Source: Streptomyces sp. CGMCC 4.7035
GTDB lineage: Bacteria; Actinomycetota; Actinomycetes; Streptomycetales; Streptomycetaceae
Direction of reading: 5' to 3'
Length of the DNA stretch: 64,000 nucleotides
Assembly (NCBI RefSeq): GCF_031583065.1
Contig: NZ_CP134053.1
Span: forward strand, 2,852,001 to 2,916,000
The position numbers were made by a program, and so were the translations under genes. A model generated the notes under the pieces. It worked only from the letters and a program-made list of their open reading frames with translations. It was not told where the DNA came from and did no database searches. Of the stretch, positions 1-64,000 are shown in pieces. How positions within the stretch are numbered: position 1 is the stretch's first letter; each line of letters opens with the position of its first letter.

Positions 1-120
1 AGCCGGGGAACTCCGCCACGGCATTCGGTCGCGCTCGAGGTCACCAGGCGTCTGGAGGCCCCGGTTCGCGAGGTAGTCCGGGCGTCACGGCTTTCGGGCA
101 ATGCGACCAGGCCGAGGAAC

Positions 121-330
121 GTGGCCATGCCGTTCGCCTCCATCGCAACCATAGTTCTGGGCCCGACCCAAGTGGTCCGTCCCTCCCGGCACGGACCCAG
201 CGGTGTTTCGCCTGTTCCACGCACGTCCGCGCCCCCAGGCATTGGCCTGGGCGATCTCGGACATTCACCGTTAGCAGCGGCAGCCGTCAGAGCCCCGGCG
301 GGCCAGGGCCAGATCACACTGGCCACCCTG
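121..330 (+). pseudogene. decayed relic resembling the 3' end of the HdeD-like gene at 33.4-34.1 kb and the sequence after it
   Basis: Two 20-base stretches are identical to the intact HdeD-like region of this window: 126-145 matches 33953-33972 (encoding MPFASI) and 211-230 matches 34097-34116 (encoding LFHARP). Between them the shared string AAGTGGTCCG occurs in the same order (170-179 and 34024-34033). A third shared string, GGGCGATCTCGGACAT, lies at 249-264 and at 34276-34291, beyond the HdeD stop codon. The distances differ, so several deletions must separate the copies. No open frame survives through the block. I read it as a degenerate second copy; it could also be a diverged segment of foreign origin. 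Confidence 0.45.
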
Positions 331-786
331 CGTTCCCTGCGCGCGCTGCTGGTGCGGCAGTCGGTGATTGTCATGGAGGCGGTGGCTGCCTGTGTGATCA
401 CTGGTCCGGGTCGGTGGGGGTGGTCGTCAGCAGCGGTCGCGGCCCCGCGGGACATGAAGTGGTTGTTGAAGGAGTCGAGGCCCATGTCCGCACGCTCCGC
501 GATGGCTCGGACCGAGCGACTGCGTTCGAAGCCCTGGAGGCATGGCTGCGGACAGCCGCCTCCGCTGGGATCAGGAGGGCCACTCTGTCAGTGTCCAGCT
601 GACAGGTGTCTCCGGTTCGATCGAGGTGCTGGTGGACGGAAAAGACGTCGCCCGGGGCAGCGCCTCCCGGGCAGGCAAAACCGTCCTCTACGCCGAGATC
701 CGTCGGGGATCCGCCGCGCCCCCTGAGCGTCACATTCGCGGACATGGGCGACGTGTCTCATGCGTCGCCGATCTTGCTCACCATTG
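331..786. other. 456-base stretch without a convincing gene
   Basis: Short frames overlap on both strands. The plus-strand frame from 414 to 602 and the frame from about 542 to 730 both read like protein pieces (the first ends in an ALEAWLRTAASAGIRRA-like helix, the second contains VSGSIEVLVDGKDVARG). They could be two halves of one frameshifted small gene. I do not recognise a family and see no ribosome binding site, so it is left uncalled. Confidence 0.3.
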
Positions 787-1452
787 TCAGGTCCGGGGCA
801 GCGATGGCAGGGGCCGAGTGGCGATCTCCTGTGCTTCGGCGCGCGTCATGCCGAACATGCGCAGCAGGCGGAAGGCCAGCTGGTCGGAAACATGCGCGGC
901 ATCGAGGTCCGGGCGGGTCTCCAGTAGGTGGAGCACTCCGAGCAGGGCGCCGCCGACCATGGCCACAGAAGTGCGCGGGTCGTCGATGTCCAGCCGTCCG
1001 GTGTCGGCGGCGGCCCGCAGATCCCGCATCGCCTGCGGAGCCAATCCGCTGTCGGAAGTCAGATAGGACATGCCCGTACGGACGAGGATCCTGGCTATCT
1101 GTGTGTGGGTGCGCTGCAGCCGGCCGGTCAGGCGGACGCTGGCGGCGAAGATCTCCGCGGGGTCCTTCAGGTCTTCAACGACGGATTCCAGGAGTGCGCC
1201 GTGTTCCTCCAGGGTGAGGGCGACGGCCGCGTCGAACAGCTCGTCCTTGCTGGTGAAGTGGTTGTAGAAGGAGCCGAAGCCGACATCCGCCGCCTCGGTG
1301 ATCTCCTGGATGCTCACATCGGTCCGCCCCTGATCCGCGAGGAACCGCTGCGCGGCGGCGATCAGCGCGGCACGGGTGCGCGCCTTGCGTCGGTCCACGC
1401 GGTTGGGCGTGTGGCTGGGTGTGTTGGCCCTGCCCTGTCGATCGATACTCAT
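787..1452 (-). CDS. TetR-family regulator of ring-cleavage operon 1
   Basis: 221 aa. The N-terminus has a TetR helix-turn-helix: RRKARTRAALIAAAQRFLA, then SIQEITEAADVGFGSFYNHF, ending near residue 60. The rest is the variable helical ligand domain. The start at 1452 is chosen because GGTGGAGAG sits directly upstream; an in-frame extension to 1545 would run over the operator region. It is divergent from the operon starting at 1609 and close in sequence to the TetR at 15875 (shared DVGFGSFYNHF, SKxELFDAAV, SDxGLAPxAxRDL and a similar RPLP-x-L-x-R tail). By family habit it should repress its neighbour and respond to a pathway metabolite, probably an aromatic acid or CoA ester; that part is inference. 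Confidence 0.88.
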   Translation of the reverse strand: MSIDRQGRANTPSHTPNRVDRRKARTRAALIAAAQRFLADQGRTDVSIQEITEAADVGFGSFYNHFTSKDELFDAAVALTLEEHGALLESVVEDLKDPAEIFAASVRLTGRLQRTHTQIARILVRTGMSYLTSDSGLAPQAMRDLRAAADTGRLDIDDPRTSVAMVGGALLGVLHLLETRPDLDAAHVSDQLAFRLLRMFGMTRAEAQEIATRPLPSLPRT

Positions 1453-1608
1453 CTCTCCACCATGATCAGACGCATCATCTTTGATTGTTTCATCACGACT
1501 GACTGCTGTTGACGGGGTCGTCATCTGGACTGATTCTCTCATCACTGCTGACTGGAGCTGCTCGCGGGAGCGTTCCGGTCGGTGTCTGTCCAGGACTCAG
1601 GAGAGCCG
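1453..1608. promoter_or_regulatory. divergent promoter region with two TetR-type operator candidates
   Basis: Two 14-base imperfect palindromes of the form TGATTn-NN-TCATCA lie at 1482-1495 (TGATTGTTTCATCA) and 1531-1544 (TGATTCTCTCATCA), 49 bases apart. The same half-site pattern recurs in the second cluster at 15764 and 15820. A possible rightward promoter has TTGACG at 1509-1514 and GATTCT at 1532-1537 (17-base spacer), so its -10 would overlap the second operator. CAGGAGAG at 1597-1604 is the ribosome binding site for the 1609 gene. Confidence 0.5.
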
Positions 1609-2562
1609 ATGAGTATCCAGGTCGTCCGCACCACAGACGGCTGGTGGGTGGAGAGCGGCACAGGGCGGCTGCACCGCGTCGACACCGGCGCGGACACCAC
1701 CGCCGGCCTGCTCGCCGACCGTTCCGCCGTGCAGCAGGCGGCTGCCCGCGCCACGGGTGACCCCGGCGCCGGGGTTTCGGTTGGAGAGGCCGAGCTGCTG
1801 TCGCCTGTCACCACGCCCTGCCGGGTGGTGGCGCAGATGGTCAACTACCGTTCCCACGCGGTGGACTCCGGATTCGACCCGGACACCGTTCCGCCAGCGT
1901 TCTTCCGCAAGGCGTCCGGGTCCGTCAGCGGGCCCTACCAGGACATCGAACGTCCACAGCACGTGCGTTTCTTGGACTACGAGGTGGAGCTCGGGCTGGT
2001 GATGGGTGCCGATGTGCCGGTCGGTACCGAGGTCACCGACTCCACCCTGCCGGCGTTCGTCGCCGCGCTCGTCGTCGCCGACGACGTCAGCGCCCGCGAT
2101 CTGCAACTGCCCAAGACGCAGTTCTACGAGGCCAAGTCGTACCCGACCTTCACTCCGCTTGGGCCCCGGCTGCTCCTGGTAGATGCCGACGATCTGGCCC
2201 GCCTGCCGGACCTGCGGCTCACGCTGAAGGTCAACGGGACCACGAGGCAGGACCGCACCACCACGGACATGATCGTCCGGCCCGCCCACGCCCTCAGTCT
2301 GCTCGCCCGCTTCCAGCACCTGCAGCCCGGTGACGTCCTGCTCACCGGAACCCCCGGCGGCACCGCGCTGAAGTCTCCGGGCAGGCTCCTGACCACGCTT
2401 GCCGCCCTGCTGCCCCCGCACAAGCGCTGGCAGAAGTTCTTCGACCGCCAGCAGGCGAACCCTCACTACCTCAAGGACGGCGACGTCGTCACGGCCCGTA
2501 TCGCGACCGACGACGGCGTACTCGATCTCGGCGAGCAGCGCACGGTGGTGCGCGCCCACTGA
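1609..2562 (+). CDS. fumarylacetoacetate-hydrolase-family protein (acylpyruvate/fumarylpyruvate hydrolase-like), cluster 1
   Basis: 317 aa. FAH fold: the metal-binding core has DYEVELGLVMG near residue 125 (the two Glu ligands), DDVSARDLQ (Asp ligand), the KSYPTFTPLGP loop and the LLTGTPGGTA loop of the family. Homologues hydrolyse C-C bonds of acylpyruvates (fumarylpyruvate, fumarylacetoacetate) or isomerise/decarboxylate meta-cleavage products. It is the first gene of operon 1. ATG 1609 is preferred over GTG 1582 because CAGGAGAG precedes it and because the paralogue at 13656-14594 begins at the same point (MSxxVxRTxDGWW). With no alpha/beta hydrolase in the operon, this enzyme probably does the post-cleavage hydrolysis. 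Exact substrate unknown. Confidence 0.85.
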   Translation: MSIQVVRTTDGWWVESGTGRLHRVDTGADTTAGLLADRSAVQQAAARATGDPGAGVSVGEAELLSPVTTPCRVVAQMVNYRSHAVDSGFDPDTVPPAFFRKASGSVSGPYQDIERPQHVRFLDYEVELGLVMGADVPVGTEVTDSTLPAFVAALVVADDVSARDLQLPKTQFYEAKSYPTFTPLGPRLLLVDADDLARLPDLRLTLKVNGTTRQDRTTTDMIVRPAHALSLLARFQHLQPGDVLLTGTPGGTALKSPGRLLTTLAALLPPHKRWQKFFDRQQANPHYLKDGDVVTARIATDDGVLDLGEQRTVVRAH

Positions 2563-2657
2563 CGGCTCCCGGGACCCCCGCCCGGGACCGGCCGGCCCGG
2601 CATCCCCGTACCGGGCCGGCCACCTGAACCCATCCCTCACCCTGCAAAGGCGCACCG

Positions 2658-4595
2658 GTGACACGCACACCCCCCGACCTGCTGTGGCCCGCCCCCGACA
2701 GCAGCGCGGACCTGTCCGCGATCGAGGCCGTACCGCTGCACGAGCGCGGCCTGCCCGCCACCACCTACGACACCCTGCTGCGCGCCGCCCGCCTGTGGCC
2801 CGACCGGCCGGCCCTGACGGTGCTGCCCGACGCCGCGCGCTTCCTGCGCCCCGCCACAGCCACCTTCGCGCAACTGCGTGACCAGGTGCATCGCACCGCC
2901 AATCTGCTGGGCTCTCTAGGCGTCACCCGCCGGGCCGCCGTGGGCCTGCTCGCGCCGAACACCGCGGAGCTGCCCGGCGCCCTGCTGGCCGCGCAGGCAG
3001 CGGGCATCGCCGCCCCGGTCAACCCGGGCCTGGCATCCGAGCACGTCGAGCAGTTGCTGCGGCGCAGCGGCGCGCGGGTGCTCATCGCCGCCGGTCCGCA
3101 GTTGGACGCACAGGTGTGGGCCACGGCCCGGCAGGTCGCCGCGGCCTTGCGGCTGGACGCTCTGCTGGCGCTGGCCCCCACACTGGCCGACGGCCCCGCC
3201 CCCGCTCTGGACCCCATCGAGGGCGTACGCGTTGGCTACCTCACGGAGCTTGCCGCGTCCCATCCCGCCGACGGGCTGGTGGACATCGAGCCCCCGGCCG
3301 CCGACGACCTGGCCGCCTACTTCCACACCGGCGGCACCACCGGCATCCCCAAGCTTGCCGCCCATACGCACGCCAACGAGGTCGTCGACGCCTGGATGGT
3401 GGCCGCGAGCATTCCTCTCGACGAGGACTCGGTGATGTTCGCGGCGCTGCCGTTGTTCCACGTCAACGCCCTGATCGTCACCCTGCTCGGCCCGCTGCTG
3501 CGCGGCCGGGGAGTGGTGTGGGCCGGGCCGCTGGGCTACCGCGATCCCGAGCTGTATCCGGTGTTCTGGAAGCTGGTGGAGCACTACCGCATCGCCGCCA
3601 TGTCGGCGGTGCCCACCGTGTACTCCGTCCTCGCCCATGTCCCCGTCGACGCGGACATCTCCAGCATGCGGTTCGCCGCCGTCGGCGCCTCCCCGCTGCC
3701 GCCCGCCGTACGGGAGTCCTTCGAGAAGCACACCGGCATCCCCCTGTGCGAGGGCTACGGGCTGACCGAGGCGACCTGCGCCTCAGCCCTCGGCCTGCCC
3801 GGCCACACCCGCCCCGGCAGTGTCGGCCGGCGCCTGCCCTACCAGCAGGTCAAGACCGTGCGGATCGACCCGGACACCGGCGAGTGGCACGGCCTGCCGC
3901 CGGGCGCCACCGGGGTGCTCGCCGTCAGCGGCCCGGTCCTCTTCGCCGGGTACGTCGTCGAGCACACCGCCCAGGGGCCTCGCCTGGAGAGCGCCGGGAA
4001 GATCCGCGACGGCTGGCTGGACACGGGCGACCTGGCCCGCATCGACGCCGACGGCTTCATCCATCTCGCCGGCCGCGCCAAGGACCTGATCATCCGCGGG
4101 GGCCACAACATCGATCCCGCCGGCATCGAGGACGTACTCCTCGCCCACCCCGAGGTCACCGCCGCCGCGGCGGTCGGCCGTCCCGACCCCCACGCCGGCG
4201 AAGTGCCCGTCGCCTACGTCACCCTCGCCCCCGGCGCCCAGACCGAGCCCGCCGAACTGCTCACCTGGGCCACCGAACGGGTCCCCGAACGCGCCGCCAC
4301 CCCGCGCGAGGTGCTCGTGATCGACGCCATCCCGCTCACCGCCGTCGGCAAGCCCTACAAGCTCGGCCTGCGCCTGGACGCAACCCGCCGCGCGGTCCAC
4401 GCCGAACTGGCCGCCCAGGGCGCGGACTGCGACCCGGGACGCATCCTGTGCCGGCCGCACGACGGCGGCGTCCGCGTCACGGTGCCCGCCCCTGCCGACG
4501 AGGCGGTACGGAGCAGGGTCACCGCAGCCCTCGACCGGTACGTCCTGCACTGGCAGTACGCCCCCAGCAAGCCACTTGAGAGAGAAACCCCATGA
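2658..4595 (+). CDS. AMP-dependent acyl-CoA synthetase
   Basis: 645 aa, ANL superfamily. The P-loop-like motif HTGGTTGIPK is near residue 223, GYGLTEAT near 360, DTGDLARID near 455, the hinge GRAKDLIIRGGHNIDP near 470-490, and the catalytic lysine region AVGKPYKLGLR near 565. It should activate a carboxylic acid as its CoA thioester through an acyl-AMP. Start is GTG 2658, with AAAGG about 10 bases upstream. It overlaps the following DoxX gene by four bases (ATGA), so the two are translationally coupled. In operon 1 it could activate the aromatic acid before hydroxylation or a cleavage product after it. It is not the same subfamily as the acetoacetyl-CoA synthetase in cluster 2. Confidence 0.85.
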   Translation: MTRTPPDLLWPAPDSSADLSAIEAVPLHERGLPATTYDTLLRAARLWPDRPALTVLPDAARFLRPATATFAQLRDQVHRTANLLGSLGVTRRAAVGLLAPNTAELPGALLAAQAAGIAAPVNPGLASEHVEQLLRRSGARVLIAAGPQLDAQVWATARQVAAALRLDALLALAPTLADGPAPALDPIEGVRVGYLTELAASHPADGLVDIEPPAADDLAAYFHTGGTTGIPKLAAHTHANEVVDAWMVAASIPLDEDSVMFAALPLFHVNALIVTLLGPLLRGRGVVWAGPLGYRDPELYPVFWKLVEHYRIAAMSAVPTVYSVLAHVPVDADISSMRFAAVGASPLPPAVRESFEKHTGIPLCEGYGLTEATCASALGLPGHTRPGSVGRRLPYQQVKTVRIDPDTGEWHGLPPGATGVLAVSGPVLFAGYVVEHTAQGPRLESAGKIRDGWLDTGDLARIDADGFIHLAGRAKDLIIRGGHNIDPAGIEDVLLAHPEVTAAAAVGRPDPHAGEVPVAYVTLAPGAQTEPAELLTWATERVPERAATPREVLVIDAIPLTAVGKPYKLGLRLDATRRAVHAELAAQGADCDPGRILCRPHDGGVRVTVPAPADEAVRSRVTAALDRYVLHWQYAPSKPLERETP

Positions 4596-4942
4596 GCACC
4601 ACCGCCATCGTTCTCGCTGTCCTCCTCGCCGGGATCTTCCTCCTGCTCGGGTCGGCCAAGCTCGCGGCAGTACCCGCTATGCGCGAGGCCGCGGCCCACG
4701 TCGGCATGACCACCACCCACTACCGCCTCCTGGGTGCCCTGGAGGTGGCGGCAGCGGCCGGACTGCTGCTCGGCCTGCGGATCACCGCGCTCGGCGCCGC
4801 CACATCGGTCGGCCTGATCCTGCTCATGACCGGAGCCGTCGTCGTCCACCTGCGCAGCGGCGATCCGGCGGCCCGCTGCCTGCCGGCCGTCACCGCGGGT
4901 GCCTTGGCCGCAGCCCATCTCGTCGCGCTGGTCGGCGGCTAG
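4592..4942 (+). CDS. DoxX-family small membrane protein, cluster 1
   Basis: 116 aa with four predicted hydrophobic segments: IVLAVLLAGIFLLLGSAKLA, a central YRLLGALEVAAAAGLLLGL, then ALGAATSVGLILLMTGAVVVH and a C-terminal AAAHLVALVGG. The LGSAKL and YRLLGALE motifs fit the DoxX/DoxD-like family. It is coupled to the CoA synthetase by ATGA. A homologue with the same motifs closes cluster 2 (9646-9999), so it seems to be a fixed part of this pathway, perhaps a membrane partner of the flavin hydroxylase or part of quinone handling. Its biochemical role is unknown. Confidence 0.75.
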   Translation: MSTTAIVLAVLLAGIFLLLGSAKLAAVPAMREAAAHVGMTTTHYRLLGALEVAAAAGLLLGLRITALGAATSVGLILLMTGAVVVHLRSGDPAARCLPAVTAGALAAAHLVALVGG

Positions 4943-5383
4943 CATCGCCGCCGCCTGGGCTCCGAGGAGCATCACGATGAGCCGCATCGACGTCCGCCAG
5001 CATCTGCCGCCCTGCGCCTCCACCCGATGGCTGGCCTAGCGCAGCGTTCATACAGCCCGCCTCCGCAGGCCGCCTTTCGCACGGCGCGGACGGCACCCAC
5101 CGCATCTCACCGCCTTGGCCGCCGAGGCCGGGTGTGGCCTCTGAATCGACACCGCTGTTTCCGGCGTCCCCTCCGTGCCGTCCGGGTTGCCGACGCCCGC
5201 CCGCAGCGAGCGGGCGCCTCTCGGAACGACCAGCCTTTCGCATCCGTGCGCCGCCGCCCGCTCAATCCGCGGACACCCGGCCTCGATCAATCGACCGGGG
5301 AAACGCCCTTGGCGCTCTTCCCCCGCCGCTCCTGAGCCGTCCCCACCCCATGGCCCCGAGCCGTGACACCCCATGGAGTACCC
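4943..5383. other. 441-base intergenic stretch
   Basis: No frame here has both a plausible start and family-like sequence. The stretch separates the DoxX gene from the flavin hydroxylase, so the hydroxylase and dioxygenase genes may have their own promoter. I saw no clear -10/-35 pair or terminator hairpin. Confidence 0.4.
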
Positions 5384-7150
5384 ATGAACGACATCGACGT
5401 CCCCGTCCTCATCGTCGGCGGAGGCGGTGCGGGGCTCACCGCCTCCATGCTGCTCAGCCGCATGGGCATCGAGTCCCTGCTGGTCACCGCCTGGCCCAGC
5501 ACCTCCGTCCTGCCCAAGGCCCACGTCCTGAACCAGCGCGCCATGGAGATCATGCGCGACGCCGGCGTGGCCGACACCATCTACGCCGCCTCCGCCCCGG
5601 CCGAGCAGATGTCCCACACCGCCTGGTACGTCGGCCTGGCAGGCGACCAGGAGGACTACGGCCGCAGGGTCGCCAGGATGGAGGCTTGGGGAGCCGGCGG
5701 GCACTCTCCGGAGTGGCTCGCGGCCAGCCCCGAGCGACAGGCCAACCTGCCCCAGATCCGACTGGAGCCGGTCCTGCGCACCCGCGCCGAGGAACTCGCC
5801 ACGGGCCGGGTCCGCTTCCACCACGAGCTGACCGCACTCGCCCAGGACGACGAGGGCGTCACCGCCGCCGTCACCGACCGCGAGACGGGCGAGACCTACA
5901 GGGTGCGGGCCCGCTACCTGCTGGGCTGCGACGGCGGCCGCACCGTCGGCCCCGCCGTGGGCATCGTCCAGGAGGGCGTGCGCAACCTCGCCCGCGTAGT
6001 CTCCTTCCACCTCTCCGCCGACCTGTCCCAGGTGGCGACCGACCCTGACGTGCTGATCCGCTGGCTGTGGCTGCCCGACCTCGGCATCCCGGGCGTCCTC
6101 GTGCCCATGGGCCCCGACCACTGGGGCCCGGAGTCCGAGGAGTGGGTCTTCCACCTCAACTACGGGCCCGATGACGGTCGCGCGCTGGACGACGAGTCGG
6201 TACTGGCCGACCTGCGCACAGGGCTGGGCCTGAGCGAGGAGGACCTGACGGTCCACATGATCTCCCGCTGGACCCTCGAGGGCGTGGTCGCCGACCGCTA
6301 CCGCGTCGGCCGCGTTCTGATCGCCGGCGACGCCGCCCACCGGCATCCGCCCACCGGCGGCCTCGGCCTGACCTCCGCCATGCACGACGTACAGAACCTC
6401 ACCTGGAAGCTCGCCGCCGTGCTGAACGGCCATGCCGACGACACCCTGCTGGACAGCTACGAGGCCGAGCGGCGCCCCGTGGACGCCACCAACGTCCAGC
6501 GCTCGCTGGAGAACGCCATGAACCACATCGCCATCAACGCCCTCTTCGGCGGCGGGCCCGGGGCCGACGAGGAGGAGAACTGGCGGCAGGCCCGCCGCCT
6601 GTGGAGCGAGGACCCCGCCGACGGCGACTTCCGCCGCACCTTCCTGGCCGCCGTGGCCGCCCAGTCCATGGAGTTCAACGAACTGGGCGTCGAGTTCGGC
6701 TACACGTACGAGTCCGCGGCCGTCGTCCCCGACGGCACTCCCGCACCCGAGAACCCCGACCCGGTCCGCATCTACCAGCCCGCCGCCCGACCCGGGCACC
6801 CGCTGCCCCACGCCTGGCTTGAGGACCTGGACGGCCATCGCGTGGCCCCGGCCCGCCTGGTCCGCCCCGGCCGGTTCCTGCTGATCGCCGGGGAGGACGG
6901 CCAGGCTTGGTGCGAGGCCGCCGAGAAGATCGCCGCCGAGAGCGGGCTGCCGCTGGACGCCATCCGGATCGGCCACGTCGACGGCGACTACCGCGACCCG
7001 CGCTCCACCTGGACCGCCGCCCGCGGGCACACACCGCAAGGCGCCGTCCTCGTGCGCCCGGACCGCTTCATCGGCTGGCGCGCCCAAGGCGCGGCCACCG
7101 ACCCGGTCGCCGAACTCACCACCGCACTGGACTCCCTCCTCGCACGGTAG
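5384..7150 (+). CDS. FAD-dependent aromatic hydroxylase (phenol/2,4-dichlorophenol monooxygenase type)
   Basis: 588 aa, class A flavoprotein monooxygenase. VLIVGGGGAGLTASMLLSR at the N-terminus is the GxGxxG dinucleotide fold. LLGCDGGRT near residue 180 is the DG motif, and RVLIAGDAAHRHPPTGGLGL near 310 is the GD/FAD-ribityl motif. The last 150 residues form the thioredoxin-like C-terminal domain of the PheA/TfdB group. It should use NAD(P)H and O2 to hydroxylate a phenolic ring to the diol for the dioxygenase encoded next. ATG 5384 is preferred over GTG 5363 because GGAG lies just upstream and the FAD motif then starts near residue 5. The cluster 2 counterpart (12046-13659) belongs to a different subfamily, so the substrates probably differ. 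Confidence 0.85.
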   Translation: MNDIDVPVLIVGGGGAGLTASMLLSRMGIESLLVTAWPSTSVLPKAHVLNQRAMEIMRDAGVADTIYAASAPAEQMSHTAWYVGLAGDQEDYGRRVARMEAWGAGGHSPEWLAASPERQANLPQIRLEPVLRTRAEELATGRVRFHHELTALAQDDEGVTAAVTDRETGETYRVRARYLLGCDGGRTVGPAVGIVQEGVRNLARVVSFHLSADLSQVATDPDVLIRWLWLPDLGIPGVLVPMGPDHWGPESEEWVFHLNYGPDDGRALDDESVLADLRTGLGLSEEDLTVHMISRWTLEGVVADRYRVGRVLIAGDAAHRHPPTGGLGLTSAMHDVQNLTWKLAAVLNGHADDTLLDSYEAERRPVDATNVQRSLENAMNHIAINALFGGGPGADEEENWRQARRLWSEDPADGDFRRTFLAAVAAQSMEFNELGVEFGYTYESAAVVPDGTPAPENPDPVRIYQPAARPGHPLPHAWLEDLDGHRVAPARLVRPGRFLLIAGEDGQAWCEAAEKIAAESGLPLDAIRIGHVDGDYRDPRSTWTAARGHTPQGAVLVRPDRFIGWRAQGAATDPVAELTTALDSLLAR

Positions 7151-7304
7151 GGCTTATCTGCCGTGCCACCCGGCCTGCCGATCACCGCCGCAGTCGGCGG
7201 GCCGGGCCCTCACCCTCATCTCCGCCTCGCCTCCGGGACACAGCGGCACTGCGGCACCCGCCCCACCCTCGCCACAGGTCGTGGAGGCCACAGGAAGGAA
7301 CCCC

Positions 7305-8459
7305 GTGAACGATCCGACACCCACCCCCGCCGCCCCCACTGCCGACGCCCATCAGGGTCTGCACAGCGAGCAGGGCGCCCTGCGCGGGGAGCACCCCGGC
7401 CGCGCCGCCCAGCCCGTCATCAAGGTGGTCGACCTGGCCTGGTTGGAGTTCACCAAGCCCGACCTGGACCGCGCCGAGACCTTCGCCCACGACTTCGGCT
7501 TCACCACCGCCGCCCGCACCGGGGACACCCTCTTTCTGCGCGGCGCCCTGGCCGGACCGCACTGCCTGGTGATCCGCCGTGGTCCCGCCTCCCGGTTCAT
7601 CGGCCCCGCCTTCCAGGCCGCCGACGCCGCCGACCTCGAACGGCTCGCCCGCACCACCGGCCACAGGGTCCGCACCCTGACCGAGTACGGCGGAGGCCGC
7701 GCCGTGGACCTGCTGGCCCCCTCCGGCATCCCGGTCCGCGTCGTACACGGCGTCGCCGAGCAGCCCGCGCGACCGCTGCGACAGCCCCTGGTCCTCAACA
7801 CGGGCACCACCACCGCGGCCGCCCGCATCAACGCCACCCAGCGCCCGCCCCGCGAACCCGCCCAGGTGCAGCGCCTGGGCCACGTCGTCCTCTCCACCCG
7901 GGTCTTCCGGCGCGCCCTCGACTGGTACCTGCAGCACCTCGGCCTGATCGTCAGCGACTTCCTCTACCTGGACGGGCAGCGCGACCGCGGCCCCACCATG
8001 GCCTTCATCCGCTGCGACCGCGGCGGCGAACCTGCCGACCACCACACCCTGGCCATGCATCTCGGTCCCGCCACGGGCTACGTTCACTCCGCCTACCAGG
8101 TCGCCGACCTCGACGCGCTGGCCGCCGGAGGCGAGTACCTGCGCGAACGCGGCTACCACCACTCCTGGGGCGTCGGCCGGCACATCCAGGGCAGCCAGAT
8201 CTTCGACTACTGGCGAGACCCCGACCGCTTCATGCTGGAGCACTACGCCGACGGCGATGTCTTCGACAACACACTGGAACCCGGCTGGGCCGCCATGTCC
8301 GCTTCCGGCCTGGCCCAGTGGGGCCCGCCCGCCACCCGGGACTTCCTCGGCACCACCCCCTCGCCGGGGGCGTTCCTGCAGGCGATCTCCGCATTGCGCG
8401 AGGACAACGAGATCGACCGCGCCCGGCTGCTGGGCCTGATGAAAGCCCTGAGCAAGTGA
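7305..8459 (+). CDS. VOC-family extradiol ring-cleavage dioxygenase, cluster 1
   Basis: 384 aa, two-domain type I extradiol dioxygenase. The 2-His-1-Glu iron site is visible in the C-terminal half: H193 in LGHVVLSTR, H261 in YVHSAYQVAD and E312 in DRFMLEHYADGD. The start is GTG 7305, with AGGAAGGA directly upstream; the longer frame from 7281 lacks a binding site. The N-terminus shares HSEQGALRGEHPGRA and VIKVxDLAWLEF with the paralogue at 14591-15736. It should open the ring of a catechol- or hydroquinone-type diol made by the 5384 hydroxylase. It is the last gene of operon 1. Confidence 0.87.
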   Translation: MNDPTPTPAAPTADAHQGLHSEQGALRGEHPGRAAQPVIKVVDLAWLEFTKPDLDRAETFAHDFGFTTAARTGDTLFLRGALAGPHCLVIRRGPASRFIGPAFQAADAADLERLARTTGHRVRTLTEYGGGRAVDLLAPSGIPVRVVHGVAEQPARPLRQPLVLNTGTTTAAARINATQRPPREPAQVQRLGHVVLSTRVFRRALDWYLQHLGLIVSDFLYLDGQRDRGPTMAFIRCDRGGEPADHHTLAMHLGPATGYVHSAYQVADLDALAAGGEYLRERGYHHSWGVGRHIQGSQIFDYWRDPDRFMLEHYADGDVFDNTLEPGWAAMSASGLAQWGPPATRDFLGTTPSPGAFLQAISALREDNEIDRARLLGLMKALSK

Positions 8460-8812
8460 CCGCCACCACCCCTGAGATGTACCCGTCGTGATCATCGGTG
8501 CCGCGCCCACCGAGCTGACCGCCGCGACCCTCCTCACCCGTGCCACCTGGTCCGTGCATCCATCGGCTCCCGAATGCAGGACCTCGCCACTTCCCAGCAG
8601 TTGCTGGCGAATGCTCTGCAGCACCCAAAGCAGGGACGCTGTCGCCGAACTGAGCGGAGGCATTCAATCCGCTGCGCCAACCGTCCCAGCTGTCGCAGGG
8701 CTGTCGGGCGTTGTTCCGGGCGTTCCTCCCGCGGGCCGACCTGTCGGCGTGACCGCAGGAACCGTGATCTCCTGATCGCAGCAGGAGCGGTGCTCGGCCG
8801 GCGGGTGCTGCG
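8460..8812 (+). pseudogene. intergenic stretch with a relic of an FAD-monooxygenase N-terminus
   Basis: From GTG 8488 the plus strand reads VIIGAAPTELTAATLLTRATW, which lines up with the FAD-binding start of the monooxygenases nearby (VVIIGAGPVGVTAALLLARY in the 12046-13659 product). Two Gly of the GxGxxG motif have become Ala and Glu, and the similarity stops after about 25 codons. The rest of the stretch to 8812 has nothing I can assign. It is probably the stub of a third hydroxylase lost from the cluster. Confidence 0.4.
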
Positions 8813-9505
8813 TCAGCGGCTCGTGTCGGCGTCGCCGTCGTCATGGGAAGAACGCCGCGGTCTCCTGCCGCCCGGCGCGGAGTCGTCCCCTTGCTCTTGC
8901 AACAACTCAAGGAGTGCGGCATCCGCTCTTCTCTGATCTTCCTTCGTCAGCTCGACCGGTGCGTTGTTGTAGACGGTGTAGCGATCCGGATCGATGATGT
9001 TGGCGGCCCGCAGGGTGAACGTCAGCAGGCGGCGCCACCCCTTGCGGTGGCCGACTCTTGCCTGCAGCTGGACCTTGTAGTCACGGGCTTCCGGCATGAA
9101 CCCGGAAAAGGGTGCCTCGAACTCGATGAAGAGTTGTTGCGCTTCTCTTCCGGGCACGACGAAGCCGGCGGGCAGTCTCGCGTCCTCGTCCGGCCCCGGC
9201 TGAAGACGGGACGGTGAGGACACCCACAGCAGCGGCAGGTGAGAAGCGGGCTCGTCGGGGAAGGTCAGGATGAGGTCCTGCACGACGATCGGCTTGGGGC
9301 CGGTGTTGTGAAGGACGAGCGGGAGCCGCAGGCGGGCCGTGGACGAGTGAATGATCGCTGCGAAGGCGTGAGGCTCCCAGGTCTTCAGGCGTCCTTGTCT
9401 GGCGTTGAGCCACCAGAACGACGCGACGGTGAAGAGCAGTGCGCAGACCGACACCACGCCGGCGCCTGTGAGTGATGAGGACACGGCCTGCTCGGTCGCG
9501 GTCAT
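8813..9505 (-). CDS. membrane-anchored protein of unknown function
   Basis: 230 aa. One N-terminal membrane segment (GAGVVSVCALLFTVASFWW) is followed by a soluble part rich in beta-strand pattern (LRLPLVLHNTGPKPIVVQDL and similar), then a charged, probably disordered tail. The domain resembles small actinobacterial proteins that carry one helix and a beta-sandwich, but I do not recognise a named family. It sits alone between the two ring-cleavage clusters. ATG 9505 is chosen; GTG 9517 is an in-frame alternative. Confidence 0.6.
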   Translation of the reverse strand: MTATEQAVSSSLTGAGVVSVCALLFTVASFWWLNARQGRLKTWEPHAFAAIIHSSTARLRLPLVLHNTGPKPIVVQDLILTFPDEPASHLPLLWVSSPSRLQPGPDEDARLPAGFVVPGREAQQLFIEFEAPFSGFMPEARDYKVQLQARVGHRKGWRRLLTFTLRAANIIDPDRYTVYNNAPVELTKEDQRRADAALLELLQEQGDDSAPGGRRPRRSSHDDGDADTSR

Positions 9506-9645
9506 CAGCGGAACCACAGATCCAGTGTGTCAGCCCGGGCGCGGGCTCGCTAACAGGACCAGGGTCCTGTGCCGCCTGCGCGCAGCAGACGGCCGGCACG
9601 ACGCTCATGCCTGTCACGGGTGGCTGCTACGGCGCTCAGCCCACG

Positions 9646-9999
9646 TCACGAGCCGCCACCGGCAAGGAGCACGAGATACCAGGCGACCAGTGCCGCGCAC
9701 GCCACGGCGGGGACGAGTTTTGGCGGCCCGTCTCCTTTGCGCACGTGCGTGGTCACGGCACCGGCGAGGAGCAGAAGGAGGCCGAGGCCGGCCAGCTCTC
9801 CGAACAGCGGCAGGACCGGGCCGGTCGCCACGCCTGTGGCGCCTGCCAGCTCCAGCGCACCGATCAGCCGGTAGGCCGAGGTGGTGAAGCCGGCGTGGGC
9901 GGCCAGCTCGGGCATCGGGCCGAGGGCCAGGATCTTGGCCACGCCCAGCAGGGCGAAGATCAGCACGATCGGACAGGCAAGGGCGGCGGAGAGGCTCAT
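9646..9999 (-). CDS. DoxX-family small membrane protein, cluster 2
   Basis: 117 aa with four hydrophobic segments. VLIFALLGVAKILALGPMPE and YRLIGALELAGATGVATG match the family motifs seen in the 4592-4942 product. Its start overlaps the acetoacetyl-CoA synthetase stop (ATGA at 9999-9996), making it the last gene of operon 2. The same pairing of CoA ligase then DoxX by a four-base overlap is found in cluster 1, which supports a conserved functional link. Role unknown. Confidence 0.75.
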   Translation of the reverse strand: MSLSAALACPIVLIFALLGVAKILALGPMPELAAHAGFTTSAYRLIGALELAGATGVATGPVLPLFGELAGLGLLLLLAGAVTTHVRKGDGPPKLVPAVACAALVAWYLVLLAGGGS

Positions 10000-12029
10000 G
10001 AGGCGTTTTTGACGGTGTGCGGGTGACGGGCCTGGCGGCGTTCGGCTCCCAGGTCGGCGAAGTAGGCGACGAGGTCGGGGTTGTCGACGGCGGAGGGATG
10101 GAGGACCTGCTCGGCGGGCGCGCCCTGGAGCAGGCGCTTGACGGGGACCTCGAGTTTCTTGCCGGTCCTGGTGTGCGGGATGGCCGGTACGGCGAGGATC
10201 TCGTCGGGGACGTGGCGGGGTGAGGCGCCGGTGCGGAGGGCGTCGCGGATCTTCTCCCGCAGGGCGTCGTCCAGCGTGACTCCGGGCGCGGGGACGACGA
10301 ACAGGGGCATCCAGTAGCCGCCGTCGGGCTCCTCCGCGCCGATGACGAGGGCCTCGGTGATCTCGGGGAGGCGTTCGACGATGTCGTGGATGTCGGCGCT
10401 GCCCAGGCGTACGCCGTTGCGGTTGAGGGTGGCGTCGGAGCGGCCGTGCACGATCACCGAGCCGTGGGAGGTGAGGGTGATCCAGTCGCCGTGCCGCCAC
10501 ACGCCCGGGTAGGCGGTGAAGTAGGCGTCGCGGTAGCGGCTGCCGTCGGGGTCGTTCCAGAAGTACAGCGGCATGGAGGGCATCGGGCGGGTGACGACCA
10601 GTTCGCCGACCTGGTCGACGACCGGCCGTCCCGCGCCGTCGTACGCCGCGAGCGCCACGCCGAGGTTGGGGGCCGACAGCTCACCCGCCCACACCGGGGT
10701 GGTGGGGGCGCTGCCGGCGAAGGCGGAGACGATGTCGGTGCCGCCGCTGGTGGAGGCCAGCTGGATACCGGCGCCCACGTGGTCGCGGACCCAGCGGTAG
10801 GCGGAGGCGGGCAGGGTGGAGCCGGTGCTGCCGATGGCGCGGACGGCCGACAGGTCGTGCACGGAGGGTTCGATGCCCAGCTTGGCCATGGCCAGCAGGT
10901 ACTGGGGGCTGGTGCCGAAGACGGTGACCCTGTGGCGGGCCGCCAGCTCCCACAGGACGTCCGGGCGAGCCACCGGCGCGGGGCTGCCGTCGTAGGTGCA
11001 GGTGGTGGCGCCGGTCAGCAGGGTGGAGACGACGAGGTTCCACATCATCCAGTGGGTGGTGGTGTACCACAGCAGGCGGTCGCCGACGCCCAGGTCGCTG
11101 TGCAGGCCCAAGGTCTTGAGGTGCTCCAGCAGGACGCCGCCGTGGCCGTGGACAATGCCCTTGGGCAGGCCGGTGGTGCCGGAGGAGAAGACGATCCACA
11201 GCGGGTGGTCGAACGGCACCGGAGTGATCCCGAGGTACTCGGTGCGGCCGGCCGCGTCCTCCCAGGGAACCGTCAGGCCCGCGGCCCGGGTCTCGGACCA
11301 CGCAAGGCCCAGGTGATCCACGGCAACCGTGGCCTTGAGCGTGGGAAGGGCGTCGGCCAGTTCGAGGGAAGCGGCGCGGCGGTCGTGGCGGGTGCCGTTG
11401 AAGAGGTAGCCGTCCGCCGTGATGAGCACCGTGGGTTCGAGCTGGGCGAAGCGGTCAGCGGCGGCCCCCGGCGCGTAGTCCTGGCCGCACACCGACCACA
11501 CCGCGCCCAGGCTGGCCGCGGCGAGGAAGGCGATGACGGCGTGGGGCGCGTTGGGCAGGTAGCCGACCACCCTGTCGCCCTGTCCGACGCCCAGGTCGCG
11601 CAGGGTGGCGGCGACGGAGGCGACCTGGGCGCGCAGCTGTCGTCCCGTGATCTCGTAGGCGGCTCCGGTCTCGTCCAGCGCGGTGATCGCGGGTGCGTCC
11701 GGGTGCAGGTTGCGCAGGGCGTGGTGGGCGTAGTTGAGGGTGGCGCCGGGGAACCAGCGGGCGCCGGGCATGGTCTCCTCGGCCAGCACGCGCTCGTACG
11801 GTGTGGCGGCGTCGATGTCGAAGTACTCCCACACCGCTGCCCAGAAGCCTTCCAGGTCGGTGACGGACCAGTGGTGCAGGGCCTGGTAGTCGGTGGGGTC
11901 CTGGATGCCGTCGGCGCCCTGGTGCCGGGCGGCCCAGCGGGCGAAGTCCGCGATGCGGCTGCCGGCGGCCGCTTGGAGGTCGGGCGGAAGGAAGGGCTCC
12001 GGACAAGGCGTGGCGTGCGGGGTGGTCAT
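9996..12029 (-). CDS. acetoacetyl-CoA synthetase
   Basis: 677 aa, ANL superfamily with the long N-terminal part typical of acetoacetate-CoA ligases. Family signatures are LNYAHHALR near residue 95, FSSGTTGLPKGIVHGHGG near 275, LLWYTTTHWMMWNLVVSTLL near 320, HGRSDATLNRNGVRLGSADI near 525 and HTRTGKKLEVPVKRLL near the C-terminus. It forms acetoacetyl-CoA from acetoacetate, ATP and CoA. GAGGAA lies 10 bases before ATG 12029, which is 17 bases after the stop of the hydroxylase gene. Its place beside an FAH-type hydrolase suggests the ring-cleavage route yields acetoacetate or a related 3-oxo acid that is activated here. Confidence 0.87.
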   Translation of the reverse strand: MTTPHATPCPEPFLPPDLQAAAGSRIADFARWAARHQGADGIQDPTDYQALHHWSVTDLEGFWAAVWEYFDIDAATPYERVLAEETMPGARWFPGATLNYAHHALRNLHPDAPAITALDETGAAYEITGRQLRAQVASVAATLRDLGVGQGDRVVGYLPNAPHAVIAFLAAASLGAVWSVCGQDYAPGAAADRFAQLEPTVLITADGYLFNGTRHDRRAASLELADALPTLKATVAVDHLGLAWSETRAAGLTVPWEDAAGRTEYLGITPVPFDHPLWIVFSSGTTGLPKGIVHGHGGVLLEHLKTLGLHSDLGVGDRLLWYTTTHWMMWNLVVSTLLTGATTCTYDGSPAPVARPDVLWELAARHRVTVFGTSPQYLLAMAKLGIEPSVHDLSAVRAIGSTGSTLPASAYRWVRDHVGAGIQLASTSGGTDIVSAFAGSAPTTPVWAGELSAPNLGVALAAYDGAGRPVVDQVGELVVTRPMPSMPLYFWNDPDGSRYRDAYFTAYPGVWRHGDWITLTSHGSVIVHGRSDATLNRNGVRLGSADIHDIVERLPEITEALVIGAEEPDGGYWMPLFVVPAPGVTLDDALREKIRDALRTGASPRHVPDEILAVPAIPHTRTGKKLEVPVKRLLQGAPAEQVLHPSAVDNPDLVAYFADLGAERRQARHPHTVKNAS

Positions 12030-12045
12030 GGTCTGGTGTTCCTCG

Positions 12046-13659
12046 TCAGGGTGCGGGCGGGGCTTCGGCGGGGCGGCGGGCCGTGTGCAGCAGGGGAGCC
12101 CAGGCGGCGGCGTCGGTGAAGTGGCCGGTGCCGGTGGGGACGGTGTCCAGTACGACGCGGTCGGGGCGCAGCAGGGCGGCGTCGGCCCGGCCGCGTGCCA
12201 GCCAGGCGGCCAGGGTGCCGTCGTCGTCCAGGTCGTCGACATGGATCACGGAGGCGTCCAGGGCCGTGGCCACGCCCGTCATGCGCGAGGTGGGCGGCAC
12301 AGCGGTCAGGAGGGCGAAGGAGTCCCCGAGGATGTCGTCGAGGCGCTCTCGCCTGCCGTCGTACAGCACCCAGGGTTGTGGGCAGAAGGTGCCGGCCAGT
12401 GAACGGCCGGTCAGCCGGGATCGGCGCCGTACCAGCGGATTGGCGGTCAGCGCGGGGCTGAGGTCGCGGCTCACCGCTGCGGTCACGCCGGGGAGGCGGC
12501 AGGCCGCGCCCACCACGGCCCGGCGGATGGCCGCACCGCGGTCCTGCCCGCCGGTCATGGCCCAGCCGACGGCGACCGCGACACGGATCACGTGGCGAGC
12601 GTGCGGCTTGCGCTCCTGCTGGTAGGTGTCCAGCAGTCGGTCGTCTGCGCCCTGCTGAAGGACGCGGGCGAGTTTCCAGGTGAGGTTGCGGGCGTCGCGC
12701 AGGCCCGCGCACAGGCCCTGCCCGATGAAGGGCGGGGTGAGGTGGGCCGCGTCGCCCAGCAGGAAGACGCGTCCCCGGCGCCACCGGTCGGCGAGACGGG
12801 CCCGGAAGGTGTACCGCGCCTGCCGGATCACCTCGAAGTCGTCGCCCCCGTGGGCAGCGGACGGCAGGTCGACCCAGGGGGCGACCAGCTCGTGCAGCTG
12901 CTCCAGCCCTTCCGGGCCGTCCAAGGGCTCACCCTCGGCCAGCCGGAACTCCCAGCGGTAGCGGTCCTCGCCGACTCGCATGAAGGTGGCCGGCCGGGTG
13001 GGGCAGCAGATCTGCTCGGCGCCTTCCCAGGTGCGCACCGGGAGGCTGGTGCGTACGTCGACGACCCGCCAGCTCTCCTCGAAGTGCAGGTCCTCCCATA
13101 CGGCGCCGATGGCGTCGCGGGTGAGGCTGCCGGCGCCGTCGCAGCCGAGGACCGCATCGGCCCACACGTGCTCGTCCTCGTTGCTGCCGTCGCGGCGGAA
13201 GGTCACCCGCACCGGACCCGGGGCAGCGGGCGATCCGTCGCTGGCCTGGGTGACGGACACGACCTCCACCCCGCCCCGCAGCTCGCACTCGGGGCGGCGG
13301 TCCAGGGCGTCGCGCAGCAGCCGTTCCAGCTCCGGCTGGTCGAACATGCTGGTCTGCGGGAAGCCGTGGTGGCCGTGCAGGGACCGCGGGAACTCGGCGA
13401 TCACGCGACGCCGGGCGTCCAGCAGCCGCAACCCGGGCGCCGGCCGGGCGAGGGTGGCGAACTCCTCGTGGACGCCGACACTCTGCAGGATCCGGCGAAC
13501 CTCGTCGTCCACGACGACGGCGCGCGGCAGCGGGTAGACGTCCCGGTGACGTTCGAGGAGCAGGCTGCGCACCCCGTACCGGGCGAGCAGGAGCGCGGCC
13601 GTGACGCCCACGGGTCCGGCACCGATGATGACCACCGGCCTCCTGGCTGCGGCGCTCAC
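12046..13659 (-). CDS. FAD-dependent aromatic hydroxylase (MhpA-like)
   Basis: 537 aa. VVIIGAGPVGVTAALLLARY at residues 9-28 is the FAD GxGxxG motif. VLGCDGAGSLTRDAIG near 175 is the DG motif and RVFLLGDAAHLTPPFIGQGL near 285 is the GD motif. The C-terminal part fits the thioredoxin-like domain of 3-(3-hydroxyphenyl)propionate hydroxylases and related enzymes. GTG 13659 overlaps the TGA of the preceding FAH gene (GTGA), so the genes are coupled. It should supply the diol for the dioxygenase at 14591-15736. It is more like MhpA, while the cluster 1 enzyme is PheA/TfdB-like. Confidence 0.85.
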   Translation of the reverse strand: MSAAARRPVVIIGAGPVGVTAALLLARYGVRSLLLERHRDVYPLPRAVVVDDEVRRILQSVGVHEEFATLARPAPGLRLLDARRRVIAEFPRSLHGHHGFPQTSMFDQPELERLLRDALDRRPECELRGGVEVVSVTQASDGSPAAPGPVRVTFRRDGSNEDEHVWADAVLGCDGAGSLTRDAIGAVWEDLHFEESWRVVDVRTSLPVRTWEGAEQICCPTRPATFMRVGEDRYRWEFRLAEGEPLDGPEGLEQLHELVAPWVDLPSAAHGGDDFEVIRQARYTFRARLADRWRRGRVFLLGDAAHLTPPFIGQGLCAGLRDARNLTWKLARVLQQGADDRLLDTYQQERKPHARHVIRVAVAVGWAMTGGQDRGAAIRRAVVGAACRLPGVTAAVSRDLSPALTANPLVRRRSRLTGRSLAGTFCPQPWVLYDGRRERLDDILGDSFALLTAVPPTSRMTGVATALDASVIHVDDLDDDGTLAAWLARGRADAALLRPDRVVLDTVPTGTGHFTDAAAWAPLLHTARRPAEAPPAP

Positions 13660-14594
13660 CTCGCGTCCGCCACAGCGGTCCGCTGCTCACCCAGGTCGAT
13701 CCGCCCGTCGGGGGTGGCGATCGTGGCGGTGACGAGGTCACCGTCGTGCAGGTAGAGGGGGTTCTTGGCCTGGCCCTTGAAGAAAGCCTTCCACTTCAGT
13801 GCGGGCGGCAGCAGGGCGGCGATCTTCTCGACGGGCTTGGGCGGGGCCTTCAGGGCGGTGCCGCCGGGTGTGCCGGTGAGCAGCAGGTCGCCCGGGTCGA
13901 GGGTCTGGAAGCGGGCGAGCAACGTGAGCGCCTGCGCCGGTCGTACGATCATGTCGGCGAGGGTGCGGTCCTGGCGCGGTACGCCGTTGACCGACAGCCG
14001 CAGCCGCAGGTCGATCAGACGGGCGAAGTCCTCGGGCTCCAGCAGGGCCAGGTACGGACCCGTCGGCGTGAACGTCGGGTAGGACTTGCTCTCGTAGAAC
14101 TGCGTCTTGGTCAGCTGGACGTCGCGGGCGCTGACGTCGTTGGTGAGGACGAGCCCGGCGACGTAACGCGGCAGGTCCCGCTCCTCCACGACGGTGCCCA
14201 CCGGCAGCGGCGCACCCATGACGAGGCCGAGTTCGACCTCGTAGTCGAGGAACTTCACGTGCGCGGGGCGGACGATCGGCTCGTGCGGACCGCTGACCGA
14301 GCCGGACGCCTTGCGGAAGAAGGTGGGCGGGATGTCACCGGTGAAGCCCGAATCTCGGGCATGGCTACGGTAGTTGACCATCTGTGCGACCACCCGGCAG
14401 GGGGTGGTGACCGGGGGCAGGGCCACCAGGTCGGCGACGGGTGTGCCGCTGTCGTCGGAGGCGCCGGCGTCGCGGACCGCGTCCCGGTCGGCGATCAGCT
14501 CGGCGGTGGTGACCGCCTTGGTCTCGATGCGGACGGCGCGCTCGCCCCGGACGGCCCACCAGCCGTCGGGGGTGCGCAGAACGTTGGTGCTCAT
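13656..14594 (-). CDS. fumarylacetoacetate-hydrolase-family protein, cluster 2
   Basis: 312 aa, paralogue of the 1609-2562 product. Shared features are the N-terminal MSxNVLRTPDGWW start, CRVVAQMVNYRSHARDSGF, DYEVELGLVMG (metal-binding Glu), NDVSARDVQLTKTQFYESKS (Asp) and LLTGTPGGTALK. ATG 14594 overlaps the stop of the dioxygenase gene (ATGA), and its own stop overlaps the hydroxylase start. It should hydrolyse the ring-cleavage product; with acetoacetyl-CoA synthetase in the same operon, an acylpyruvate or fumarylacetoacetate-like substrate is plausible but unproven. Confidence 0.85.
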   Translation of the reverse strand: MSTNVLRTPDGWWAVRGERAVRIETKAVTTAELIADRDAVRDAGASDDSGTPVADLVALPPVTTPCRVVAQMVNYRSHARDSGFTGDIPPTFFRKASGSVSGPHEPIVRPAHVKFLDYEVELGLVMGAPLPVGTVVEERDLPRYVAGLVLTNDVSARDVQLTKTQFYESKSYPTFTPTGPYLALLEPEDFARLIDLRLRLSVNGVPRQDRTLADMIVRPAQALTLLARFQTLDPGDLLLTGTPGGTALKAPPKPVEKIAALLPPALKWKAFFKGQAKNPLYLHDGDLVTATIATPDGRIDLGEQRTAVADAR

Positions 14595-15736
14595 GAGCTC
14601 ATCGCTTTCATCAGGCCCAGCAGGCGTGCGGGGTCGAGTTCGTTGTCGCCGCGCAGGGCCGTCATGACCTCGCGGAGCTTGGCGGGGGAGGGGTTGGCGC
14701 CCAGGAAGTCGCGGGTGACCGGCGGCCCCCACTGCGCGAGACCGCTCGCCGACATCGGCGCCCAGCCGGGTTCGAGGTCGCAGGAGAAAAGGTCGCCGTC
14801 GGCGAAGTGCTCCAGCATGAAGCGGTCGGGGTCGCGCCAGTAGTCGAAGAGCTGGCTGCCCTGGATGTGCCGGCCGATGCCCCAGCTGCGCCGGTAGCCG
14901 CGCTCGGCCAGGTACTCCCCGCCGGCGGCGATCGCGTCGAGGTCGGTGACCTGGTAGGCGGAGTGGACGTAGCCGGTGCCCGGCCCGAGGTGCAGGGCGA
15001 GGGTGTGGTGGTCCACGGGCGTGCTGCCCTGGTCGCAGCGGATGAAGGCCATGGTCGGCCCGCGCTGGCGCTGCCCGTCCAGGAAGAGGAAGTCGGACAC
15101 GATCATCCCCAGGGTGTCCAGGTACCAGTCCAGGGCCCGTATGAACACCCGTGTCTCCAGCACCACGTGCCCGAGCCGCTGAATACGCGACGGCTCGCGG
15201 GGCGGCCGCTGGGTGGCGTTCGTACGACGGCCTTGGACTCCGGTGTTGATGATCAGGGGCTGCTGCCCGGGCAGAGCGGGCAGATGCTCGGCGCAGTGCA
15301 CGACCCGGACCGGGAAGCCGGAGGGATCGAGCAGGGTGACCGACTGTCCGCCGCCGGGTACGTCGATGTCCCGGACCTCACTACCGGTCGCGCGGGCGAG
15401 TCGGTCCAGATCGCCCCGTTCGGCCGCGCGGAACGCCGGCCCGATGAAGCGGGATGCCGACCCGCGGCGGATGACCATGCAGGGGGAGCCCGCGAAGGTG
15501 CCGCGCAGCCACAGTTCCCGCTCGGTGCGGGCGGCGACGGCGAATCCGAAGTCACGGGCGAACACCTCGGCCCGGTCCAGGTCGGGCTTCTCGAACTCCA
15601 GCCAGGCCAGATCCGCAACCTTGATCACCGGATTCCGGGCTCGTCCGGGGTGTTCACCGCGCAGGGCGCCCTGCTCACTGTGGAGGTCCTGGTGGGCCGT
15701 CAGAGGACCGCCCTTGTTAACGGGGATGTGGGACAT
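14591..15736 (-). CDS. VOC-family extradiol ring-cleavage dioxygenase, cluster 2
   Basis: 381 aa, paralogue of the 7305-8459 product and first gene of operon 2. The iron ligands are H190 (LGHVVLETR), H258 (YVHSAYQVTD) and E309 (DRFMLEHFADGD). GGAGG sits 7 bases before ATG 15736. The shared N-terminal HSEQGALRGEHPGRA motif and the near-identical C-terminus (ASGLAQWGPPxTRDFLG) show recent common ancestry of the two dioxygenases, while the flanking hydroxylases differ. It cleaves a dihydroxylated aromatic ring; substrate not deducible. Confidence 0.87.
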   Translation of the reverse strand: MSHIPVNKGGPLTAHQDLHSEQGALRGEHPGRARNPVIKVADLAWLEFEKPDLDRAEVFARDFGFAVAARTERELWLRGTFAGSPCMVIRRGSASRFIGPAFRAAERGDLDRLARATGSEVRDIDVPGGGQSVTLLDPSGFPVRVVHCAEHLPALPGQQPLIINTGVQGRRTNATQRPPREPSRIQRLGHVVLETRVFIRALDWYLDTLGMIVSDFLFLDGQRQRGPTMAFIRCDQGSTPVDHHTLALHLGPGTGYVHSAYQVTDLDAIAAGGEYLAERGYRRSWGIGRHIQGSQLFDYWRDPDRFMLEHFADGDLFSCDLEPGWAPMSASGLAQWGPPVTRDFLGANPSPAKLREVMTALRGDNELDPARLLGLMKAMSS

Positions 15737-15874
15737 GGTGTCCTCCAAGCAACACTGCCGTAATGAGGAAATCATCAACTCTGCCGTTTCTTGTCGTCAA
15801 TAGATGCAGCCCAAATAATTGAGGATCTCATCAGTAATGGCAGTGTCATCGTTGCGGCGGTTACACTGGGCCGT
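15737..15874. promoter_or_regulatory. divergent promoter region with two TetR-type operator candidates, cluster 2
   Basis: Two 14-base palindromes share the arms TGAGGA and TCATCA: 15764-15777 (TGAGGAAATCATCA) and 15820-15833 (TGAGGATCTCATCA), 56 bases apart. The right arm is identical to that of the two sites at 1482 and 1531 in cluster 1. TACACT at 15862-15867 is a good -10 element only 7 bases before the ATG of the TetR gene at 15875, so that mRNA is probably leaderless. GGAGG for the dioxygenase lies at the left end. Confidence 0.55.
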
Positions 15875-16513
15875 ATGCCGACGTCAGCCCCGCCCAAGAA
15901 CCGCTTCGAGCGACGCCGTGCCGAGACCCGTCAGGCGCTCGTCCGTGCGGCCCGGCAGATCCTCGCGGAGACCGGGGACACGAGCGCGAGCATCCAGGCC
16001 ATCGCCGAGCGCGCCGATGTCGGCTTCGGGTCCTTCTACAACCACTTCGAGTCGAAGACGGAGCTGTTCGACGCGGCGGTGACGGACGCCCTGGAGGAGT
16101 TCGGGCAGGTCATCGACGCGCGTGTGGAAGGCATCGACGACCCGGCCGAGCTGGTCGCGGCCGGCTTCCGGCTCACCGCCCGGATGGCCGACTCCCACCC
16201 GGAACTGATGCGGATCCTGCGCGACCGCGGCTTGGTCCACATCCACTCCGACCGCGGCCTCGCCCCACGCGCCCTGCGCGACCTGGAGATCGGCATCGCG
16301 TCGGGCCGTTTCACCTGCGGCAACGCGACCACCGCCCTGTCCGCCCTGGGCGGCACCCTGCTCTCCCTGGTGGCTCTCCGGCTGGACCGCCCGGACCTCG
16401 ACGGCGACGAGGCCGCCTCCGACCTGGCCGAGATGGTCCTGCGCATGCTCGGCCTCGCTGCGGACGACGCCCACGAGGTCACCCGTCGCCCGCTGCCCGG
16501 TCTCGCCCGATGA
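15875..16513 (+). CDS. TetR-family regulator of ring-cleavage operon 2
   Basis: 212 aa. The N-terminal helix-turn-helix spans about residues 12-58 (RRAETRQALVRAARQILAE, SIQAIAERADVGFGSFYNHF). It resembles the regulator at 787-1452 along its length. It is divergent from operon 2. ATG 15875 is chosen because the recognisable TetR sequence begins just after it and a -10 element lies 7 bases upstream; the upstream in-frame extension (from 15791) would run over the second operator. The shared operator pattern suggests that this protein and the 787-1452 regulator may bind each other's sites. Confidence 0.88.
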   Translation: MPTSAPPKNRFERRRAETRQALVRAARQILAETGDTSASIQAIAERADVGFGSFYNHFESKTELFDAAVTDALEEFGQVIDARVEGIDDPAELVAAGFRLTARMADSHPELMRILRDRGLVHIHSDRGLAPRALRDLEIGIASGRFTCGNATTALSALGGTLLSLVALRLDRPDLDGDEAASDLAEMVLRMLGLAADDAHEVTRRPLPGLAR

Positions 16514-16583
16514 CCTCCTGCACCTGAAGCGCGGCCCTTTGTGGTGCTACGCCGGCCGCGACGAGGAATGCGGTTGCCGCGGC

Positions 16584-16712
16584 CTAGATGCTGTCGAGAC
16601 TCGCGTCCGGGTCCTCCCGCAGTTTCCGCCGGGCGGTCGCGAGGATGCGTGTGCGGTTGGAGTGAGCATCCCTGCGCTGCACAGTACGGCCCGGGGTGTC
16701 GGTCGTCTGCAT
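16584..16712 (-). pseudogene. truncated TetR-family regulator (N-terminal 42 codons)
   Basis: ATG 16712 opens a frame that reads like a TetR N-terminus (NRTRILATARRKLREDPDAS, then LDSI) with GAGAGAAAG upstream. It ends at TAG exactly where the first recognition-helix Ala would be expected (LDSI-stop-AAA). Reading through, the similarity fades within about 10 codons into the region next to the TetR gene at 15875-16513. It is a broken regulator gene, probably a former partner of the alcohol dehydrogenase or P450 genes to its right. Confidence 0.5.
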
Positions 16713-16743
16713 GGTTCTTTCTCTCCACGGTTGCCGGAAAGCC

Positions 16744-16779
16744 GTGGGCGCCGGTGCTCCCTCACGCACCGGCGCCCAC
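16744..16779 (-). terminator. terminator hairpin after the 16821 alcohol dehydrogenase
   Basis: A perfect 13-base stem, GTGGGCGCCGGTG at 16744-16756 and CACCGGCGCCCAC at 16767-16779, has a 10-base loop. It lies just past the stop of the minus-strand dehydrogenase gene. No T-run follows, as is common for hairpins in high-GC actinobacteria. Confidence 0.6.
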
Positions 16780-16820
16780 TCACCCCTGCCCAGGGTGGCT
16801 TGTTGTCCTGCTGACGGGCG

Positions 16821-17867
16821 TCAGGGGACGAGGATGAGGCGGATCGGGTCGCCGATCTTGTTCTCCAGGCGGTGGACGGCGTCGGCGGCCTCGACGAGCG
16901 GGATGTGGTCGGTGATGGAGGGGGCCAGGTCGAGGCGGCCGGCCGCGGTCAGCTGCACCAGCTCGGAGACGGACTCGGGGAAGCCGCCGTAGTGGCCGCG
17001 CACCTGCTTCTGCAGGTAGTTGAAGGTCAGGCCCTCGGTGATGGTGAGCGGCCTGGGCGTGATGCCCACCAGGATCAGGGAGCCGCCCAGGCCGAGCACG
17101 GAGGCGGCCTGGTCGCGGACGGCGGGCACGCCGGCGCAGTCGAAGGCGAAGTCGAGGCCGCGTCCACCGGTGGCTGCGCGGACCTGGTCGGCGAAGTCGG
17201 GAGCTGCCGGGTCGAGCGCGAGGTCCGCGCCGAAGGCCAGGGCTCGCTCGCGGGCGCTGGGCAGCGGGTCGACGGCGATGATCGGGGCGGCGCCGACCAG
17301 GCGGGCGAGGCGTACGTTGTGCGCGCCGACTCCGCCTACGCCCCAGACGCCGACGGACTGGGCGGCACGGACGCCCGCGGTGGCGACGACGGCGGCGTAG
17401 GGGGTGGAGACCGCGTCGGGGATGATCGCGGCCTGGTCGAAGGGGAGGCTGTCGGGGATGGGGATGAGGGTGTCCTCGCGGGCGATCACGTACTCGGCCC
17501 AGCCGCCGTCGTAGTCGATGCCGGCGGTGAGCATCTGGGTGCAGGGGCGGTGGCGCACGCAGCCGGCGCACTTGCCGCAGGTCTTGCCGGCCTCCAGGGT
17601 GACGCGGGTGCCGACGGCCAGGCCGCGCTTGAGGTCGGGGCCGAGCGTGTGGATCACACCGGATACCTCGTGGCCGACGGTGACCGTGTCGGAGGTGGCG
17701 AAGAGGGGGACGAGGGAGCCGTCGAGCAGGTGGACGTCGGAGAGGCAGACGCCGGCGGCCTTGACCTCGATGAGGACCTCGCCCGGGCCCGGTGCGGGGA
17801 TCGGGACCTCTTCCACGGCGAACTTCTTGCTGTCCAGGTGGAAGCGTCCGGCGAGCATGGTGTCCAT
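16821..17867 (-). CDS. zinc-dependent medium-chain alcohol dehydrogenase
   Basis: 348 aa. Catalytic zinc site: the Cys in GVCLSDVHLLDG and the His/Glu of GHEVSGVIHTLG. Structural zinc: CGKCAGCVRHRPC. NAD(P) fold: VGVWGVGGVGAHNVRLARL near residue 180. It should oxidise an alcohol or reduce an aldehyde. It lies downstream of the CYP102-type P450 on the same strand, but a perfect 16-base hairpin separates them, so they may not be fully co-transcribed. P450 hydroxylation followed by this dehydrogenase is a sensible pair. ATG 17867 is chosen; ATG 17858 is an alternative three codons in. Confidence 0.85.
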   Translation of the reverse strand: MDTMLAGRFHLDSKKFAVEEVPIPAPGPGEVLIEVKAAGVCLSDVHLLDGSLVPLFATSDTVTVGHEVSGVIHTLGPDLKRGLAVGTRVTLEAGKTCGKCAGCVRHRPCTQMLTAGIDYDGGWAEYVIAREDTLIPIPDSLPFDQAAIIPDAVSTPYAAVVATAGVRAAQSVGVWGVGGVGAHNVRLARLVGAAPIIAVDPLPSARERALAFGADLALDPAAPDFADQVRAATGGRGLDFAFDCAGVPAVRDQAASVLGLGGSLILVGITPRPLTITEGLTFNYLQKQVRGHYGGFPESVSELVQLTAAGRLDLAPSITDHIPLVEAADAVHRLENKIGDPIRLILVP

Positions 17868-17945
17868 GGTGATCTGCTTTCTGTGAGTGGCACCGCCCGC
17901 GGTTCGGGACATGGGTGCCATGGGGTGTCTGAGTGGCTGGTGGTG

Positions 17946-17992
17946 GCCGGGAGGCGTGCGGAGTGGCAGGACGGGGCCGCACGCCTCCCGGC
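17946..17992 (-). terminator. strong hairpin between P450-reductase and alcohol dehydrogenase
   Basis: GCCGGGAGGCGTGCGG (17946-17961) pairs perfectly with CCGCACGCCTCCCGGC (17977-17992) across a 15-base loop. It lies 34 bases after the P450 stop codon and about 80 bases before the dehydrogenase start, so it is either a terminator or an attenuator or mRNA-end stabiliser within the pair. Confidence 0.6.
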
Positions 17993-18025
17993 GTCGGGGG
18001 CAGAACGCCTTGCGGCGTGCGACGG

Positions 18026-21000
18026 TCAGGCGAAGACGTCCTGCTGGTAGCGCTCGTCCGCTTCGAGCTGGGCGAGCCACTGCTGGGCGGTCTCGTCGTC
18101 GCTGCCGGTCTTCTGGCGGTGGATGGCGGCGAGTGCCTCGCGGACGGCGGGGGCCATACGGCGGCCGTCACCGCAGACGTAGATGTACGCGCCGTCCTCG
18201 ATGGCCTGCCACACCGTGTCGGCCGCATGGGCGATGGCGTTCTGCACGAACCGGGACGGGTGGCCGGTCACCGCGGAGAAGGCGGTGTGCACCTGGGCGA
18301 TGCCGGCCTGCTCCCAGTCCTGCATCTCCTGGCGGTAGAAGTAGTCGTGCTCCGGGTGGCGGCAGCCGACGAAGACCTGCGACAGGCCGACCTCGGTGCC
18401 GTTCTCGTGCTGCCGGGCCCGCTCCTCCAGGAAGCCGCGCAGCGGCGCGATCCCGGTGCCGGGGCCGATCAGGAGCAGCGGCGTGGCGGGGTCGGCGGGC
18501 GGGGCGAACGTCGGGGAGGGCACGCGGACGTAGCCGTAGACGACGTCTCCGGGCCCAAGACCGGCGATGTAGGAGGAGCAGGTGCCGCGGTACTGGCCGT
18601 CGCCGGACAGGGCCGGCCCCTCCAGCAGGCCGACGGTCAGGCGCACGTGGCGCGGGTTGGCCGACGGGGCGGAGGAGATGGAGTAGAAGCGCGGACGGAT
18701 GGGGCCCATCATCTCCAGGAACACCGCCAGCGGCAGCTCGACCGCGGGGAAGCGCTCCAGCAGGCCCAGCACCGAGACCCGCTTGCCGAGGATCTCCTTC
18801 TGGTAGTGCTCCTCGGCCTCCTCCGTGTCGGCCGCGTACGCCTGGAGCTGCGGCCGGGTCCACGGGCATTCGGTGTACTCGGCGAGCGTCTGGATCTGGG
18901 AGCGGGTGGCCACGTCCTGCAGCTCCAGGAACTCGGTGAGCAGGATGCCGGCGGTGACCGGGGTGCCGACCGGCAGGTGAGTGCGGCCACCGGCCGGCTG
19001 GTCGAGCCGGAGCACCTGGTCGTAGTCGACGCCGAGCCGCCTCAGCGCGCGCTCGACCAGGGCGAGTTCGTTCTTGGCGAAGACGGCCAGGTGGTTGCCG
19101 GTGTCGTAGGTGACGCCGTCGGGCAGCTCGAAGGTGATGGACTTCGCGGACGGGCGCGGCGGCTCGATGCTGAAGTCCCACAGTCCGGTCGCGTCGGCCA
19201 CCAGTTCCTCGTTGGCGACCACGGTGAGCGGGTACGCCTGCTCGGAGACGATGGCGGGGCGCACGTCGGACTCGGTGAGCAGCTGGACCTGGTAGCGGGG
19301 GCCGCTGGCCTGGGAGGTGTCGGCGGCGTACTCCTCGGCCAGAGTGGCCCACAGGTTGTCCATCCACCGTGTGGCCATGCCGTCGAAGTCACCGGCGGCG
19401 TCCGCGATGCCGCGCTCGACGACGGGGGTGGCGCCGGCGGCTAGCAGACCTTCCTCGATCCGCTTGGGGAATGCCTGGTAGGTGGCCACCCACTGGGTGT
19501 TGCCGGCGCCCAGCAGCGCGTACCGCACATTCGCCAGCGAACCCTCGGGCAGCCCGGCGGCGAGCAGATCGTCGAAGCGCTGGGCGTTGTCGGGGGCCTT
19601 GCCGTTGTAGCTGGCGGCGACGACGGCGAGCAGGCCCTCGGTGGGCAGGTTGTCACCCAGCTCGTCCAGGCTGATGAGCGTGGTGCCGAAGCCGGAGCGC
19701 TCGCCGCGGTCGGCGATGGTGCGGGCCAGGTCCTCGCACGAACCCAGGCTGGAGCCGTAGGCGACGGTCAGGTTCACACCGACACCGCTGACCGCTGCCT
19801 GCGCCTGCGTGTCGCCGGTCTGCAGGTCCGCGGCGCCGAAGACGGTGCGCTCGTGTTCCTGACGACGGCGGACGATCAGCTCGAAGTTGCCGGGCTTGCG
19901 CGTCAGCGCCTCCCGCACGTCCATCTTGTAGTCGCTGGTGTCCGAGAGCTTGAACTTCTGCAGCACCAGCGCCAGGGCCAGCCGGGCCTCGGTGAGCGCG
20001 AACTGGCGGCCGATGCAGGCGCGCAGGCCGTTGCCGAACGGCTTGTAGGCGTGCGGGTGCTGCTGGACGCGGTTCTCCGGCAGCCACCGGTCGATGTCGA
20101 ACTCATTGGGACGGTCCCACGCCTTGGGGTGTGTGTGCAGCGGGCCCTCCAGGATGAGGACCTTCGCGCCCTTCTTCAGCTCGTAGCGGCCGCCGATGAC
20201 GGTGTCCTCCCGCGCCGTCTTGCCGAACGCCGGGATGGGAGCCCACAGGCGCAGGGTCTCGTCCAGGATCCGCGGGATGACGTCCAGCTGCATGATCGTG
20301 TCGTAGTCCGGGACGGTGTCGCCGGGCAGCAGGCGGTCCACCTCGGCATACGCCTGGGCCAGGACGTGCGGGTTGCGCATCAGCGAGTACGTGGCGAACG
20401 ACAGCAGGCCACTGGTGGTCTCGTGACCGGCGATCAGGAACGTCAGCACCTGGTCGCGGACGTTGTCGTCGGCCAGCAGCTTGCCGGTCTCCGGGTCGGT
20501 GGCCTCCAGCATCAGACCCAGCAGGTCCTCCTCACCGCCGCCCTTTCCCTCGCGGCGCTCCTTGATCACGCTCTCGACCAGGTCCCGCATCTGCTGGATG
20601 TTCTCGCCGTACTTCTTGGCATCGGCCTTGCGGAGCTTGGTCATCATCGGCAGCTCCTGCGAGCGACGCAGCGACTCCACCAGCGCACCCAGCAGCGCGT
20701 TGAGGAAGGGGTGCAGCTCCTCCTTGTCGAAGGACCGGAACCGGTAGCCGAACCCCGACAGGGCGATCGTGTCCAGCGTCAGCCGGGTGTAGTCGTCGGT
20801 GATGTTGACCGGCTGACCCGCCTTGCGCTCCCACTTACCCACCAGGTTCTGGGCGATCTCCAGCATCTGCCCGTAGTAGGCCCTCATGGCCCGCTGGCTG
20901 AACGCCGGCAGGAGGATCCGGTGCGCCATGCCCCATTCCTCCTCGTGCTGGTGGGCCGTGAACAGCCCCGCGCCCGCGAAGTCCCGGACATGCTGCAGCG

Positions 21001-21247
21001 GCGTCTTCTCGATCTGCTTGAAGAACCGCGTCTCGTCGGAGACCTCGGCCACCAGGTCCGGGTCGTAGACGAAGATCTGCTCGACACCGGCGATGTCCAA
21101 GCCGTAGATGCCCTCGGGGAACTGCTTGGACAGCTCGCCGAAGTACTCCACCGGGTTGGTGCCGGGGATCTGCGGCGTGTTGCCGAGGAGGGGGATCCCA
21201 CGCGGGGACCGGATGGGGCGAAGGTCGTTCGCGGAGTGCGTGGTCAT
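18026..21247 (-). CDS. self-sufficient cytochrome P450-NADPH reductase fusion (CYP102 type)
   Basis: 1073 aa, the domain order of Bacillus megaterium P450 BM3. Heme domain, residues 1-470: the Phe equivalent to BM3 F87 is F96 (AGAGLFTAH), the I-helix has LIAGHETTSG, the K-helix is ETLR, and the heme Cys is C411 in FGNGLRACIGRQ. A flavodoxin-like FMN domain spans about 485-640 (VAYGSSLGSCEDLA), followed by the FAD/NADPH reductase (RFYSISSAP for FAD, LLIGPGTGIAPLRGF for NADPH). It should hydroxylate fatty acids or similar hydrophobic chains subterminally, using NADPH and O2 without partners. AGAGGAG precedes ATG 21247. Four operator palindromes lie between it and the divergent TetR gene. Confidence 0.93.
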   Translation of the reverse strand: MTTHSANDLRPIRSPRGIPLLGNTPQIPGTNPVEYFGELSKQFPEGIYGLDIAGVEQIFVYDPDLVAEVSDETRFFKQIEKTPLQHVRDFAGAGLFTAHQHEEEWGMAHRILLPAFSQRAMRAYYGQMLEIAQNLVGKWERKAGQPVNITDDYTRLTLDTIALSGFGYRFRSFDKEELHPFLNALLGALVESLRRSQELPMMTKLRKADAKKYGENIQQMRDLVESVIKERREGKGGGEEDLLGLMLEATDPETGKLLADDNVRDQVLTFLIAGHETTSGLLSFATYSLMRNPHVLAQAYAEVDRLLPGDTVPDYDTIMQLDVIPRILDETLRLWAPIPAFGKTAREDTVIGGRYELKKGAKVLILEGPLHTHPKAWDRPNEFDIDRWLPENRVQQHPHAYKPFGNGLRACIGRQFALTEARLALALVLQKFKLSDTSDYKMDVREALTRKPGNFELIVRRRQEHERTVFGAADLQTGDTQAQAAVSGVGVNLTVAYGSSLGSCEDLARTIADRGERSGFGTTLISLDELGDNLPTEGLLAVVAASYNGKAPDNAQRFDDLLAAGLPEGSLANVRYALLGAGNTQWVATYQAFPKRIEEGLLAAGATPVVERGIADAAGDFDGMATRWMDNLWATLAEEYAADTSQASGPRYQVQLLTESDVRPAIVSEQAYPLTVVANEELVADATGLWDFSIEPPRPSAKSITFELPDGVTYDTGNHLAVFAKNELALVERALRRLGVDYDQVLRLDQPAGGRTHLPVGTPVTAGILLTEFLELQDVATRSQIQTLAEYTECPWTRPQLQAYAADTEEAEEHYQKEILGKRVSVLGLLERFPAVELPLAVFLEMMGPIRPRFYSISSAPSANPRHVRLTVGLLEGPALSGDGQYRGTCSSYIAGLGPGDVVYGYVRVPSPTFAPPADPATPLLLIGPGTGIAPLRGFLEERARQHENGTEVGLSQVFVGCRHPEHDYFYRQEMQDWEQAGIAQVHTAFSAVTGHPSRFVQNAIAHAADTVWQAIEDGAYIYVCGDGRRMAPAVREALAAIHRQKTGSDDETAQQWLAQLEADERYQQDVFA

Positions 21248-21318
21248 GTCTTGCTCCTCTGCGTGGAGGGGGATGGGCAAGGGCGCGCTGCTCAGGTCGA
21301 TGCCGTGGCGCCGTACGG

Positions 21319-21450
21319 AAACATACGCCGTATGGAATTGGTACCGTACGACGTATGAAAACGTGAAGCAAGCCCGGTCGCCCTGGTGAGTGCTGTGATT
21401 CAGGTCATTTCCATACGGCGTACGAAACTGATATCGTACGAGGTATGGAA
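21319..21450. promoter_or_regulatory. four TetR-type operators between CYP102-type gene and its repressor
   Basis: All four fit TTCCATACG-N-CGTATGGAA with a few mismatches. Their centres are 21328, 21351, 21418 and 21441, forming two pairs each spaced 23 bases. The left pair lies 80-105 bases before the P450 start. The right pair lies just before the TetR gene, and the last site covers its ATG at 21445, so the repressor should block its own expression. The logic resembles BM3R1 control of P450 BM3, where fatty acids release the repressor; the effector here is unknown. Confidence 0.75.
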
Positions 21451-22146
21451 AAGAAGGTGAGGCGTCCCCCGCGGGGAACGAGGAAGAGGGACGTGCCTCT
21501 GACCGAGGCCGGGATCTACGCCGCCGCCCTGCGGCTGATCGACGCGGACGGTGTCGAGGCGCTCACCATGCGCAAACTCGCCACCGCGCTCGACGCGAAC
21601 CCGATGTCGCTGTACCACCACGTGCCGAACAAGGAAGCGGTGCTGCGCGGCGTGACGAGAATGGTCGGCGCCCAGTTCCGCACCGTGACCCTTGAGGACG
21701 CTCCCTGGCAGGAGCGCATCCGCCTGCTCGCAACGGACTTCCGGACCCTGGCGCATCGTCACCCCGAACTGATGGCCTACTCGTTCAGCCACCAGCCGGA
21801 CTTCATCCAGCCCGACGACCCGTTCTGGACCGCGCTCACCGCGATCGTGGAGGCTGCCGGGGTTCCGCAGTCAGAGGTCTCGGAGATCGCGGCGCTGATG
21901 GTCGCCGTCGTCATCGGTGTCCTCGCCGCCGAACTCAACGGCTCGCTCCACCAGTGGTCGACCCTCAAGCCCCCCGGCTCTGACGATGGTGAAGACGGTG
22001 ACGGGGACGCGGACCCTGACCCTGCGGACGTAGCCCCTGAAGGCCCTGACCAGGACCACATGTTCCGCCTCGTGATGGACACGCTGATCACGGGTCTGGA
22101 AAGCCGGCTCACCGGCGATCGTGACGGCCGGGACGCCGGCCTTTGA
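21445..22146 (+). CDS. TetR-family repressor of the CYP102-type gene
   Basis: 233 aa. The helix-turn-helix spans residues 17-63 (LTEAGIYAAALRLIDADGVE, LTMRKLATALDANPMSLYHHV). The C-terminal domain is of the TetR_C kind, and an acidic low-complexity tail (about residues 180-205, rich in Asp, Glu and Pro) is unusual. ATG 21445 lies inside an operator, which fixes both the start and a likely autoregulatory circuit. It is divergent from the P450. Two further near-perfect copies of the same operator at 28552-28602 suggest it also controls the secreted-protein gene at 28053-28466. Confidence 0.88.
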   Translation: MEKKVRRPPRGTRKRDVPLTEAGIYAAALRLIDADGVEALTMRKLATALDANPMSLYHHVPNKEAVLRGVTRMVGAQFRTVTLEDAPWQERIRLLATDFRTLAHRHPELMAYSFSHQPDFIQPDDPFWTALTAIVEAAGVPQSEVSEIAALMVAVVIGVLAAELNGSLHQWSTLKPPGSDDGEDGDGDADPDPADVAPEGPDQDHMFRLVMDTLITGLESRLTGDRDGRDAGL

Positions 22147-22538
22147 GCCACACCTGCTGAGGCACTGCGCCCCAGGCACCGGCCCCTGAGCCGCGCCCGC
22201 AGTCGGGCGATCCCAGGCTGCGACATGCGGGAGCCACCCCCGTCACATCGGGGAACACCGCCCGGCGGGGTGGTCCCTAGCCTCTGCACGGCAGCCGCAT
22301 GACGCTGACCTGGGAAATGACCATCTTCGTCGGCTTGTTCCCGGTCTCCCTCCCGAACCGGGAGATCGCCGGCCTTGTCGAGCCGTATCACCCATCCGTT
22401 CACCGAGGCGGCCATGCCGCCGAGTACCACTGCCGTGAGCGCGAGGTGGCGCCCCGTGCCGGACGAGCCGTACCTGATCTCGATCGGTTCCTTTCTCTCT
22501 TCCGCCATCCCCCACCTGCTGTCCGGAGGGCTGCCCGC
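22147..22538. other. 392-base stretch with a possible short membrane ORF on the minus strand
   Basis: On the minus strand, ATG 22508 with AGGTGGGGG before it opens a frame starting MAEERKEPIEIRYGSSG, followed by a plausible membrane helix (HLALTAVVLGGMAASVNGW) and a charged end near residue 75. After that the frame stays open but no longer looks like protein and runs antisense through the TetR gene. It may be a small membrane protein gene with a later frameshift. I do not recognise it. Confidence 0.3.
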
Positions 22539-24047
22539 ATGTCCCAGAACGCCACCGCCGCTGCTCGCGGCGCCGAGACCGCACCTGAGAATGTGCCCGA
22601 GCTGTCGCACCAGCGGCGCTGGTGGATTCTGCTGGTCGTTTCGCTGTCCATGCTGATGGGTGTCCTCGACGGCACCATCGTGAACATCGCCCTGCCGTCC
22701 GCCCAGCACGACCTCGGCTTCTCGGACGCCGACCGGCAGTGGGTGGTCACCGCCTACGCGCTGGCCTTCGGCAGCCTGCTGCTGCTCGGCGGCCGCATCG
22801 CCGACCTGGCCGGTCAGAAGGTGACCTTCCTGGTGGGTCTGGCCGGCTTCGCGGCCGCTTCCATGGTTGCGGGCGCGGCGAACGGTTTCGCCGCGCTCGT
22901 CATCGCGCGTGCCGTGCAGGGGCTGTTCGCCGCGCTGCTGGCCCCGTCCGCCCTCTCGGTCCTGATGACCACCTTCACCGATCCGCGGGAACGGGCCAGG
23001 GCCTTCACCGTCGCGGGCTCGGTGGCCGGTGCCGGCGGAGCCATCGGCCTGATCCTCGGCGGCGTGCTGACCCAGTGCCTGGACTGGCGCTGGACCATGT
23101 ACGTCAACGTGATCTTCGCGGTGGTGGCGTTCGTCGGTGGGGCAGCCCTGCTGCACCGCACCCCGCGCGACACGTCCTCCAAGCTCGACGTCCCCGGCAC
23201 CCTGCTGGCCTCCATCGGCCTGTTCTGCCTGGTCTACGGATTCTCGAACGCCGAAACGCACGGCTGGGGTTCGCCGGCGACATGGGGCATGCTGGCGGCC
23301 GGTGCCGTACTGGTGGCCGTCTTCGTGTGGTGGCAGAGCAGGGCGGCGTATCCGCTGCTGCCCCTGCGAGTCCTGCTGGACCGCAACCGCGGCGCCTCCT
23401 TCGCCGCCCTCTTCGTCACGGGCGCGGGCATGTTCGGCGTGTTCCTGTTCCTGACCTACTACCTGCAGCAGAGCCTCGGCTACAGCGCTCTGAACACCGG
23501 CTTCGCCTTCCTGCCCCTGATCGTGGCCTCGTCGTCCGCCTCCGCCGTGGCCAACAACGTCCTCGTGGCGCGCATAGGACCGAAGCCGGTGGTCCCGCTG
23601 GGCATGGCCATCGCGGCCGCCGGGCTGATCTGGATGACCAAGCTGGACCTGAACAGCGGATACGTGACGCAGGTACTGCCCCAGCTGGTGCTCGTCGGCA
23701 TCGGGCTGGGCACGGTCATCGCGCCCGCCATGAGCCTGGCGACCTCCGGCGTGGAGGCAACCGATGCCGGCGTCGCGTCGGCCGCTGTCAACACCCTGCA
23801 ACAGATAGGCGGTTCCATCGGTATCGCCTATCTCAGCACGATGGCATCCGACACCGCCACCGGCTACCTCTCCGGCCGCAATCCCAAGGACCCAGGCGTC
23901 CTGGCCCAGGCCGGCCTCGCGGGCTATTCGGCGGCCTACTGGTGGTCGGCGGCCGTCTTCGTCACCGGTCTGGTCGTCACTGCCCTGCTCTACCGCCGGG
24001 GTGCGCCCAGGCGGAACGAGAACGCCGCACCTGTCGTGCACATGTAG
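22539..24047 (+). CDS. MFS drug/metabolite exporter, DHA2 (14-TM) family
   Basis: 502 aa with about 14 membrane helices, EmrB/QacA type. Motif D1-like LDGTIVNIALP is in the first helix, GGRIADLAGQK is the loop 2-3 motif A, and the antiporter motif C region is GSVAGAGGAIGLILGGVL. It should be a proton-coupled exporter of hydrophobic compounds. GGAGGG lies 8 bases before ATG 22539. It follows the TetR gene on the same strand, but with a 392-base gap, so control by that regulator is uncertain. Confidence 0.88.
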   Translation: MSQNATAAARGAETAPENVPELSHQRRWWILLVVSLSMLMGVLDGTIVNIALPSAQHDLGFSDADRQWVVTAYALAFGSLLLLGGRIADLAGQKVTFLVGLAGFAAASMVAGAANGFAALVIARAVQGLFAALLAPSALSVLMTTFTDPRERARAFTVAGSVAGAGGAIGLILGGVLTQCLDWRWTMYVNVIFAVVAFVGGAALLHRTPRDTSSKLDVPGTLLASIGLFCLVYGFSNAETHGWGSPATWGMLAAGAVLVAVFVWWQSRAAYPLLPLRVLLDRNRGASFAALFVTGAGMFGVFLFLTYYLQQSLGYSALNTGFAFLPLIVASSSASAVANNVLVARIGPKPVVPLGMAIAAAGLIWMTKLDLNSGYVTQVLPQLVLVGIGLGTVIAPAMSLATSGVEATDAGVASAAVNTLQQIGGSIGIAYLSTMASDTATGYLSGRNPKDPGVLAQAGLAGYSAAYWWSAAVFVTGLVVTALLYRRGAPRRNENAAPVVHM

Positions 24048-24418
24048 TGGGCCAGGTACCGCCCCAAGGGTCCACCCCGTGCCACCGGGCCGGACACACG
24101 TGCCCCGCCCTCCAGACTCCTGTCGCGGGCGATGTCCCCGGGATAGTCGAGGCAATCGGCCAAGCCCGACACCCCATCGAGTGCACCGCAACGACTTCCC
24201 TACTGTTCTCACCGAGGACAGCGAGGAGCACCGTCGGCTTCGTCCTGGGGGCCACGCAGTCGGCGGGGGCGTGCGTGCAGGCAGACGATCGACCGCAGGA
24301 TCCGGGAGGAGGGCACCGGCTTCGCCACGCCCAAGGCTCGACACCAGCACCGACTGATCCTCCCAGCGGGAGAGTTGCGGGGCGCACAACGGCGGCCGGC
24401 GAGGGTGGCCCGGTTACG
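24048..24418. other. 371-base intergenic stretch, nothing assigned
   Basis: This separates the stop of the exporter from the convergent IclR pseudogene. Several frames are open but none has a recognisable start or family motif. No clear terminator hairpin was found. Confidence 0.4.
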
Positions 24419-25256
24419 CTACCGGTGCCCGTCTGCGACTTCGATTCGCATGGTCCGACCACCGTCCTCGACGAGACGGCGGGAAATCGCACGCGCCGTC
24501 GCGCGCACGGCCGGTCCGTACTCCGGGTTCGGCGAACCGGTGCCGGGCGCCACGACCGACAACGCCGCGACCACCTCGCCGCCGTCACGTACCGGCGCGG
24601 CCACGGTGCTCACCTGCCATGGACGGTTCTGGTGGCCGACAGCGTGATCGCCGCGTCGTACCTCCGCCAGCACGCGACGCAGGTCGGCGGGGGTGCGGAT
24701 GTCGTCGTCGCCGTGCTCCGGCGCATAGGTGGCGATGGCCTGCTCCTGGACGGCCGGCGGTGCGAAGGCGAGAAGCACCAGTCCTACGCCGGTGGATGCC
24801 AGAGGAAGGCGGCCCCCCACGCGGTAGCGCACGGGGCTCGCATCACGCGCTGACAGCCGCTCGACGAGCAGCGCCTCCCCCTGGTCCCGCACGGCGAGCA
24901 GGACATGCTGACGCGTGACGTGGAAGAGATCCTCCATGAACGGCATCGCCACCGATCGCAGCCCGTGACCGCGCGGGGCCAGGGAAGCGGTCTCCAGCAG
25001 CCGAAGACCCACGACGAATCGGCCGTCGCCGAGGCGTTCCAGAGCCCCCACTTTCATCAGAGACCGGGCGAGCCCGGAGAGCACTGCTGCGGGGGATGCC
25101 GCTTCGCTGTGCGAGTTCGGCAAGCGTCTGCGCACGATGGTCACCGTCGAAGCTGCCGAGCAGGGCGAAAGCCCGGTCGATCACCGGTTGTCCCTCAGCC
25201 GGCCTGCCCCCGCGTCTCCTGGGGGCACCACCATCGGCGGTCGCCATTTCATTCAT
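24419..25256 (-). pseudogene. IclR-family regulator broken by a one-base frameshift
   Basis: The N-terminal winged-helix part (VIDRAFALLGSFDGDHRAQT, then LAELAQRSGIPRSSALR) reads in one frame. The rest (LARSLMKVGALERLGDGRFV, GLRLLETASLAPRGHGLRSV, MPFMEDLFHVT and the effector domain) reads in another. The switch is at about 25078, where one extra G in the run CCGGGC separates SSALR from LARSLM. Restoring one base would give a normal IclR protein of about 275 aa. It is divergent from the amidohydrolase remnant at 25337, its likely former target. A sequencing error cannot be excluded, but the neighbour is also broken. Confidence 0.7.
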
Positions 25257-25336
25257 CGGAATCACCGCTGCCAATGTACGGCACGCTTCCTACAGTGGCT
25301 GGCACTGACAGGGACCCCGCAGAAAGGGAGAATCGT

Positions 25337-25849
25337 ATGGCCGCGACCGGGTTCATCGATGTGCACGCCCACTTCGTCACCGACAGCTATGTGGCGGCGG
25401 CTCAAGCCGCAGGTGTCGAACATCCCGACGGGATGCCCGGCTGGCCCGCGTGGAGCGTCGAAGAGCATCTCGACATGATGAAGCGCTCAGGGATCGACAA
25501 GTCCTACCTGTCGATCTCCTCGCCCGGAGTCCACTTCGGGGACGACAGCGAGGCCCGCGCTCTCGCGCGTGAGGTCAATGAGTTCGGCGCCCGGGTCCGC
25601 ACGGAGGACCCGCAGCGGTTCGGCGGTGACGTTCGCTGCCGTCATGCAGGCTACGTCGGGGTCTTCCCAGACCTCGGGGACTCCACGCCGCAGGCACCGC
25701 TCGACGTCATGGATCAGCTGGTCTGCCCGCAGGCTGACCTCACGCGCGGCTCGGGACACGAGACTGTCCGCAGGGAAGGCCACAAGGCGACGTTACACAG
25801 CCCGTCAGGGTTCGGGGAGCGGGCCCAGCGTGCGCACGGTCGGCGTTGA
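25337..25849 (+). pseudogene. truncated amidohydrolase (ACMSD/6-methylsalicylate decarboxylase type)
   Basis: The frame starts normally (GGGAG before ATG 25337), with GFIDVHAHFVTDSYV carrying the metal-binding HxH, then SGIDKSYLSISSPGVHFGDD and ARALAREVNEFGARVR, as in decarboxylases of the amidohydrolase superfamily. After about residue 97 (DPQRFGG) the similarity is lost, although a full protein would have more than 300 residues. The stretch 25640-26021 holds no continuation I recognise; a short piece reading VAANILTEAGIDPAAL near 25880 belongs to something else. It is the remains of an aromatic or amino-muconate decarboxylase once paired with the IclR gene. Confidence 0.6.
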
Positions 25850-26021
25850 AGCCGCTCACTCAAGCGAGGGTCGGCCGCGGAGTCGCGGCGAACATCCTGA
25901 CCGAGGCCGGCATCGACCCGGCCGCCCTCCACGCCACGACTGCGGACATCCACTCACCATGGCGGTGAACGCCGAGGCGCAGACGTCCGTGTGCCTGCCT
26001 CAGGTCGCACCCTGACAGGAC

Positions 26022-26447
26022 TCACCCTTCGGCGAGGAAGTGCGCCAGCAAGCGGTCGAAGTCGCTGTGGCCGAGCTCGGGCCCCCGGGGCACCACTGCC
26101 TCCGTTTCCTGCAGGAACGCCTTGAATTCCTGCGCTGGGGCCTTGAGCAGGGCCGTACCGGATGGCGGGTTGAGAAGGATGTACAAGTCGCGGCAGCCCT
26201 CCTCGCCGGTGGGCCATATGCGAACGTCTCCCTCGCCGGCGGGGCCCTCCAGGCCGTCGATCAGCAAATCGCGCCCGATGATCCATTCCACCGGCTCGTC
26301 GCTGTCGACATCGGTGGTGAATGCGGCATGGACCACGTAGGGATCACTCGGCTCGTACCGAAGATTCATGATCATGGGCAAGGACGTCGCATGCACGCCG
26401 ACAAGCTTCACAGGTAGCCCCTGGATCACAGTTCTCAATGACTTCAT
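26022..26447 (-). CDS. SsgA-like protein (SALP), sporulation/cell-division regulator family
   Basis: 141 aa. The SsgA family core is clear: MNLRYEPSDPYVVHAAFTT, PVEWIIGRDLLIDGLEGPAG, GDVRIWPTGEEGCRDLYILL and SGTALLKAPAQEFKAFLQET, ending in EAVVPRGPE. SsgA-like proteins occur only in sporulating actinomycetes and help place septa and remodel peptidoglycan during sporulation. AGGAG lies before ATG 26447. The N-terminus is about 20 residues longer than the shortest family members. A second SALP gene lies 1 kb away (27385-27807). It is alone in its transcript as far as can be seen. Confidence 0.85.
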   Translation of the reverse strand: MKSLRTVIQGLPVKLVGVHATSLPMIMNLRYEPSDPYVVHAAFTTDVDSDEPVEWIIGRDLLIDGLEGPAGEGDVRIWPTGEEGCRDLYILLNPPSGTALLKAPAQEFKAFLQETEAVVPRGPELGHSDFDRLLAHFLAEG

Positions 26448-27014
26448 TGGGTCTTACTCCTGGTGCTTCGAGTCATCCGGGGAGGGCCATCGGAAGGGCT
26501 GTCGTCGGATTCAGAGGGGCTGCACAGAGACGCGGTTACTGCGAGGACCGGTGGCGGTCGGCACGAGGACACCCGCAGGAGCAGTTCTTCATGCCGTCGC
26601 ACGGGCCCGGCCGACGGGAGCAGGCGAGGCCACCACTGCCGGCCGGGGCCATCACGGAGATGTGGCCAACGGTGGTTGCCGGACAAAGGGCGCCCTTGGC
26701 CTCAGCGATCGACGCTGTACCGGTCGTGGTTGTAGTGAACCGACTCGTCACGGTCCCCACCTCGACGCCGGCCGTGGTTGTCATCCCACACGTAGCTGAC
26801 GCCGCGGCCACAACCGCAGTCTGTGTAAGGGTCCCAGCGACTGCAACGCGGCTGAGACAACCCCTGAAGGGCTCGACTGCAGAACCGCTCCGTAAGGTGT
26901 TTGGCGGTTCGGAAGAGTGGGGTGTGGCTCTGAAGTCGCTTGCCCCCGGAACCACCATCGCAGGGCCGGCGGATACCGGCCCTTCTGGCCGCGTCACTCG
27001 TCGCAGGCCGACCG
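26448..27014 (-). other. 567-base stretch with a possible relic of a His/Asp/Arg-rich protein
   Basis: On the minus strand, ending at TGA 26702-26704, a frame reads SRWDPYTDCGCGRGVSYVWD, then a stretch with DNHGRRRGGDRDESVHYNHD and RYSVDR at the end. Its composition and the DR-rich, His-rich tail resemble the secreted protein at 28053-28466 (YRHDRNRCEHDGGGRHHH). I could not find an ATG, signal peptide or binding site in this frame, so it is probably the 3' remnant of a related gene. The remainder of the gap shows nothing. Confidence 0.3.
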
Positions 27015-27344
27015 TCAGCGCAAGGGTGAGTCCACGGTGGGAGTCAGGAGGGTCTCGTCGAGGCCGACGATCTGGCTGATGTCGAAGCCCTCCATGTCCG
27101 CGCGGAATTCAGGACTCGACAGGTATGCCTCCAGCCGCTCCTGCACGTCGTCGGCGTCCTTGTAGGAAACGAGGGCGTACAGCCGGGGGGTGTCGCTTGC
27201 GGGCGCCGCGGGCACCGTCCAGACGCCGTGGGTGGTGATCCGGTGCTTGGCCATACCGGGAATGTGCTGGGCCCAGATCTTCTCGTAGGCGGTGAGCGCG
27301 TCGGAGCTGCGCAGGGTGTAGACGCGAAGCTGGTACTGGGACAT
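27015..27344 (-). CDS. NIPSNAP-family protein
   Basis: 109 aa. The family pattern is visible: YQLRVYTLRSSDALTAYEKI at the N-terminus, WAQHIPGMAKHRITTHGVWT, then LYALVSYKDADDVQERLEAY and a short hydrophobic/acidic end. NIPSNAP proteins are small ferredoxin-like dimers of poorly known function, often near oxidoreductases. AAGGA precedes ATG 27344. The gene follows the SALP gene at 27385-27807 by 40 bases on the same strand, so the two probably share a transcript; why a NIPSNAP protein should be linked to a sporulation regulator is unclear. Confidence 0.8.
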   Translation of the reverse strand: MSQYQLRVYTLRSSDALTAYEKIWAQHIPGMAKHRITTHGVWTVPAAPASDTPRLYALVSYKDADDVQERLEAYLSSPEFRADMEGFDISQIVGLDETLLTPTVDSPLR

Positions 27345-27384
27345 GACACTGGTTCCTTTACTTCTGAGCATGGATGGTCGGCGG

Positions 27385-27807
27385 TCAGCCGTGGGGGAGG
27401 AGGTGTGCCAGTTCGGCATCCCAGTCGATGAGTCCGGACTCGGTACCCCGTGGCACCAGAGCCTCCGTGTCCTCAAGGAAGGACGAGATGTCCTGCACGG
27501 GCACCTTGAGCAAGGCGGTGCCCGCGGAAGACGCGAGGGCGATGTAGATCGACTCGTCACCCCGCCCTGCGGCCGACCAGATCCGGACGTCCGCGTGGCC
27601 TGCGGAACCCTCCAGCCCGTCAGCCAGAAGATCCCGCCCCAGGACCCATTCGACCGGCTCGTCACAGTCGACGAAGAAGGCGGCACGGACGACATAGGGA
27701 TCAGCGGGCTCGTAGCGCAGACGTACGCAGAGGGGCAATGAGCAGGCGTGCGAGACGACCAGTTGCACGGCCACCCGCCGTTCTACGGCTTTCAAGGACT
27801 TCTTCAT
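27385..27807 (-). CDS. SsgA-like protein (SALP), second copy
   Basis: 140 aa. It matches the 26022-26447 product through most of its length: LRYEPADPYVVRAAFFVD, PVEWVLGRDLLADGLEGSAG, ADVRIWSAAGRGDESIYIAL, SAGTALLKVPVQDISSFLED and TEALVPRGTE. The two look like a recent duplication. AGGAG lies before ATG 27807. It heads a two-gene unit with the NIPSNAP gene. SALP family members act with partners to localise septation or degrade peptidoglycan during spore formation; which branch these belong to cannot be told from sequence alone. Confidence 0.85.
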   Translation of the reverse strand: MKKSLKAVERRVAVQLVVSHACSLPLCVRLRYEPADPYVVRAAFFVDCDEPVEWVLGRDLLADGLEGSAGHADVRIWSAAGRGDESIYIALASSAGTALLKVPVQDISSFLEDTEALVPRGTESGLIDWDAELAHLLPHG

Positions 27808-28052
27808 CGGCTTCGGCTCCTGTGTATGGGGCTCGGCGGTGCCTCACACCGGCCTGTGGCGAAGAGGCGGCGCGGGCGCAGGCGGTGCAGCAGGGCGCGG
27901 GCACCGGACGGCGCTGGCGCACCGCATGAGGTGTGGCTCTGCATTCACTCGGCCGGCAGTCGGGGACGCCGCCCCCGACCGTCAGACGGGTCCCCGCCGC
28001 CGGCAGGGACGGGGCGGAGGGGAACTGCTTGTGCTCATGGCCGAGACCCGTC

Positions 28053-28466
28053 TCACCGGTCGTCGCGGCTCAGGTCATGGTGGTGCCTGCCCCCGCCGTC
28101 GTGCTCGCAGCGGTTCCTGTCGTGGCGGTAGGACCTGTCGGACGTCCAGCCGTGTCCCTCGCCCTCCCAGCGGTAGAAGTGACCATCGCGGTAGTAGAGA
28201 CCGTCGCAGTCGTGCCGGGTCGAATCGGTGCCGTGGCGGTCCTGGTGCCAGCCGCGGGTCTCGTCGCAGGAGTAGCCCTGCTCGAGCAGGTAGCCGACAC
28301 CGTGGTCCCAGCTGTAGTCAGCGGTCACGGCCCCGTCGGTCGGGTGCTGGGCGTGCGCGGACGCAAGGGGCGCGGCCGAAGCAGTGCCACCGGCACCGAG
28401 AACGGCGGCACCGGCGACCGCGACGGAGGAGACAGTGAGGGCGATGCGCTTCGCGAGCTTGTTCAT
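28053..28466 (-). CDS. small secreted His/Asp/Arg/Tyr-rich protein
   Basis: 137 aa. A Sec-type signal peptide (MNKLAKRIALTVSSVAVAGA, then AVLGAGGTASAAP) is cleaved near residue 32. The mature part has a core with two Cys (GYSCDETRGWHQDRHG, DCDGLYYRDGHFYRW) and a strongly charged tail, RHDRNRCEHDGGGRHHHD. A GGAAGG binding site precedes ATG 28466. No family recognised; the His/Asp clusters could bind metal. Two near-perfect copies of the CYP102-type operator lie 86-136 bases upstream, which is the main clue to regulation. Confidence 0.75.
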   Translation of the reverse strand: MNKLAKRIALTVSSVAVAGAAVLGAGGTASAAPLASAHAQHPTDGAVTADYSWDHGVGYLLEQGYSCDETRGWHQDRHGTDSTRHDCDGLYYRDGHFYRWEGEGHGWTSDRSYRHDRNRCEHDGGGRHHHDLSRDDR

Positions 28467-28551
28467 GATCTTTCCTTCCCGAGGGGGTGATCTGCGCCAA
28501 CGGCGGTTCTGCCAGGCGATGTATGACGCCCGGTGTGGTCCGAGCGAGCAG

Positions 28552-28602
28552 TTCCATACGTCGTATGGAAGCGCGCTTTCATTGTTACCATACGTCGTAT
28601 GG
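28552..28602 (-). promoter_or_regulatory. paired TetR-type operators upstream of the secreted-protein gene
   Basis: 28552-28570 is TTCCATACG-T-CGTATGGAA, with perfect 9-base arms. 28588-28602 is CCATACG-T-CGTATGG, with perfect 7-base arms. The centres are 34 bases apart. The arms equal the consensus of the four sites at 21319-21450, so the repressor at 21445-22146 is the obvious candidate. These are better palindromes than those next to the repressor itself. Confidence 0.7.
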
Positions 28603-29219
28603 AAATGTCGAAGTAACGAAGGTAACCGTTCACCGGCTGGCACAAGCGCCAACAGATGTCGCTCTTCAGGAGCTGCCCCATGCCGGCTCCCTCGGCACGC
28701 TGGCCTTCCTTGCCTTGGCCGCGGCAGTGTGTGTCCACCCGGCGCACGCGCCAGGACGCGCTCGGGTTGGCCGGACGGGCGGGACGGCGGCCAGAGTGGG
28801 ACCTGGTGATCGGTGGCTTCACCGGCACGGAGATCGCCGTAGCCCGCGGAGTGAGGTCTCGAAGTCACGGATGCATCCAGTACGCCGCAGCGGCGGGTTT
28901 GCGATCGTCAGAAGGCGGGACGAGTATTTTTTTTACGGCGTGATGACCGGGGCACCCCCTGATGCCGACACCGTCGATGCAGCGCCCCCGTCTGGTTACG
29001 CCCACGCTCACAGCCGACAAGCGTCACCGTGAAGGAAGCGGCGCAGCGAACAGGACCGAACCTGCTCATTCGGTGGCCTGGCCGGGGCGACGGATGGGGC
29101 ATCCGGCCCCGTCGCCCTGACGGGAGGCTTGAGAAACCGGCCCATGGCTTCATGACCGAGGCTGGATGACCGGGTCGATGGTCGCCGTGGGGCGGAGGCA
29201 GAGCGGAAGGAGTCTGCCC
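28603..29219. other. 617-base intergenic stretch; contains a hairpin and a T-run
   Basis: No gene is convincing on either strand. A run of eight T at 28927-28934 is unusual at this GC content. A hairpin of GGGCGACGG (29085-29093) and CCGTCGCCC (29109-29117) lies about 100 bases before the ferredoxin gene and could be a terminator or leader structure. GGAAGGA just upstream of 29220 is the ferredoxin ribosome binding site. Confidence 0.45.
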
Positions 29220-29438
29220 ATGCGGATCGTCGTGGACCTGAATCGGTGTCAGGGATACGCGCAATGCGTGTATCTGGCGCACGAGGTCTTCAGGTTGAGC
29301 GGCCAGGAGGCGCTCACGTATGAGCCGAACCCCGATGACGAGCGGCGCCTGCAGGTCCAGCGAGCTGCTGCGGCGTGCCCGGTGCAGGCGATCGTGATCG
29401 ACCGCGTGGACGGCGCGGAGCGGGGCGAGACGTCATGA
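29220..29438 (+). CDS. [3Fe-4S] ferredoxin for cytochrome P450
   Basis: 72 aa. The cluster ligands are C10 and C16 in CQGYAQC and C53 in ACPVQAI, the CxxXxxC...CP pattern of actinobacterial P450 ferredoxins with one Cys replaced (here by Tyr13), giving a [3Fe-4S] centre. GGAAGGA lies upstream of ATG 29220. Its stop overlaps the reductase start (ATGA). It should carry electrons from the 29435-30838 reductase to the P450 at 30890-32164. Confidence 0.9.
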   Translation: MRIVVDLNRCQGYAQCVYLAHEVFRLSGQEALTYEPNPDDERRLQVQRAAAACPVQAIVIDRVDGAERGETS

Positions 29439-30838
29439 CTTTGCGGGCAACGGTCGCAGAGCTGGTGCGGGAGTTCCGGGCCAGCGGCCGGATCGTCATC
29501 GTGGGTGCTTCTCTGGCCGGGCTGCGGGCCGCGGAGACGCTGCGCGAGGAGGGCTTCACCGGCTCCCTGACCATCATCGGGGACGAGGCGTACGAGCCCT
29601 ACGACCGTCCGCCGCTGTCCAAGCAGGTACTCAAGGGCTGGGTGCCGGCCGACCACACGAAGCTGCCCCGCATGCGAGAAGTGGATGCGGACTGGCGGCT
29701 CGGGGTGGCCGCCGTCGGGCTGGACCGGGACACCAAGCAGGTGCGCCTGGCCGACGGGGAGCAGGTGCCGTACGACCGGTTGCTGATCGCGACGGGCACC
29801 CGCGCGCGGCAGTGGCCGAACCTGGCCGAAGCGGCGCTGCACGGGGTGCACACGATCCGCTCGCGTGATGATGCGGAGCAGTTGCAAAAGGCGCTGGCCG
29901 AGCCGCCGTCGCGGGTCCTGGTCATTGGCGCCGGGTTCATCGGGTCCGAAGTGGCTTCTGTCTGCCGGGAGCTCGACATCCCGGTGACCGTCGTCGAGCG
30001 GGGTTCGGCGCCGCTGGTCGGTGCGCTGGGCGGGGTGATCGGGGAGATCGCCGCGCAGATGCAGCGTGATCACGGCGTGGACCTGCGCTGCGGGCTGGGC
30101 GTGTCGTCGCTGGAGGGCGACTCCGAAGGGCATGTGCGGCGTGCGCGCCTGTCCGACGGAACTACTGTCGACGCTGATGTGGTGGTGGCCTCGCTGGGGT
30201 CGATCCGGAACGTGGAGTGGCTGGAGGGCTCGGGGCTGGCGGCCGGTTTCTGGGGCGTGGGGTGCGACGCCGGTGGTCGGGCCTTCGACATCAACGGTGT
30301 GGTCACCGACAGCATCTACGTGGCTGGTGACGTGGCGCGTGCGCCGCATGTGCTGTACGAGTACCAGTTCCTGGCGATGGAGCACTGGGACAACGCCGTT
30401 TTCGGTGCCGAGGTCGCGGCGCACAACATGGTGAACCTGGAGCCCCACTATCGTCCGCATCTGCTGCTGCCCGGCTTCTGGTCCGGTCAGTTCGGCGTGA
30501 ACATCAAGTCCGTCGGGGTGCCGCCGTTCGGTGACGAGATCGTCTTCACCCAGGGGTCCGTCGCGGACCGCCGTTTCGCTGCCGCCTACGGTCACCGGGG
30601 CCGCATCGTCGCGGCCGTTACCTTCGATCACGGCAAGTGGCTGGAGTACTACGGGAAGCTGATCGAGCAATCGGGTCCGTTCCCGCCTCCACCGGTGGGC
30701 TGGGACCAGCCGCCCGACATGAAGCCGGTGCCGGCAGAGTTCCCGGACCCGAGGGTCCCCACTGCGATCCCCGACGTCGTCCTGACCGGACACGCCCCGA
30801 GCGAGCGGACGGCCGAGTTCCGGCCGCGCCGCCACTGA
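29435..30838 (+). CDS. FAD-dependent NAD(P)H ferredoxin reductase
   Basis: 467 aa. The FAD-binding motif RIVIVGASLAGLRAAETLRE is near residue 18. The NAD(P)H motif VLVIGAGFIGSEVASVCREL is near residue 165 and the second FAD motif SIYVAGDVARAP near 295. It is longer than putidaredoxin reductase (about 420 aa) by some 50 C-terminal residues rich in Pro and charge. It is coupled to the ferredoxin gene by ATGA. Role: reduce the ferredoxin for the P450 in the same operon. Confidence 0.9.
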   Translation: MTLRATVAELVREFRASGRIVIVGASLAGLRAAETLREEGFTGSLTIIGDEAYEPYDRPPLSKQVLKGWVPADHTKLPRMREVDADWRLGVAAVGLDRDTKQVRLADGEQVPYDRLLIATGTRARQWPNLAEAALHGVHTIRSRDDAEQLQKALAEPPSRVLVIGAGFIGSEVASVCRELDIPVTVVERGSAPLVGALGGVIGEIAAQMQRDHGVDLRCGLGVSSLEGDSEGHVRRARLSDGTTVDADVVVASLGSIRNVEWLEGSGLAAGFWGVGCDAGGRAFDINGVVTDSIYVAGDVARAPHVLYEYQFLAMEHWDNAVFGAEVAAHNMVNLEPHYRPHLLLPGFWSGQFGVNIKSVGVPPFGDEIVFTQGSVADRRFAAAYGHRGRIVAAVTFDHGKWLEYYGKLIEQSGPFPPPPVGWDQPPDMKPVPAEFPDPRVPTAIPDVVLTGHAPSERTAEFRPRRH

Positions 30839-30889
30839 CGCGCGCGTCGGGGCGGACAGCATCGACTAGAGAAGAGGGAGGGGAGCCTC

Positions 30890-32164
30890 GTGGTCGAGGA
30901 AACCCCCTGGCAGCAGGCCCTCCGCTACGCCAACCGCGCCAACCCGTACCCGTTCTACGAGGAACTGCGCAAGACACCGGTGGCGCGGCAGCCGGACGGC
31001 ACCTACGTCGTGAGCACCTACCGGGAGATCGTCACGCTGCTGCACGACCCCCGGGTCAGCTCGGATCCACGCAAGTGCCCCGTCCCGGCCGCGGCCCCGG
31101 CCGAGGGAGCGGTGGAGGCGGAGGCCGAGCCGATCACGGAGGCGGTCATCTCTTTGGAGCCGAACATCATCACCCAGGATCCACCCGAGCACGATCGAGA
31201 TCGCCGGATGATGACGCCGCATTTCGTCGGCCCTCCCCATTCCCCTCACCTGATCTCCGACCTTGAACCCGAGATCCGCCGCATCGTGGCCGGGCTCCTG
31301 GACGACATGCAAGGCAAGACCCGGATCGATGCCGTCGACGACTTCGCCTACCCCCTGCCGGTGACGGTGATCTGCAAGGTGCTGGGCGTGCCACTGGAGG
31401 ACGAGTCACGCTTCCACCGCTGGATCGAAACGGCCCTGGACGCTTTGGACTTCGGCCCCGAGGCCGCCTCCGAAGAGATGCAGAGCCGGCTGGCCGGGGG
31501 GCGGCAGGCCGTGCAGGAGTTCGGGCAGTTCGCAGCGGATCTGCTCGACCGGTACGCCCGGCAGCCCGGCCCGGGCATGCTCTCGGCGCTGGTGAACGAG
31601 GACGGTCCGGAGGAACGGATGTCCCAGGGCGTGCTCGCGAGCAACGCCCTGCTCCTGATCTTCGCGGGACACGAGACCACGGTCAACCTCATCGCCCACA
31701 GCGTGCTCACCCTGCTGCGCCACCCCGACGCGCTCGAAAGGCTGCGCCACCGGCCCGAACTGATCGTGCCCGCGGTGGAGGAGCTGCTGCGCTTCGAGTC
31801 GTCGGTGCAGTTCTGGCACACCCGATCCGCCCTGGAAGACATCGACATCGCCGGCACCACCATCCCGAAGGGGGCGCCGATCTTCCTGGCGTACGGCTCG
31901 GCGAACCGCGACCCGGAACGGTTCACCGACCCCGACGTTCTCGACCTCGAACGCCGCGACAACCAGCACCTCGGATTCAGCCAGGGCATCCACTTCTGCT
32001 TCGGCGCCCCGCTCGCGCGGCTCGAGGTCCAGATCGCGGTCGGCGAGTTCGTCCGCCGGGTGCAGAACCCCCGGCTGGTCGAGGACCCGCCGCCGTACCG
32101 GCACAACCAGATCTTCCGCGGACCGCGACACGTCCTCGTCGACATCGACGGCATCCGCGACTGA
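30890..32164 (+). CDS. cytochrome P450 (class I, bacterial)
   Basis: 424 aa. The I-helix oxygen-binding motif LLIFAGHETT is near residue 260, the K-helix ExxR is EELLRF near 298, and the heme loop LGFSQGIHFCFGAPLAR has the ligand C370. Start is GTG 30890 with GGGAGG upstream. It sits in an operon with its own ferredoxin, reductase and an alcohol dehydrogenase, so the product is probably an alcohol then oxidised by the next enzyme. The substrate cannot be told from sequence; QFWHTR after the ExxR region is a substrate-contacting segment in many family members. Confidence 0.92.
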   Translation: MVEETPWQQALRYANRANPYPFYEELRKTPVARQPDGTYVVSTYREIVTLLHDPRVSSDPRKCPVPAAAPAEGAVEAEAEPITEAVISLEPNIITQDPPEHDRDRRMMTPHFVGPPHSPHLISDLEPEIRRIVAGLLDDMQGKTRIDAVDDFAYPLPVTVICKVLGVPLEDESRFHRWIETALDALDFGPEAASEEMQSRLAGGRQAVQEFGQFAADLLDRYARQPGPGMLSALVNEDGPEERMSQGVLASNALLLIFAGHETTVNLIAHSVLTLLRHPDALERLRHRPELIVPAVEELLRFESSVQFWHTRSALEDIDIAGTTIPKGAPIFLAYGSANRDPERFTDPDVLDLERRDNQHLGFSQGIHFCFGAPLARLEVQIAVGEFVRRVQNPRLVEDPPPYRHNQIFRGPRHVLVDIDGIRD

Positions 32165-32188
32165 CCAGTGTGTGCCTGAAGGATCGCC

Positions 32189-33232
32189 ATGCGGGCTTTT
32201 CAACTCGTCGGCTGGCGGCAACCGCCAGAGCTGCGCGAGGTGCCGGTACCCGGGCCCGGCCCTGGCCAGGTCCTGGTGAAGGTCGCAGGTGCCGGTGCCT
32301 GCCACTCCGATCTGCACATCATGCAGGCACCCGTACCGCTGCCCGGCTTCACGAACCTTCCCTTCACACTCGGCCACGAGAACGCCGGGTGGGTGGAGCA
32401 GCTGGGACCGGGCGTCACTGGCTTCGCGCCCGGGGACCCTGTGATCGTCTACGGCGCCTGGGGCTGCGGAGGGTGCGCCAACTGCCGTGAGGGCAGGGAA
32501 AACTACTGCCAGAACCTCGGTGGTCAAGGCCCGGGTCTGAGAGGCGGTCACGACGGCGGCATGGCCGAGTATTTGTTGGTCCCGGCGGCGCGCTACCTGA
32601 TACCGCTCGGCGCCCTCGACCCCCGTCAGGCCGCCCCGCTCAGCGACGCCGGACTGACCAGCTATCACGCTGTGAAGCGGTCGCTGCACCTGCTGGGACC
32701 GGGCTCGACCGCGGTCGTGATCGGGGCCGGCGGCCTGGGCCAGATGACCATCCAGATCCTGCGCGCGCTCAGCGCGGCGACCACCGTCGTCGCCGTGGAC
32801 ACCGACGCAGGCAAGCTGGAGACCGCCAAGCGCATGGGCGCCGACGAGGCACTGTTCTCGGGCGACGAGGCGATCACCCGCATCAAGGACATGACGGCGC
32901 AGCAGGGCGCTCAGCTCGTGCTGGACATGGTCGGCATCGACCCGACGCTGCGGATGGCTGCTCAGGTGGCCAGGATGCTCGGCCACCTGACCATTGTCGG
33001 CCTCGGCGGCGGAGCCCTGCCCGTCGACTTCTCCAGCCCGCCGCACGAGTGCTCGGTCGCCTCGCCCTACTGGGGCTCCCTCACCGAACTGATGGAAGTG
33101 ATCACCCTCGCCCAGCAGGACAAGATCAAGATGCTGGTCGAGCACTTCCCCCTGCAACGCGCGAACGAGGCTTACCAGCTCCTGCACGACGGCAGGATTC
33201 AAGGGCGTGCCGTCATCACCCCCCACGGGTGA
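32189..33232 (+). CDS. zinc-dependent alcohol dehydrogenase in the P450 operon
   Basis: 347 aa. Catalytic zinc residues: Cys of GACHSDLHIMQ and His-Glu of GHENAGWVEQLG. Structural zinc Cys: CGGCANCREGRENYC. NAD+ motif: VVIGAGGLGQMTIQILRAL near residue 175. It begins 24 bases after the P450 stop. It resembles secondary-alcohol dehydrogenases of actinobacteria. The pair would turn a C-H bond into an alcohol and then a ketone or aldehyde. Confidence 0.87.
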   Translation: MRAFQLVGWRQPPELREVPVPGPGPGQVLVKVAGAGACHSDLHIMQAPVPLPGFTNLPFTLGHENAGWVEQLGPGVTGFAPGDPVIVYGAWGCGGCANCREGRENYCQNLGGQGPGLRGGHDGGMAEYLLVPAARYLIPLGALDPRQAAPLSDAGLTSYHAVKRSLHLLGPGSTAVVIGAGGLGQMTIQILRALSAATTVVAVDTDAGKLETAKRMGADEALFSGDEAITRIKDMTAQQGAQLVLDMVGIDPTLRMAAQVARMLGHLTIVGLGGGALPVDFSSPPHECSVASPYWGSLTELMEVITLAQQDKIKMLVEHFPLQRANEAYQLLHDGRIQGRAVITPHG

Positions 33233-33303
33233 ATGCGGTCTTCAACGCGAACGGACACTGCGATTGTGTCTGGCCGCCGTCATCCGCGGGGTCCGGCGAA
33301 AAC

Positions 33304-33330
33304 GCCCCTGCTTCCGCAGGACGAAGGGGC
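33304..33330 (+). terminator. hairpin after the P450 operon
   Basis: GCCCCT (33304-33309) pairs with AGGGGC (33325-33330), with an inner CTGC/GCAG stem, about 70 bases after the stop of the dehydrogenase. It is followed by TTGCT but no T-run. Plausible terminator. Confidence 0.45.
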
Positions 33331-33452
33331 TTGCTCGGACTACCCCATGCGCCACGGACCCTCGCCCTCCCCACCGAGCGGCATGAGGCTGATCGGGTGA
33401 CGATGGACATGTAGTGACGTGACCACGCTGCTCACAGAAGGAGGTAGGTGCC

Positions 33453-34130
33453 ATGACATCTCCTTCCGATTCCCCTGGTTCCGTTCCGCCACGTGGCACC
33501 GAGCCACAAGAGGGTCCTGCGGCCGTAGGCATCGCCGCCCTGGCGAACGTGGGCTGGCAGATCCTGCTCACCATGGGCCTCGCCACCATCGCCCTGGGCG
33601 TCATCGCCCTGGTCTGGCCGGGCGAGACGCTCCGCGTCGTCGGCGTGCTCTTCGGCGTCTACCTGCTGGCCACCGGTGTCTTCCAACTCGCCGCCGCCTT
33701 CGGGACCCACGTGCCCCGGCATCTTCGCGTACTGCACTTCATCACCGGCGCGGCCTCCGTCCTGTTGGGACTGGTCTGCTTCCGGGGCCCCCTCGAGTCG
33801 GTCTTCCTGCTCGCCCTGTGGATCGGCTTCAGCTGGCTGCTTCGGGGCACTTTGGAGACGGTCGCGGCGGCGTCCGATCAGACCATGCCGGCGCGCGGCT
33901 GGCACGTGGCCTACGGCATCATCGGCACCATGGCCGGCATCGTGATGATCGTCATGCCGTTCGCCTCCATCGGGACACTCACGCTGGTAGTGGGCGTCAT
34001 GGCCATCGTCGTCGGTCTGACCGAAGTGGTCCGCGCCATCAGGACACGTGTCGAGATCGGTCATCTGGCTGCCGGCACGGCCCCCCAGCGGCGCCCCCTG
34101 TTCCACGCACGTCCGCACGTCCAGCACTGA
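33453..34130 (+). CDS. HdeD-family membrane protein
   Basis: 225 aa with six hydrophobic helices after a 30-residue Pro/Ser-rich N-terminus: ILLTMGLATIALGVIALVWP, VVGVLFGVYLLATGVFQLAA, LHFITGAASVLLGLVCF, VFLLALWIGFSWLLRGTLET, YGIIGTMAGIVMIVMPFASI and LTLVVGVMAIVVGLTEVVRA. DUF308/HdeD proteins are linked to acid resistance in enterics; in Streptomyces the role is unknown. AGGAGG lies 12 bases upstream. Its 3' end and downstream sequence have a decayed second copy at 121-330. Confidence 0.82.
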   Translation: MTSPSDSPGSVPPRGTEPQEGPAAVGIAALANVGWQILLTMGLATIALGVIALVWPGETLRVVGVLFGVYLLATGVFQLAAAFGTHVPRHLRVLHFITGAASVLLGLVCFRGPLESVFLLALWIGFSWLLRGTLETVAAASDQTMPARGWHVAYGIIGTMAGIVMIVMPFASIGTLTLVVGVMAIVVGLTEVVRAIRTRVEIGHLAAGTAPQRRPLFHARPHVQH

Positions 34131-34302
34131 GCGGCGGAGCCGGATCGACCGGGCGTCGGCGAGCGGCGGCATCCCGCCACCTCCGCGGGCGGTCGGCCGG
34201 CGAGCGGTCCTTCACGCTCATCTCGGCGCGGCTGTGATGGCGACGCTGGCGTCGTGCGGCGCGCCCAACTGGGCGGGGCGATCTCGGACATCGGCTCATT
34301 CA

Positions 34303-34490
34303 TCAGGGCGGCAGGCGGCAGCCGAGGTACTCGGTCAGTCCGACGTCCAGGTCCCGCTCGAACATTGACCGGGCGAGGGCGATCAACAACCCGCTCTCGC
34401 CCCGGGTCCTCGCTGTCTGCCAGGTCCGTCCGTTCAAGCTGTGCCCTGCAACCCCGACCGGCCTAGTCAACGATCTTTCGTCTGACGAGG
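34303..34490 (-). pseudogene. C-terminal fragment of an unrecognised protein
   Basis: Upstream of TGA 34303-34305 a minus-strand frame reads GHSLNGRTWQTARTRGESGL, then LIALARSMFERDLDVGLTEY and LGCRLPP. It has helical, protein-like composition but no start codon or binding site, and its left side (34131-34302) holds nothing I can assign. Its 3' part has a weak echo at 270-330 next to the HdeD relic. I cannot name the family. Confidence 0.3.
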
Positions 34491-34550
34491 AAAGGCGCAG
34501 CCGTCGACCCGGGCGAACTCCTCGCTGCGCTTGTGGCGGCCGGATTCCAC

Positions 34551-34638
34551 GGGGCCGTCATCCGGGGGCGTCGGACCGGTCGGTCTCCTCGGGGCCGTCA
34601 TCCGGGGGCGTCGGACCGGTCGGTCTCCTCGGGGCCGT
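34551..34638. repeat. 40-base tandem direct repeat (2.2 copies)
   Basis: Units 34551-34590 and 34591-34630 are identical, starting GGGGCCGTCATCCGGGGGCG and ending GGTCGGTCTCCTC, with a partial third copy (GGGGCCGT) to 34638. The second unit carries the stop codon (34598-34600) and last codons (EETDRSDAPG) of the AI-2E gene, so the first unit duplicates the gene end downstream of it. Confidence 0.9.
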
Positions 34639-35701
34639 TGTCTGCCCGTGTCGGCAGCCCCAGTGGCCGACCGCCGCGGTGAGCCCAGATGTCACCGAGG
34701 ACGACCTGGATGATGCCGGTGACGGGAATCGCCAGCAGGGCACCGAGGATCCCGGCGACTTCGGCGGCGACCAGGGTGGCCAGCAGCACGGTGAGGGGGT
34801 TGAGTTTCACCGTCCGAGACAGGATGACCGGTTGCAGGAGGTGGTTTTCGGCCTGCTGATAGACGATGAAGAAGATGATGGCCCCGATGCCGGCCGGCAG
34901 GGAGTGGACGAACGCCACTGCGGAGGCGACGACAGCTCCTATGGTGGCTCCCACCAGGGGAATGAGGTCGGTCACGGCGACGAAGAGGGCCAGCAGGCCG
35001 GCGAACGGCACTCCGGAAACCAGCAGCACGACGTAGGTCAGAAGCCCGCAGATGACACTGATCAGCAAGTTCCCGGTCAGATAGCCGTTGACGGTACGGG
35101 CGCACGCGGCTCCGACGCGGCGTATGCGGGCCGCGGGCGCCTCGTCCACGAGGGCCAGGCACCGGTCTATGGCCTTGGGGCCCTCCAGCACCATCAGATA
35201 GGCCAGCACGAAGATGGTGAGAGCTCCCGCCGTGGTGCTCGCTGCACCGCGGAGGAACTTCGCGACGGGCGTGCTCAGTCCGGTGGCGAACGCGTGGATC
35301 TGCGCCTGATGGTGCTGGACGTACTGCAGAGCGTGCGTCCGTTCCAGCAGGTTGCCGACTGGCCCGCGGCCGGCCTGGGCGTCCCTGATCATCGCGGGTA
35401 GGCGGCCGGCGAACCGGCTTCCCTCCTGAGCCAGGGGGATGACGAACAGGGCGACCACCGCGCAGACGGCTGCGGCCGCGGCCAGGAAGACCAGCAAGGC
35501 GGCCACCGATCGTCGGCACCGCGGTACCCGTCGCTGCAGGGCTTCGACCGCCGGATGAAGGGAGACGGCCAGGAACAACGCGATGACCGCCCAGATCAGG
35601 ACCCGGCGAGCCTGGACCACCAGCTCGAGTACGACGTAGGCGGCGAGCACCAGGCCGATGGTGGCGAGGATGGTTCGCACCGGAACCGGACGCGTCGCCA
35701 T
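34598..35701 (-). CDS. AI-2E/UPF0118-family membrane transporter
   Basis: 367 aa with about eight hydrophobic helices: TILATIGLVLAAYVVLELVV, ALFLAVSLHPAVEALQRRVP, LLVFLAAAAAVCAVVALFVI, then after a soluble loop LTIFVLAYLMVLEGP, GNLLISVICGLLTYVVLLVS, PFAGLLALFVAVTDLIPLVG, IFFIVYQQAENHLLQPVILS and LAIPVTGIIQVVLGDIW. The GxxxxxxDLIPxxG and QQxENxxLxPxIxS motifs are family signatures. Members have been described as autoinducer-2 exporters or Na+/H+ antiporters. ATG 35701 is chosen; the frame stays open upstream but loses family character. Its last codons lie in a tandem repeat. Confidence 0.82.
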   Translation of the reverse strand: MATRPVPVRTILATIGLVLAAYVVLELVVQARRVLIWAVIALFLAVSLHPAVEALQRRVPRCRRSVAALLVFLAAAAAVCAVVALFVIPLAQEGSRFAGRLPAMIRDAQAGRGPVGNLLERTHALQYVQHHQAQIHAFATGLSTPVAKFLRGAASTTAGALTIFVLAYLMVLEGPKAIDRCLALVDEAPAARIRRVGAACARTVNGYLTGNLLISVICGLLTYVVLLVSGVPFAGLLALFVAVTDLIPLVGATIGAVVASAVAFVHSLPAGIGAIIFFIVYQQAENHLLQPVILSRTVKLNPLTVLLATLVAAEVAGILGALLAIPVTGIIQVVLGDIWAHRGGRPLGLPTRADNGPEETDRSDAPG

Positions 35702-36007
35702 GGGTGTCGGGTACCCAGCCCCGGTCACGGGAAAACGAGGAGCCCTCTTCGGGCTGCGGTGATGGATGCTTCGTCCGTCCCCAACGGATCGCCCCGAGGC
35801 TGCCGCGTCCGTCACGTCCCGGGCGTTGTCGCCTCGTTCGGCTGGCGCTGGAGAAGGCCCCGGCCGGACTCTCATCCGTACGCCGTGGAGGAGACGGCGT
35901 CGGCTCGGCGGTGGTGAAGGCGTTCGGGGCACCGCCGATCCCAGGTGCGGATCCCCAGGCCGAGCTGCAAGCTGATGCCATAGGCCGCAACTGTTGAAGG
36001 AAGTGTC
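35702..36007. other. 306-base divergent intergenic region
   Basis: This lies between the AI-2E gene and the small ORF before the diacylglycerol-kinase-like gene. It probably holds promoters for both directions, but no clear -10/-35 pair was found. GAAGGA at 35996-36001 is the binding site for the 36008 ORF. Confidence 0.4.
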
Positions 36008-36154
36008 ATGGTGGCGGTGGCCGCAGGCGCAGTCGCCGGACCGTCGGCCCGGTGGGGGATGGAGCCGTCAGCTGCGGGCGTGATCGCGGCAGTCCTGTTG
36101 TCGCCAGTGAGGTGCGCCCGGCTGATGCATGCGGCTTTCGGGTACGCGCCGTGA
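36008..36154 (+). CDS. candidate 48-aa ORF coupled to the lipid-kinase gene
   Basis: ATG 36008 has a good ribosome binding site, GAAGGA with a 6-base gap. The product is Ala/Val-rich (MVAVAAGAVAGPSARW, then SAAGVIAAVLLSPVRCARL) with one possible membrane segment. Its TGA overlaps the GTG start of the next gene (GTGA at 36151-36154), which looks like translational coupling. No family known. It may be a real small protein or a leader peptide. Confidence 0.4.
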   Translation: MVAVAAGAVAGPSARWGMEPSAAGVIAAVLLSPVRCARLMHAAFGYAP

Positions 36155-37104
36155 GCGAGCACGCGGCGCGGCCGACGACCGGCGCGCGGCGGCCCTGTCT
36201 GATCGTGAATCCGCGTTCGGGGGGAGGGAAGGCGAGCCGGTTCCGGATCGCGGAACGCGCCCGCACGCTCGGAGCCCAGGTGTTCCTGATCGGTCATTCC
36301 CTGCCCCAGGACCTGGCGACGGTCGCCCGACGCGCGGTGGACGACGGTGCGGATCTGCTGGGCGTGGCGGGCGGAGACGGTACGCAGGCACTTGTCGCCG
36401 AGGTGGCCGCGGAGAGCGGCCTGCCCTTCGTGGTCATTCCGGCGGGTACCCGCAACCACTTCGCCATGGATCTCGGCCTGGACCGTGAGGATCCTTCGGC
36501 CGCGCTGGAGGCTCTCACGGACGGCGTCGAGTTGCGCGTGGATCTGGGGTACGCAGGCGAGCGGGCGTTCGTCAACAACGTCTCGTTCGGTGCTTATGCC
36601 GCCCTGGTGCAGGACCCGGCTTATCGGGACGACAAGCTTGGCACGGCCGTGCGCATCCTTCCGGAATTCCTGGCCCGCCACGAGGGCCCGGAGTTGGTGG
36701 TCCGCACTGGGCCGCTCACCGTGGACGGGCCGGATGCCGTGCTGGTGAGCAACAACCCTTACCAAGTGGATGACCCGACCGGGCTCGGCAGGCGTGCGCA
36801 CCTGGATTCCGGCCTGCTGGGAGTACTGACCGCCAGGGCGGAGACGCCCGCCGAGACGGCTGCGAGGCTGCGCAGCGGGCAACCGCACGGCCTCACCCGT
36901 CTCGCCACGCCCGACGACGTGGTCGTATACGCCGACGCCCCGGTCCTCCCCGCCGGGCTGGACGGCGAAGCCGTCAGCCTGCCGACTCCCGTGCGGTGCC
37001 GCATCAGCCCTCGGGCACTACGGGTATGGGTTCCCCGGCATCGCCCCGGCGCCCAGTCTGACGGCCGGCCGCCAGGGTGGGCCGCCATCCGGCGGGTGGT
37101 CTGA
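36151..37104 (+). CDS. diacylglycerol-kinase-family lipid kinase
   Basis: 317 aa. The catalytic domain begins with RPCLIVNPRSGGGKASRF (residues 13-32), followed by the GVAGGDGTQALVAEVA nucleotide-binding signature near 70-85, PFVVIPAGTRNHFAMDLGLD near 95 and NNVSFGAYAAL near 145. It should phosphorylate diacylglycerol or a related lipid. GTG 36151 is the likely start because it is coupled to the preceding small ORF. Upstream in-frame codons are open but do not resemble the family. Confidence 0.82.
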   Translation: MSEHAARPTTGARRPCLIVNPRSGGGKASRFRIAERARTLGAQVFLIGHSLPQDLATVARRAVDDGADLLGVAGGDGTQALVAEVAAESGLPFVVIPAGTRNHFAMDLGLDREDPSAALEALTDGVELRVDLGYAGERAFVNNVSFGAYAALVQDPAYRDDKLGTAVRILPEFLARHEGPELVVRTGPLTVDGPDAVLVSNNPYQVDDPTGLGRRAHLDSGLLGVLTARAETPAETAARLRSGQPHGLTRLATPDDVVVYADAPVLPAGLDGEAVSLPTPVRCRISPRALRVWVPRHRPGAQSDGRPPGWAAIRRVV

Positions 37105-37245
37105 GCCTCAGGGAGCCGCTCCCACCCGCCGTGCATGCTCCGCGGAACCTGCTACCCGTCCGTTCACCTGTAAAGCCGTGACCTGGAGCCCCAGCATCTG
37201 ACTTTTCGATCACCTATGAGGGTCTTGACGTCAAAGTCATTACAT

Positions 37246-37261
37246 CTGATGATTTCATCAG
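37246..37261. promoter_or_regulatory. perfect-arm palindrome CTGATGA-TT-TCATCAG
   Basis: A 16-base palindrome with complete 7-base arms lies 140 bases before the ATG of the 37402 gene in an AT-rich stretch. It fits the TGAkkN-NN-TCATCA pattern of the four sites next to the two ring-cleavage TetR genes, and is the best example of it in the window. An operator function is inferred. Confidence 0.45.
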
Positions 37262-37401
37262 AAAGGGGCGAATTGCTCTGATATGACACATACCGCACCG
37301 TGTGCCGCTCACCGGGACATCGCCGTTCACCACCGCTGCACACAGGGCCGCCGGGCCACAGGCCGACGCTCCTACTTCCGCACCGATGGGATGGACCGCG
37401 A

Positions 37402-39864
37402 ATGACCAACATTGACCACACCCTCCTCGCCGAGCCGGTGAGCCTCCCTGAGGTGCCCGATGCCGCGATAGCGATGATCGATGCCGAGGGCGTCGTCGTG
37501 GGGTGGACGCACGCCGCCCAGCAGCTCGTCGGCTATACGGCCGGGGAGGTCGTGGGCCGGTCCGCCGTACACGTGCTGGCGCCTCCCGGGGACGCACGGA
37601 GAGCTTCGGCGTTCTCCGAGCAGTGCCGTGCGCGGGGCGGCTGGTCCGGCACTGTCGCGATACGCCACCGCGACGGCCACACGCTCAGGATGACGCTGCG
37701 GGTCTCGCTGCTGCGGGGGCAGGACGCCGGCACCCGGTGGCTGGTGTCCGTGACGGACATAGGAGCTCTGTCCTCGGGGGCGACCGGGGGACCGGTGCGG
37801 GAGTCGCTCCTTGCCCGAGCCCCGATCGGCATCGTCGTTTATGACGCGCAGCTGCGCTGTGTCTGGGTGAACGACGCCATGGAGCGGCACGACGGCGTGC
37901 CTCGTCACCGACGCTTCGGGCGCGGTCTGAAGGACTCACTGCCCGCCGTCGAGGCCGAAGCGCTCGAGGTTGTGATGCGGCAGGTGCTGGAGAGCGGCAC
38001 GACGACGGTGCACGAGTACCGTGCGTGGCCGCCTGCGGACCGGCCCCGTGAGCACGCGTTCTCCGCCTCCTTCTTCTGTCTCCAGGGCGCGGACGGCACG
38101 CCACTGGGCGTGTGCTCCATGACCGTGGACGTCACCGGAAACAAGCGGGCGCGCGAGCGCCTCGCCATCCTCAGCGAGGCCAGCACGCACATCGGCAGCA
38201 CCCTCGACGTGATGCAGACCGCCCAGGAACTGGCAGAGCTCACCGTGCCCCTGCTGGCCGACCACGTCGTCGTCGACCTGGCGGAGTCGGTTCCGTTCGG
38301 ACTCGAGCCCGCCGCACGGATCGGCACGAGGAGCGAACGCCGCCCTGTGTTGCGCCGTGCCGGGGTGGCCTCCGTCGACCAGGGTGTCCTGGAGTTGCCA
38401 GCGGTGCGTGAAGAGGTGATCCACGTCCCCCAGACCTCGTCGTTCGCCGCCGTCCTGCGCACGGGCAGGTCTCACCTGGAACCGGTGATGGACACCCATT
38501 CCGGCCCCTGGGTCGACCACGATCCGACGCGTGCGCAGAAGGTACGCGACAGCGGCGTCCACTCCTTGATGGTCGTACCCATCCGCGCGCGGCGCTGCGT
38601 GCTGGGACTGGCGCTGTTCGGCCGCTCCGTTGAACAGACGCCGTTCCAGGAGGACGACCTGCTCCTCGCCGAGGAACTGGTCACCCGGGCCGCACTCTGC
38701 CTGGACAACGCGCTCCAGTACGCGCGCGAGCGCACCGCCGCCCTCACGCTGCAACGCGACCTGCTCCCTCAGCGGGTGCAGGGCGGTGCTGCCGTCGAGG
38801 TCGCCTCGCGCTATGTGCCCGCCGACATGGACCACGGTGTGGGGGGCGACTGGTTCGATGTGGTCGAGCTGTCCGGTGCACGGGTGGCCCTGGTCGTCGG
38901 CGATGTGGTGGGACACGGCATCAACGCCGCGGCGACCATGGGCAGGTTGCGCACCGCCGTGCGCACGCTCGCGGACCTCGACCTGCCCCCGGACGAACTG
39001 CTGGCGCACCTCGACGACACGGTCCGGCGAATGAACGACGAGGACGCCGACGACACCGACCGGCTTCCCGCAGTCGTCGGTGCCACCTGCCTGTACGCCG
39101 TCTACGACCCGGTGTCCCGACGGTGCACGCTGGCACGGGCCGGGCATCCGCCGCCCCTGGTCGTCGACGCACAGGGCGGGGTCACCGTCCCCGACCTGCC
39201 GGCCGGAGCCCCGCTCGGCCTCGGTCTCGGCCTGGTGCCTTTCGAGTCCGTGGAACTGGAACTGCCCGAAGGAAGCGTGCTCGCCCTCTACTCCGACGGT
39301 CTGGTGGAGTCCCGCGGCGAGGACATCGACGTCGGCCTGCGGCGTCTGGGCGCCGCCCTGGCACAGCCCGGTGCCGCCCTGGAGGACCTGTGCTCGCGGG
39401 CGATGGAGACCTTGTCGGCGCAGGCACCGGCCGACGACGTCACCTTGCTCCTTGCGCGGACGCGCGCCCTGCCGCCTGCCCAGGTCGCGTCCTGGGATCT
39501 GCCGAACGAACTCGTCACCGTCCCGATGGCCCGGCGTCTGGCTGCCCGTCAACTCCGTGAATGGGGTCTGGAGCCGCTGGTGACGGCCGTGGAGTCGCTC
39601 GTCAGTGAACTGGTCACCAATGCGATCCGCCACGGCGACGGCCCGATCCGCCTACGGCTCATCCAGCACCGGGTGCTTACCTGCGAAGTCTCCGACACCA
39701 ACACCGGTCGGCCACGCCCGCGCCATCCCGGCAATCTCGACGAGCACGGCCGAGGCCTTTACCTGGTCGGTCGGCTGTCGCGCAGGTGCGGTTCCCGCTC
39801 GGTAACAGACGGCAAGGTCGTCTGGGCCGAACAGGAGCTGCCATCCCCAACAGGCGCCCGCTGA
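37402..39864 (+). CDS. PAS-PAS-GAF-PP2C(SpoIIE)-HATPase regulator, first of two
   Basis: 820 aa. PAS 1 is about residues 12-115 (AAIAMIDAEGVVVGWTHAAQ), PAS 2 about 130-255 (GIVVYDAQLRCVWVNDAMER) and GAF about 265-440. The SpoIIE-type phosphatase is about 455-690 (metal-binding GGDWFDVVEL, VGDVVGHGINAAATMGRLR, LALYSDGLVESR, ADDVTLLLAR). An RsbW-like ATPase is about 700-815 (N box ELVTNAIRHG, G box DEHGRGLYLV). It should sense a signal and control an anti-sigma/anti-anti-sigma switch by both kinase and phosphatase activity. Many Streptomyces encode dozens of these. ATG 37402 is chosen; no strong binding site is visible. Confidence 0.88.
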   Translation: MTNIDHTLLAEPVSLPEVPDAAIAMIDAEGVVVGWTHAAQQLVGYTAGEVVGRSAVHVLAPPGDARRASAFSEQCRARGGWSGTVAIRHRDGHTLRMTLRVSLLRGQDAGTRWLVSVTDIGALSSGATGGPVRESLLARAPIGIVVYDAQLRCVWVNDAMERHDGVPRHRRFGRGLKDSLPAVEAEALEVVMRQVLESGTTTVHEYRAWPPADRPREHAFSASFFCLQGADGTPLGVCSMTVDVTGNKRARERLAILSEASTHIGSTLDVMQTAQELAELTVPLLADHVVVDLAESVPFGLEPAARIGTRSERRPVLRRAGVASVDQGVLELPAVREEVIHVPQTSSFAAVLRTGRSHLEPVMDTHSGPWVDHDPTRAQKVRDSGVHSLMVVPIRARRCVLGLALFGRSVEQTPFQEDDLLLAEELVTRAALCLDNALQYARERTAALTLQRDLLPQRVQGGAAVEVASRYVPADMDHGVGGDWFDVVELSGARVALVVGDVVGHGINAAATMGRLRTAVRTLADLDLPPDELLAHLDDTVRRMNDEDADDTDRLPAVVGATCLYAVYDPVSRRCTLARAGHPPPLVVDAQGGVTVPDLPAGAPLGLGLGLVPFESVELELPEGSVLALYSDGLVESRGEDIDVGLRRLGAALAQPGAALEDLCSRAMETLSAQAPADDVTLLLARTRALPPAQVASWDLPNELVTVPMARRLAARQLREWGLEPLVTAVESLVSELVTNAIRHGDGPIRLRLIQHRVLTCEVSDTNTGRPRPRHPGNLDEHGRGLYLVGRLSRRCGSRSVTDGKVVWAEQELPSPTGAR

Positions 39865-39916
39865 GCGCCGACAGCCGCCACAGGATTCCCATCTCCCGTA
39901 GCCGCGGAACCTCGTA

Positions 39917-42370
39917 ATGAAAGCCAGAGACATGGACGCATCGGATGTTGAAAACGCCGACCCGGCAGGCGCCTTTCGAGGTGCGACGAGCGTCTCCGGC
40001 GCCGGTCCCGGCGGCCGGCCGCCCGCCTTCGACGGTCTGGCCGCGGCCGTGCTCGACGATCGGGGCACGGTGGTGGGGTGGACCGGCACAGCAGAGGACC
40101 TGACCGGGTTCTGCGCCGACGAGGTCCACGGCCGCCCCGTGCAGGAGCTCGTGGCCGACCTCCCGCACGACCCGCGCAGGGCCGCGCACGTGCCGGCGAC
40201 CGGCCGGGTACAACTGCGTCACCAGTGCGGCAACACGATCGACGTCACATTCCGGACCACACGGGTGAGCGGCTCGGCGGACTTCCTCGTGCTCGCGGCC
40301 CCCACTCCTCACGTCGCCGACCACCGGCACGGCGCAGCCCTCCTGCGCGCACTGTCCGCACAGAACCGGATCACGATCGCCCTGCACGACACGGATCTCA
40401 CCACCGTGCAGACGAACGCCATACCGGACACTCCCGACGGCCGTCCCATACAGCCCGGCGCCCGACTGGGCGACGTGCTGTGCGCCGAGGACGCCGAGAC
40501 CATCGAGGCGGTACTGCGGCAGGTGCTCGAGACGGGCGTCCCGGTGATCCACAGGAACCAGCGAGTGAGCTGGCGACACCATCCGGCGCGGCGGCACGCG
40601 CTGTCGCTGTCCGCCTTCCGACTGGAGGACGCGCGAGGACGCCCCACAGGAGTGGCAGCCCTGTACATAGACGACACCGACCAACTGCGTGCCCGCCGAC
40701 AGCTGGATCTTGCCCACGCGGTCGCCGAGCGGGTGGGGGGCTTCCTGGATGTCGTGCGGACCGCCCACGATCTCGCGGACGTCCTTGTACCCACCTTCGG
40801 TGATCTCGCAGCAGTCGACCTTGCGGACGCCGTCTTCGACGGTGACGAACCCGCAGAGCGGCTGGGTGGCGGAGATCCGCATCTGCGCAACGCTGCCCTG
40901 GCGCCGGCCACCGCGGACTGGCCGCCCGGTATCCAGCGCGGCAACCTCGTCCCATCCCTGTCCGACCACCCCCTCCTGCGCCGCTTCCAGCACGGCGAGA
41001 CGGTCGTCTACGACCGGGACGACTACATCGCCCTGATCGGCGGCCCACATTCGGCCGAGCAGTTCCTCCCGCACGACGTCCAGGCGGTGATGGTGGCACC
41101 GCTGCACGCCCGCAGCCTCACCCTCGGAGCGATCGTGGTCTGGCGCACCGGTCCGTCCGAACCGTTCACCGAGGACGAGGTGGATCTCATGAGGCAGATC
41201 GCCTCACGGGGAGCACTCGCCATCGACAACGCCCGCCGCTACACGCGCGAGCACAGAGCGGCCGTGGCCCTGCAGCAAAGACTCCTTCCCCCGGCCACGA
41301 CCGACACTCCGGCAGCCGAGACCGCCGGCGTCTACCTGCCCACAGACCGTGGGGGCGGCACCAGCGGCGACTGGTACGACGCCATACCCCTGCCCGCTCT
41401 CCGGCTGGCCCTCGTCGCCGGAGACGTGATCGGCCGCGGCATACCCGCCAGTGCCACCATGGGCCGTCTGCGCGCTGCCATCCAGACCCTCGCCGACCTC
41501 GAACTGGAGCCGGACGAGTTGCTCACCCGGATCGCTGACCTGGTCCAGCGCCTCGCGGAGGAAGCACCCCCTGGCGACCATGACGTCATGGGCGCCACCT
41601 GTCTGTACGCGGTGTACGACCCGGTCACACGACGCTGCGCCATGGCCAGTGCCGGGCACCCGCCGCCCGTGCTCGTGCGGCCCGACGGGAGTGCCGAAGC
41701 CGTCGACATACTCCCGGGGCCGCCCCTCGCCGTCTGCGGCATGCCGTACGAGACAACCACGATCGACGTCGAGCCGGGCAGCGTCCTCGCGCTTTACACC
41801 GACGGCCTGGTCCAGCAAGCCACACACGACGTCGGCGACGGGCTCCAGCGGCTGACCGATGCCCTCGCCACCTCCTGCCGCCCGGACCGCGCGCTGGAGG
41901 AGACCGGCAGGACCCTCCTCGACAATCTGGTGGATGAAGCACCACGTGACGACGCGACCCTGCTGCTGGCACGCACCCGCGCCGTACCGGCCGAGGACAC
42001 CGCTCACTGGCAGATACCGGCCGATCCGGCTGCTGTCTCGGACGCCCGGGAATGGGCGACCCGCCAGCTCACCGCATGGGGGTTGGACGACCTCCTCTTC
42101 CCCACCGAGCTCATCGTCAGTGAACTGGTCACCAATGCCATCCGCTACGGTCGTCCGCCGGCGGAGCTGCGACTGATCCGGCACCACGTTCTGGTCTGCG
42201 AGGTCACCGACTCCAACAGCGCCCAACCCCGTCTGCGCCGCGCTCGCACCACCGACGAGGGTGGACGCGGCCTGTTCCTCGTTGCCCAACTCGCCGAGCG
42301 CTGGGGCTGCCGCCACGGCCAGAACCACAAGACCATCTGGTGCGAACAGCCCATCGCGCGCGCCCACTGA
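39917..42370 (+). CDS. PAS-GAF-PP2C(SpoIIE)-HATPase regulator, second of two
   Basis: 817 aa with the same layout as the preceding gene, 53 bases away on the same strand. N-terminal PAS-like region about 35-255 (AAVLDDRGTVVGWTGTAEDL), GAF about 265-440, phosphatase about 450-690 (GGTSGDWYDAIPL, VAGDVIGRGIPASATMGRLR, LALYTDGLVQQ, RDDATLLLAR), RsbW-like ATPase about 695-815 (ELVTNAIRYG, DEGGRGLFLV). The two arose by tandem duplication and have diverged most in the sensor half, so they probably answer different signals but may share partners. The PAS 2 core is weaker here than in the first copy. Confidence 0.88.
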   Translation: MKARDMDASDVENADPAGAFRGATSVSGAGPGGRPPAFDGLAAAVLDDRGTVVGWTGTAEDLTGFCADEVHGRPVQELVADLPHDPRRAAHVPATGRVQLRHQCGNTIDVTFRTTRVSGSADFLVLAAPTPHVADHRHGAALLRALSAQNRITIALHDTDLTTVQTNAIPDTPDGRPIQPGARLGDVLCAEDAETIEAVLRQVLETGVPVIHRNQRVSWRHHPARRHALSLSAFRLEDARGRPTGVAALYIDDTDQLRARRQLDLAHAVAERVGGFLDVVRTAHDLADVLVPTFGDLAAVDLADAVFDGDEPAERLGGGDPHLRNAALAPATADWPPGIQRGNLVPSLSDHPLLRRFQHGETVVYDRDDYIALIGGPHSAEQFLPHDVQAVMVAPLHARSLTLGAIVVWRTGPSEPFTEDEVDLMRQIASRGALAIDNARRYTREHRAAVALQQRLLPPATTDTPAAETAGVYLPTDRGGGTSGDWYDAIPLPALRLALVAGDVIGRGIPASATMGRLRAAIQTLADLELEPDELLTRIADLVQRLAEEAPPGDHDVMGATCLYAVYDPVTRRCAMASAGHPPPVLVRPDGSAEAVDILPGPPLAVCGMPYETTTIDVEPGSVLALYTDGLVQQATHDVGDGLQRLTDALATSCRPDRALEETGRTLLDNLVDEAPRDDATLLLARTRAVPAEDTAHWQIPADPAAVSDAREWATRQLTAWGLDDLLFPTELIVSELVTNAIRYGRPPAELRLIRHHVLVCEVTDSNSAQPRLRRARTTDEGGRGLFLVAQLAERWGCRHGQNHKTIWCEQPIARAH

Positions 42371-42571
42371 TCACGCCCTGTGGCCATCACACTCGGGCCG
42401 TGTTCCGAGCGGGAGAGGTCCGTCGGAGCGGTGATGGTTGCATGGAGTTGGAAGGCATGACTCCGTTGTGACGGCCGGAGAAATAACCGTCGGCCGTGAC
42501 GCTCGTTTGACGCTCGTTCTGATGGGTCATCAGGTGCGTTGCGCAGTCCGCTGCTGTCCCCGATTCGATGC

Positions 42572-43503
42572 TCAGAACGTGAGCACCACTCGCCCTCGGA
42601 TGCCGCCTGCCTCCAGCAGTCGGTGCGCTTCGGGGGCCTGCTCGGCAGGCAGGGTCCGCGCGACCCGAGGGGTGAGGCTGCCCTTCTCCGCCGGTTCGCG
42701 CAGGCGGTCGAGCTTGGCGTGTTCGCGTGCGTACTGCGGCACGAAGGTGTTCCGGATTTCTATGCCGCGTTCAACGGGGACCTGGACGCCGCCGACCGAC
42801 GTCGCCACTCGGCCTCCGTCGCGTACCGCGCGGATGGCGAGGGCGGCGATGCCCGCGGTGTCGACGAGTCCGTCGACACCGTCGGGTATCTCCTTGCGCA
42901 CCAGCTCCGGGAAACCGGCACCTCGCAGCAGGACCACGTCGGCGCCGAGCTCCCTCACCAGCCGCTCGTCCTTCGGTGCCGCGTCGGCGATCACCCGGAA
43001 CCCGTCTGCCTTGGCCAGCTGGACGGCGTAGCCGCCGACAGCGCCGGCCGCTCCCGTGACCGCCTGGCGCCCGCCGGAAGGTGCAGCATGTCCAAAGCCA
43101 TGCGTGCGGTCAGCCCGTTCATCGGGAGCGTGGCGGCCTCGACGGCGCTCACGCCCGTCGGCACTCGGACCACCGACTCGGCAGGCACGACGAGGTGCTC
43201 GGCGTAGGCCCCGTGTGTTCCTGACACGACCGCGACGGCCATGACATGGTCGCCGACGGTGAGATCGGTGTCGGTCCCCTCGCCGATCTGCTCGATGACG
43301 CCGGCCGCGTCCATCCCGGGGACGTAGGGCGGTTCGGCGTCGGAGATGAAGGCGATTCCTCGGCGCACCAGCGTGTCGACGGGGTTGACCGTCGCCGCGT
43401 GTACGCGGATCCGTATCTCGCCCGGCCCGGCCTGGGGGACCGGAAGGTCCAGGACCCGCAGTACCTCGGGCCCGCCGAATTCAGTCAGTCCTATGGCCTT
43501 CAT
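42572..43503 (-). pseudogene. zinc-free quinone oxidoreductase/NADP alcohol dehydrogenase, frameshifted
   Basis: The N-terminal GroES-like half (MKAIGLTEFGGPEVLRVLDL, PGEIRIRVHAATVNPVDTL, DAAGVIEQIG, ARMALDMLHLPAG) reads in one frame. The Rossmann half (QAVTGAAGAVGGYAVQLAKA, DGFRVIADAAPKDERLVREL, through RVVLTF) reads in another. The break is at about 43071 where LPAG should run into the GxxGxVG loop; one or a few bases are missing. A GGAAGGA binding site precedes ATG 43503. Repaired, it would be a normal protein of about 310 aa. Either a true pseudogene or a sequencing error. Confidence 0.72.
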
Positions 43504-43529
43504 GGAATGTCCTTCCTCAGGTATGTGGG

Positions 43530-45116
43530 TCATTCGACCGCCGCGCCTCCCGACAGGCGCACCTCTTCGCTGTCGAGGGCGGCCTGCAGACGGCGCAGTA
43601 CGGTGTCGTCGATCCGGCGCTCGTCGCGGAGCCGGACGACGGTGGCGCGTTTGTGCGCGATGAGGGTGAGGCGCAGTGCGAGGTAGTCCTGGTGCTGAAG
43701 CACCGCGGGGTCGTCATGGGCGCCCGCACTCCTCGCCCGGACGGACGCCAGGTGGGCCTCGTACTCCTGCCGAAGCCACTCGGCGATCTTCGGATCGCTC
43801 CGCAGGTCGGCGGCGAGCTGGGGCATTGCCTTGATCGCCTCTTCGATGGCGGTGGTCTCGGCGAGGTCGTGTTCCTCGTCGACCGAGGTGTCGGGTGGCA
43901 GCTGCGCCCAGCGCACCGCCACCGGCAGCAGAAGTCCCTGCACGACCAGGGTGACGAGGATGACGCCGGAGGTGACGAAGACGATGAAGCTGCGGTCGGG
44001 GAACGGCTCGCCGGAGTCGAGGGTCTGCGGCACCGAGAGCACCATGGCGAGCGAGACCGCGCCTCGGAAGCCGGCCAGCCCGTTGACGACACGGGTGCGG
44101 TGACCGACTCGGAGCGTGCGTTGCTGGGGGCGGCGGTCGAGGGCGCGGACCAGGTAGGTGGAGGCGTACAGGAACGCGAAGCGCACGGCGACGAGCACCA
44201 CGCAGATGGCACCCACCGCGATCAGCGCGTCCCGGAGATCGGCGCGGCCCAGGTCGCGGACCGCGTACTGCAGTTCCACCCCCACCAGGACGAACAGCGC
44301 ACCGTTGATGATGAAGGTGGCCAGCGGCCAGAACGCCAGTGCCTGCGTGCGGTGTTCGGCCTGGATGATGCGCGGGGCGACCTGGGACATGATCAGCCCG
44401 CTGACGACCACCGCGAGAACACCGGAAGCCTCGACCAGTTCGGCCAGTAGATACGCGGTGAAGGGCGCCAGAATCATGACCAGGTTGCCCAGCAGCGGAT
44501 CGGTCAGGCGGCGCCGCAGGTTCATGTTGACCCACGCGACCACCACCCCGACCAGGGCCCCGCCGCCGTAGGCGAGCAGGAACAGCCCTCCGACGTGCGG
44601 GACGCTCAGGTGTTCCTCGCCGACCGTGATGCCGATGGCGAGACCGTAGACGACCAGGGCCGTACCGTCGTTGACCAGGCTCTCCGCGCGCAGGATGGTG
44701 ACCTGACGGCGTGGCAGGGCGCGGGCGAGGACGCCGACCGCGGTCGCGTCGGTGGGTGCCATGGCCGCGCCGAGCACCCAGGCCGGCCCCCACGGCAGCC
44801 CGAGGGCGTGCCCGGTTGCGGCGACGGCCCAGGCGGTGAGGATGACGAGCACGGTGCTCAGCTGCAGGATGCCGCGCAGGTTGGTGCGGATCTCCCGCAG
44901 GGAGGTGGTCAGGCTCTCCCAGTACAGCAGCACCGGAAGGAAGAGCAACAGCACTACCTCCGGTGGCAGTTGCGCCTCCCGCACTGCCGGGATGAATCCC
45001 AGCAGCACACCCGTCAAGAGCAGGACGACGGGCGGGGCGATGCCGAGGCGCTGTCCCACGACGTTGCCCACCAGCACGGCCACGCCCAGGACCACGACGA
45101 GTTCGAGACCGAGCAC
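43530..45116 (-). CDS. CPA1-family Na+/H+ antiporter
   Basis: 528 aa with about 12 helices followed by a 125-residue cytoplasmic tail. Family motifs: LLLFLPVLLYWESLTTSLRE near residue 55, the ion-binding APTDATAVGVLARALP (Asp) and AESLVNDGTALVVYGLAIG (Asn-Asp) near 150-165, and GFRGAVSLAMVLSVP near 350. The tail has EEAIKAMPQLAADLRSDPKI and a long helical region. GTG 45116 with AGGAGA about 11 bases upstream. It should exchange protons for Na+ and keep pH or salt balance. Confidence 0.87.
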   Translation of the reverse strand: MLGLELVVVLGVAVLVGNVVGQRLGIAPPVVLLLTGVLLGFIPAVREAQLPPEVVLLLFLPVLLYWESLTTSLREIRTNLRGILQLSTVLVILTAWAVAATGHALGLPWGPAWVLGAAMAPTDATAVGVLARALPRRQVTILRAESLVNDGTALVVYGLAIGITVGEEHLSVPHVGGLFLLAYGGGALVGVVVAWVNMNLRRRLTDPLLGNLVMILAPFTAYLLAELVEASGVLAVVVSGLIMSQVAPRIIQAEHRTQALAFWPLATFIINGALFVLVGVELQYAVRDLGRADLRDALIAVGAICVVLVAVRFAFLYASTYLVRALDRRPQQRTLRVGHRTRVVNGLAGFRGAVSLAMVLSVPQTLDSGEPFPDRSFIVFVTSGVILVTLVVQGLLLPVAVRWAQLPPDTSVDEEHDLAETTAIEEAIKAMPQLAADLRSDPKIAEWLRQEYEAHLASVRARSAGAHDDPAVLQHQDYLALRLTLIAHKRATVVRLRDERRIDDTVLRRLQAALDSEEVRLSGGAAVE

Positions 45117-45138
45117 GGTGGTTCTTGTCTCCTGTAGG

Positions 45139-45510
45139 TCAGCGCGGTACGAGCTTCAGGGTCGTGTCCCGCGAGGCCACCATGGGATCGATGTAACTGG
45201 CGCCGTAGCGGCCGTACTTGGTGCGGTAGGCGGTGTCGATACGGTCGTTGACGCCGGGGTCGGTGACCTCGACGAGGGTGACGTCCTTGTCGACGCCGCC
45301 GGAGCGGATACGGCCCTCGTGGCTGGCCCGGGCCGCCCGGTACCAGGCGCCGGCGCTGCCGCGGAAGGAGCGGACGTAGAGGTCGTCGCCGTCGCGGACG
45401 ACCCAGATCGGCACGGGTGTGCGCGGCGTTCCGTCGCTGCGCGAGGGGGTCATCTGAAGTTCCTCGGCGGACTCGATCCGGGTCAGTTCGTCGTTCGTCC
45501 AGGTCGTCAT
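45139..45510 (-). CDS. DUF2255-family protein
   Basis: 123 aa. The pattern MTTWTNDELTRIESAEELQM, RTPVPIWVVRDGDDLYVRSF, RGSAGAWYRAARASHEGRIR and VTLVEVTDPGVNDRIDTAYR is characteristic of DUF2255, related in fold to split-barrel F420/FMN-binding proteins. GGAGG lies 7 bases before ATG 45510. It sits between the 45600 dehydrogenase and the antiporter on the same strand, 89 bases after the dehydrogenase stop, so probably expressed with it. Function unknown. Confidence 0.75.
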   Translation of the reverse strand: MTTWTNDELTRIESAEELQMTPSRSDGTPRTPVPIWVVRDGDDLYVRSFRGSAGAWYRAARASHEGRIRSGGVDKDVTLVEVTDPGVNDRIDTAYRTKYGRYGASYIDPMVASRDTTLKLVPR

Positions 45511-45599
45511 GGGCTTGCCTCCTTTACGACCGTGCGGCGGGGTGTGCCCTCGTGGGCGTGAGCGCGGCCGGCGCAGCTCACGCCCACGAGGCGATCGGG

Positions 45600-46616
45600 T
45601 CAGGGCGTGAGGAGGGTCTTGATGGCGCGGCGTTCGTCCATCGCCTTGTAGCCCTCGGCGACCTGCTCCAGGGGCAGGGTGAGGTCGAAGACCTTGCCCG
45701 GGTTGATGTGGCCGGACAGCACGCGGTCGATCAGGTCGGGCAGGTAGCGGCGCACCGGGGCCGGGCCGCCGCGCAGGCCGACCTGGGAGAAGAACAGTTC
45801 CTGGCCGTCGACGGCCACCTCGTGCGGGACGCCGACGAAGCCGACGTTGCCGCCGGGGCGGGCGGAGTGCAGGGCCTGGCTCATGGACTGGGAGGTGCCG
45901 ACGCACTCCAGGACGGAGTCGGCGCCGATGCCGCCGGTGAGGTCCTTGATGCGGGCGATGCCGTCTTCGCCACGTTCGCTGACGATGTCGGTGGCGCCGA
46001 ACTCCAGGGCGAGCTTCTGCCGGGACTCGTGGCGGGACATGGCGATGATCCGCTCCGCGCCGAGTTCCTTCGCGGCGATGACACCGCACAGGCCGACGGC
46101 TCCGTCACCGACCACGACGGCCGTCGAGCCGGGCTTGACCTCGGCGGCGAGGGCCGCGTACCAGCCGGTGCCCATCACGTCGGACACGGCCAGCAGGCTC
46201 GGCACCAACTCGTCGGACGGGTGCTCGTCGGTGGCGACGAGGGTGCCGTGGGCGTTGGGGATGCGCACGTACTCGGCCTGGCAGGTGCTCATGAACTCGC
46301 GGTTCAGGCAGGAGGACTGCCAGCCCTTCCGGCAGTTGGCACAGGTGTTGTCGGAGGTGGCGAAGGAGCCGACCACGAACTGGCCGGGCTTGACGTTGGA
46401 GACCTCGCTGCCGACTTCCTCGACGATGCCGACGTACTCGTGACCCATCGGGTGCGGGTCGCCGACCGGCTCCAGGCCGCGGTACGGCCACAGGTCCGAG
46501 CCGCAGACACAGGTGGCGACGGTGCGGATGATCGCGTCGGTCGGGTTGACGATCTTGGGCTCGGGGGCGTCCTCCACCCGGATGTCACCGGGGGCGTGGA
46601 TCACGGTTGCGCGCAT
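45600..46616 (-). CDS. zinc-dependent alcohol dehydrogenase family protein
   Basis: 338 aa. Catalytic zinc: CVCGSDLWPYRG and GHEYVGIVEEVG. Structural zinc Cys: CANCRKGWQSSC with a Cys upstream. Cofactor fold: AVVVGDGAVGLCGVIAAKEL near residue 170. It resembles alcohol/threonine dehydrogenase-like enzymes next to XRE regulators in Streptomyces. AGGAG precedes ATG 46616. It is divergent from the XRE gene at 46852, which is probably its regulator. Confidence 0.85.
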   Translation of the reverse strand: MRATVIHAPGDIRVEDAPEPKIVNPTDAIIRTVATCVCGSDLWPYRGLEPVGDPHPMGHEYVGIVEEVGSEVSNVKPGQFVVGSFATSDNTCANCRKGWQSSCLNREFMSTCQAEYVRIPNAHGTLVATDEHPSDELVPSLLAVSDVMGTGWYAALAAEVKPGSTAVVVGDGAVGLCGVIAAKELGAERIIAMSRHESRQKLALEFGATDIVSERGEDGIARIKDLTGGIGADSVLECVGTSQSMSQALHSARPGGNVGFVGVPHEVAVDGQELFFSQVGLRGGPAPVRRYLPDLIDRVLSGHINPGKVFDLTLPLEQVAEGYKAMDERRAIKTLLTP

Positions 46617-46796
46617 GTCTTTTCTCCTGAAGCGTTTCTCGGGCAGCGGTGTCAGCCGGACGTGCCGGATTCGTCGACGATGGCCATAAGGGTGCACAGA
46701 AGCGCCGACGGCCTGTGAAAACAATTGCCGGTCTCTGACTCTGTCACCGCCCGCAGGACCCGTACAGAGGAGAATTCCACCCTGGGAGAGAGGCAT

Positions 46797-46818
46797 CCAG
46801 GGATAAAACCTTCCTACC
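46797..46818. promoter_or_regulatory. conserved box before XRE regulator 1
   Basis: CCAGGGATAAAACCTTCCTA, continuing CC, ends 34 bases before ATG 46852 and about 180 bases from the divergent 46616 start. It differs from the box at 47737-47758 at only two positions. It is one of eight related boxes. Confidence 0.6.
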
Positions 46819-46851
46819 CAGCCGAGTGGCGGACAGCGCAGACTGGCCAGT

Positions 46852-47709
46852 ATGAACAGCAGTGCGCACCGTCAGGAGCTGGGCCAATTCCTGAAGGCCC
46901 GCCGGGCCGAGCTCAGCCCCCGCACGGTCGGTCTGCCCGAAACCGACCGGCGCCGGCGCGTGGCCGGCCTGCGCCGGGACGAGGTGGCCATGCTGGCCGC
47001 CATCAGCACCAATTACTACACCCGCCTGGAGCAGGGTCGCCTGACCCCCTCCACGTCCGTGCTGTCCGAGCTCGTCCGGGTCCTGCACCTGAGTGACGCC
47101 CAGCGGGATCAGCTGTTCGAGCTGGCCGGAAAGGAGGCCGGTCGGGCGCGACGGCGGGCCCCGCAGAAGGCGCACCCCCGGCTGCGTACCGTGCTGAACG
47201 AGCTCAGCGTGGCCCCCGGGGTGATCCTGGGCCGGCACCTGGACATCCTGGCGTGGAACCCGATGGCCGCTGCCCTGTTCGGCACCGATTTCGCGAAGGT
47301 CTCCCAGCAGCAGCGCAACTACGTCCGGCAGCTCTTCACCGACCCGGCCATGAGAACGCTGTACGCCGACTGGGAGGACTCCGCCCGCAACGCCGTGGCC
47401 GTGCTGCGGCAGCAGGCCGCGGCCTGTCCCGACGACCGGAGACTGGCCGACCTCGTTGGCGAGCTGTCAGTGCTGGACGATCAGTTCTGCCAGTGGTGGG
47501 GAGGCCGCCCCGTGGTGCCCCGGACCGGCGGCACCAAGGTGTTCAACCACCCGGTCGCCGGTGAACTCTCCCTCGCTTGGGACGCCCTCACCTGCGTGGC
47601 CGACCCCGATCAGCAGCTGATCATCTGGAGCGCCGAACCCGAATCACGTACGTACGAGGGCCTGCGCTTCCTTTCCTCCTGGGCGGCGAACCCCGCCATG
47701 AATTCGTAA
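46852..47709 (+). CDS. XRE-family regulator with MmyB-like ligand-binding domain (1 of 3)
   Basis: 285 aa. The helix-turn-helix is at about residues 10-75 (LGQFLKARRAELSPRTVGLP, RRRVAGLRRDEVAMLAAIST, NYYTRLEQGRLTP). The C-terminal MmyB-like domain (about 105-280) has the family signatures LDILAWNPMAAALFG, QRNYVRQLFTDPAM, ADWEDSARNAVA, WGGRPV and LAWDALTCVADPDQQLIIW. MmyB-type regulators have a PAS-like pocket and usually control adjacent dehydrogenases. It is divergent from 45600-46616 and followed by the flavodoxin operon. Confidence 0.9.
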   Translation: MNSSAHRQELGQFLKARRAELSPRTVGLPETDRRRRVAGLRRDEVAMLAAISTNYYTRLEQGRLTPSTSVLSELVRVLHLSDAQRDQLFELAGKEAGRARRRAPQKAHPRLRTVLNELSVAPGVILGRHLDILAWNPMAAALFGTDFAKVSQQQRNYVRQLFTDPAMRTLYADWEDSARNAVAVLRQQAAACPDDRRLADLVGELSVLDDQFCQWWGGRPVVPRTGGTKVFNHPVAGELSLAWDALTCVADPDQQLIIWSAEPESRTYEGLRFLSSWAANPAMNS

Positions 47710-47736
47710 AGCCAGCAGGTGATTCCCGGCGTAAAG

Positions 47737-47758
47737 CCAGGGACAAATCCTTCCTACC
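47737..47758 (+). promoter_or_regulatory. conserved box before the flavodoxin operon
   Basis: CCAGGGACAAATCCTTCCTA, continuing CC, ends 84 bases before ATG 47842 and starts 28 bases after the stop of XRE regulator 1. Together with the 46797 box it defines the best match pair. Confidence 0.6.
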
Positions 47759-47841
47759 TTCGCTGTTGAATTCCGTGCCATGCTTCCAGAGCACGGTTCA
47801 TGCAATCCCTTTCGAGATTCTTTTCGAGGAGCAATACCCCC

Positions 47842-48441
47842 ATGTCCTCCACTCTCCGCCCCACGGTCGCCGTGGCTTTCCATTCCGGCTACGGCCACAC
47901 CGCCGTCATAGCCGAGGCCGTGGCGCGCGGTGCCGCGGAAGCCGGTGCCGAGGTGATCTCCATTCCCGTGGACACGATCACCGACGAGCAGTGGGCGCAG
48001 CTGGACGCCGCCGACGCGATCATCTTCGGTGCCCCCACCTACATGGGCACCGCCTCTGCCGCCTTCCACACCTTCGCGGAGGCGAGCAGCAAGCGCTGGT
48101 TCACCCAGACCTGGGTGGACAAGATCGCCGCCGGCTTCACCAACTCCGGTGCCAAGAACGGCGACAAGTCCTCCACCCTGGGCTACTTCTTCACCATGGC
48201 CGCCCAGCACGGCATGCACTGGGTCAGCCTGGGTGTGCAGCCGGGCTGGGCCTCCACCGAGGGCAGCGAGGACGACATCAACCGTCTGGGCTACTTCGTC
48301 GGTGCCGGTGCCCAGACCCCGACCGATGCCGGTCCGGAGGCCGTCCACAAGTCGGACATCGCCACCGCCGAGGGCCTCGGCGCCCGCGTCGCGCAGCAGA
48401 CCGCCTTCTTCCGCGCCGGCCGCGCCGCTCTCGCCGCCTGA
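47842..48441 (+). CDS. flavodoxin-fold NAD(P)H oxidoreductase (WrbA-like)
   Basis: 199 aa. The FMN phosphate loop AVAFHSGYGHTAVIAEAVAR is at residues 9-28. GAPTYMGTASAAFHTFAEA near 70 and the YFFTMAAQHGMHWVSLGVQP segment near 115-135 are typical of NAD(P)H:quinone oxidoreductases. It should reduce quinones by two electrons, so avoiding semiquinone. GAGGA precedes ATG 47842. First gene of a unit with SnoaL-like, DJ-1-like and MoaF-like genes. Confidence 0.85.
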   Translation: MSSTLRPTVAVAFHSGYGHTAVIAEAVARGAAEAGAEVISIPVDTITDEQWAQLDAADAIIFGAPTYMGTASAAFHTFAEASSKRWFTQTWVDKIAAGFTNSGAKNGDKSSTLGYFFTMAAQHGMHWVSLGVQPGWASTEGSEDDINRLGYFVGAGAQTPTDAGPEAVHKSDIATAEGLGARVAQQTAFFRAGRAALAA

Positions 48442-48486
48442 ACCCGAGAACCTCACCCGCAGCCTGACCCGTAAAGGAGCAGCCCC

Positions 48487-48876
48487 ATGTCCGACTCCCC
48501 GAACCTCGCTCTCGTCCGCCGTCTCTACGACTCCGGCATGGCCCCGGACGTCGTCGCCGAGGTCATCGACCCCGACATCGTCTGGGACATCACCCCCGGC
48601 TTCCCCTACGGCGGCGTCTACAAGACCTGGGCCAGCGCCGGCGCCGACTTCTTCGGCCGGCTCGCGCCGCGCTTCACCTCCTTCGGCGCGGTGGCCGAGG
48701 AGTTCTACGACGCCGGTGAGCACGTGTTCGTCCGCGGTCACTACCACGCCGTGTCCAAGTCCGGCGCGGAGTCGGACGCCCGCTTCATCCACCTGTGGAC
48801 GGTCCGCGACGGCAAGCTCACCCACCTGATCCAGGCCGCCGACAGCCACGTCGTCCAGCAGGCCGCGAACAACTGA
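48487..48876 (+). CDS. SnoaL-like / NTF2-fold protein
   Basis: 129 aa. The NTF2-like alpha+beta pattern is visible: LVRRLYDSGMAPDVVAEVID, DIVWDITPGFPYGGVYKT, EFYDAGEHVFVRGHYHAVSK and FIHLWTVRDGKLTHLIQAAD. The family includes isomerases, cyclases and limonene epoxide hydrolase-like enzymes. AAAGGAG precedes ATG 48487. It sits 45 bases after the flavodoxin gene. Catalytic role unknown; in this setting a detoxification role is plausible. Confidence 0.8.
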   Translation: MSDSPNLALVRRLYDSGMAPDVVAEVIDPDIVWDITPGFPYGGVYKTWASAGADFFGRLAPRFTSFGAVAEEFYDAGEHVFVRGHYHAVSKSGAESDARFIHLWTVRDGKLTHLIQAADSHVVQQAANN

Positions 48877-48905
48877 CCGCCCGCACTCACACCTGGGAGC
48901 ACCCC

Positions 48906-49607
48906 ATGGCGAAGATCCTCTTCCTCATCACCGCCGCCGACCACTGGACCCTGGCCGACGGCTTCGAGCAGCCGGCCGGCTTCTGGGCCGAGGAGGCCAT
49001 CGGCCCGTACGGCGTCTTCAAGGAGGCCGGCTACGAGATCGCCGCGGCCACCCCGGGCGGCATGCCGCCGACCCCCGACGCACTCAGCCTCACCCCGGAC
49101 TTCAACGGCGGCGAGGAGGGCGCCGAGCGGATGAAGACCGCCCTGCGCGAGGCCACCGAACTGGCGAACCCCATCCGTATCGAGGACGTGAACATCGACG
49201 ACTACGACGCCGTGTTCGTCCCCGGCGGCTGGGGCCCGATGGAGGACCTGTCCGACGACCCCGCGGCCGGCAAGCTGCTGAGCGACTGGCTCGCCTCCGG
49301 CAAGCTTGTGACGCTGGTGTGCCACGGCCCGGCCGCGCTGCTGTCCACCGTGGACGCCGACGGCAAGTCCCCGTTCTCCGGCTACCGCCTGACCGGTCTG
49401 TCGAACTCCGAGGAGATCCAGAACGGCCTCGCGGACCGGGCGAAGTGGCTGCTTGAGGACCGTCTCGTCTCGGACGTCGGCGCGGACTACCACAAGGGCG
49501 AGGAGAACTTCGCCCCCCACCTCGAAGTGGACCGCAACCTCATCACCGGCCAGAACCCCGCCTCGGCCGTCCCGCTCGCCCAGGAAGTCGTCAAGACCCT
49601 CGGCTGA
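48906..49607 (+). CDS. DJ-1/PfpI-family protein (glyoxalase III/amidotransferase-like)
   Basis: 233 aa. The nucleophile elbow is LVTLVCHGPAALLS with Cys139, preceded by DAVFVPGGWGPMEDLSDDP; the third element is DYHKGEENFAPHLEVDRNLI. Length and motifs match the Hsp31/HchA-like branch, which hydrates methylglyoxal and repairs glycated groups. ATG 48906 is preferred, GGGAG upstream. It is third in the flavodoxin unit and fits an electrophile-defence role. Confidence 0.85.
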   Translation: MAKILFLITAADHWTLADGFEQPAGFWAEEAIGPYGVFKEAGYEIAAATPGGMPPTPDALSLTPDFNGGEEGAERMKTALREATELANPIRIEDVNIDDYDAVFVPGGWGPMEDLSDDPAAGKLLSDWLASGKLVTLVCHGPAALLSTVDADGKSPFSGYRLTGLSNSEEIQNGLADRAKWLLEDRLVSDVGADYHKGEENFAPHLEVDRNLITGQNPASAVPLAQEVVKTLG

Positions 49608-49655
49608 CGACACCCCGCACCACCGCTCACAGGCTCAAGGAAAGAGGTAGTACCG

Positions 49656-49994
49656 ATGGACAGCAACGCGACTCTCCCCAGCGTGGGCCAGACCTGGCTC
49701 GCGGACCTCGGCCCCGACACCCCGCTCGGCCACTTCACGGTGGAGATCACCTTCGACTCGGCGACCCAGGTCAGCTTCGAGGTGACCGGTGGCGCCATCA
49801 AGGGCCGTAAGCAGACGATGGAGTACACCACCACCCAGCTCCGCGACGGCCTGTTCGTCGTCCGCTGGACCGAGCCCGACGCGGGTGACCACGTCACTCA
49901 CATCGAGGACTACACCGAGGGCACCTGCATGGCCAGCTCGGTCATCGGTGGCGAGTTCGTCCAGCTCCACGGGAAGTGGACCCGCGTCCGCTGA
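49656..49994 (+). CDS. MoaF-like calycin-fold protein
   Basis: 112 aa. The sequence runs TLPSVGQTWLADLGPDTPLG, FTVEITFDSATQVSFEVTGG, QTMEYTTTQLRDGLFVVRWT, HVTHIEDYTEGTCMASSVIG and ends FVQLHGKWTRVR. The beta-rich, lipocalin-like pattern and the VxWTEPDxGDHVxHIED segment are typical of MoaF-related small proteins. GGAAAGAGG precedes ATG 49656. Fourth gene of the unit, then XRE regulator 2. Ligand unknown. Confidence 0.75.
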   Translation: MDSNATLPSVGQTWLADLGPDTPLGHFTVEITFDSATQVSFEVTGGAIKGRKQTMEYTTTQLRDGLFVVRWTEPDAGDHVTHIEDYTEGTCMASSVIGGEFVQLHGKWTRVR

Positions 49995-50031
49995 TCCCAC
50001 AGGGCAGCGCGCTTCTCGACGGTGAGGACTT

Positions 50032-50079
50032 CCAGGGACAAATCTCTCCCCCTGACAACACCGCTTTCCGGTGTCAGGG
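50032..50079 (+). promoter_or_regulatory. conserved box and hairpin before XRE regulator 2
   Basis: CCAGGGACAAATCTCTCCCC at 50032-50051 resembles the boxes at 46797 and 47737. It runs into a hairpin whose stem is CCCTGAC at 50050-50056 and GTCAGGG at 50073-50079 with an inner ACCG/CGGT. The hairpin ends 7 bases before ATG 50087, where it could bury the ribosome binding site or be an operator. Confidence 0.55.
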
Positions 50080-50086
50080 TGATGGC

Positions 50087-50956
50087 ATGAACCGCGATCC
50101 TCACCGCCACGATCTGGGGGAATTCCTCAAGGCGCGCCGTGCCGAGCTCGACCCGGCCGCCGTCGGCCTGCCCGACGGCGGCTCGCGTCGCGTCGCGGGC
50201 CTGCGCCGTGAGGAGGTCGCCGTACTGGCGGCCATCAGCACCGACTACTACGCCCGCCTCGAACAGGGCCGTATCCAGCCGTCGCCGTCGGTGCTGGAGT
50301 CCCTGGCCCGGGTGCTGCGCCTGGACGAGGATCAGCGCGCCTACCTGTACGAGCTCGCGGCCAAGGACGAATTCCGCCCGCCCCGCCGGCAGCCGCGCCT
50401 CAAGGCGCAGCCGCAGTTGCAGCGCATGCTCGACGACATGGCGCACACCCCCGCGTTCGTGATCGGTCCGCGCACCGAGATCGTCGCCTGGAACGCCATG
50501 GGCGCCGCCCTGATCACCGACTTCGGCAAGATCCCGGAGAAGCAGCGGTACTACATCAGGCTGCTCATCACGGACCCCGCGATGCGCGAGCTGTACGCGG
50601 ACTGGGAGGGCGTCACCCGGCTGGCGATCGCCCAGATGCGGATGCACAACGCCAACAACCCCGGGGATACGCAGCTCGCCACCCTGGTGGGCGAGCTCTC
50701 GGTCCGGGACGAGCAGTTCCGCCAGTGGTGGGGCGCCCACCACGTCGCCGTCCGGGACACCGGGACCAAGCACCTGCGCCACCCCGTCGTCGGCGACCTG
50801 CACCTCGACTGGAACGCCGTCACCTGGGCCGCCGATCCCGACCTGGCGATCATCGTCTGGACCGCCGAAACCGGCACCCCGACCCACGACAGCCTGCGCA
50901 TGCTGGCCTCCTGGGCGGCGGACCCGAGCCACTCGACCAGCGACAGCTCCGCCTGA
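50087..50956 (+). CDS. XRE-family regulator with MmyB-like ligand-binding domain (2 of 3)
   Basis: 289 aa, same layout as regulator 1: LGEFLKARRAELDPAAVGLP, SRRVAGLRREEVAVLAAIST, DYYARLEQGRIQP for the DNA-binding part, and TEIVAWNAMGAALITDFGKI, QRYYIRLLITDPAM, ADWEGVTRLAIAQMRM, WWGAHHVAVRD for the MmyB-like domain. GGTGTCAGGG... before ATG 50087 gives a poor binding site that overlaps a hairpin. It follows the flavodoxin unit and precedes the exporter at 51191. It may regulate both. Confidence 0.9.
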   Translation: MNRDPHRHDLGEFLKARRAELDPAAVGLPDGGSRRVAGLRREEVAVLAAISTDYYARLEQGRIQPSPSVLESLARVLRLDEDQRAYLYELAAKDEFRPPRRQPRLKAQPQLQRMLDDMAHTPAFVIGPRTEIVAWNAMGAALITDFGKIPEKQRYYIRLLITDPAMRELYADWEGVTRLAIAQMRMHNANNPGDTQLATLVGELSVRDEQFRQWWGAHHVAVRDTGTKHLRHPVVGDLHLDWNAVTWAADPDLAIIVWTAETGTPTHDSLRMLASWAADPSHSTSDSSA

Positions 50957-50980
50957 CCGTCGCCCCAGGTATTCCCTCCA

Positions 50981-51002
50981 AAGGGGGAGCCTTTCCTCCT
51001 AC
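50981..51002 (+). promoter_or_regulatory. conserved box before the MFS exporter
   Basis: AAGGGGGAGCCTTTCCTCCT, continuing AC, lies about 190 bases before ATG 51191. It shares the purine-AAT-TCCTnCCT form of the other boxes, though weaker than the 46797/47737 pair. Confidence 0.45.
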
Positions 51003-51190
51003 GCGCCCGGCGCCTAGGAAGAGGCTCTCCCTTTTTCGTGTACGGCTCTCCTGGCACGCTCGTCATGAGGCCCACCGCGCTGCGCGTCCCCGCCCCGGTC
51101 CGGCCTTCTTCCCACCGACAGAACCGGTTTCCTCAGCGCCGAGGCGTCCGACCTGCCTGCTCATCCGCCAGGAAAGAGATCCACCTCCCC

Positions 51191-52612
51191 ATGTCCCTGA
51201 CCCAGTCCCGCCCCGGGACGCTCTCCTCGGCCGTCCCCGAACCGCGCTGGACCCCCCGCCTTTGGGCCGTCCTCGCCGTGCTGTGCCTCGTGCTGTTCCT
51301 CGACGGCCTCGACGTCTCCATGGTCGGCGTCGCCCTGCCCTCCATCGGCCACGACCTCGGCATGGCCACCGGCTCACTGCAGTGGATCATCAACGGCTAC
51401 GTCCTCGGCTACGGCGGCCTGATGCTGCTCGGCGGCCGCACCGCCGACCTGCTCGGACGCCGCCGCGTCTTCCTCGTCGCGCTGGCCGTCTTCGCCGCCG
51501 CCTCGCTGCTCGGCGGCCTCGTCGACAGCGGCACGCTGCTGATCGCCACCCGCTTCGTCAAGGGCGTGGCCGCCGCCTTCACCGCGCCCGCCGGCCTGTC
51601 GATCCTCACCACGACGTTCCCGGAGGGCCCGCAGCGCAACCGGGCGCTGTCGGTCTTCAGCCTCTTCGGCGCCCTGGGCTACTCCTCGGGCCTGATCCTG
51701 GGCGGTCTGCTCACCGGGATCGGCTGGCGCTGGACCTTCCTCATGCCGGTCCCGCTCGCCCTGCTCGCGCTGGTCGTCGGCCTGATTCTGATCCCGCGCG
51801 ACCGCCGCACCGAGACCGGCGGCCAGGACCCGGCCGGGGCGGTCACCCTCACCGCGGGCATGCTGCTCGCCGTGTACGCCGTGGTCACCGCCCCGCAGAC
51901 GGGCTGGGCCTCCGGGGCGACCCTCGCAGCCTTCGGCGTCGCCGCCCTGCTGCTGCTCGCCTTCGTCCTGATCGAGCAGCGGGTCCGGCACCCGCTGGTC
52001 CGCTTCGGCATCCTGCGCAAGGCCACCACGGTCCGGGCCAACCTCAGCATCGTCGCGCTGATGGGCTCCTACCTCAGCTTCCAGTTCATGATGACGCTGT
52101 TCCTGCAGGACGGGCTCGGCTGGTCGCCCCTGCGCATGGCCTTCGCGCTGCTGCCGGTCGGCCTGATCGTCGCCGTCGGCTCGCCCCTCACCGGACGGCT
52201 CGTCAATCGCTTCGGCACAGCACCGCTCATCATCACCTCGATGACCTCGCTGACCCTCGGCTACGTCTGGTTCCTGGCGACGGCCGGCTCCTCACCCGAC
52301 TACCTCACCGCCATGCTCCCGGCCCTGCTGCTCCTCGGCGGCGGCTTCGCATTCGGCTACAGCGCCATCATGGCCCAGGCCACCGAAGGCATCGACGACT
52401 CCGAACAGGGCCTCGCCTCCGGCCTGGTACAGACCTCCGGCCAGGTCGGCGCCGCCCTCGTCCTCGCCGTACTCACCGCCGTGATCGCCCAAGCCGGCGA
52501 CAGCGGCGGCGACTTCACCGCCTACCGGCCCGGCCTGAACCTGGTCACCGGCGTAGCCGCGATCGGGTTGCTCCTGAACCTGGTCCCCGCGCTGCGTCTG
52601 CGGCGGCGCTGA
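51191..52612 (+). CDS. MFS exporter, DHA2 (14-TM) family
   Basis: 473 aa with about 14 helices. LDGLDVSMVGVALPSIGHDL is the first-helix motif, GGRTADLLGRRRVFLVALAV the loop motif A, and FSLFGALGYSSGLILGGLLT the antiporter motif C region. It should export hydrophobic compounds with protons. AGGAAAGAG lies upstream of ATG 51191. It is separate in sequence from the exporter at 22539. A terminator hairpin follows. Confidence 0.87.
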   Translation: MSLTQSRPGTLSSAVPEPRWTPRLWAVLAVLCLVLFLDGLDVSMVGVALPSIGHDLGMATGSLQWIINGYVLGYGGLMLLGGRTADLLGRRRVFLVALAVFAAASLLGGLVDSGTLLIATRFVKGVAAAFTAPAGLSILTTTFPEGPQRNRALSVFSLFGALGYSSGLILGGLLTGIGWRWTFLMPVPLALLALVVGLILIPRDRRTETGGQDPAGAVTLTAGMLLAVYAVVTAPQTGWASGATLAAFGVAALLLLAFVLIEQRVRHPLVRFGILRKATTVRANLSIVALMGSYLSFQFMMTLFLQDGLGWSPLRMAFALLPVGLIVAVGSPLTGRLVNRFGTAPLIITSMTSLTLGYVWFLATAGSSPDYLTAMLPALLLLGGGFAFGYSAIMAQATEGIDDSEQGLASGLVQTSGQVGAALVLAVLTAVIAQAGDSGGDFTAYRPGLNLVTGVAAIGLLLNLVPALRLRRR

Positions 52613-52628
52613 GCCCCGACAGACGGAG

Positions 52629-52660
52629 AGCCGACCCGAGGCCAGCCCCGGGTCGGCTTT
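52629..52660 (+). terminator. terminator after the MFS exporter
   Basis: AGCCGACCCG (52629-52638) pairs perfectly with CGGGTCGGCT (52649-52658) and is followed by TT. It lies 17 bases after the stop at 52612. Confidence 0.75.
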
Positions 52661-52732
52661 CCGTGACCGGCGCTCACGCCAGGTTCTTGGCGAAGAACTC
52701 CTCCATGTCCCTGCCTCTCCTGCGGTTGTTCG

Positions 52733-53650
52733 TCAGCGGACGTGGCAGTCGAACCAGTCGACAGCGACCTCGGGGTGCTCGCTGAAGTAGTTGTAGCCGT
52801 CGAAGCGGCGGGTGCTGCCGTGGATCCAGTGCATCTGCTTGTCCTCGACGGGGATGGCGTCGTGGACGGCCTGCACGGCTTCAGGGGTGGTCATGACGTC
52901 GTCGTGCTCCTGCGTCACCAGCGTGGGTACGGTGATGGCGGAGGCGTACTTGGCAGGCGACTGCTCTGCAAGACGGAATCCGGTGCGCTCCAGCACGGCC
53001 TGGTCGAGCCGGTCGTAACCGCCTCTGAAACCAAGGGCCTTGGAGAACTGTTCGCCGATGGAACGGCCCTCCAACGGCTGGAGCATCACCAGTGCCTGGA
53101 TCTCGGCGAACTCCTCGGGGTGCTTGGCCCAGGCCACGGCAGTGGAGTTGGCGCCCAGGCACACCGACAGCAGGGCCTTCTTCATGTTCTTGGTGTCGGG
53201 GCGTGCCGCGGCGTAGCGGAGGGCTCCGATGACGTCGCGGTACTCGGTGAGGCCGATCGTGCAGATGCCGCCGTTGCCGTACCCGCTCATGCCGTGGTTG
53301 CGCAGGTCGTAGGCGAGGACGTTGTAGCCGGCGTCGTGCAGTGCCTTGTAGGAGGGGAGGAAGTTGACCTCGAAGCCGCCGAAGCGGTCCCAGCCGGGCA
53401 GGTGTCCGGGATAGCCGTAGCGGTTGCCGGGGGAGAAGTGGTTGTGGGTGATCAGCCGGTCCGAGTCGGCCGGGATGAACCACCCCTCGAGAGGCACGCC
53501 GTCCATCGACGGGAACGTCACGTCCTCGTAGGCCAGGCCCAGTTCGGAGGGCCGGCGCAGCAGAGGCGCGCGCCGGCCGTCGGTGGTGCCTTCCGTCCAC
53601 TGCCCGACGAATCCGTTGAATGCCAGCTCGGCCATGTCGAGTTCGGTCAT
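52733..53650 (-). CDS. alpha/beta hydrolase
   Basis: 305 aa, alpha/beta-hydrolase fold. The oxyanion region is ITHNHFSPGNRYGYPGHLPG, then YNVLAYDLRNHGMSGYGNGG. The nucleophile elbow region is LLSVCLGANSTAVAWAKHP (with Cys rather than Ser at the centre: S-V-C-L-G), and the acid/base part is VTQEHDDVMTTPEAVQAVHD and MHWIHGSTRRFDGY. The CxG elbow suggests a dienelactone-hydrolase- or YcjY-like enzyme. AGGAG precedes ATG 53650. A conserved box lies 142 bases upstream at 53792. Confidence 0.8.
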   Translation of the reverse strand: MTELDMAELAFNGFVGQWTEGTTDGRRAPLLRRPSELGLAYEDVTFPSMDGVPLEGWFIPADSDRLITHNHFSPGNRYGYPGHLPGWDRFGGFEVNFLPSYKALHDAGYNVLAYDLRNHGMSGYGNGGICTIGLTEYRDVIGALRYAAARPDTKNMKKALLSVCLGANSTAVAWAKHPEEFAEIQALVMLQPLEGRSIGEQFSKALGFRGGYDRLDQAVLERTGFRLAEQSPAKYASAITVPTLVTQEHDDVMTTPEAVQAVHDAIPVEDKQMHWIHGSTRRFDGYNYFSEHPEVAVDWFDCHVR

Positions 53651-53791
53651 GGTGCGCTCCTGATTTCCCGGCAAGGGTGCTTGATGTGTGGTACTCCGGG
53701 CGCCTGAATTTTCCTCAAGATAGGCCCGTAAGTACATTTTCTGCATCTTGAGCCGGGTCTGGGTAGAGAAAGTGAAGGGGAAGGAATTCTC

Positions 53792-53812
53792 CCAGGGAGT
53801 AATTCCTCCCTG
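53792..53812. promoter_or_regulatory. conserved palindromic box before the hydrolase gene
   Basis: CCAGGGAGTAATTCCTCCCT, then G. Here the inverted nature of the box is clear: AGGGAG-taattc-CTCCCT is a perfect 6-base-arm palindrome. Confidence 0.55.
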
Positions 53813-53866
53813 CCGGGAACGGGATGAATCCGGTAATGGTGCGGATGCGCCTGCGTTCCTCATGGC

Positions 53867-53910
53867 TGTGCCCTTGTCGGGCCGCAGTGCGGCGCCCCGA
53901 CAAGGGCACA
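53867..53910 (-). terminator. strong hairpin after the 53935 dehydrogenase
   Basis: TGTGCCCTTGTCGGG (53867-53881) pairs perfectly over 15 bases with CCCGACAAGGGCACA (53896-53910), with a 14-base loop. It begins 25 bases after the dehydrogenase stop on the minus strand. Confidence 0.75.
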
Positions 53911-53934
53911 GGGAGTGTGGTGGAGAATCCGGGG

Positions 53935-54978
53935 TCAGATCGTCGCGGTGTCGATCACGAACCGGTACCGGACGTCGCTCGCCTGCACCCGCTCGTACGC
54001 CTCGTTGATCTCGGACGCGGCGATGACTTCGATCTCGGCGCCGAAGCCGTGCTCGGCACAGAAGTCCAGCATCTCCTGGGTCTCGGCGATGCCGCCGATG
54101 GCGGAGCCGGCGATCGACCTGCGGCCCATGATCAGGGGAAAGACGTTGACGGAGATCGGCTCCTCGGGGGCGCCGACGTTGACCAGGACTCCGTCGATCT
54201 TCAGCAGGTTCACGTAGCCGCTGAAGTCCAGCGGAGCCGAGACCGTCGAGACGATCAGGTCGAAGGTGCCGGCCAGGTCCTCGAAGGTCTTCGGGTCGCT
54301 GGTGGCGTAGTAGCGGTCCGCGCCCAGGTTCAGGCCGTCGTCCTTCTTGCGCAGCGACTGCGAGAGGACGGTGACCTCGGCGCCCAGCGCGTGCGCGATC
54401 TTGACGCCCATGTGGCCGAGGCCGCCCAGACCGACGATCGCGACCTTCTTGCCGGGACCGGCGCCCCAGTGCTTGAGCGGGGAGTACAGGGTGATGCCCG
54501 CGCACAGCAGCGGGGCGGCCACGTCGAGGGCGAGGCCGTCGGGGATGCGGACGGCGTAATTCTCGTCGACCACGATCTTCTCGGAGTAGCCGCCGTAGGT
54601 GGGCCGGCCGTCCTTGTCGAGGTAGTTGTACGTCTGGATCATGCCGCTGCCGGTGCAGTACTGCTCCAGTCCGGCCTTGCAGTGCTCGCACTCGCGGCAA
54701 GAGTCGACGAAGCAGCCGACGCCCACCCGGTCGCCGACCTGGTACTTCGTGACACCGGGGCCGACCTCGGAGACGACACCGGCGATCTCGTGACCGGGGA
54801 CCATCGGGAAGATGGCGGTACCCCAGCCCTCCTGGACCTGGTGGATGTCGGAGTGACAGATGCCGGCGAACTTGATGTCGATCAGCACGTCGAATTCGCC
54901 GACCGGGCGCCGCTCGATGGTGGCGCGCTCCAGCGGAGCCTTGGCGGCGGGCGCGGCGTAAGCAGCAACGGTGGTCAT
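53935..54978 (-). CDS. NAD(P)-dependent cinnamyl-alcohol-type dehydrogenase (YahK-like)
   Basis: 347 aa. Catalytic zinc: [15 protein letters not shown] and [13 protein letters not shown]. Structural zinc: [21 protein letters not shown]-binding: [20 protein letters not shown] near residue 185. The family reduces aldehydes to alcohols with NADPH. GGAGAC lies before ATG 54978. A conserved box (55065-55085) lies 87 bases upstream, suggesting joint control with the XRE-linked genes. Confidence 0.88.
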
Positions 54979-55064
54979 GAGGGGGGTCTCCTAGCAGTGC
55001 TCTCGTGCCCGGCTGCCTTCGGACCGGGCACGGTGACGAGCCTGCCTCGCCGCCGGGAAATGAC

Positions 55065-55085
55065 CCAGGGCAGGAATGCGCCTAC
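55065..55085. promoter_or_regulatory. conserved box before the 53935 dehydrogenase
   Basis: CCAGGGCAGGAATGCGCCTA, then C; the left part matches the consensus and the right part is degenerate. It lies upstream of the minus-strand dehydrogenase start at 54978. Confidence 0.4.
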
Positions 55086-55222
55086 GTTCGCGGTTCCTAC
55101 CACTGTCAGAGTCAGGCTCTTGCCCGGCGGCGCGTGAAATGTGACATGTCCTCAAGAATTATGCACTCAAGAATTCGGTTCGCTCACCGCCTCCTCGTCA
55201 TGGGGAAGACCACGAGAAGGCA

Positions 55223-55247
55223 AAGGGGGGATAAAAGTCTCCCTGCC
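55223..55247 (+). promoter_or_regulatory. conserved box before the molybdenum oxidoreductase operon
   Basis: GGGGGGATAAAAGTCTCCCT with flanking AA and GCC, about 150 bases before ATG 55400. It shows the GGGA-TAAAA-TCCCT form. The remaining intergenic sequence (55010-55399) shows GAAGG near 55390 as the binding site and no other element I can name. Confidence 0.5.
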
Positions 55248-55399
55248 GTGAGTGTGGCCGGTGATGCAAGACTTCCGGCGTGACCGGCCGCCGCTGCCAA
55301 GGTGCGCGCGGTTGCCCTTTCCCCGCGGCGGCGTTGATCCCGCGCCTGCTGCCCCGCTGTTGTTCACGACTGTCCCGTCCGTGATGCGAAGGCGTACGT

Positions 55400-56038
55400 A
55401 TGTCTGCTGACCTCTCTGAATCCGCTGTTCCACCCTCGACCGAATCGGGTGAGTCCTCCTCGGGGCCCAGCCGGCGTACCGTCATCGCCACTGGTGTCGT
55501 GGTGGGCGGTGCCGTGGTGGCCGGAGGGACGTTCCTCGCCGGCTCTGAGGAGGCCACCGCCGCGGAAGCAGCGCGCTCCAGCCGGGTGTCCCTGACGGTC
55601 AACGGCACCCGCCGGACCGTGACGGTGGACAACCGCACCTCGCTGCTGGACCTGCTGCGCGAGCACCTCGACCTGACCGGCTCCAAGAAGGGCTGCAACG
55701 CCGGGGCCTGCGGGGCGTGCACGGTGCTGGTCGACGGACAGCGGGTCAACTCCTGCCTGACGCTGGCCGTGCGGCTGGAGGGCGCCGAGGTCACCACGAT
55801 CGAGGGCCTGGCCAAGGGCGACGAACTGCACCCGCTGCAGCAGGCGTTCATCGACGAGGACGCCTACCAATGCGGTTACTGCACTCCAGGGCAGATCCTC
55901 TCCGGCGTCGGCTGCATCCAGGAGGGCCACACCGGTTCGCCGGAGGAGATCCGGGAGTGGATGAGCGGCAACATCTGCCGCTGCGGCTGCTACGTCAAGA
56001 TCGTGTGCGCGGTCGAACAGACCGCGGGCCGGAAGTGA
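55400..56038 (+). CDS. molybdenum aldehyde oxidoreductase, [2Fe-2S] subunit (PaoA-like, Tat-exported)
   Basis: 212 aa. A twin-arginine signal (PSRRTVIATGVVVGGAVVAG) is at residues 26-45, so the complex is probably exported. The mature part has the plant-type [2Fe-2S] site (GCNAGACGACTVLVDGQRVN, then SC) and the second cluster domain (CGYCTPGQIL, then NICRCGCYVK). It resembles the small subunit of periplasmic aldehyde oxidoreductase PaoABC. ATG 55400 with GAAGG 8 bases upstream. First gene of a three-subunit operon. Confidence 0.88.
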   Translation: MSADLSESAVPPSTESGESSSGPSRRTVIATGVVVGGAVVAGGTFLAGSEEATAAEAARSSRVSLTVNGTRRTVTVDNRTSLLDLLREHLDLTGSKKGCNAGACGACTVLVDGQRVNSCLTLAVRLEGAEVTTIEGLAKGDELHPLQQAFIDEDAYQCGYCTPGQILSGVGCIQEGHTGSPEEIREWMSGNICRCGCYVKIVCAVEQTAGRK

Positions 56039-56050
56039 GGAGCGGCCACC

Positions 56051-57031
56051 ATGCATCCCTTCTCCTACACCCGCGTCTCCGACACCCGTGAAGCCCTCAA
56101 GGCCGGTCGCGCAGGCGGTCGTTACATCGCCGGGGGGACCACGCTGGTCGACCTGATGCGGGAGACCGTCGAGCGCCCCGAGGCGCTGGTCGACATCTCC
56201 GGCCTGCCGCTCCGCGAAGTCACCGTCACCGAGCGCGGGGGCTTGCGCATCGGAGCGCTGGTGCGGATGGCCGAGGCCGCCGCGCACCCCAAGGTACGCA
56301 CGCTGTATCCCGTCATTTCCCAGGCCCTGGAACTGAGCGCGTCCGCCCAGCTGCGGAACATGGCCACCATCGGCGGCAACATCATGCAGCGCACCCGGTG
56401 CACCTACTTCCGTGATGTGACCGCGGCCTGCAACAAGCGTGAGCCCGGCTCCGGTTGTGCGGCGCGGGAGGGCTTCAACCGGATGCACGCGATCCTCGGC
56501 ACCTCCGACGCCTGCGTGGCCACCCACCCTTCCGACGTGGCCGTCGCCTTCGCTGCCCTGGAGGCAACGGTGCATCTCCTCGGCGCGGAGGGCGTGCGCA
56601 CCCTGCCGTTCGCCGACTTCCTGCTACGGCCCGGCACGACCCCGAACCGTGAACAAGCTCTCAGAAAAGGCGAGTTGATCACGGCTGTGGAGATCCCAGC
56701 GCTTCCGCGTCCGCTCAAGTCCGGATACCTGAAGGTGCGCGACCGGCAGTCCTACGAGTTCGCCCTGACCTCGGCGGCGGTCGCGTTGCACGTCCGGCGC
56801 GGGGTCATCCAGGAGGCGAAGGTCGCCGCCGGTGGCGTGGGGACCGTGCCGTGGAAACTGCCCGCCGTCGAGCGGCACCTCGTCGGTGAGCGTCCCTCGG
56901 AGTCCGTGTGGACGTCCGCTGCCGCGAAGGCGGCGGACGGCGCCCGTCCCCTTCAGCACAACGGCTTCAAGGTCGAGCTGCTGAAACGGACCGTCGCACG
57001 CCAGCTGCGCATCGTAGGAGGTACGAAGTGA
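56051..57031 (+). CDS. molybdenum aldehyde oxidoreductase, FAD subunit (PaoB-like)
   Basis: 326 aa. The FAD-binding segments are GGRYIAGGTTLVDLMRETVE near residue 20-38 and ATIGGNIMQRTRCTYFRDVT near 105. The extra Cys-rich insert RCTYFRDVTAACNKREPGSG, followed by Cys and a later DAC, is the [4Fe-4S] site known from PaoB and related subunits. The C-terminal CO dehydrogenase flavoprotein domain (SYEFALTSAAVALHVRRG) follows. It starts 12 bases after the first subunit and overlaps the third by four bases. Confidence 0.88.
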   Translation: MHPFSYTRVSDTREALKAGRAGGRYIAGGTTLVDLMRETVERPEALVDISGLPLREVTVTERGGLRIGALVRMAEAAAHPKVRTLYPVISQALELSASAQLRNMATIGGNIMQRTRCTYFRDVTAACNKREPGSGCAAREGFNRMHAILGTSDACVATHPSDVAVAFAALEATVHLLGAEGVRTLPFADFLLRPGTTPNREQALRKGELITAVEIPALPRPLKSGYLKVRDRQSYEFALTSAAVALHVRRGVIQEAKVAAGGVGTVPWKLPAVERHLVGERPSESVWTSAAAKAADGARPLQHNGFKVELLKRTVARQLRIVGGTK

Positions 57032-59220
57032 GCCCCCAGCCACAGGCAGCCGTGGGCGCGCCATTGTCCCGGGTGGACGGCCGCCTCAAGGTCACCGGAA
57101 AGGCGCTGTACGCCGCCGAACACGACGTCGAGGGTGTGGTGCATGCCGTCATCGTCGACGCGAGCATCGGGCGCGGCCGTGTCACCTCGATCGACACCGG
57201 TGACGCCGAGAAACAAACCGGTGTGCTGCGGGTGATCCATCACGGCAACGCGCCGACGCTGCCGTACCGCGACAACGCCGGATCCAACAACCCGCCCGGC
57301 CGCAGGCTCAGGGTCTTCCAGGAGGATCGGGTGCTCTTCCGCGGCCAGCCGGTCGCGGTCGTGGTGGCGAGCACGTTGGAGGCCGCGCAGCACGGGGCGA
57401 GCCTGGTGAAGGTCCGCTACGACGCCGAGCGGCCCTCGACCGACCTGCACGAGGCCGAGCCGGGCGCGCCGACGGACTACGCGCGCGGCGACGCGGAAGC
57501 CGGCCTGCGTTCCTCAGCCGTACGGCTGGACCTGACGTACGAGCTGGCGCGCAACCACCACAACCCGATGGAGCCGCACGCCACCATCGCCCGCTGGGAC
57601 GGCGACAAGCTGACCGTCTGGGACAAGACCCAGTGGGTGATGGGCACACACGACGAGCTCGCTGCCGTGTTCGACCTGCCCGCGGACTCGGTGCGCGTGA
57701 TCTCGCCGTTCGTCGGCGGCGGTTTCGGCAGCGGACTGCGCTGCTGGCCGCACACGGTCGTCGCCGCGCTGGCCGCGCGGGTGGCGCGACGCCCGGTCAA
57801 ACTGGTGCTCAGCCGCAGGCAGATGTACTTCGGCACCGGCTTCAGGCCGTCGTACGAGTACCGGCTGCGGCTCGGCAGTGACCGGCGAGGCCGGCTGAAC
57901 GCCGCGATCCACGACATCGACGCCGAGACCTCGTCGTACGAGACGTTCTTCGAGGCCGTCATGTCGGCAGGCCAGATGCTCTACAGCATGCCCAACGTCC
58001 GTCAGGCGTACCGGCGGGTGCCCCTCGACGTGAACACCCCTATCTGGATGCGCGGCCCCGGCTTCGCCTCGGCCTCATTCGTGATCGAGTCCGCGATGGA
58101 CGAACTCGCACACGAACTCGACCTCGACCCGATCGAGTTGCGCCGGCGCAACGAGCCGAGCGAGGACGAGTCGACGAACGAGCCGTTCTCCACCCGACGG
58201 CTCAGTGAGTGCTACACGGTCGGCGCGCGTGAGTTCGGCTGGGACCGCCGTAACCCGAGGCCGCGCTCGACGCGGGACGGGGACTGGCTGGTCGGCCTGG
58301 GCATGGCCGCAGGTGTGTACGACCCGGGGCGGTATCCCGCGCAGGCGCGGGCCCGTCTGGACGCCGACGGCACCGCGGTGGTCGAAGCGGCCACCAGTGA
58401 CATGGGGCCCGGCACCTACACCTCCCAGACCCAAGTGGCCGCGGACGCACTCGGGTTGACGATGCGCACGGTGACCTTCAGGCTGGGGGACTCCCTGTAT
58501 CCGCCGACCTCGCCGCACGGCGGCTCGGCGACCATGGCCAGCGTCGGCTCGGCCGTCGTCGACGCCTGCAACAAGGTGCGGCAGGAGGCGATTCGGCTGG
58601 CCGTCGAGGACCGGGAGTCGCCGCTGTACGGCGTGAACGCGGACGACGTGGTGGTGCGGAACGGCCGACTGCATGTGCAGGGCAGCCCGGCGCGCGGGGA
58701 GACGTACAAGAGTCTGCTGGCCCGCAACGACCGCTCTCACCTGGAATCGAAGGGTTCCTACGACGGGCCGGGCAGCGACCGGTCTGCCTACTTCGCCTAC
58801 AACGCCACCTTCGCCGAGGTCGCCGTGGACGCGAACCTGGGTCTGGTGCGGGTGCGGCGGATGCTCGGCGTGTACGACGCGGGGCGGATCATCAGCCCCA
58901 AGCTGGCCGAGAGCCAGGCGTTCGGCGGCATCGTGGGCGGCATCGGCACGGCCCTGCTGGAGCACACGGTCACCGACCACCGGGACGGTCGGATCGTGAA
59001 TGCCAGCCTGGCCGACTACCTCGTGCCCGTGAACGCCGACGTGCCCGAGATCAAGGCGATCTACCTGGACGGCGAGGACAACGCCGGCAACCTGCTGGGC
59101 GTCAAGGGACTCGGCGAGGTCGTCCAAGTGGGTGTGGCGGCCGCGATCGGCAACGCGGTCTTCAACGCCACCGGCCGACGGATCCGCCAACTGCCCATCA
59201 CCGCCGAGGCGTTGCTCTGA
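57028..59220 (+). CDS. molybdenum aldehyde oxidoreductase, Mo-cofactor catalytic subunit (PaoC-like)
   Basis: 730 aa. The N-terminal domain (SRVDGRLKVTGKALYAAEHD) and the Mo-pterin-binding domains follow the xanthine dehydrogenase family: GGGFGSGLRCWPHTVVAALA near residue 230, PIWMRGPGFASASFVIESAM near 335, and the C-terminal GVKGLGEVVQVGVAAAIGNA, whose Glu is the catalytic base. GTG 57028 overlaps the previous stop, with a perfect GGAGG before it. It should oxidise aldehydes (aromatic ones in PaoABC) to acids. With the small subunit's Tat signal, the whole enzyme probably moves folded across the membrane. Confidence 0.9.
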   Translation: MSPQPQAAVGAPLSRVDGRLKVTGKALYAAEHDVEGVVHAVIVDASIGRGRVTSIDTGDAEKQTGVLRVIHHGNAPTLPYRDNAGSNNPPGRRLRVFQEDRVLFRGQPVAVVVASTLEAAQHGASLVKVRYDAERPSTDLHEAEPGAPTDYARGDAEAGLRSSAVRLDLTYELARNHHNPMEPHATIARWDGDKLTVWDKTQWVMGTHDELAAVFDLPADSVRVISPFVGGGFGSGLRCWPHTVVAALAARVARRPVKLVLSRRQMYFGTGFRPSYEYRLRLGSDRRGRLNAAIHDIDAETSSYETFFEAVMSAGQMLYSMPNVRQAYRRVPLDVNTPIWMRGPGFASASFVIESAMDELAHELDLDPIELRRRNEPSEDESTNEPFSTRRLSECYTVGAREFGWDRRNPRPRSTRDGDWLVGLGMAAGVYDPGRYPAQARARLDADGTAVVEAATSDMGPGTYTSQTQVAADALGLTMRTVTFRLGDSLYPPTSPHGGSATMASVGSAVVDACNKVRQEAIRLAVEDRESPLYGVNADDVVVRNGRLHVQGSPARGETYKSLLARNDRSHLESKGSYDGPGSDRSAYFAYNATFAEVAVDANLGLVRVRRMLGVYDAGRIISPKLAESQAFGGIVGGIGTALLEHTVTDHRDGRIVNASLADYLVPVNADVPEIKAIYLDGEDNAGNLLGVKGLGEVVQVGVAAAIGNAVFNATGRRIRQLPITAEALL

Positions 59221-59367
59221 CGACACCGCCTCCATGGACGAGTCCGGCAGCCGAACTCCCCGTACGGTTGCCGGACCTCCCCGGGCCGCCGCCGCGCATC
59301 GCCCCCGTGGACGCGGCGGCGGCCCTATCCACCTTCTGCGACAGCGACGTCTGTTCTGGAGCCCCCC

Positions 59368-60633
59368 ATGCTGAACATCGCGGACACACTGCACCGCTGG
59401 TGCCGCGAGGAACGCCCCTTCGCCCTGGCCACGGTCGTCGACGTCACCGGCAGCGCACCCCTGCCCATCGGTACGTCGGTGGCGGTGCACGAGGACGGCA
59501 AGGTCATCGGCAGCATCTCCGGCGGCTGCGTCGAGGGCGCGGTGTACGAGCTGTGCCGGCAGGTGCTGGATGAGCAAGATGCGCCCCGGCGGGCCTGGTT
59601 CGGCTACTCCGACGACGACGCCTTTGCTGTGGGCCTGACCTGTGGCGGCGAGCTCGACGTCCTTGTCCAGCGCATCGACCCCGCCGCCCAGCCGCATCTC
59701 GGCGCGGCGCTCGCCGAGGCGGTCGAGGGTCGGCCTGCTGCCGTGGCACAGGTCGTGGACGGGCCCGAGGGATTGCTCGGCACCACTTTGAGCGTGCTCG
59801 GCGACAGTTGGATCGCCGACAGCACGCTCGGCGACGGGCCGACCGGGCGGGCGGTGGCGGACCGGGCCACCGCCCAACTGCGTACCGGACGCACCGCGCT
59901 CCTCACCCTCGGCGGAGACGCCGACACCTGCCCCGAGAAGCTCTCCGTCCTCGTCCACGCGGCCGCCACCCGCCCCCGCATGCTGATCTTCGGCGCGATC
60001 GACTTCGCCGCCGCCCTCGCCCAGGCCGGCCGGTTCCTCGGCTACCACGTCACCGTGTGCGACGCCCGCCCCGTCTTCGCCACCGAAGCCCGCTTCCCGC
60101 ACGCCGACGAGGTGGTCGTCGACTGGCCCCACCGCTACCTGGCCCAGACGGCCGTGGACGCCCGTACCGCCGTCTGCGTGCTGACCCACGACGCCAAGTT
60201 CGACATCCCCCTGCTCCAGCTCGCCCTCGATCTGCCCGTCGGCTACGTCGGCGCCATGGGCTCCCGCCGCACCCACGATGAACGTCTGCGCCGCCTGCGT
60301 GAAGTCGGGGTCACTGATGGACAGTTGGATCGGCTGCACTCCCCGATCGGCCTCGACCTCGGTGCCCGCACCCCCGAGGAGACGGCCACCTCCATCACCG
60401 CCGAGATCATCGCCCACGCAAACCAGAGCACCGGCCTGCCTCTGGCAGGGGTCACCGGTCCGATCCACCGCGTTTCCGGTGCCGCTTCAGACAGTCATGC
60501 GGTGTGCGATCTTCTGCGAAACTCCTTTGACGGCGTGAGCGGAGCAGGAAGCACGGGGGCCTTGAGTGAGGTGCGGCGAGCGGGCGGCGGCATCGACCAG
60601 GTTGCGGCACGGCGAGGACGTCACCCTGGCTGA
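59368..60633 (+). CDS. XdhC/CoxI-family molybdenum-cofactor maturation protein
   Basis: 421 aa. The XdhC N-terminal domain has ATVVDVTGSAPLPIGTSVAV, SISGGCVEGAVYE and LTCGGELDVLVQR. The Rossmann C-terminal domain has MLIFGAIDFAAALAQAGRFL and YVGAMGSRRTHDERLRRLRE. Such proteins bind Mo cofactor and help insert its sulfido ligand into the catalytic subunit. It follows the three-subunit operon by 147 bases on the same strand. The last 45 residues are Gly/Ala/Ser-rich and beyond the family norm. Confidence 0.87.
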   Translation: MLNIADTLHRWCREERPFALATVVDVTGSAPLPIGTSVAVHEDGKVIGSISGGCVEGAVYELCRQVLDEQDAPRRAWFGYSDDDAFAVGLTCGGELDVLVQRIDPAAQPHLGAALAEAVEGRPAAVAQVVDGPEGLLGTTLSVLGDSWIADSTLGDGPTGRAVADRATAQLRTGRTALLTLGGDADTCPEKLSVLVHAAATRPRMLIFGAIDFAAALAQAGRFLGYHVTVCDARPVFATEARFPHADEVVVDWPHRYLAQTAVDARTAVCVLTHDAKFDIPLLQLALDLPVGYVGAMGSRRTHDERLRRLREVGVTDGQLDRLHSPIGLDLGARTPEETATSITAEIIAHANQSTGLPLAGVTGPIHRVSGAASDSHAVCDLLRNSFDGVSGAGSTGALSEVRRAGGGIDQVAARRGRHPG

Positions 60634-60672
60634 CGAATCCGTGGCCCATCACCGTCGTTCGCTACTGCTGGT

Positions 60673-61260
60673 TCATGCCGTCGCAGGGAAGAGGCGCTGG
60701 ACGGCGGCGACGATGGCTGCCCGGCGGGCCGCCAGGAAGGCGTGGCGTTCCTCGCCGAGGGGAACGAGGTCGTTCTGGCCGGCCCACGACAAAGCCAGCT
60801 GACTGACGAACACGAGAATGTCCTCGGGCTCCCACGCGGGATCGAGGTGGCCGGCCTCCTGTGCCTTGCGTACCTGCTCGACCTTGCGGCGCAGGGACTC
60901 CTGCACCGGGTCGTCGGAGGGAGCCTCCTCGGCCGGCAGCTCCAGCTGGCCCCACATCATCAGCCGGTGGCGTTCGGGATGGCGGACGGCGTGGTCATGC
61001 ATGCGGCCGGCGTAGCCCGGTAGGTCGGCGGGATCCAGGGGAACAGCCTCGGCCATGGCGGCGAGCTCCCGCCCGGCGACGAACCGGTAGAGCGCCTCCT
61101 TGCTGCGGAAGTACGCATAGACGCGTTCCTTGCTGGTGCGCGCCGCCTTGGCGATCCGCTCGACCCGCGCTCCCGCGATGCCATGACGGGCGAATTCGGC
61201 GGTGGCCGCGGAAATGATGCGGTCACTGGTGGCGTCGGTGACGCTGCTGCGGGAGGCCAT
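60673..61260 (-). CDS. TetR-family regulator of the aldo/keto reductase
   Basis: 195 aa. DNA-binding part at residues 8-55: TSDRIISAATAEFARHGIAG, VERIAKAARTSKERVYAYF. C-terminal domain of TetR_C type. ATG 61260 with GGGAGG in the coding strand nearby is chosen over GTG 61278. It is divergent from the aldo/keto reductase gene at 61362, and two palindromes lie in the 101-base gap. Confidence 0.88.
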   Translation of the reverse strand: MASRSSVTDATSDRIISAATAEFARHGIAGARVERIAKAARTSKERVYAYFRSKEALYRFVAGRELAAMAEAVPLDPADLPGYAGRMHDHAVRHPERHRLMMWGQLELPAEEAPSDDPVQESLRRKVEQVRKAQEAGHLDPAWEPEDILVFVSQLALSWAGQNDLVPLGEERHAFLAARRAAIVAAVQRLFPATA

Positions 61261-61274
61261 GAGACTCAGTTTAC

Positions 61275-61342
61275 CCAACCGAACCGTTCGGTTTGGCAGC
61301 GGCGGTCGATGACTGTATGCTCAAACCGAACCGTTTGGTTTG
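61275..61342. promoter_or_regulatory. paired operators between TetR and aldo/keto reductase genes
   Basis: CAACCGAACCGTTCGGTTTG (within 61275-61296) and AAACCGAACCGTTTGGTTT (within 61322-61342) are imperfect palindromes with the same core ACCGAACCGTTyGGTTT. The centres are about 46 bases apart. The second lies 20 bases before ATG 61362 and is likely to cover the reductase promoter. This pattern differs from all other operators in the window, so it is specific to this TetR. Confidence 0.75.
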
Positions 61343-61361
61343 AACCTATTGGGGGTCACTC

Positions 61362-62300
61362 ATGCAGCAGCGCAATCTGGGCCGCCAGGGCCTGACCGTC
61401 TCCGAGATCAGTTACGGCGCGATGGGCACCGCCTTCGCCTACGGCCCCTCGGACGACACCGCGTCGATCACCGCCATCCGCCGCGCCCACGAGCTCGGCG
61501 TGAACCACTTCGACACCGCCGAGATGTACGGCTGGGGAGAGGGCGAGAAGCTGCTCGGCCACGCCCTCGCGCCCATCCGCGACGAGGTGACGATCGCGAC
61601 CAAGTTCGGCCTCACGCCGACCTTCGCTCCGAACTCGAAGCCGGACCACATCCGTGAGGTCGTCGAGAACAGCCTCCGCAACCTGAACACCGACGTGATC
61701 GACGTGCTCTACCAGCACGGCCCCGACCCCGAGGTCCCGATCGAGGAAGTCGTCGGCGTGATGAAGGAGTTCGTCGACGCCGGAAAGGTCAACTACCTCG
61801 GCCTGTCCAACACCGACACCGACGCCATCCGCCGCGCCCACGCGGTGCACCCGATCTCGGTCCTCCAGCACGAGTACTCGATCTTCGCCCACGACTCCGA
61901 GCAGTTCTTCCCGGTCCTGGAGGAGCTCGGCATCGGTCTCGTCGCCTACTCCCCGCTGGCCCGCGGCTTCCTCAGCGGCGCCGTCCAGTCCCGCGAGCAC
62001 TACGACCCGAGCGACATTCGCAACATGATCCCCTGGTGGGCTCCGGAGAACTTCGACCAGAACGTCTCCCTGGTCAACGAGCTCACCAAGCTCGCGGAGA
62101 GCAAGGGCGTCAGCCTCTCCCAGCTGGCCCTGGCCTGGCTGCTGGCGAAGAAGGACTACATCGTCCCGATCCCCGGCTCGCGCAACCCCGAGCGGGTCGC
62201 GCAGAACATCGCCGCCGCCGACCTCAGGCTGACCGCCGACGACCTCGCCCGCATCGACGAGATCGCACCCGACGGCGGCATCGGCGGACGAGGTATGTAA
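61362..62300 (+). CDS. aldo/keto reductase
   Basis: 312 aa, (beta/alpha)8 barrel. The catalytic tetrad is in place: Asp and Tyr in FDTAEMYGWGEGEKLLGHAL, Lys in TIATKFGL, His in LYQHGPDP. NADPH-binding: VPIPGSRNPERVAQNIAAAD near the C-terminus. It reduces aldehydes or ketones. It is the target of the divergent TetR gene. Confidence 0.9.
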   Translation: MQQRNLGRQGLTVSEISYGAMGTAFAYGPSDDTASITAIRRAHELGVNHFDTAEMYGWGEGEKLLGHALAPIRDEVTIATKFGLTPTFAPNSKPDHIREVVENSLRNLNTDVIDVLYQHGPDPEVPIEEVVGVMKEFVDAGKVNYLGLSNTDTDAIRRAHAVHPISVLQHEYSIFAHDSEQFFPVLEELGIGLVAYSPLARGFLSGAVQSREHYDPSDIRNMIPWWAPENFDQNVSLVNELTKLAESKGVSLSQLALAWLLAKKDYIVPIPGSRNPERVAQNIAAADLRLTADDLARIDEIAPDGGIGGRGM

Positions 62301-62463
62301 ACCCGCACCCGCACCCGCACACCGGAGCCCGGCTGACCGCTGCGGGCAGGTAATCCGCACACGGCATGGGCCCAGCCCCTCTCGAGAGGACTGCGACGGC
62401 TTCATTGCCCGGCAGCGCACATCCCGCCTGCTGTCTGCTGTTCGACAGGCGTGGTTCCCGTGG

Positions 62464-63333
62464 TCAGGCGACAGGAGGAGAGGCCGGCAGGTTCTGGTCG
62501 GCGGCCCAGGAGGCGAGGATGCGCAGCCGCTCGTGGGTGGGGGAGCCGGGTGCGGCCGTCCAGACGGTGAGGTGCTGGTCGGGGTCGGTGTTGGCGGTCA
62601 GGGTGTCCCAGTCCAGGACGAGTTCGCCGACCACCGGGTGGTTGAGGGTCTTCGTGCCCACGGTGCGGGCGGCGACGCGGTGGTCGCCCCACCACTGGGC
62701 GAACTGCTTGTCGCGTAGGGACAGTTCACCGACCAGCTCGATGAGGCGGGGGTCCTCGGGATACTGCGCGGCTTCCATCCGCAGCTGTGCCACGGCGAGC
62801 CGCGCGGAGGTCTGCCAGTCGGCGTACAGGGTGCGCATGGCCGGATCCGTGAAGATGATCCGCGGGTAGTTGCGGTGCTTCTCCGGGATCCGGGAGAAGT
62901 CGGTGACCAGCGCGGCCGCCAGCGCGTTCCAGGCCAGGATGTCCCCGCGCCGGCCCTGCACGATGGCCGGGGTGGCGGTGAGATCGTCCAGTACGCGCTG
63001 CAACTGCGGCTGGACCTTCTGCCGCCCCCGGCTGCGGGTGCGTGTGGTGATCTTGCCGGCGAGCTGGAAGAGATAGCCGCGTTCGTCGTCGTCGAGACGG
63101 AGCACCCGGGCGAGCGTGTCCAGCACGGGCGCGGACGCCTGCATACGGCCCTGTTCGAGACGCGTGTAGTAGTCGGTGCTGATGCTGGCGAGCTGGGCGA
63201 CCTCTTCGCGGCGCAGCCCGGCGACCCGGCGCGGGCCGCCGTTGTCGGGCAGGCCGACAGTGCGCGGGCTCAGCTCGGCACGGCGCTTCTTGAGGAATTC
63301 TCCCAGCTCGTTGAGGGGGACATTGCCGGTCAT
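62464..63333 (-). CDS. XRE-family regulator with MmyB-like ligand-binding domain (3 of 3)
   Basis: 289 aa. DNA-binding part: LGEFLKKRRAELSPRTVGLP, RRVAGLRREEVAQLASISTD, YYTRLEQGRMQ. MmyB-like domain: GDILAWNALAAALVTDFSRI, RNYPRIIFTDPAM, ADWQTSARLAVAQLRMEAAQ, WWGDHRVAARTV, LDWDTLTANTDPDQHLTVW. ATG 63333 is chosen; ATG 63345 is four codons upstream. Divergent from the SDR gene at 63542, with a conserved box between. Confidence 0.88.
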   Translation of the reverse strand: MTGNVPLNELGEFLKKRRAELSPRTVGLPDNGGPRRVAGLRREEVAQLASISTDYYTRLEQGRMQASAPVLDTLARVLRLDDDERGYLFQLAGKITTRTRSRGRQKVQPQLQRVLDDLTATPAIVQGRRGDILAWNALAAALVTDFSRIPEKHRNYPRIIFTDPAMRTLYADWQTSARLAVAQLRMEAAQYPEDPRLIELVGELSLRDKQFAQWWGDHRVAARTVGTKTLNHPVVGELVLDWDTLTANTDPDQHLTVWTAAPGSPTHERLRILASWAADQNLPASPPVA

Positions 63334-63383
63334 GCCGGTCAGCATGACACCGAACGCACCTGAGGAAGGAGGGAGAGTTTTCA

Positions 63384-63404
63384 CCCAGGATGTATCCCTC
63401 CCCG
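63384..63404. promoter_or_regulatory. conserved box between XRE regulator 3 and the SDR gene
   Basis: CCCAGGATGTATCCCTCCCC, then G, 50 bases from the XRE start on one side and about 137 from the SDR start on the other. The sequence AGGAtgtaTCCCT has the inverted form of the other boxes. Confidence 0.5.
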
Positions 63405-63541
63405 GATGTCTTTCTCCGCTTTTCGCTCTCGCCTCGGCGTGTGAGGCTCGACATAGAACAGCCTGCGCGGTGATCCCGAGCGCCGTGCCGGCAAGGTCCT
63501 CCCAAGCCTGAGCGAAGCCCCTCCACCCGCAAGGACTCACC

Positions 63542-64000
63542 ATGACGACCTTCGCCCTCGTCGGCGCCGGCCCCGGACTCGGGCTCGCCACCGCACGCCG
63601 ATTCGGAGGCGCCGGACACGCCGTCGCCCTCATCTCCCGCAGTGCCGAGAAGCTGGACGCACTGACCGCCGAACTGGCCCGCGACGGCATCCAGGCGGGG
63701 GGCTTCACCGCCGACGTCCTCGACACCGAGTCACTGGACGCGGCCTTGTACGCGGCGGCAGCCGCCCTGGGTCCCATCGAGATCCTGCAGTACAGCCCCG
63801 TGCCCCGCGCCGACTTCATGAAGCCCGTCCTCGAGGCGACCGCCGACGACCTCGACGCACCCCTCGCCTTCTCCGTCAAGGGCCCGGTCACCGCCGTGAA
63901 CGCCGTCCTGCCCGGCATGCGCCAACTCGGCCGCGGCACCCTGCTGTTCGTCAACGGCGGCAGCGCCGTACGCCCCCACCCGGACCGGGCCGGCACCTCG
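63542..64000 (+). CDS. short-chain dehydrogenase/reductase, 5' part
   Basis: At least 153 codons, running off the window. The Rossmann start FALVGAGPGLGLATARRFGG carries GxGxGLG. SRSAEKLDALTAELARDG is the NADP loop, and ILQYSPVP and GTLLFVNGGSAV mark the strands before the catalytic Tyr-Lys, which lie beyond the window end. AAGGA precedes ATG 63542. It is divergent from XRE regulator 3, its likely regulator. Confidence 0.85.
   Translation, partial: MTTFALVGAGPGLGLATARRFGGAGHAVALISRSAEKLDALTAELARDGIQAGGFTADVLDTESLDAALYAAAAALGPIEILQYSPVPRADFMKPVLEATADDLDAPLAFSVKGPVTAVNAVLPGMRQLGRGTLLFVNGGSAVRPHPDRAGTS

Follow-up and report, generated by a model that had tools for sequence, protein, structure and literature searches.

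Genes and regulators of the cluster

The window analyzed here, a 64,000-nucleotide stretch of contig NZ_CP134053.1 of Streptomyces sp. CGMCC 4.7035, contains a set of predicted oxidoreductase genes among which lie three genes for MmyB-family regulators; the gene map combines heuristic open reading frame calls with start codons set by hand. The zinc alcohol dehydrogenase ADH1 (45600..46616, minus strand; Pfam ADH_N/ADH_zinc_N) is divergent from MmyB1 (46852..47709, plus strand). On the plus strand there follow a WrbA-like flavodoxin/quinone reductase (47842..48441; below the NCBIfam equivalog cut-off), a SnoaL-like protein (48487..48876; Pfam), a DJ-1/PfpI protein (48906..49607; the nearest NCBIfam model is HchA, below its cut-off), a MoaF-like protein (49656..49994; Pfam), the second regulator, MmyB2 (50087..50956), which is not divergently arranged, and an MFS exporter (51191..52612; Pfam/NCBIfam). 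An alpha/beta hydrolase (52733..53650; Pfam) and a second zinc alcohol dehydrogenase, ADH2 (53935..54978), a paralogue of an alcohol dehydrogenase at 1.19 Mb, are encoded on the minus strand. Beyond them are a molybdenum aldehyde oxidase operon (55400..60633, plus strand) with 2Fe-2S, FAD and Mo subunits and an XdhC-type maturation factor, the third regulator, MmyB3 (62464..63333, minus strand), and a short-chain dehydrogenase (SDR; 63542..64000, plus strand) that runs past the window end. A phage origin was considered and rejected, as just 1 of 50,697 phage records held a relative, at 38% identity.

All three regulators carry an N-terminal XRE-type helix-turn-helix (HTH_31) above its cut-off and an MLTR_LBD domain (PF17765), the three scores being 172.1, 182.2 and 202.9 bits against a cut-off of 26.3; the genome has 14 PF17765 matches, one of them within a decayed copy. 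The recognition regions are almost identical, which bears out the similarity of recognition helices described in an earlier first-pass annotation of this DNA. The top fold match of an AlphaFold model of MmyB2, predicted using 22 sequences, was MltR (Caur_2278, PDB 3pxp; E value of 4.3e-12), with 19% identity, a whole-chain TM-score of 0.50 and an rmsd of 12, and a phmmer search of MmyB2 against the PDB returned no match. MltR has the MLTR_LBD domain and fold in common with MmyB2, and the available description of it mentions no operator.

Divergent arrangements like those of ADH1 and SDR are found in Streptomyces coelicolor, where 15 of 16 MmyB paralogues are divergent from putative targets, often SDR or MDR genes; in the portion of that report available, no box, spacing or multipromoter regulon is described for them (PMC3406030). 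MsrR of Corynebacterium glutamicum is likewise an XRE regulator, and the stress locus that it controls is divergent; according to the available text it senses via cysteine oxidation (PMC7532634). MmyB2 and MmyB3 contain no cysteine and MmyB1 contains three, so that the three proteins do not as a group fit an MsrR-like, thiol-based redox mechanism.

A box motif in front of MmyB genes

The first-pass annotation had proposed an MmyB-type regulon with a common box, listing eight intergenic copies (at 46797, 47737, 50032, 50981, 53792, 55065, 55223 and 63384). We derived a matrix de novo from regions upstream of MmyB genes, none of them from the genome under study. Ninety-nine such upstreams were reduced to 45 nonredundant ones, of which 33 were used; left out were eight loci of the same genome (L001, L006, L007, L008, L010, L011, L013 and L014), a distant paralogue from another genome (L045) and close orthologues of the window regulators (L021, L052 and L080). 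Orthologues of MmyB1 (L020 and L022) and MmyB2 (L055) and many of MmyB3 remained in the 33. The motif learned was TCC[T/A]GGGAnnAAAYTCTCCCCC, with a log-likelihood of 400 versus 70 to 76 in mononucleotide shuffles, three per run, that were given 20 random starts where the real run had 60 or 80.

The top eight matches of this held-out matrix in the window, at seven sites and at least 13.2 bits, are all intergenic and all in this cluster, and only 18.9% of window positions are intergenic. The earlier statement that no box lies inside a gene therefore holds for matches of at least 13.2 bits, whereas weaker ones, the best at 9.5 and 8.9 bits, do fall within genes. Column-shuffled matrices reached top scores of up to 19.1 (mean, 10.9), and thus score alone does not prove a single site of 13 to 19 bits.

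Wider scans point to the same restricted distribution. When up to one mismatch to a degenerate pattern was allowed, the 8.09-Mb genome gave four matches, all of them within this cluster; at two mismatches there were 15 matches versus 11 for the control. Genome-wide, the consensus CCAGGGANAAANCCTTCCTA is matched without mismatch solely by the boxes at 46797 and 47737; two more matches have 3 mismatches each, as did the one control match. Across 150 Streptomyces genomes, including the present one, a stricter pattern matched 23 times, each time 56 to 57 nt before an MmyB-family start (MmyB identity came from a gene check in 21 cases and from coordinates in two), and the reversed control pattern had no match. 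The stricter pattern was drawn from the same 33 upstreams with their many MmyB3 orthologues, so these counts are not independent; what the 150-genome scan adds is the absence of matches elsewhere. Among 84,980 species searched, 14 loci had a window-type box, and 12 of these were this same cluster.

Boxes at individual promoters

Four of the boxes first listed, at 46797, 47737, 50032 and 53792, are good matches to the matrix (25.3, 16.5, 32.1 and 19.2 bits). The MmyB1 box TCCAGGGATAAAACCTTCCTAC (46796..46817, plus strand) is conserved across 12 aligned promoters, counting the one in the window, and the -10 element of that promoter lacks the TG. Facing ADH1, at an offset of -9 from the MmyB1 box, is a box that the earlier list had overlooked (46766..46787, minus strand; 14.4 bits), with the -10-like sequence TGACAGAGT at +41; its region is kept in relatives. 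The box of the WrbA operon, GCCAGGGACAAATCCTTCCTAC (47736..47757, plus strand), has the -10 element TGCCATGCT at +40 and is conserved in an alignment from which two near-duplicates (L079 and L081) were omitted. The MmyB2 box TCCAGGGACAAATCTCTCCCCC (50031..50052, plus strand), the highest scoring of the four, is followed by the -10 element TGTCAGGGT at +41; its conservation is 0.87 versus 0.72, ranking just 18th among 129 windows.

In front of the alpha/beta hydrolase, a box facing the gene (53776..53797, minus strand; 14.0 bits) has no -10 element at the standard distance, and it is overlapped by an opposite-strand box (53791..53812, plus strand), the palindrome earlier placed at 53792, which has a counterpart in 2 relatives. 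The aldehyde oxidase box AGGGGGGATAAAAGTCTCCCTG (55224..55245, plus strand; earlier 55223) scores just 2.6 bits; despite this, it is backed by conservation in 3 relatives and by the -10 element TGCAAGACT at the expected distance, +41. MmyB3 has the box TCCTGGGTGAAAACTCTCCCTC (63369..63390, minus strand; 29.0 bits) with TGTCATGCT at +41, and at an offset of -9 from it an SDR box (63399..63420, plus strand) scores just -0.6 and has TGTGAGGCT at +41, in a region conserved in relatives. These two are better placed than the site first given at 63384 (63383..63404, plus strand; 8.9 bits), which overlaps both and has no -10 element at the standard distance.

Two of the listed boxes are foreign to the family. 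That at 50981 is part of a terminator-like hairpin after MmyB2 (50980..51036, plus strand; -37.3 kcal/mol, z score of -4.97, followed by TTTTT), of which it makes up the left arm; it scores -18.5 with the matrix, and the right arm (51012-51033), at 9.9 bits, is the best nonbox match in the window. No box of the exporter's own is among the matrix matches listed. The sequence evidence strongly backs the core of the regulon as first drawn. The box at 55065 lies in a duplicated control region (55064..55125, plus strand) that has its homologue in another MmyB subfamily: it aligns upstream of an 81%-identical alcohol dehydrogenase at 1.19 Mb, next to which lies a different MmyB gene, with a score of 156.5 versus a maximum of 96.5 in 200 shuffles. 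Counter to its rejection, TGTCAGAGT stands at +40, and the fraction of random positions as good is 0.0005.

The boxes are kept in the relatives' aligned promoters, an outcome that the first-pass annotation had set against coincidence. The two foreign members of the original eight might suggest a chance resemblance within AG/CT-rich intergenic DNA, but the shuffled and reversed controls and the conservation make this explanation extremely improbable, and these tests rule it out for the sites at 46796, 47736, 50031 and 63369. The box is real and more frequent than expected by chance.

Promoter geometry and divergent mirror boxes

Box, extended -10 element and start codon stand at constant spacing. 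The extended -10 recurs at ADH1, WrbA, MmyB2, MmyB3, XdhA and SDR and begins 18 to 19 nt from the box end, such that the site abuts the -35 position, as predicted for a class II activator site; most -35 positions in these promoters are poor. Because the distance to the start codon is also constant, the regulator mRNAs are probably leaderless. Constant spacing to the -10 would likewise be expected if the box were a generic or sigma-factor promoter element and not a regulator site. We consider this very improbable, since there is no near copy elsewhere in the genome, the 23 matches in 150 genomes all precede MmyB genes, and another MmyB subfamily keeps the geometry although its right half, CTTCCTGGGACTGCCnGTACCAGG, differs.

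A second box toward the divergent gene, at exactly -9, was found in 23 of the 33 promoters outside this genome, where the mean score at that offset was 2.9 versus -38.1 across all offsets (32 divergent reading frames were found, 26 were aligned and 10 of these were sent to Pfam). In the window, ADH1/MmyB1 and, with its weak SDR box, SDR/MmyB3 have sites facing both the regulator and the divergent target. The frequency of this arrangement would agree with each MmyB protein serving its own divergent partner alone, the likeness of boxes reflecting common ancestry and not cross-reading, and so would the right halves, which differ between the MmyB1 and WrbA boxes on one side and the MmyB2 and MmyB3 boxes on the other. 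The near-identical recognition regions argue against such private pairs, as does the WrbA box, which persists in species where MmyB1 is fragmented or was not found; at one locus (L116) neither MmyB1 nor MmyB2 was found within its 8 kb, yet the WrbA box is kept. As the box outlasts its broken or missing neighbor, another regulator probably reads it, and we regard strictly private pairs as rather unlikely.

A proposed shared operator

In our view, the box likely serves as operator for a clade of MmyB-family proteins (HTH_31 plus a PAS-like ligand domain) and is probably common to sister regulators that would activate their own genes and those for detoxification. A regulator dimer would bind the imperfect dyad, CCWGGGA and TCCC separated by about 8 nt, just upstream of -35, with the extended -10 (TGnCAnACT) at about +41 and the start codon at 56 to 58 nt. 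MmyB1, MmyB2 and MmyB3 would probably be interchangeable, and the predicted targets with a box are ADH1, the WrbA-SnoaL-DJ1-MoaF operon, the alpha/beta hydrolase, the Mo aldehyde oxidase operon and SDR. A small ligand, which might be a reactive carbonyl, a quinone or a signal molecule, may bind in the PAS-like pocket, and the ligand-bound dimer would most likely be the activating form. Judged from gene families alone, the cluster probably serves in reactive-carbonyl/quinone detoxification.

The sequence is compatible with either direction of regulation. The same operator could be used by MmyB proteins that repress, covering -35 until released by ligand, and repressors can also sit at a position abutting -35; the MmyB2 promoter has a fair -35, CTGACA, with CTGACA or similar in some relatives, and MsrR, in the part of its report available, acts as a repressor of its own gene and of a divergently encoded exporter (PMC7532634). 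Repression is possible but on the doubtful side, since poor -35s with extended -10s appear to resemble activator-dependent promoters and MmyB itself is described, in the available text, as an activator (PMC3406030). Activation by a shared operator is thus the reading that we favor. For MmyB of the methylenomycin cluster (SCP1), which belongs to the same family, that source proposes pseudopalindromic "B-boxes" (PMC3406030); unlike the methylenomycin cluster, the present one holds mainly oxidoreductases. Among the 29 features listed for a 40.7-kb plasmid of S. anthocyanicus, none was named mmy. An upstream-motif approach to XRE regulators was also taken in work that, in its available part, reports 223 palindromic motif clusters (PMC12565409), with which our motif may overlap.

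For this cluster, a precise predicted operator, a promoter geometry and a multioperon regulon can now be stated, which offers a route to target prediction elsewhere and a natural setting in which to follow how sister regulators retain a common DNA specificity or diverge in it. Regulators of the MmyB family are numerous in actinomycetes, and to our knowledge a site or target appears to have been established for few of them. More tentatively, MmyB promoters may form a module in which operator, extended -10 and leaderless start are fixed and often mirrored at -9, CCWGGGA being common to subfamilies and the right half changing together with the recognition helix. If this is true, sites and targets of a large orphan family of actinobacterial regulators would be readable from upstream DNA alone.

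For 26 loci in other genera (L132-L157), a motif search by EM settled on coding sequence, and a first regular expression located the helix-turn-helix in 7 of the 26. By eye, several of these promoters have sites of the CCTGGG type and, near the ATG, a -10 similar to CACACTGG.

Gene content of the cluster

In this 8.09-Mb genome, the window (2,852,001 to 2,916,000) contains a cluster that extends from ADH1 (45600, minus strand) to SDR (63542, plus strand) and that a collection search also found in named Streptomyces records. Its three sister regulators, MmyB1 (46852 to 47709, plus), MmyB2 (50087 to 50956, plus), and MmyB3 (62464 to 63333, minus), all contain HTH_31 and MLTR_LBD domains. By domain matches, the cluster further encodes a WrbA-like flavodoxin, SnoaL, DJ-1, and MoaF-like proteins, an MFS exporter, an alpha/beta hydrolase, two zinc ADHs, a TetR regulator, an aldo-keto reductase (AKR), an SDR, and a PaoA-like Mo aldehyde oxidase with an XdhC-type maturation factor, although several NCBIfam assignments score under the curated cutoffs. 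These protein families point to reactive aldehydes or quinones as the target of the enzyme set.

A putative operator upstream of regulator and enzyme genes

The first-pass annotation had proposed eight copies of a box in intergenic DNA. A matrix built without those boxes, by an EM search of 33 MmyB-family upstream regions from outside this genome, gave the consensus TCC[T/A]GGGAnnAAAYTCTCCCCC, with a log-likelihood of 400 versus 70, 73, and 76 in three shuffled sets. A start-type codon lies in frame 56 to 58 nt from the box start in 33/33 regions; it is ATG in 31 and GTG at loci L046 and L097, whose ATG is at 67. The best eight matches in the window (at least 13.2 bits) were all intergenic and all in this cluster; those at 53776 and 53777 are one site, which leaves seven sites, and 18.9% of window positions are intergenic by our heuristic gene map. 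For 50 column-shuffled matrices (plus strand), top scores averaged 10.9 and went no higher than 19.1, so support for the sites at 13 to 19 bits comes in part from their conservation and spacing.

Conservation at orthologous promoters, one of the checks attached to the original proposal, was borne out. In alignments of 12 rows apiece, counting the window, conservation was higher in the box columns than across the remaining 150-nt upstream region before WrbA (47736; 0.91 versus 0.69, rank 7 of 129 windows), MmyB1 (46796; 0.94 versus 0.82, rank 3), and MmyB2 (50031; 0.87 versus 0.72, rank 18). The XdhA box (55224) is conserved in three relatives and the region upstream of MmyB3 in four.

Within this genome, TCCWGGGANNRANNYYTCCYNC at up to one mismatch had four matches, all in this cluster; two mismatches gave 15 matches versus 11 for the reversed control, and looser matching is therefore uninformative. 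A stricter motif-derived pattern had 23 matches in 18 of 150 Streptomyces genomes (this one included) and none for its reversed control. An MmyB-type HTH, found by pattern, lies downstream of 21, and the remaining two (genomes G049 and G033) are 56 nt upstream of MmyB2 matches, giving 23/23; because promoters of this kind supplied the pattern, the telling result is the lack of matches anywhere else. In an 84,980-species collection, which may omit this genome, CCAGGGANNAANCCTTCCTACC occurred at 14 loci, of which 12 represent this cluster in Streptomyces and carry the box upstream of MmyB1, of WrbA, or, if WrbA is absent, of SnoaL; the sequence at locus L115 stops shortly past the box. Cluster genes were not found at the other two (E 1e-15).

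Three of the proposed boxes did not survive as placed. The one at 50981 was rejected because it falls in one arm of a terminator-like hairpin, and that at 55065 aligns instead with DNA upstream of an ADH, 81% identical to ADH2, that is divergent to a different MmyB gene at 1.19 Mb. The box at 63384 overlaps two sites that are better placed, those for MmyB3 (63369, minus) and SDR (63399). Separately, positions 53935 to 55160 (ADH2 and its upstream region) resemble a duplicate of the 1.19-Mb ADH-MmyB locus minus the regulator.

Promoter anatomy and mode of action

The best match to a -10 matrix, TGCCATACT, trained on the same 33 promoters, was at +40 to +42 in 33/33, and at +41 in 28, with six offsets allowed. 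In the window, a -10 element is at +40 or +41 before ADH1 (box at 46766, minus), WrbA, MmyB2, XdhA, MmyB3, and SDR; with seven offsets allowed, the fractions of 4,000 random window positions that scored as well were 0.0047 for ADH1, 0.0015 for MmyB2, and 0 for the other four. That of MmyB1 is weaker (0.07) and lacks TG, and the alpha/beta hydrolase (53776, minus) has no -10 element at the standard distance (0.57 in the same comparison). The -35 position immediately follows the right half-site and is frequently poor, exceptions being CTGACA at MmyB2 and TCACA at some relatives.

A second box on the opposite strand lies at exactly -9 in 23/33 promoters, where its mean score is 2.9 (over all offsets, mean -38.1, SD 8.9); the runners-up, offsets 23 (-4.8) and 7 (-5.8), we infer to reflect internal symmetry of the box. 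The ADH1/MmyB1 pair has this -9 offset, through which the SDR site (matrix score, -0.6; -10 in place) was located. Ten divergent frames of relatives, chosen by us, were typed as one ADH, two SDRs, one AKR, one ApbE, one carboxymuconolactone decarboxylase, two cupins, and two hydrolases; the best facing-box match was at -9 in all but L028 and L036.

We favor activation, as for MmyB, because the dyad lies just upstream of the -35 position, many -35 elements are poor, and the -10 elements are extended; repression could instead be the outcome. MmyB2 and MmyB3 contain no cysteine, which makes a thiol switch unlikely for those two. A PAS-like pocket, supported by Pfam and by the match of the MmyB2 fold to MltR (3pxp), is the likely sensor. 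Literature searches on MmyB sites, PF17765, and XRE operators, with passages of PMC3406030, PMC7532634, PMC10717218, and PMC12565409 also consulted, yielded no title or abstract with such an operator or spacing; we regard both as new, short of the 2009 methylenomycin paper and the supplementary motif table of PMC12565409.

Regulators and variant sites

The HTH regions of MmyB1, MmyB2, and MmyB3 are nearly identical, in keeping with the similar recognition helices first described. MmyB1 is fragmented in genomes G040, G122, and G049, is represented by only its first 66 residues at locus L122, and gave no match in the G104 stretch that was retrieved or in L124 (E thresholds of 1e-25 and 1e-15). 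All of these retain the WrbA box, with one base different in G040, and therefore MmyB2 or MmyB3 is its likely reader. That reading does not explain locus L116, where the box is kept yet neither MmyB1 nor MmyB2 was found within its 8 kb.

As a separate observation, MmyB1 is broken or shortened in several species (L079, L080, L086, and L122) with neighbors mostly intact, and looks dispensable. A decayed copy of MmyB1 elsewhere in this genome, at G000:C1:1959272-1959835, is 82% identical over residues 25 to 213, with two in-frame TGA codons.

A different putative operator, CTTCCTGGGACTGCCnGTACCAGG (log-likelihood 568 versus 71 to 72 in three shuffles), is common to relatives of the 3.68-Mb paralogue and starts 56 to 58 nt from a start-type codon in 26/30, own copy counted. 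Its left half is shared with the cluster box and its right half differs, and helix residues also differ between the two groups (ISTDYYTR versus ISADYIIR). A variant site with GTCCTGGGACA occurs upstream of L042, L047, L048, L062, and L132, and the MmyB members at the first four of these have ISPDYY or ISSDYY helices; a shift in specificity is possible. Between the TetR and AKR genes (61277 to 61345), two near-palindromes around AACCGAACCGTTCGGTTTGG, seen by eye and unlike the MmyB box, are perhaps a candidate TetR operator.
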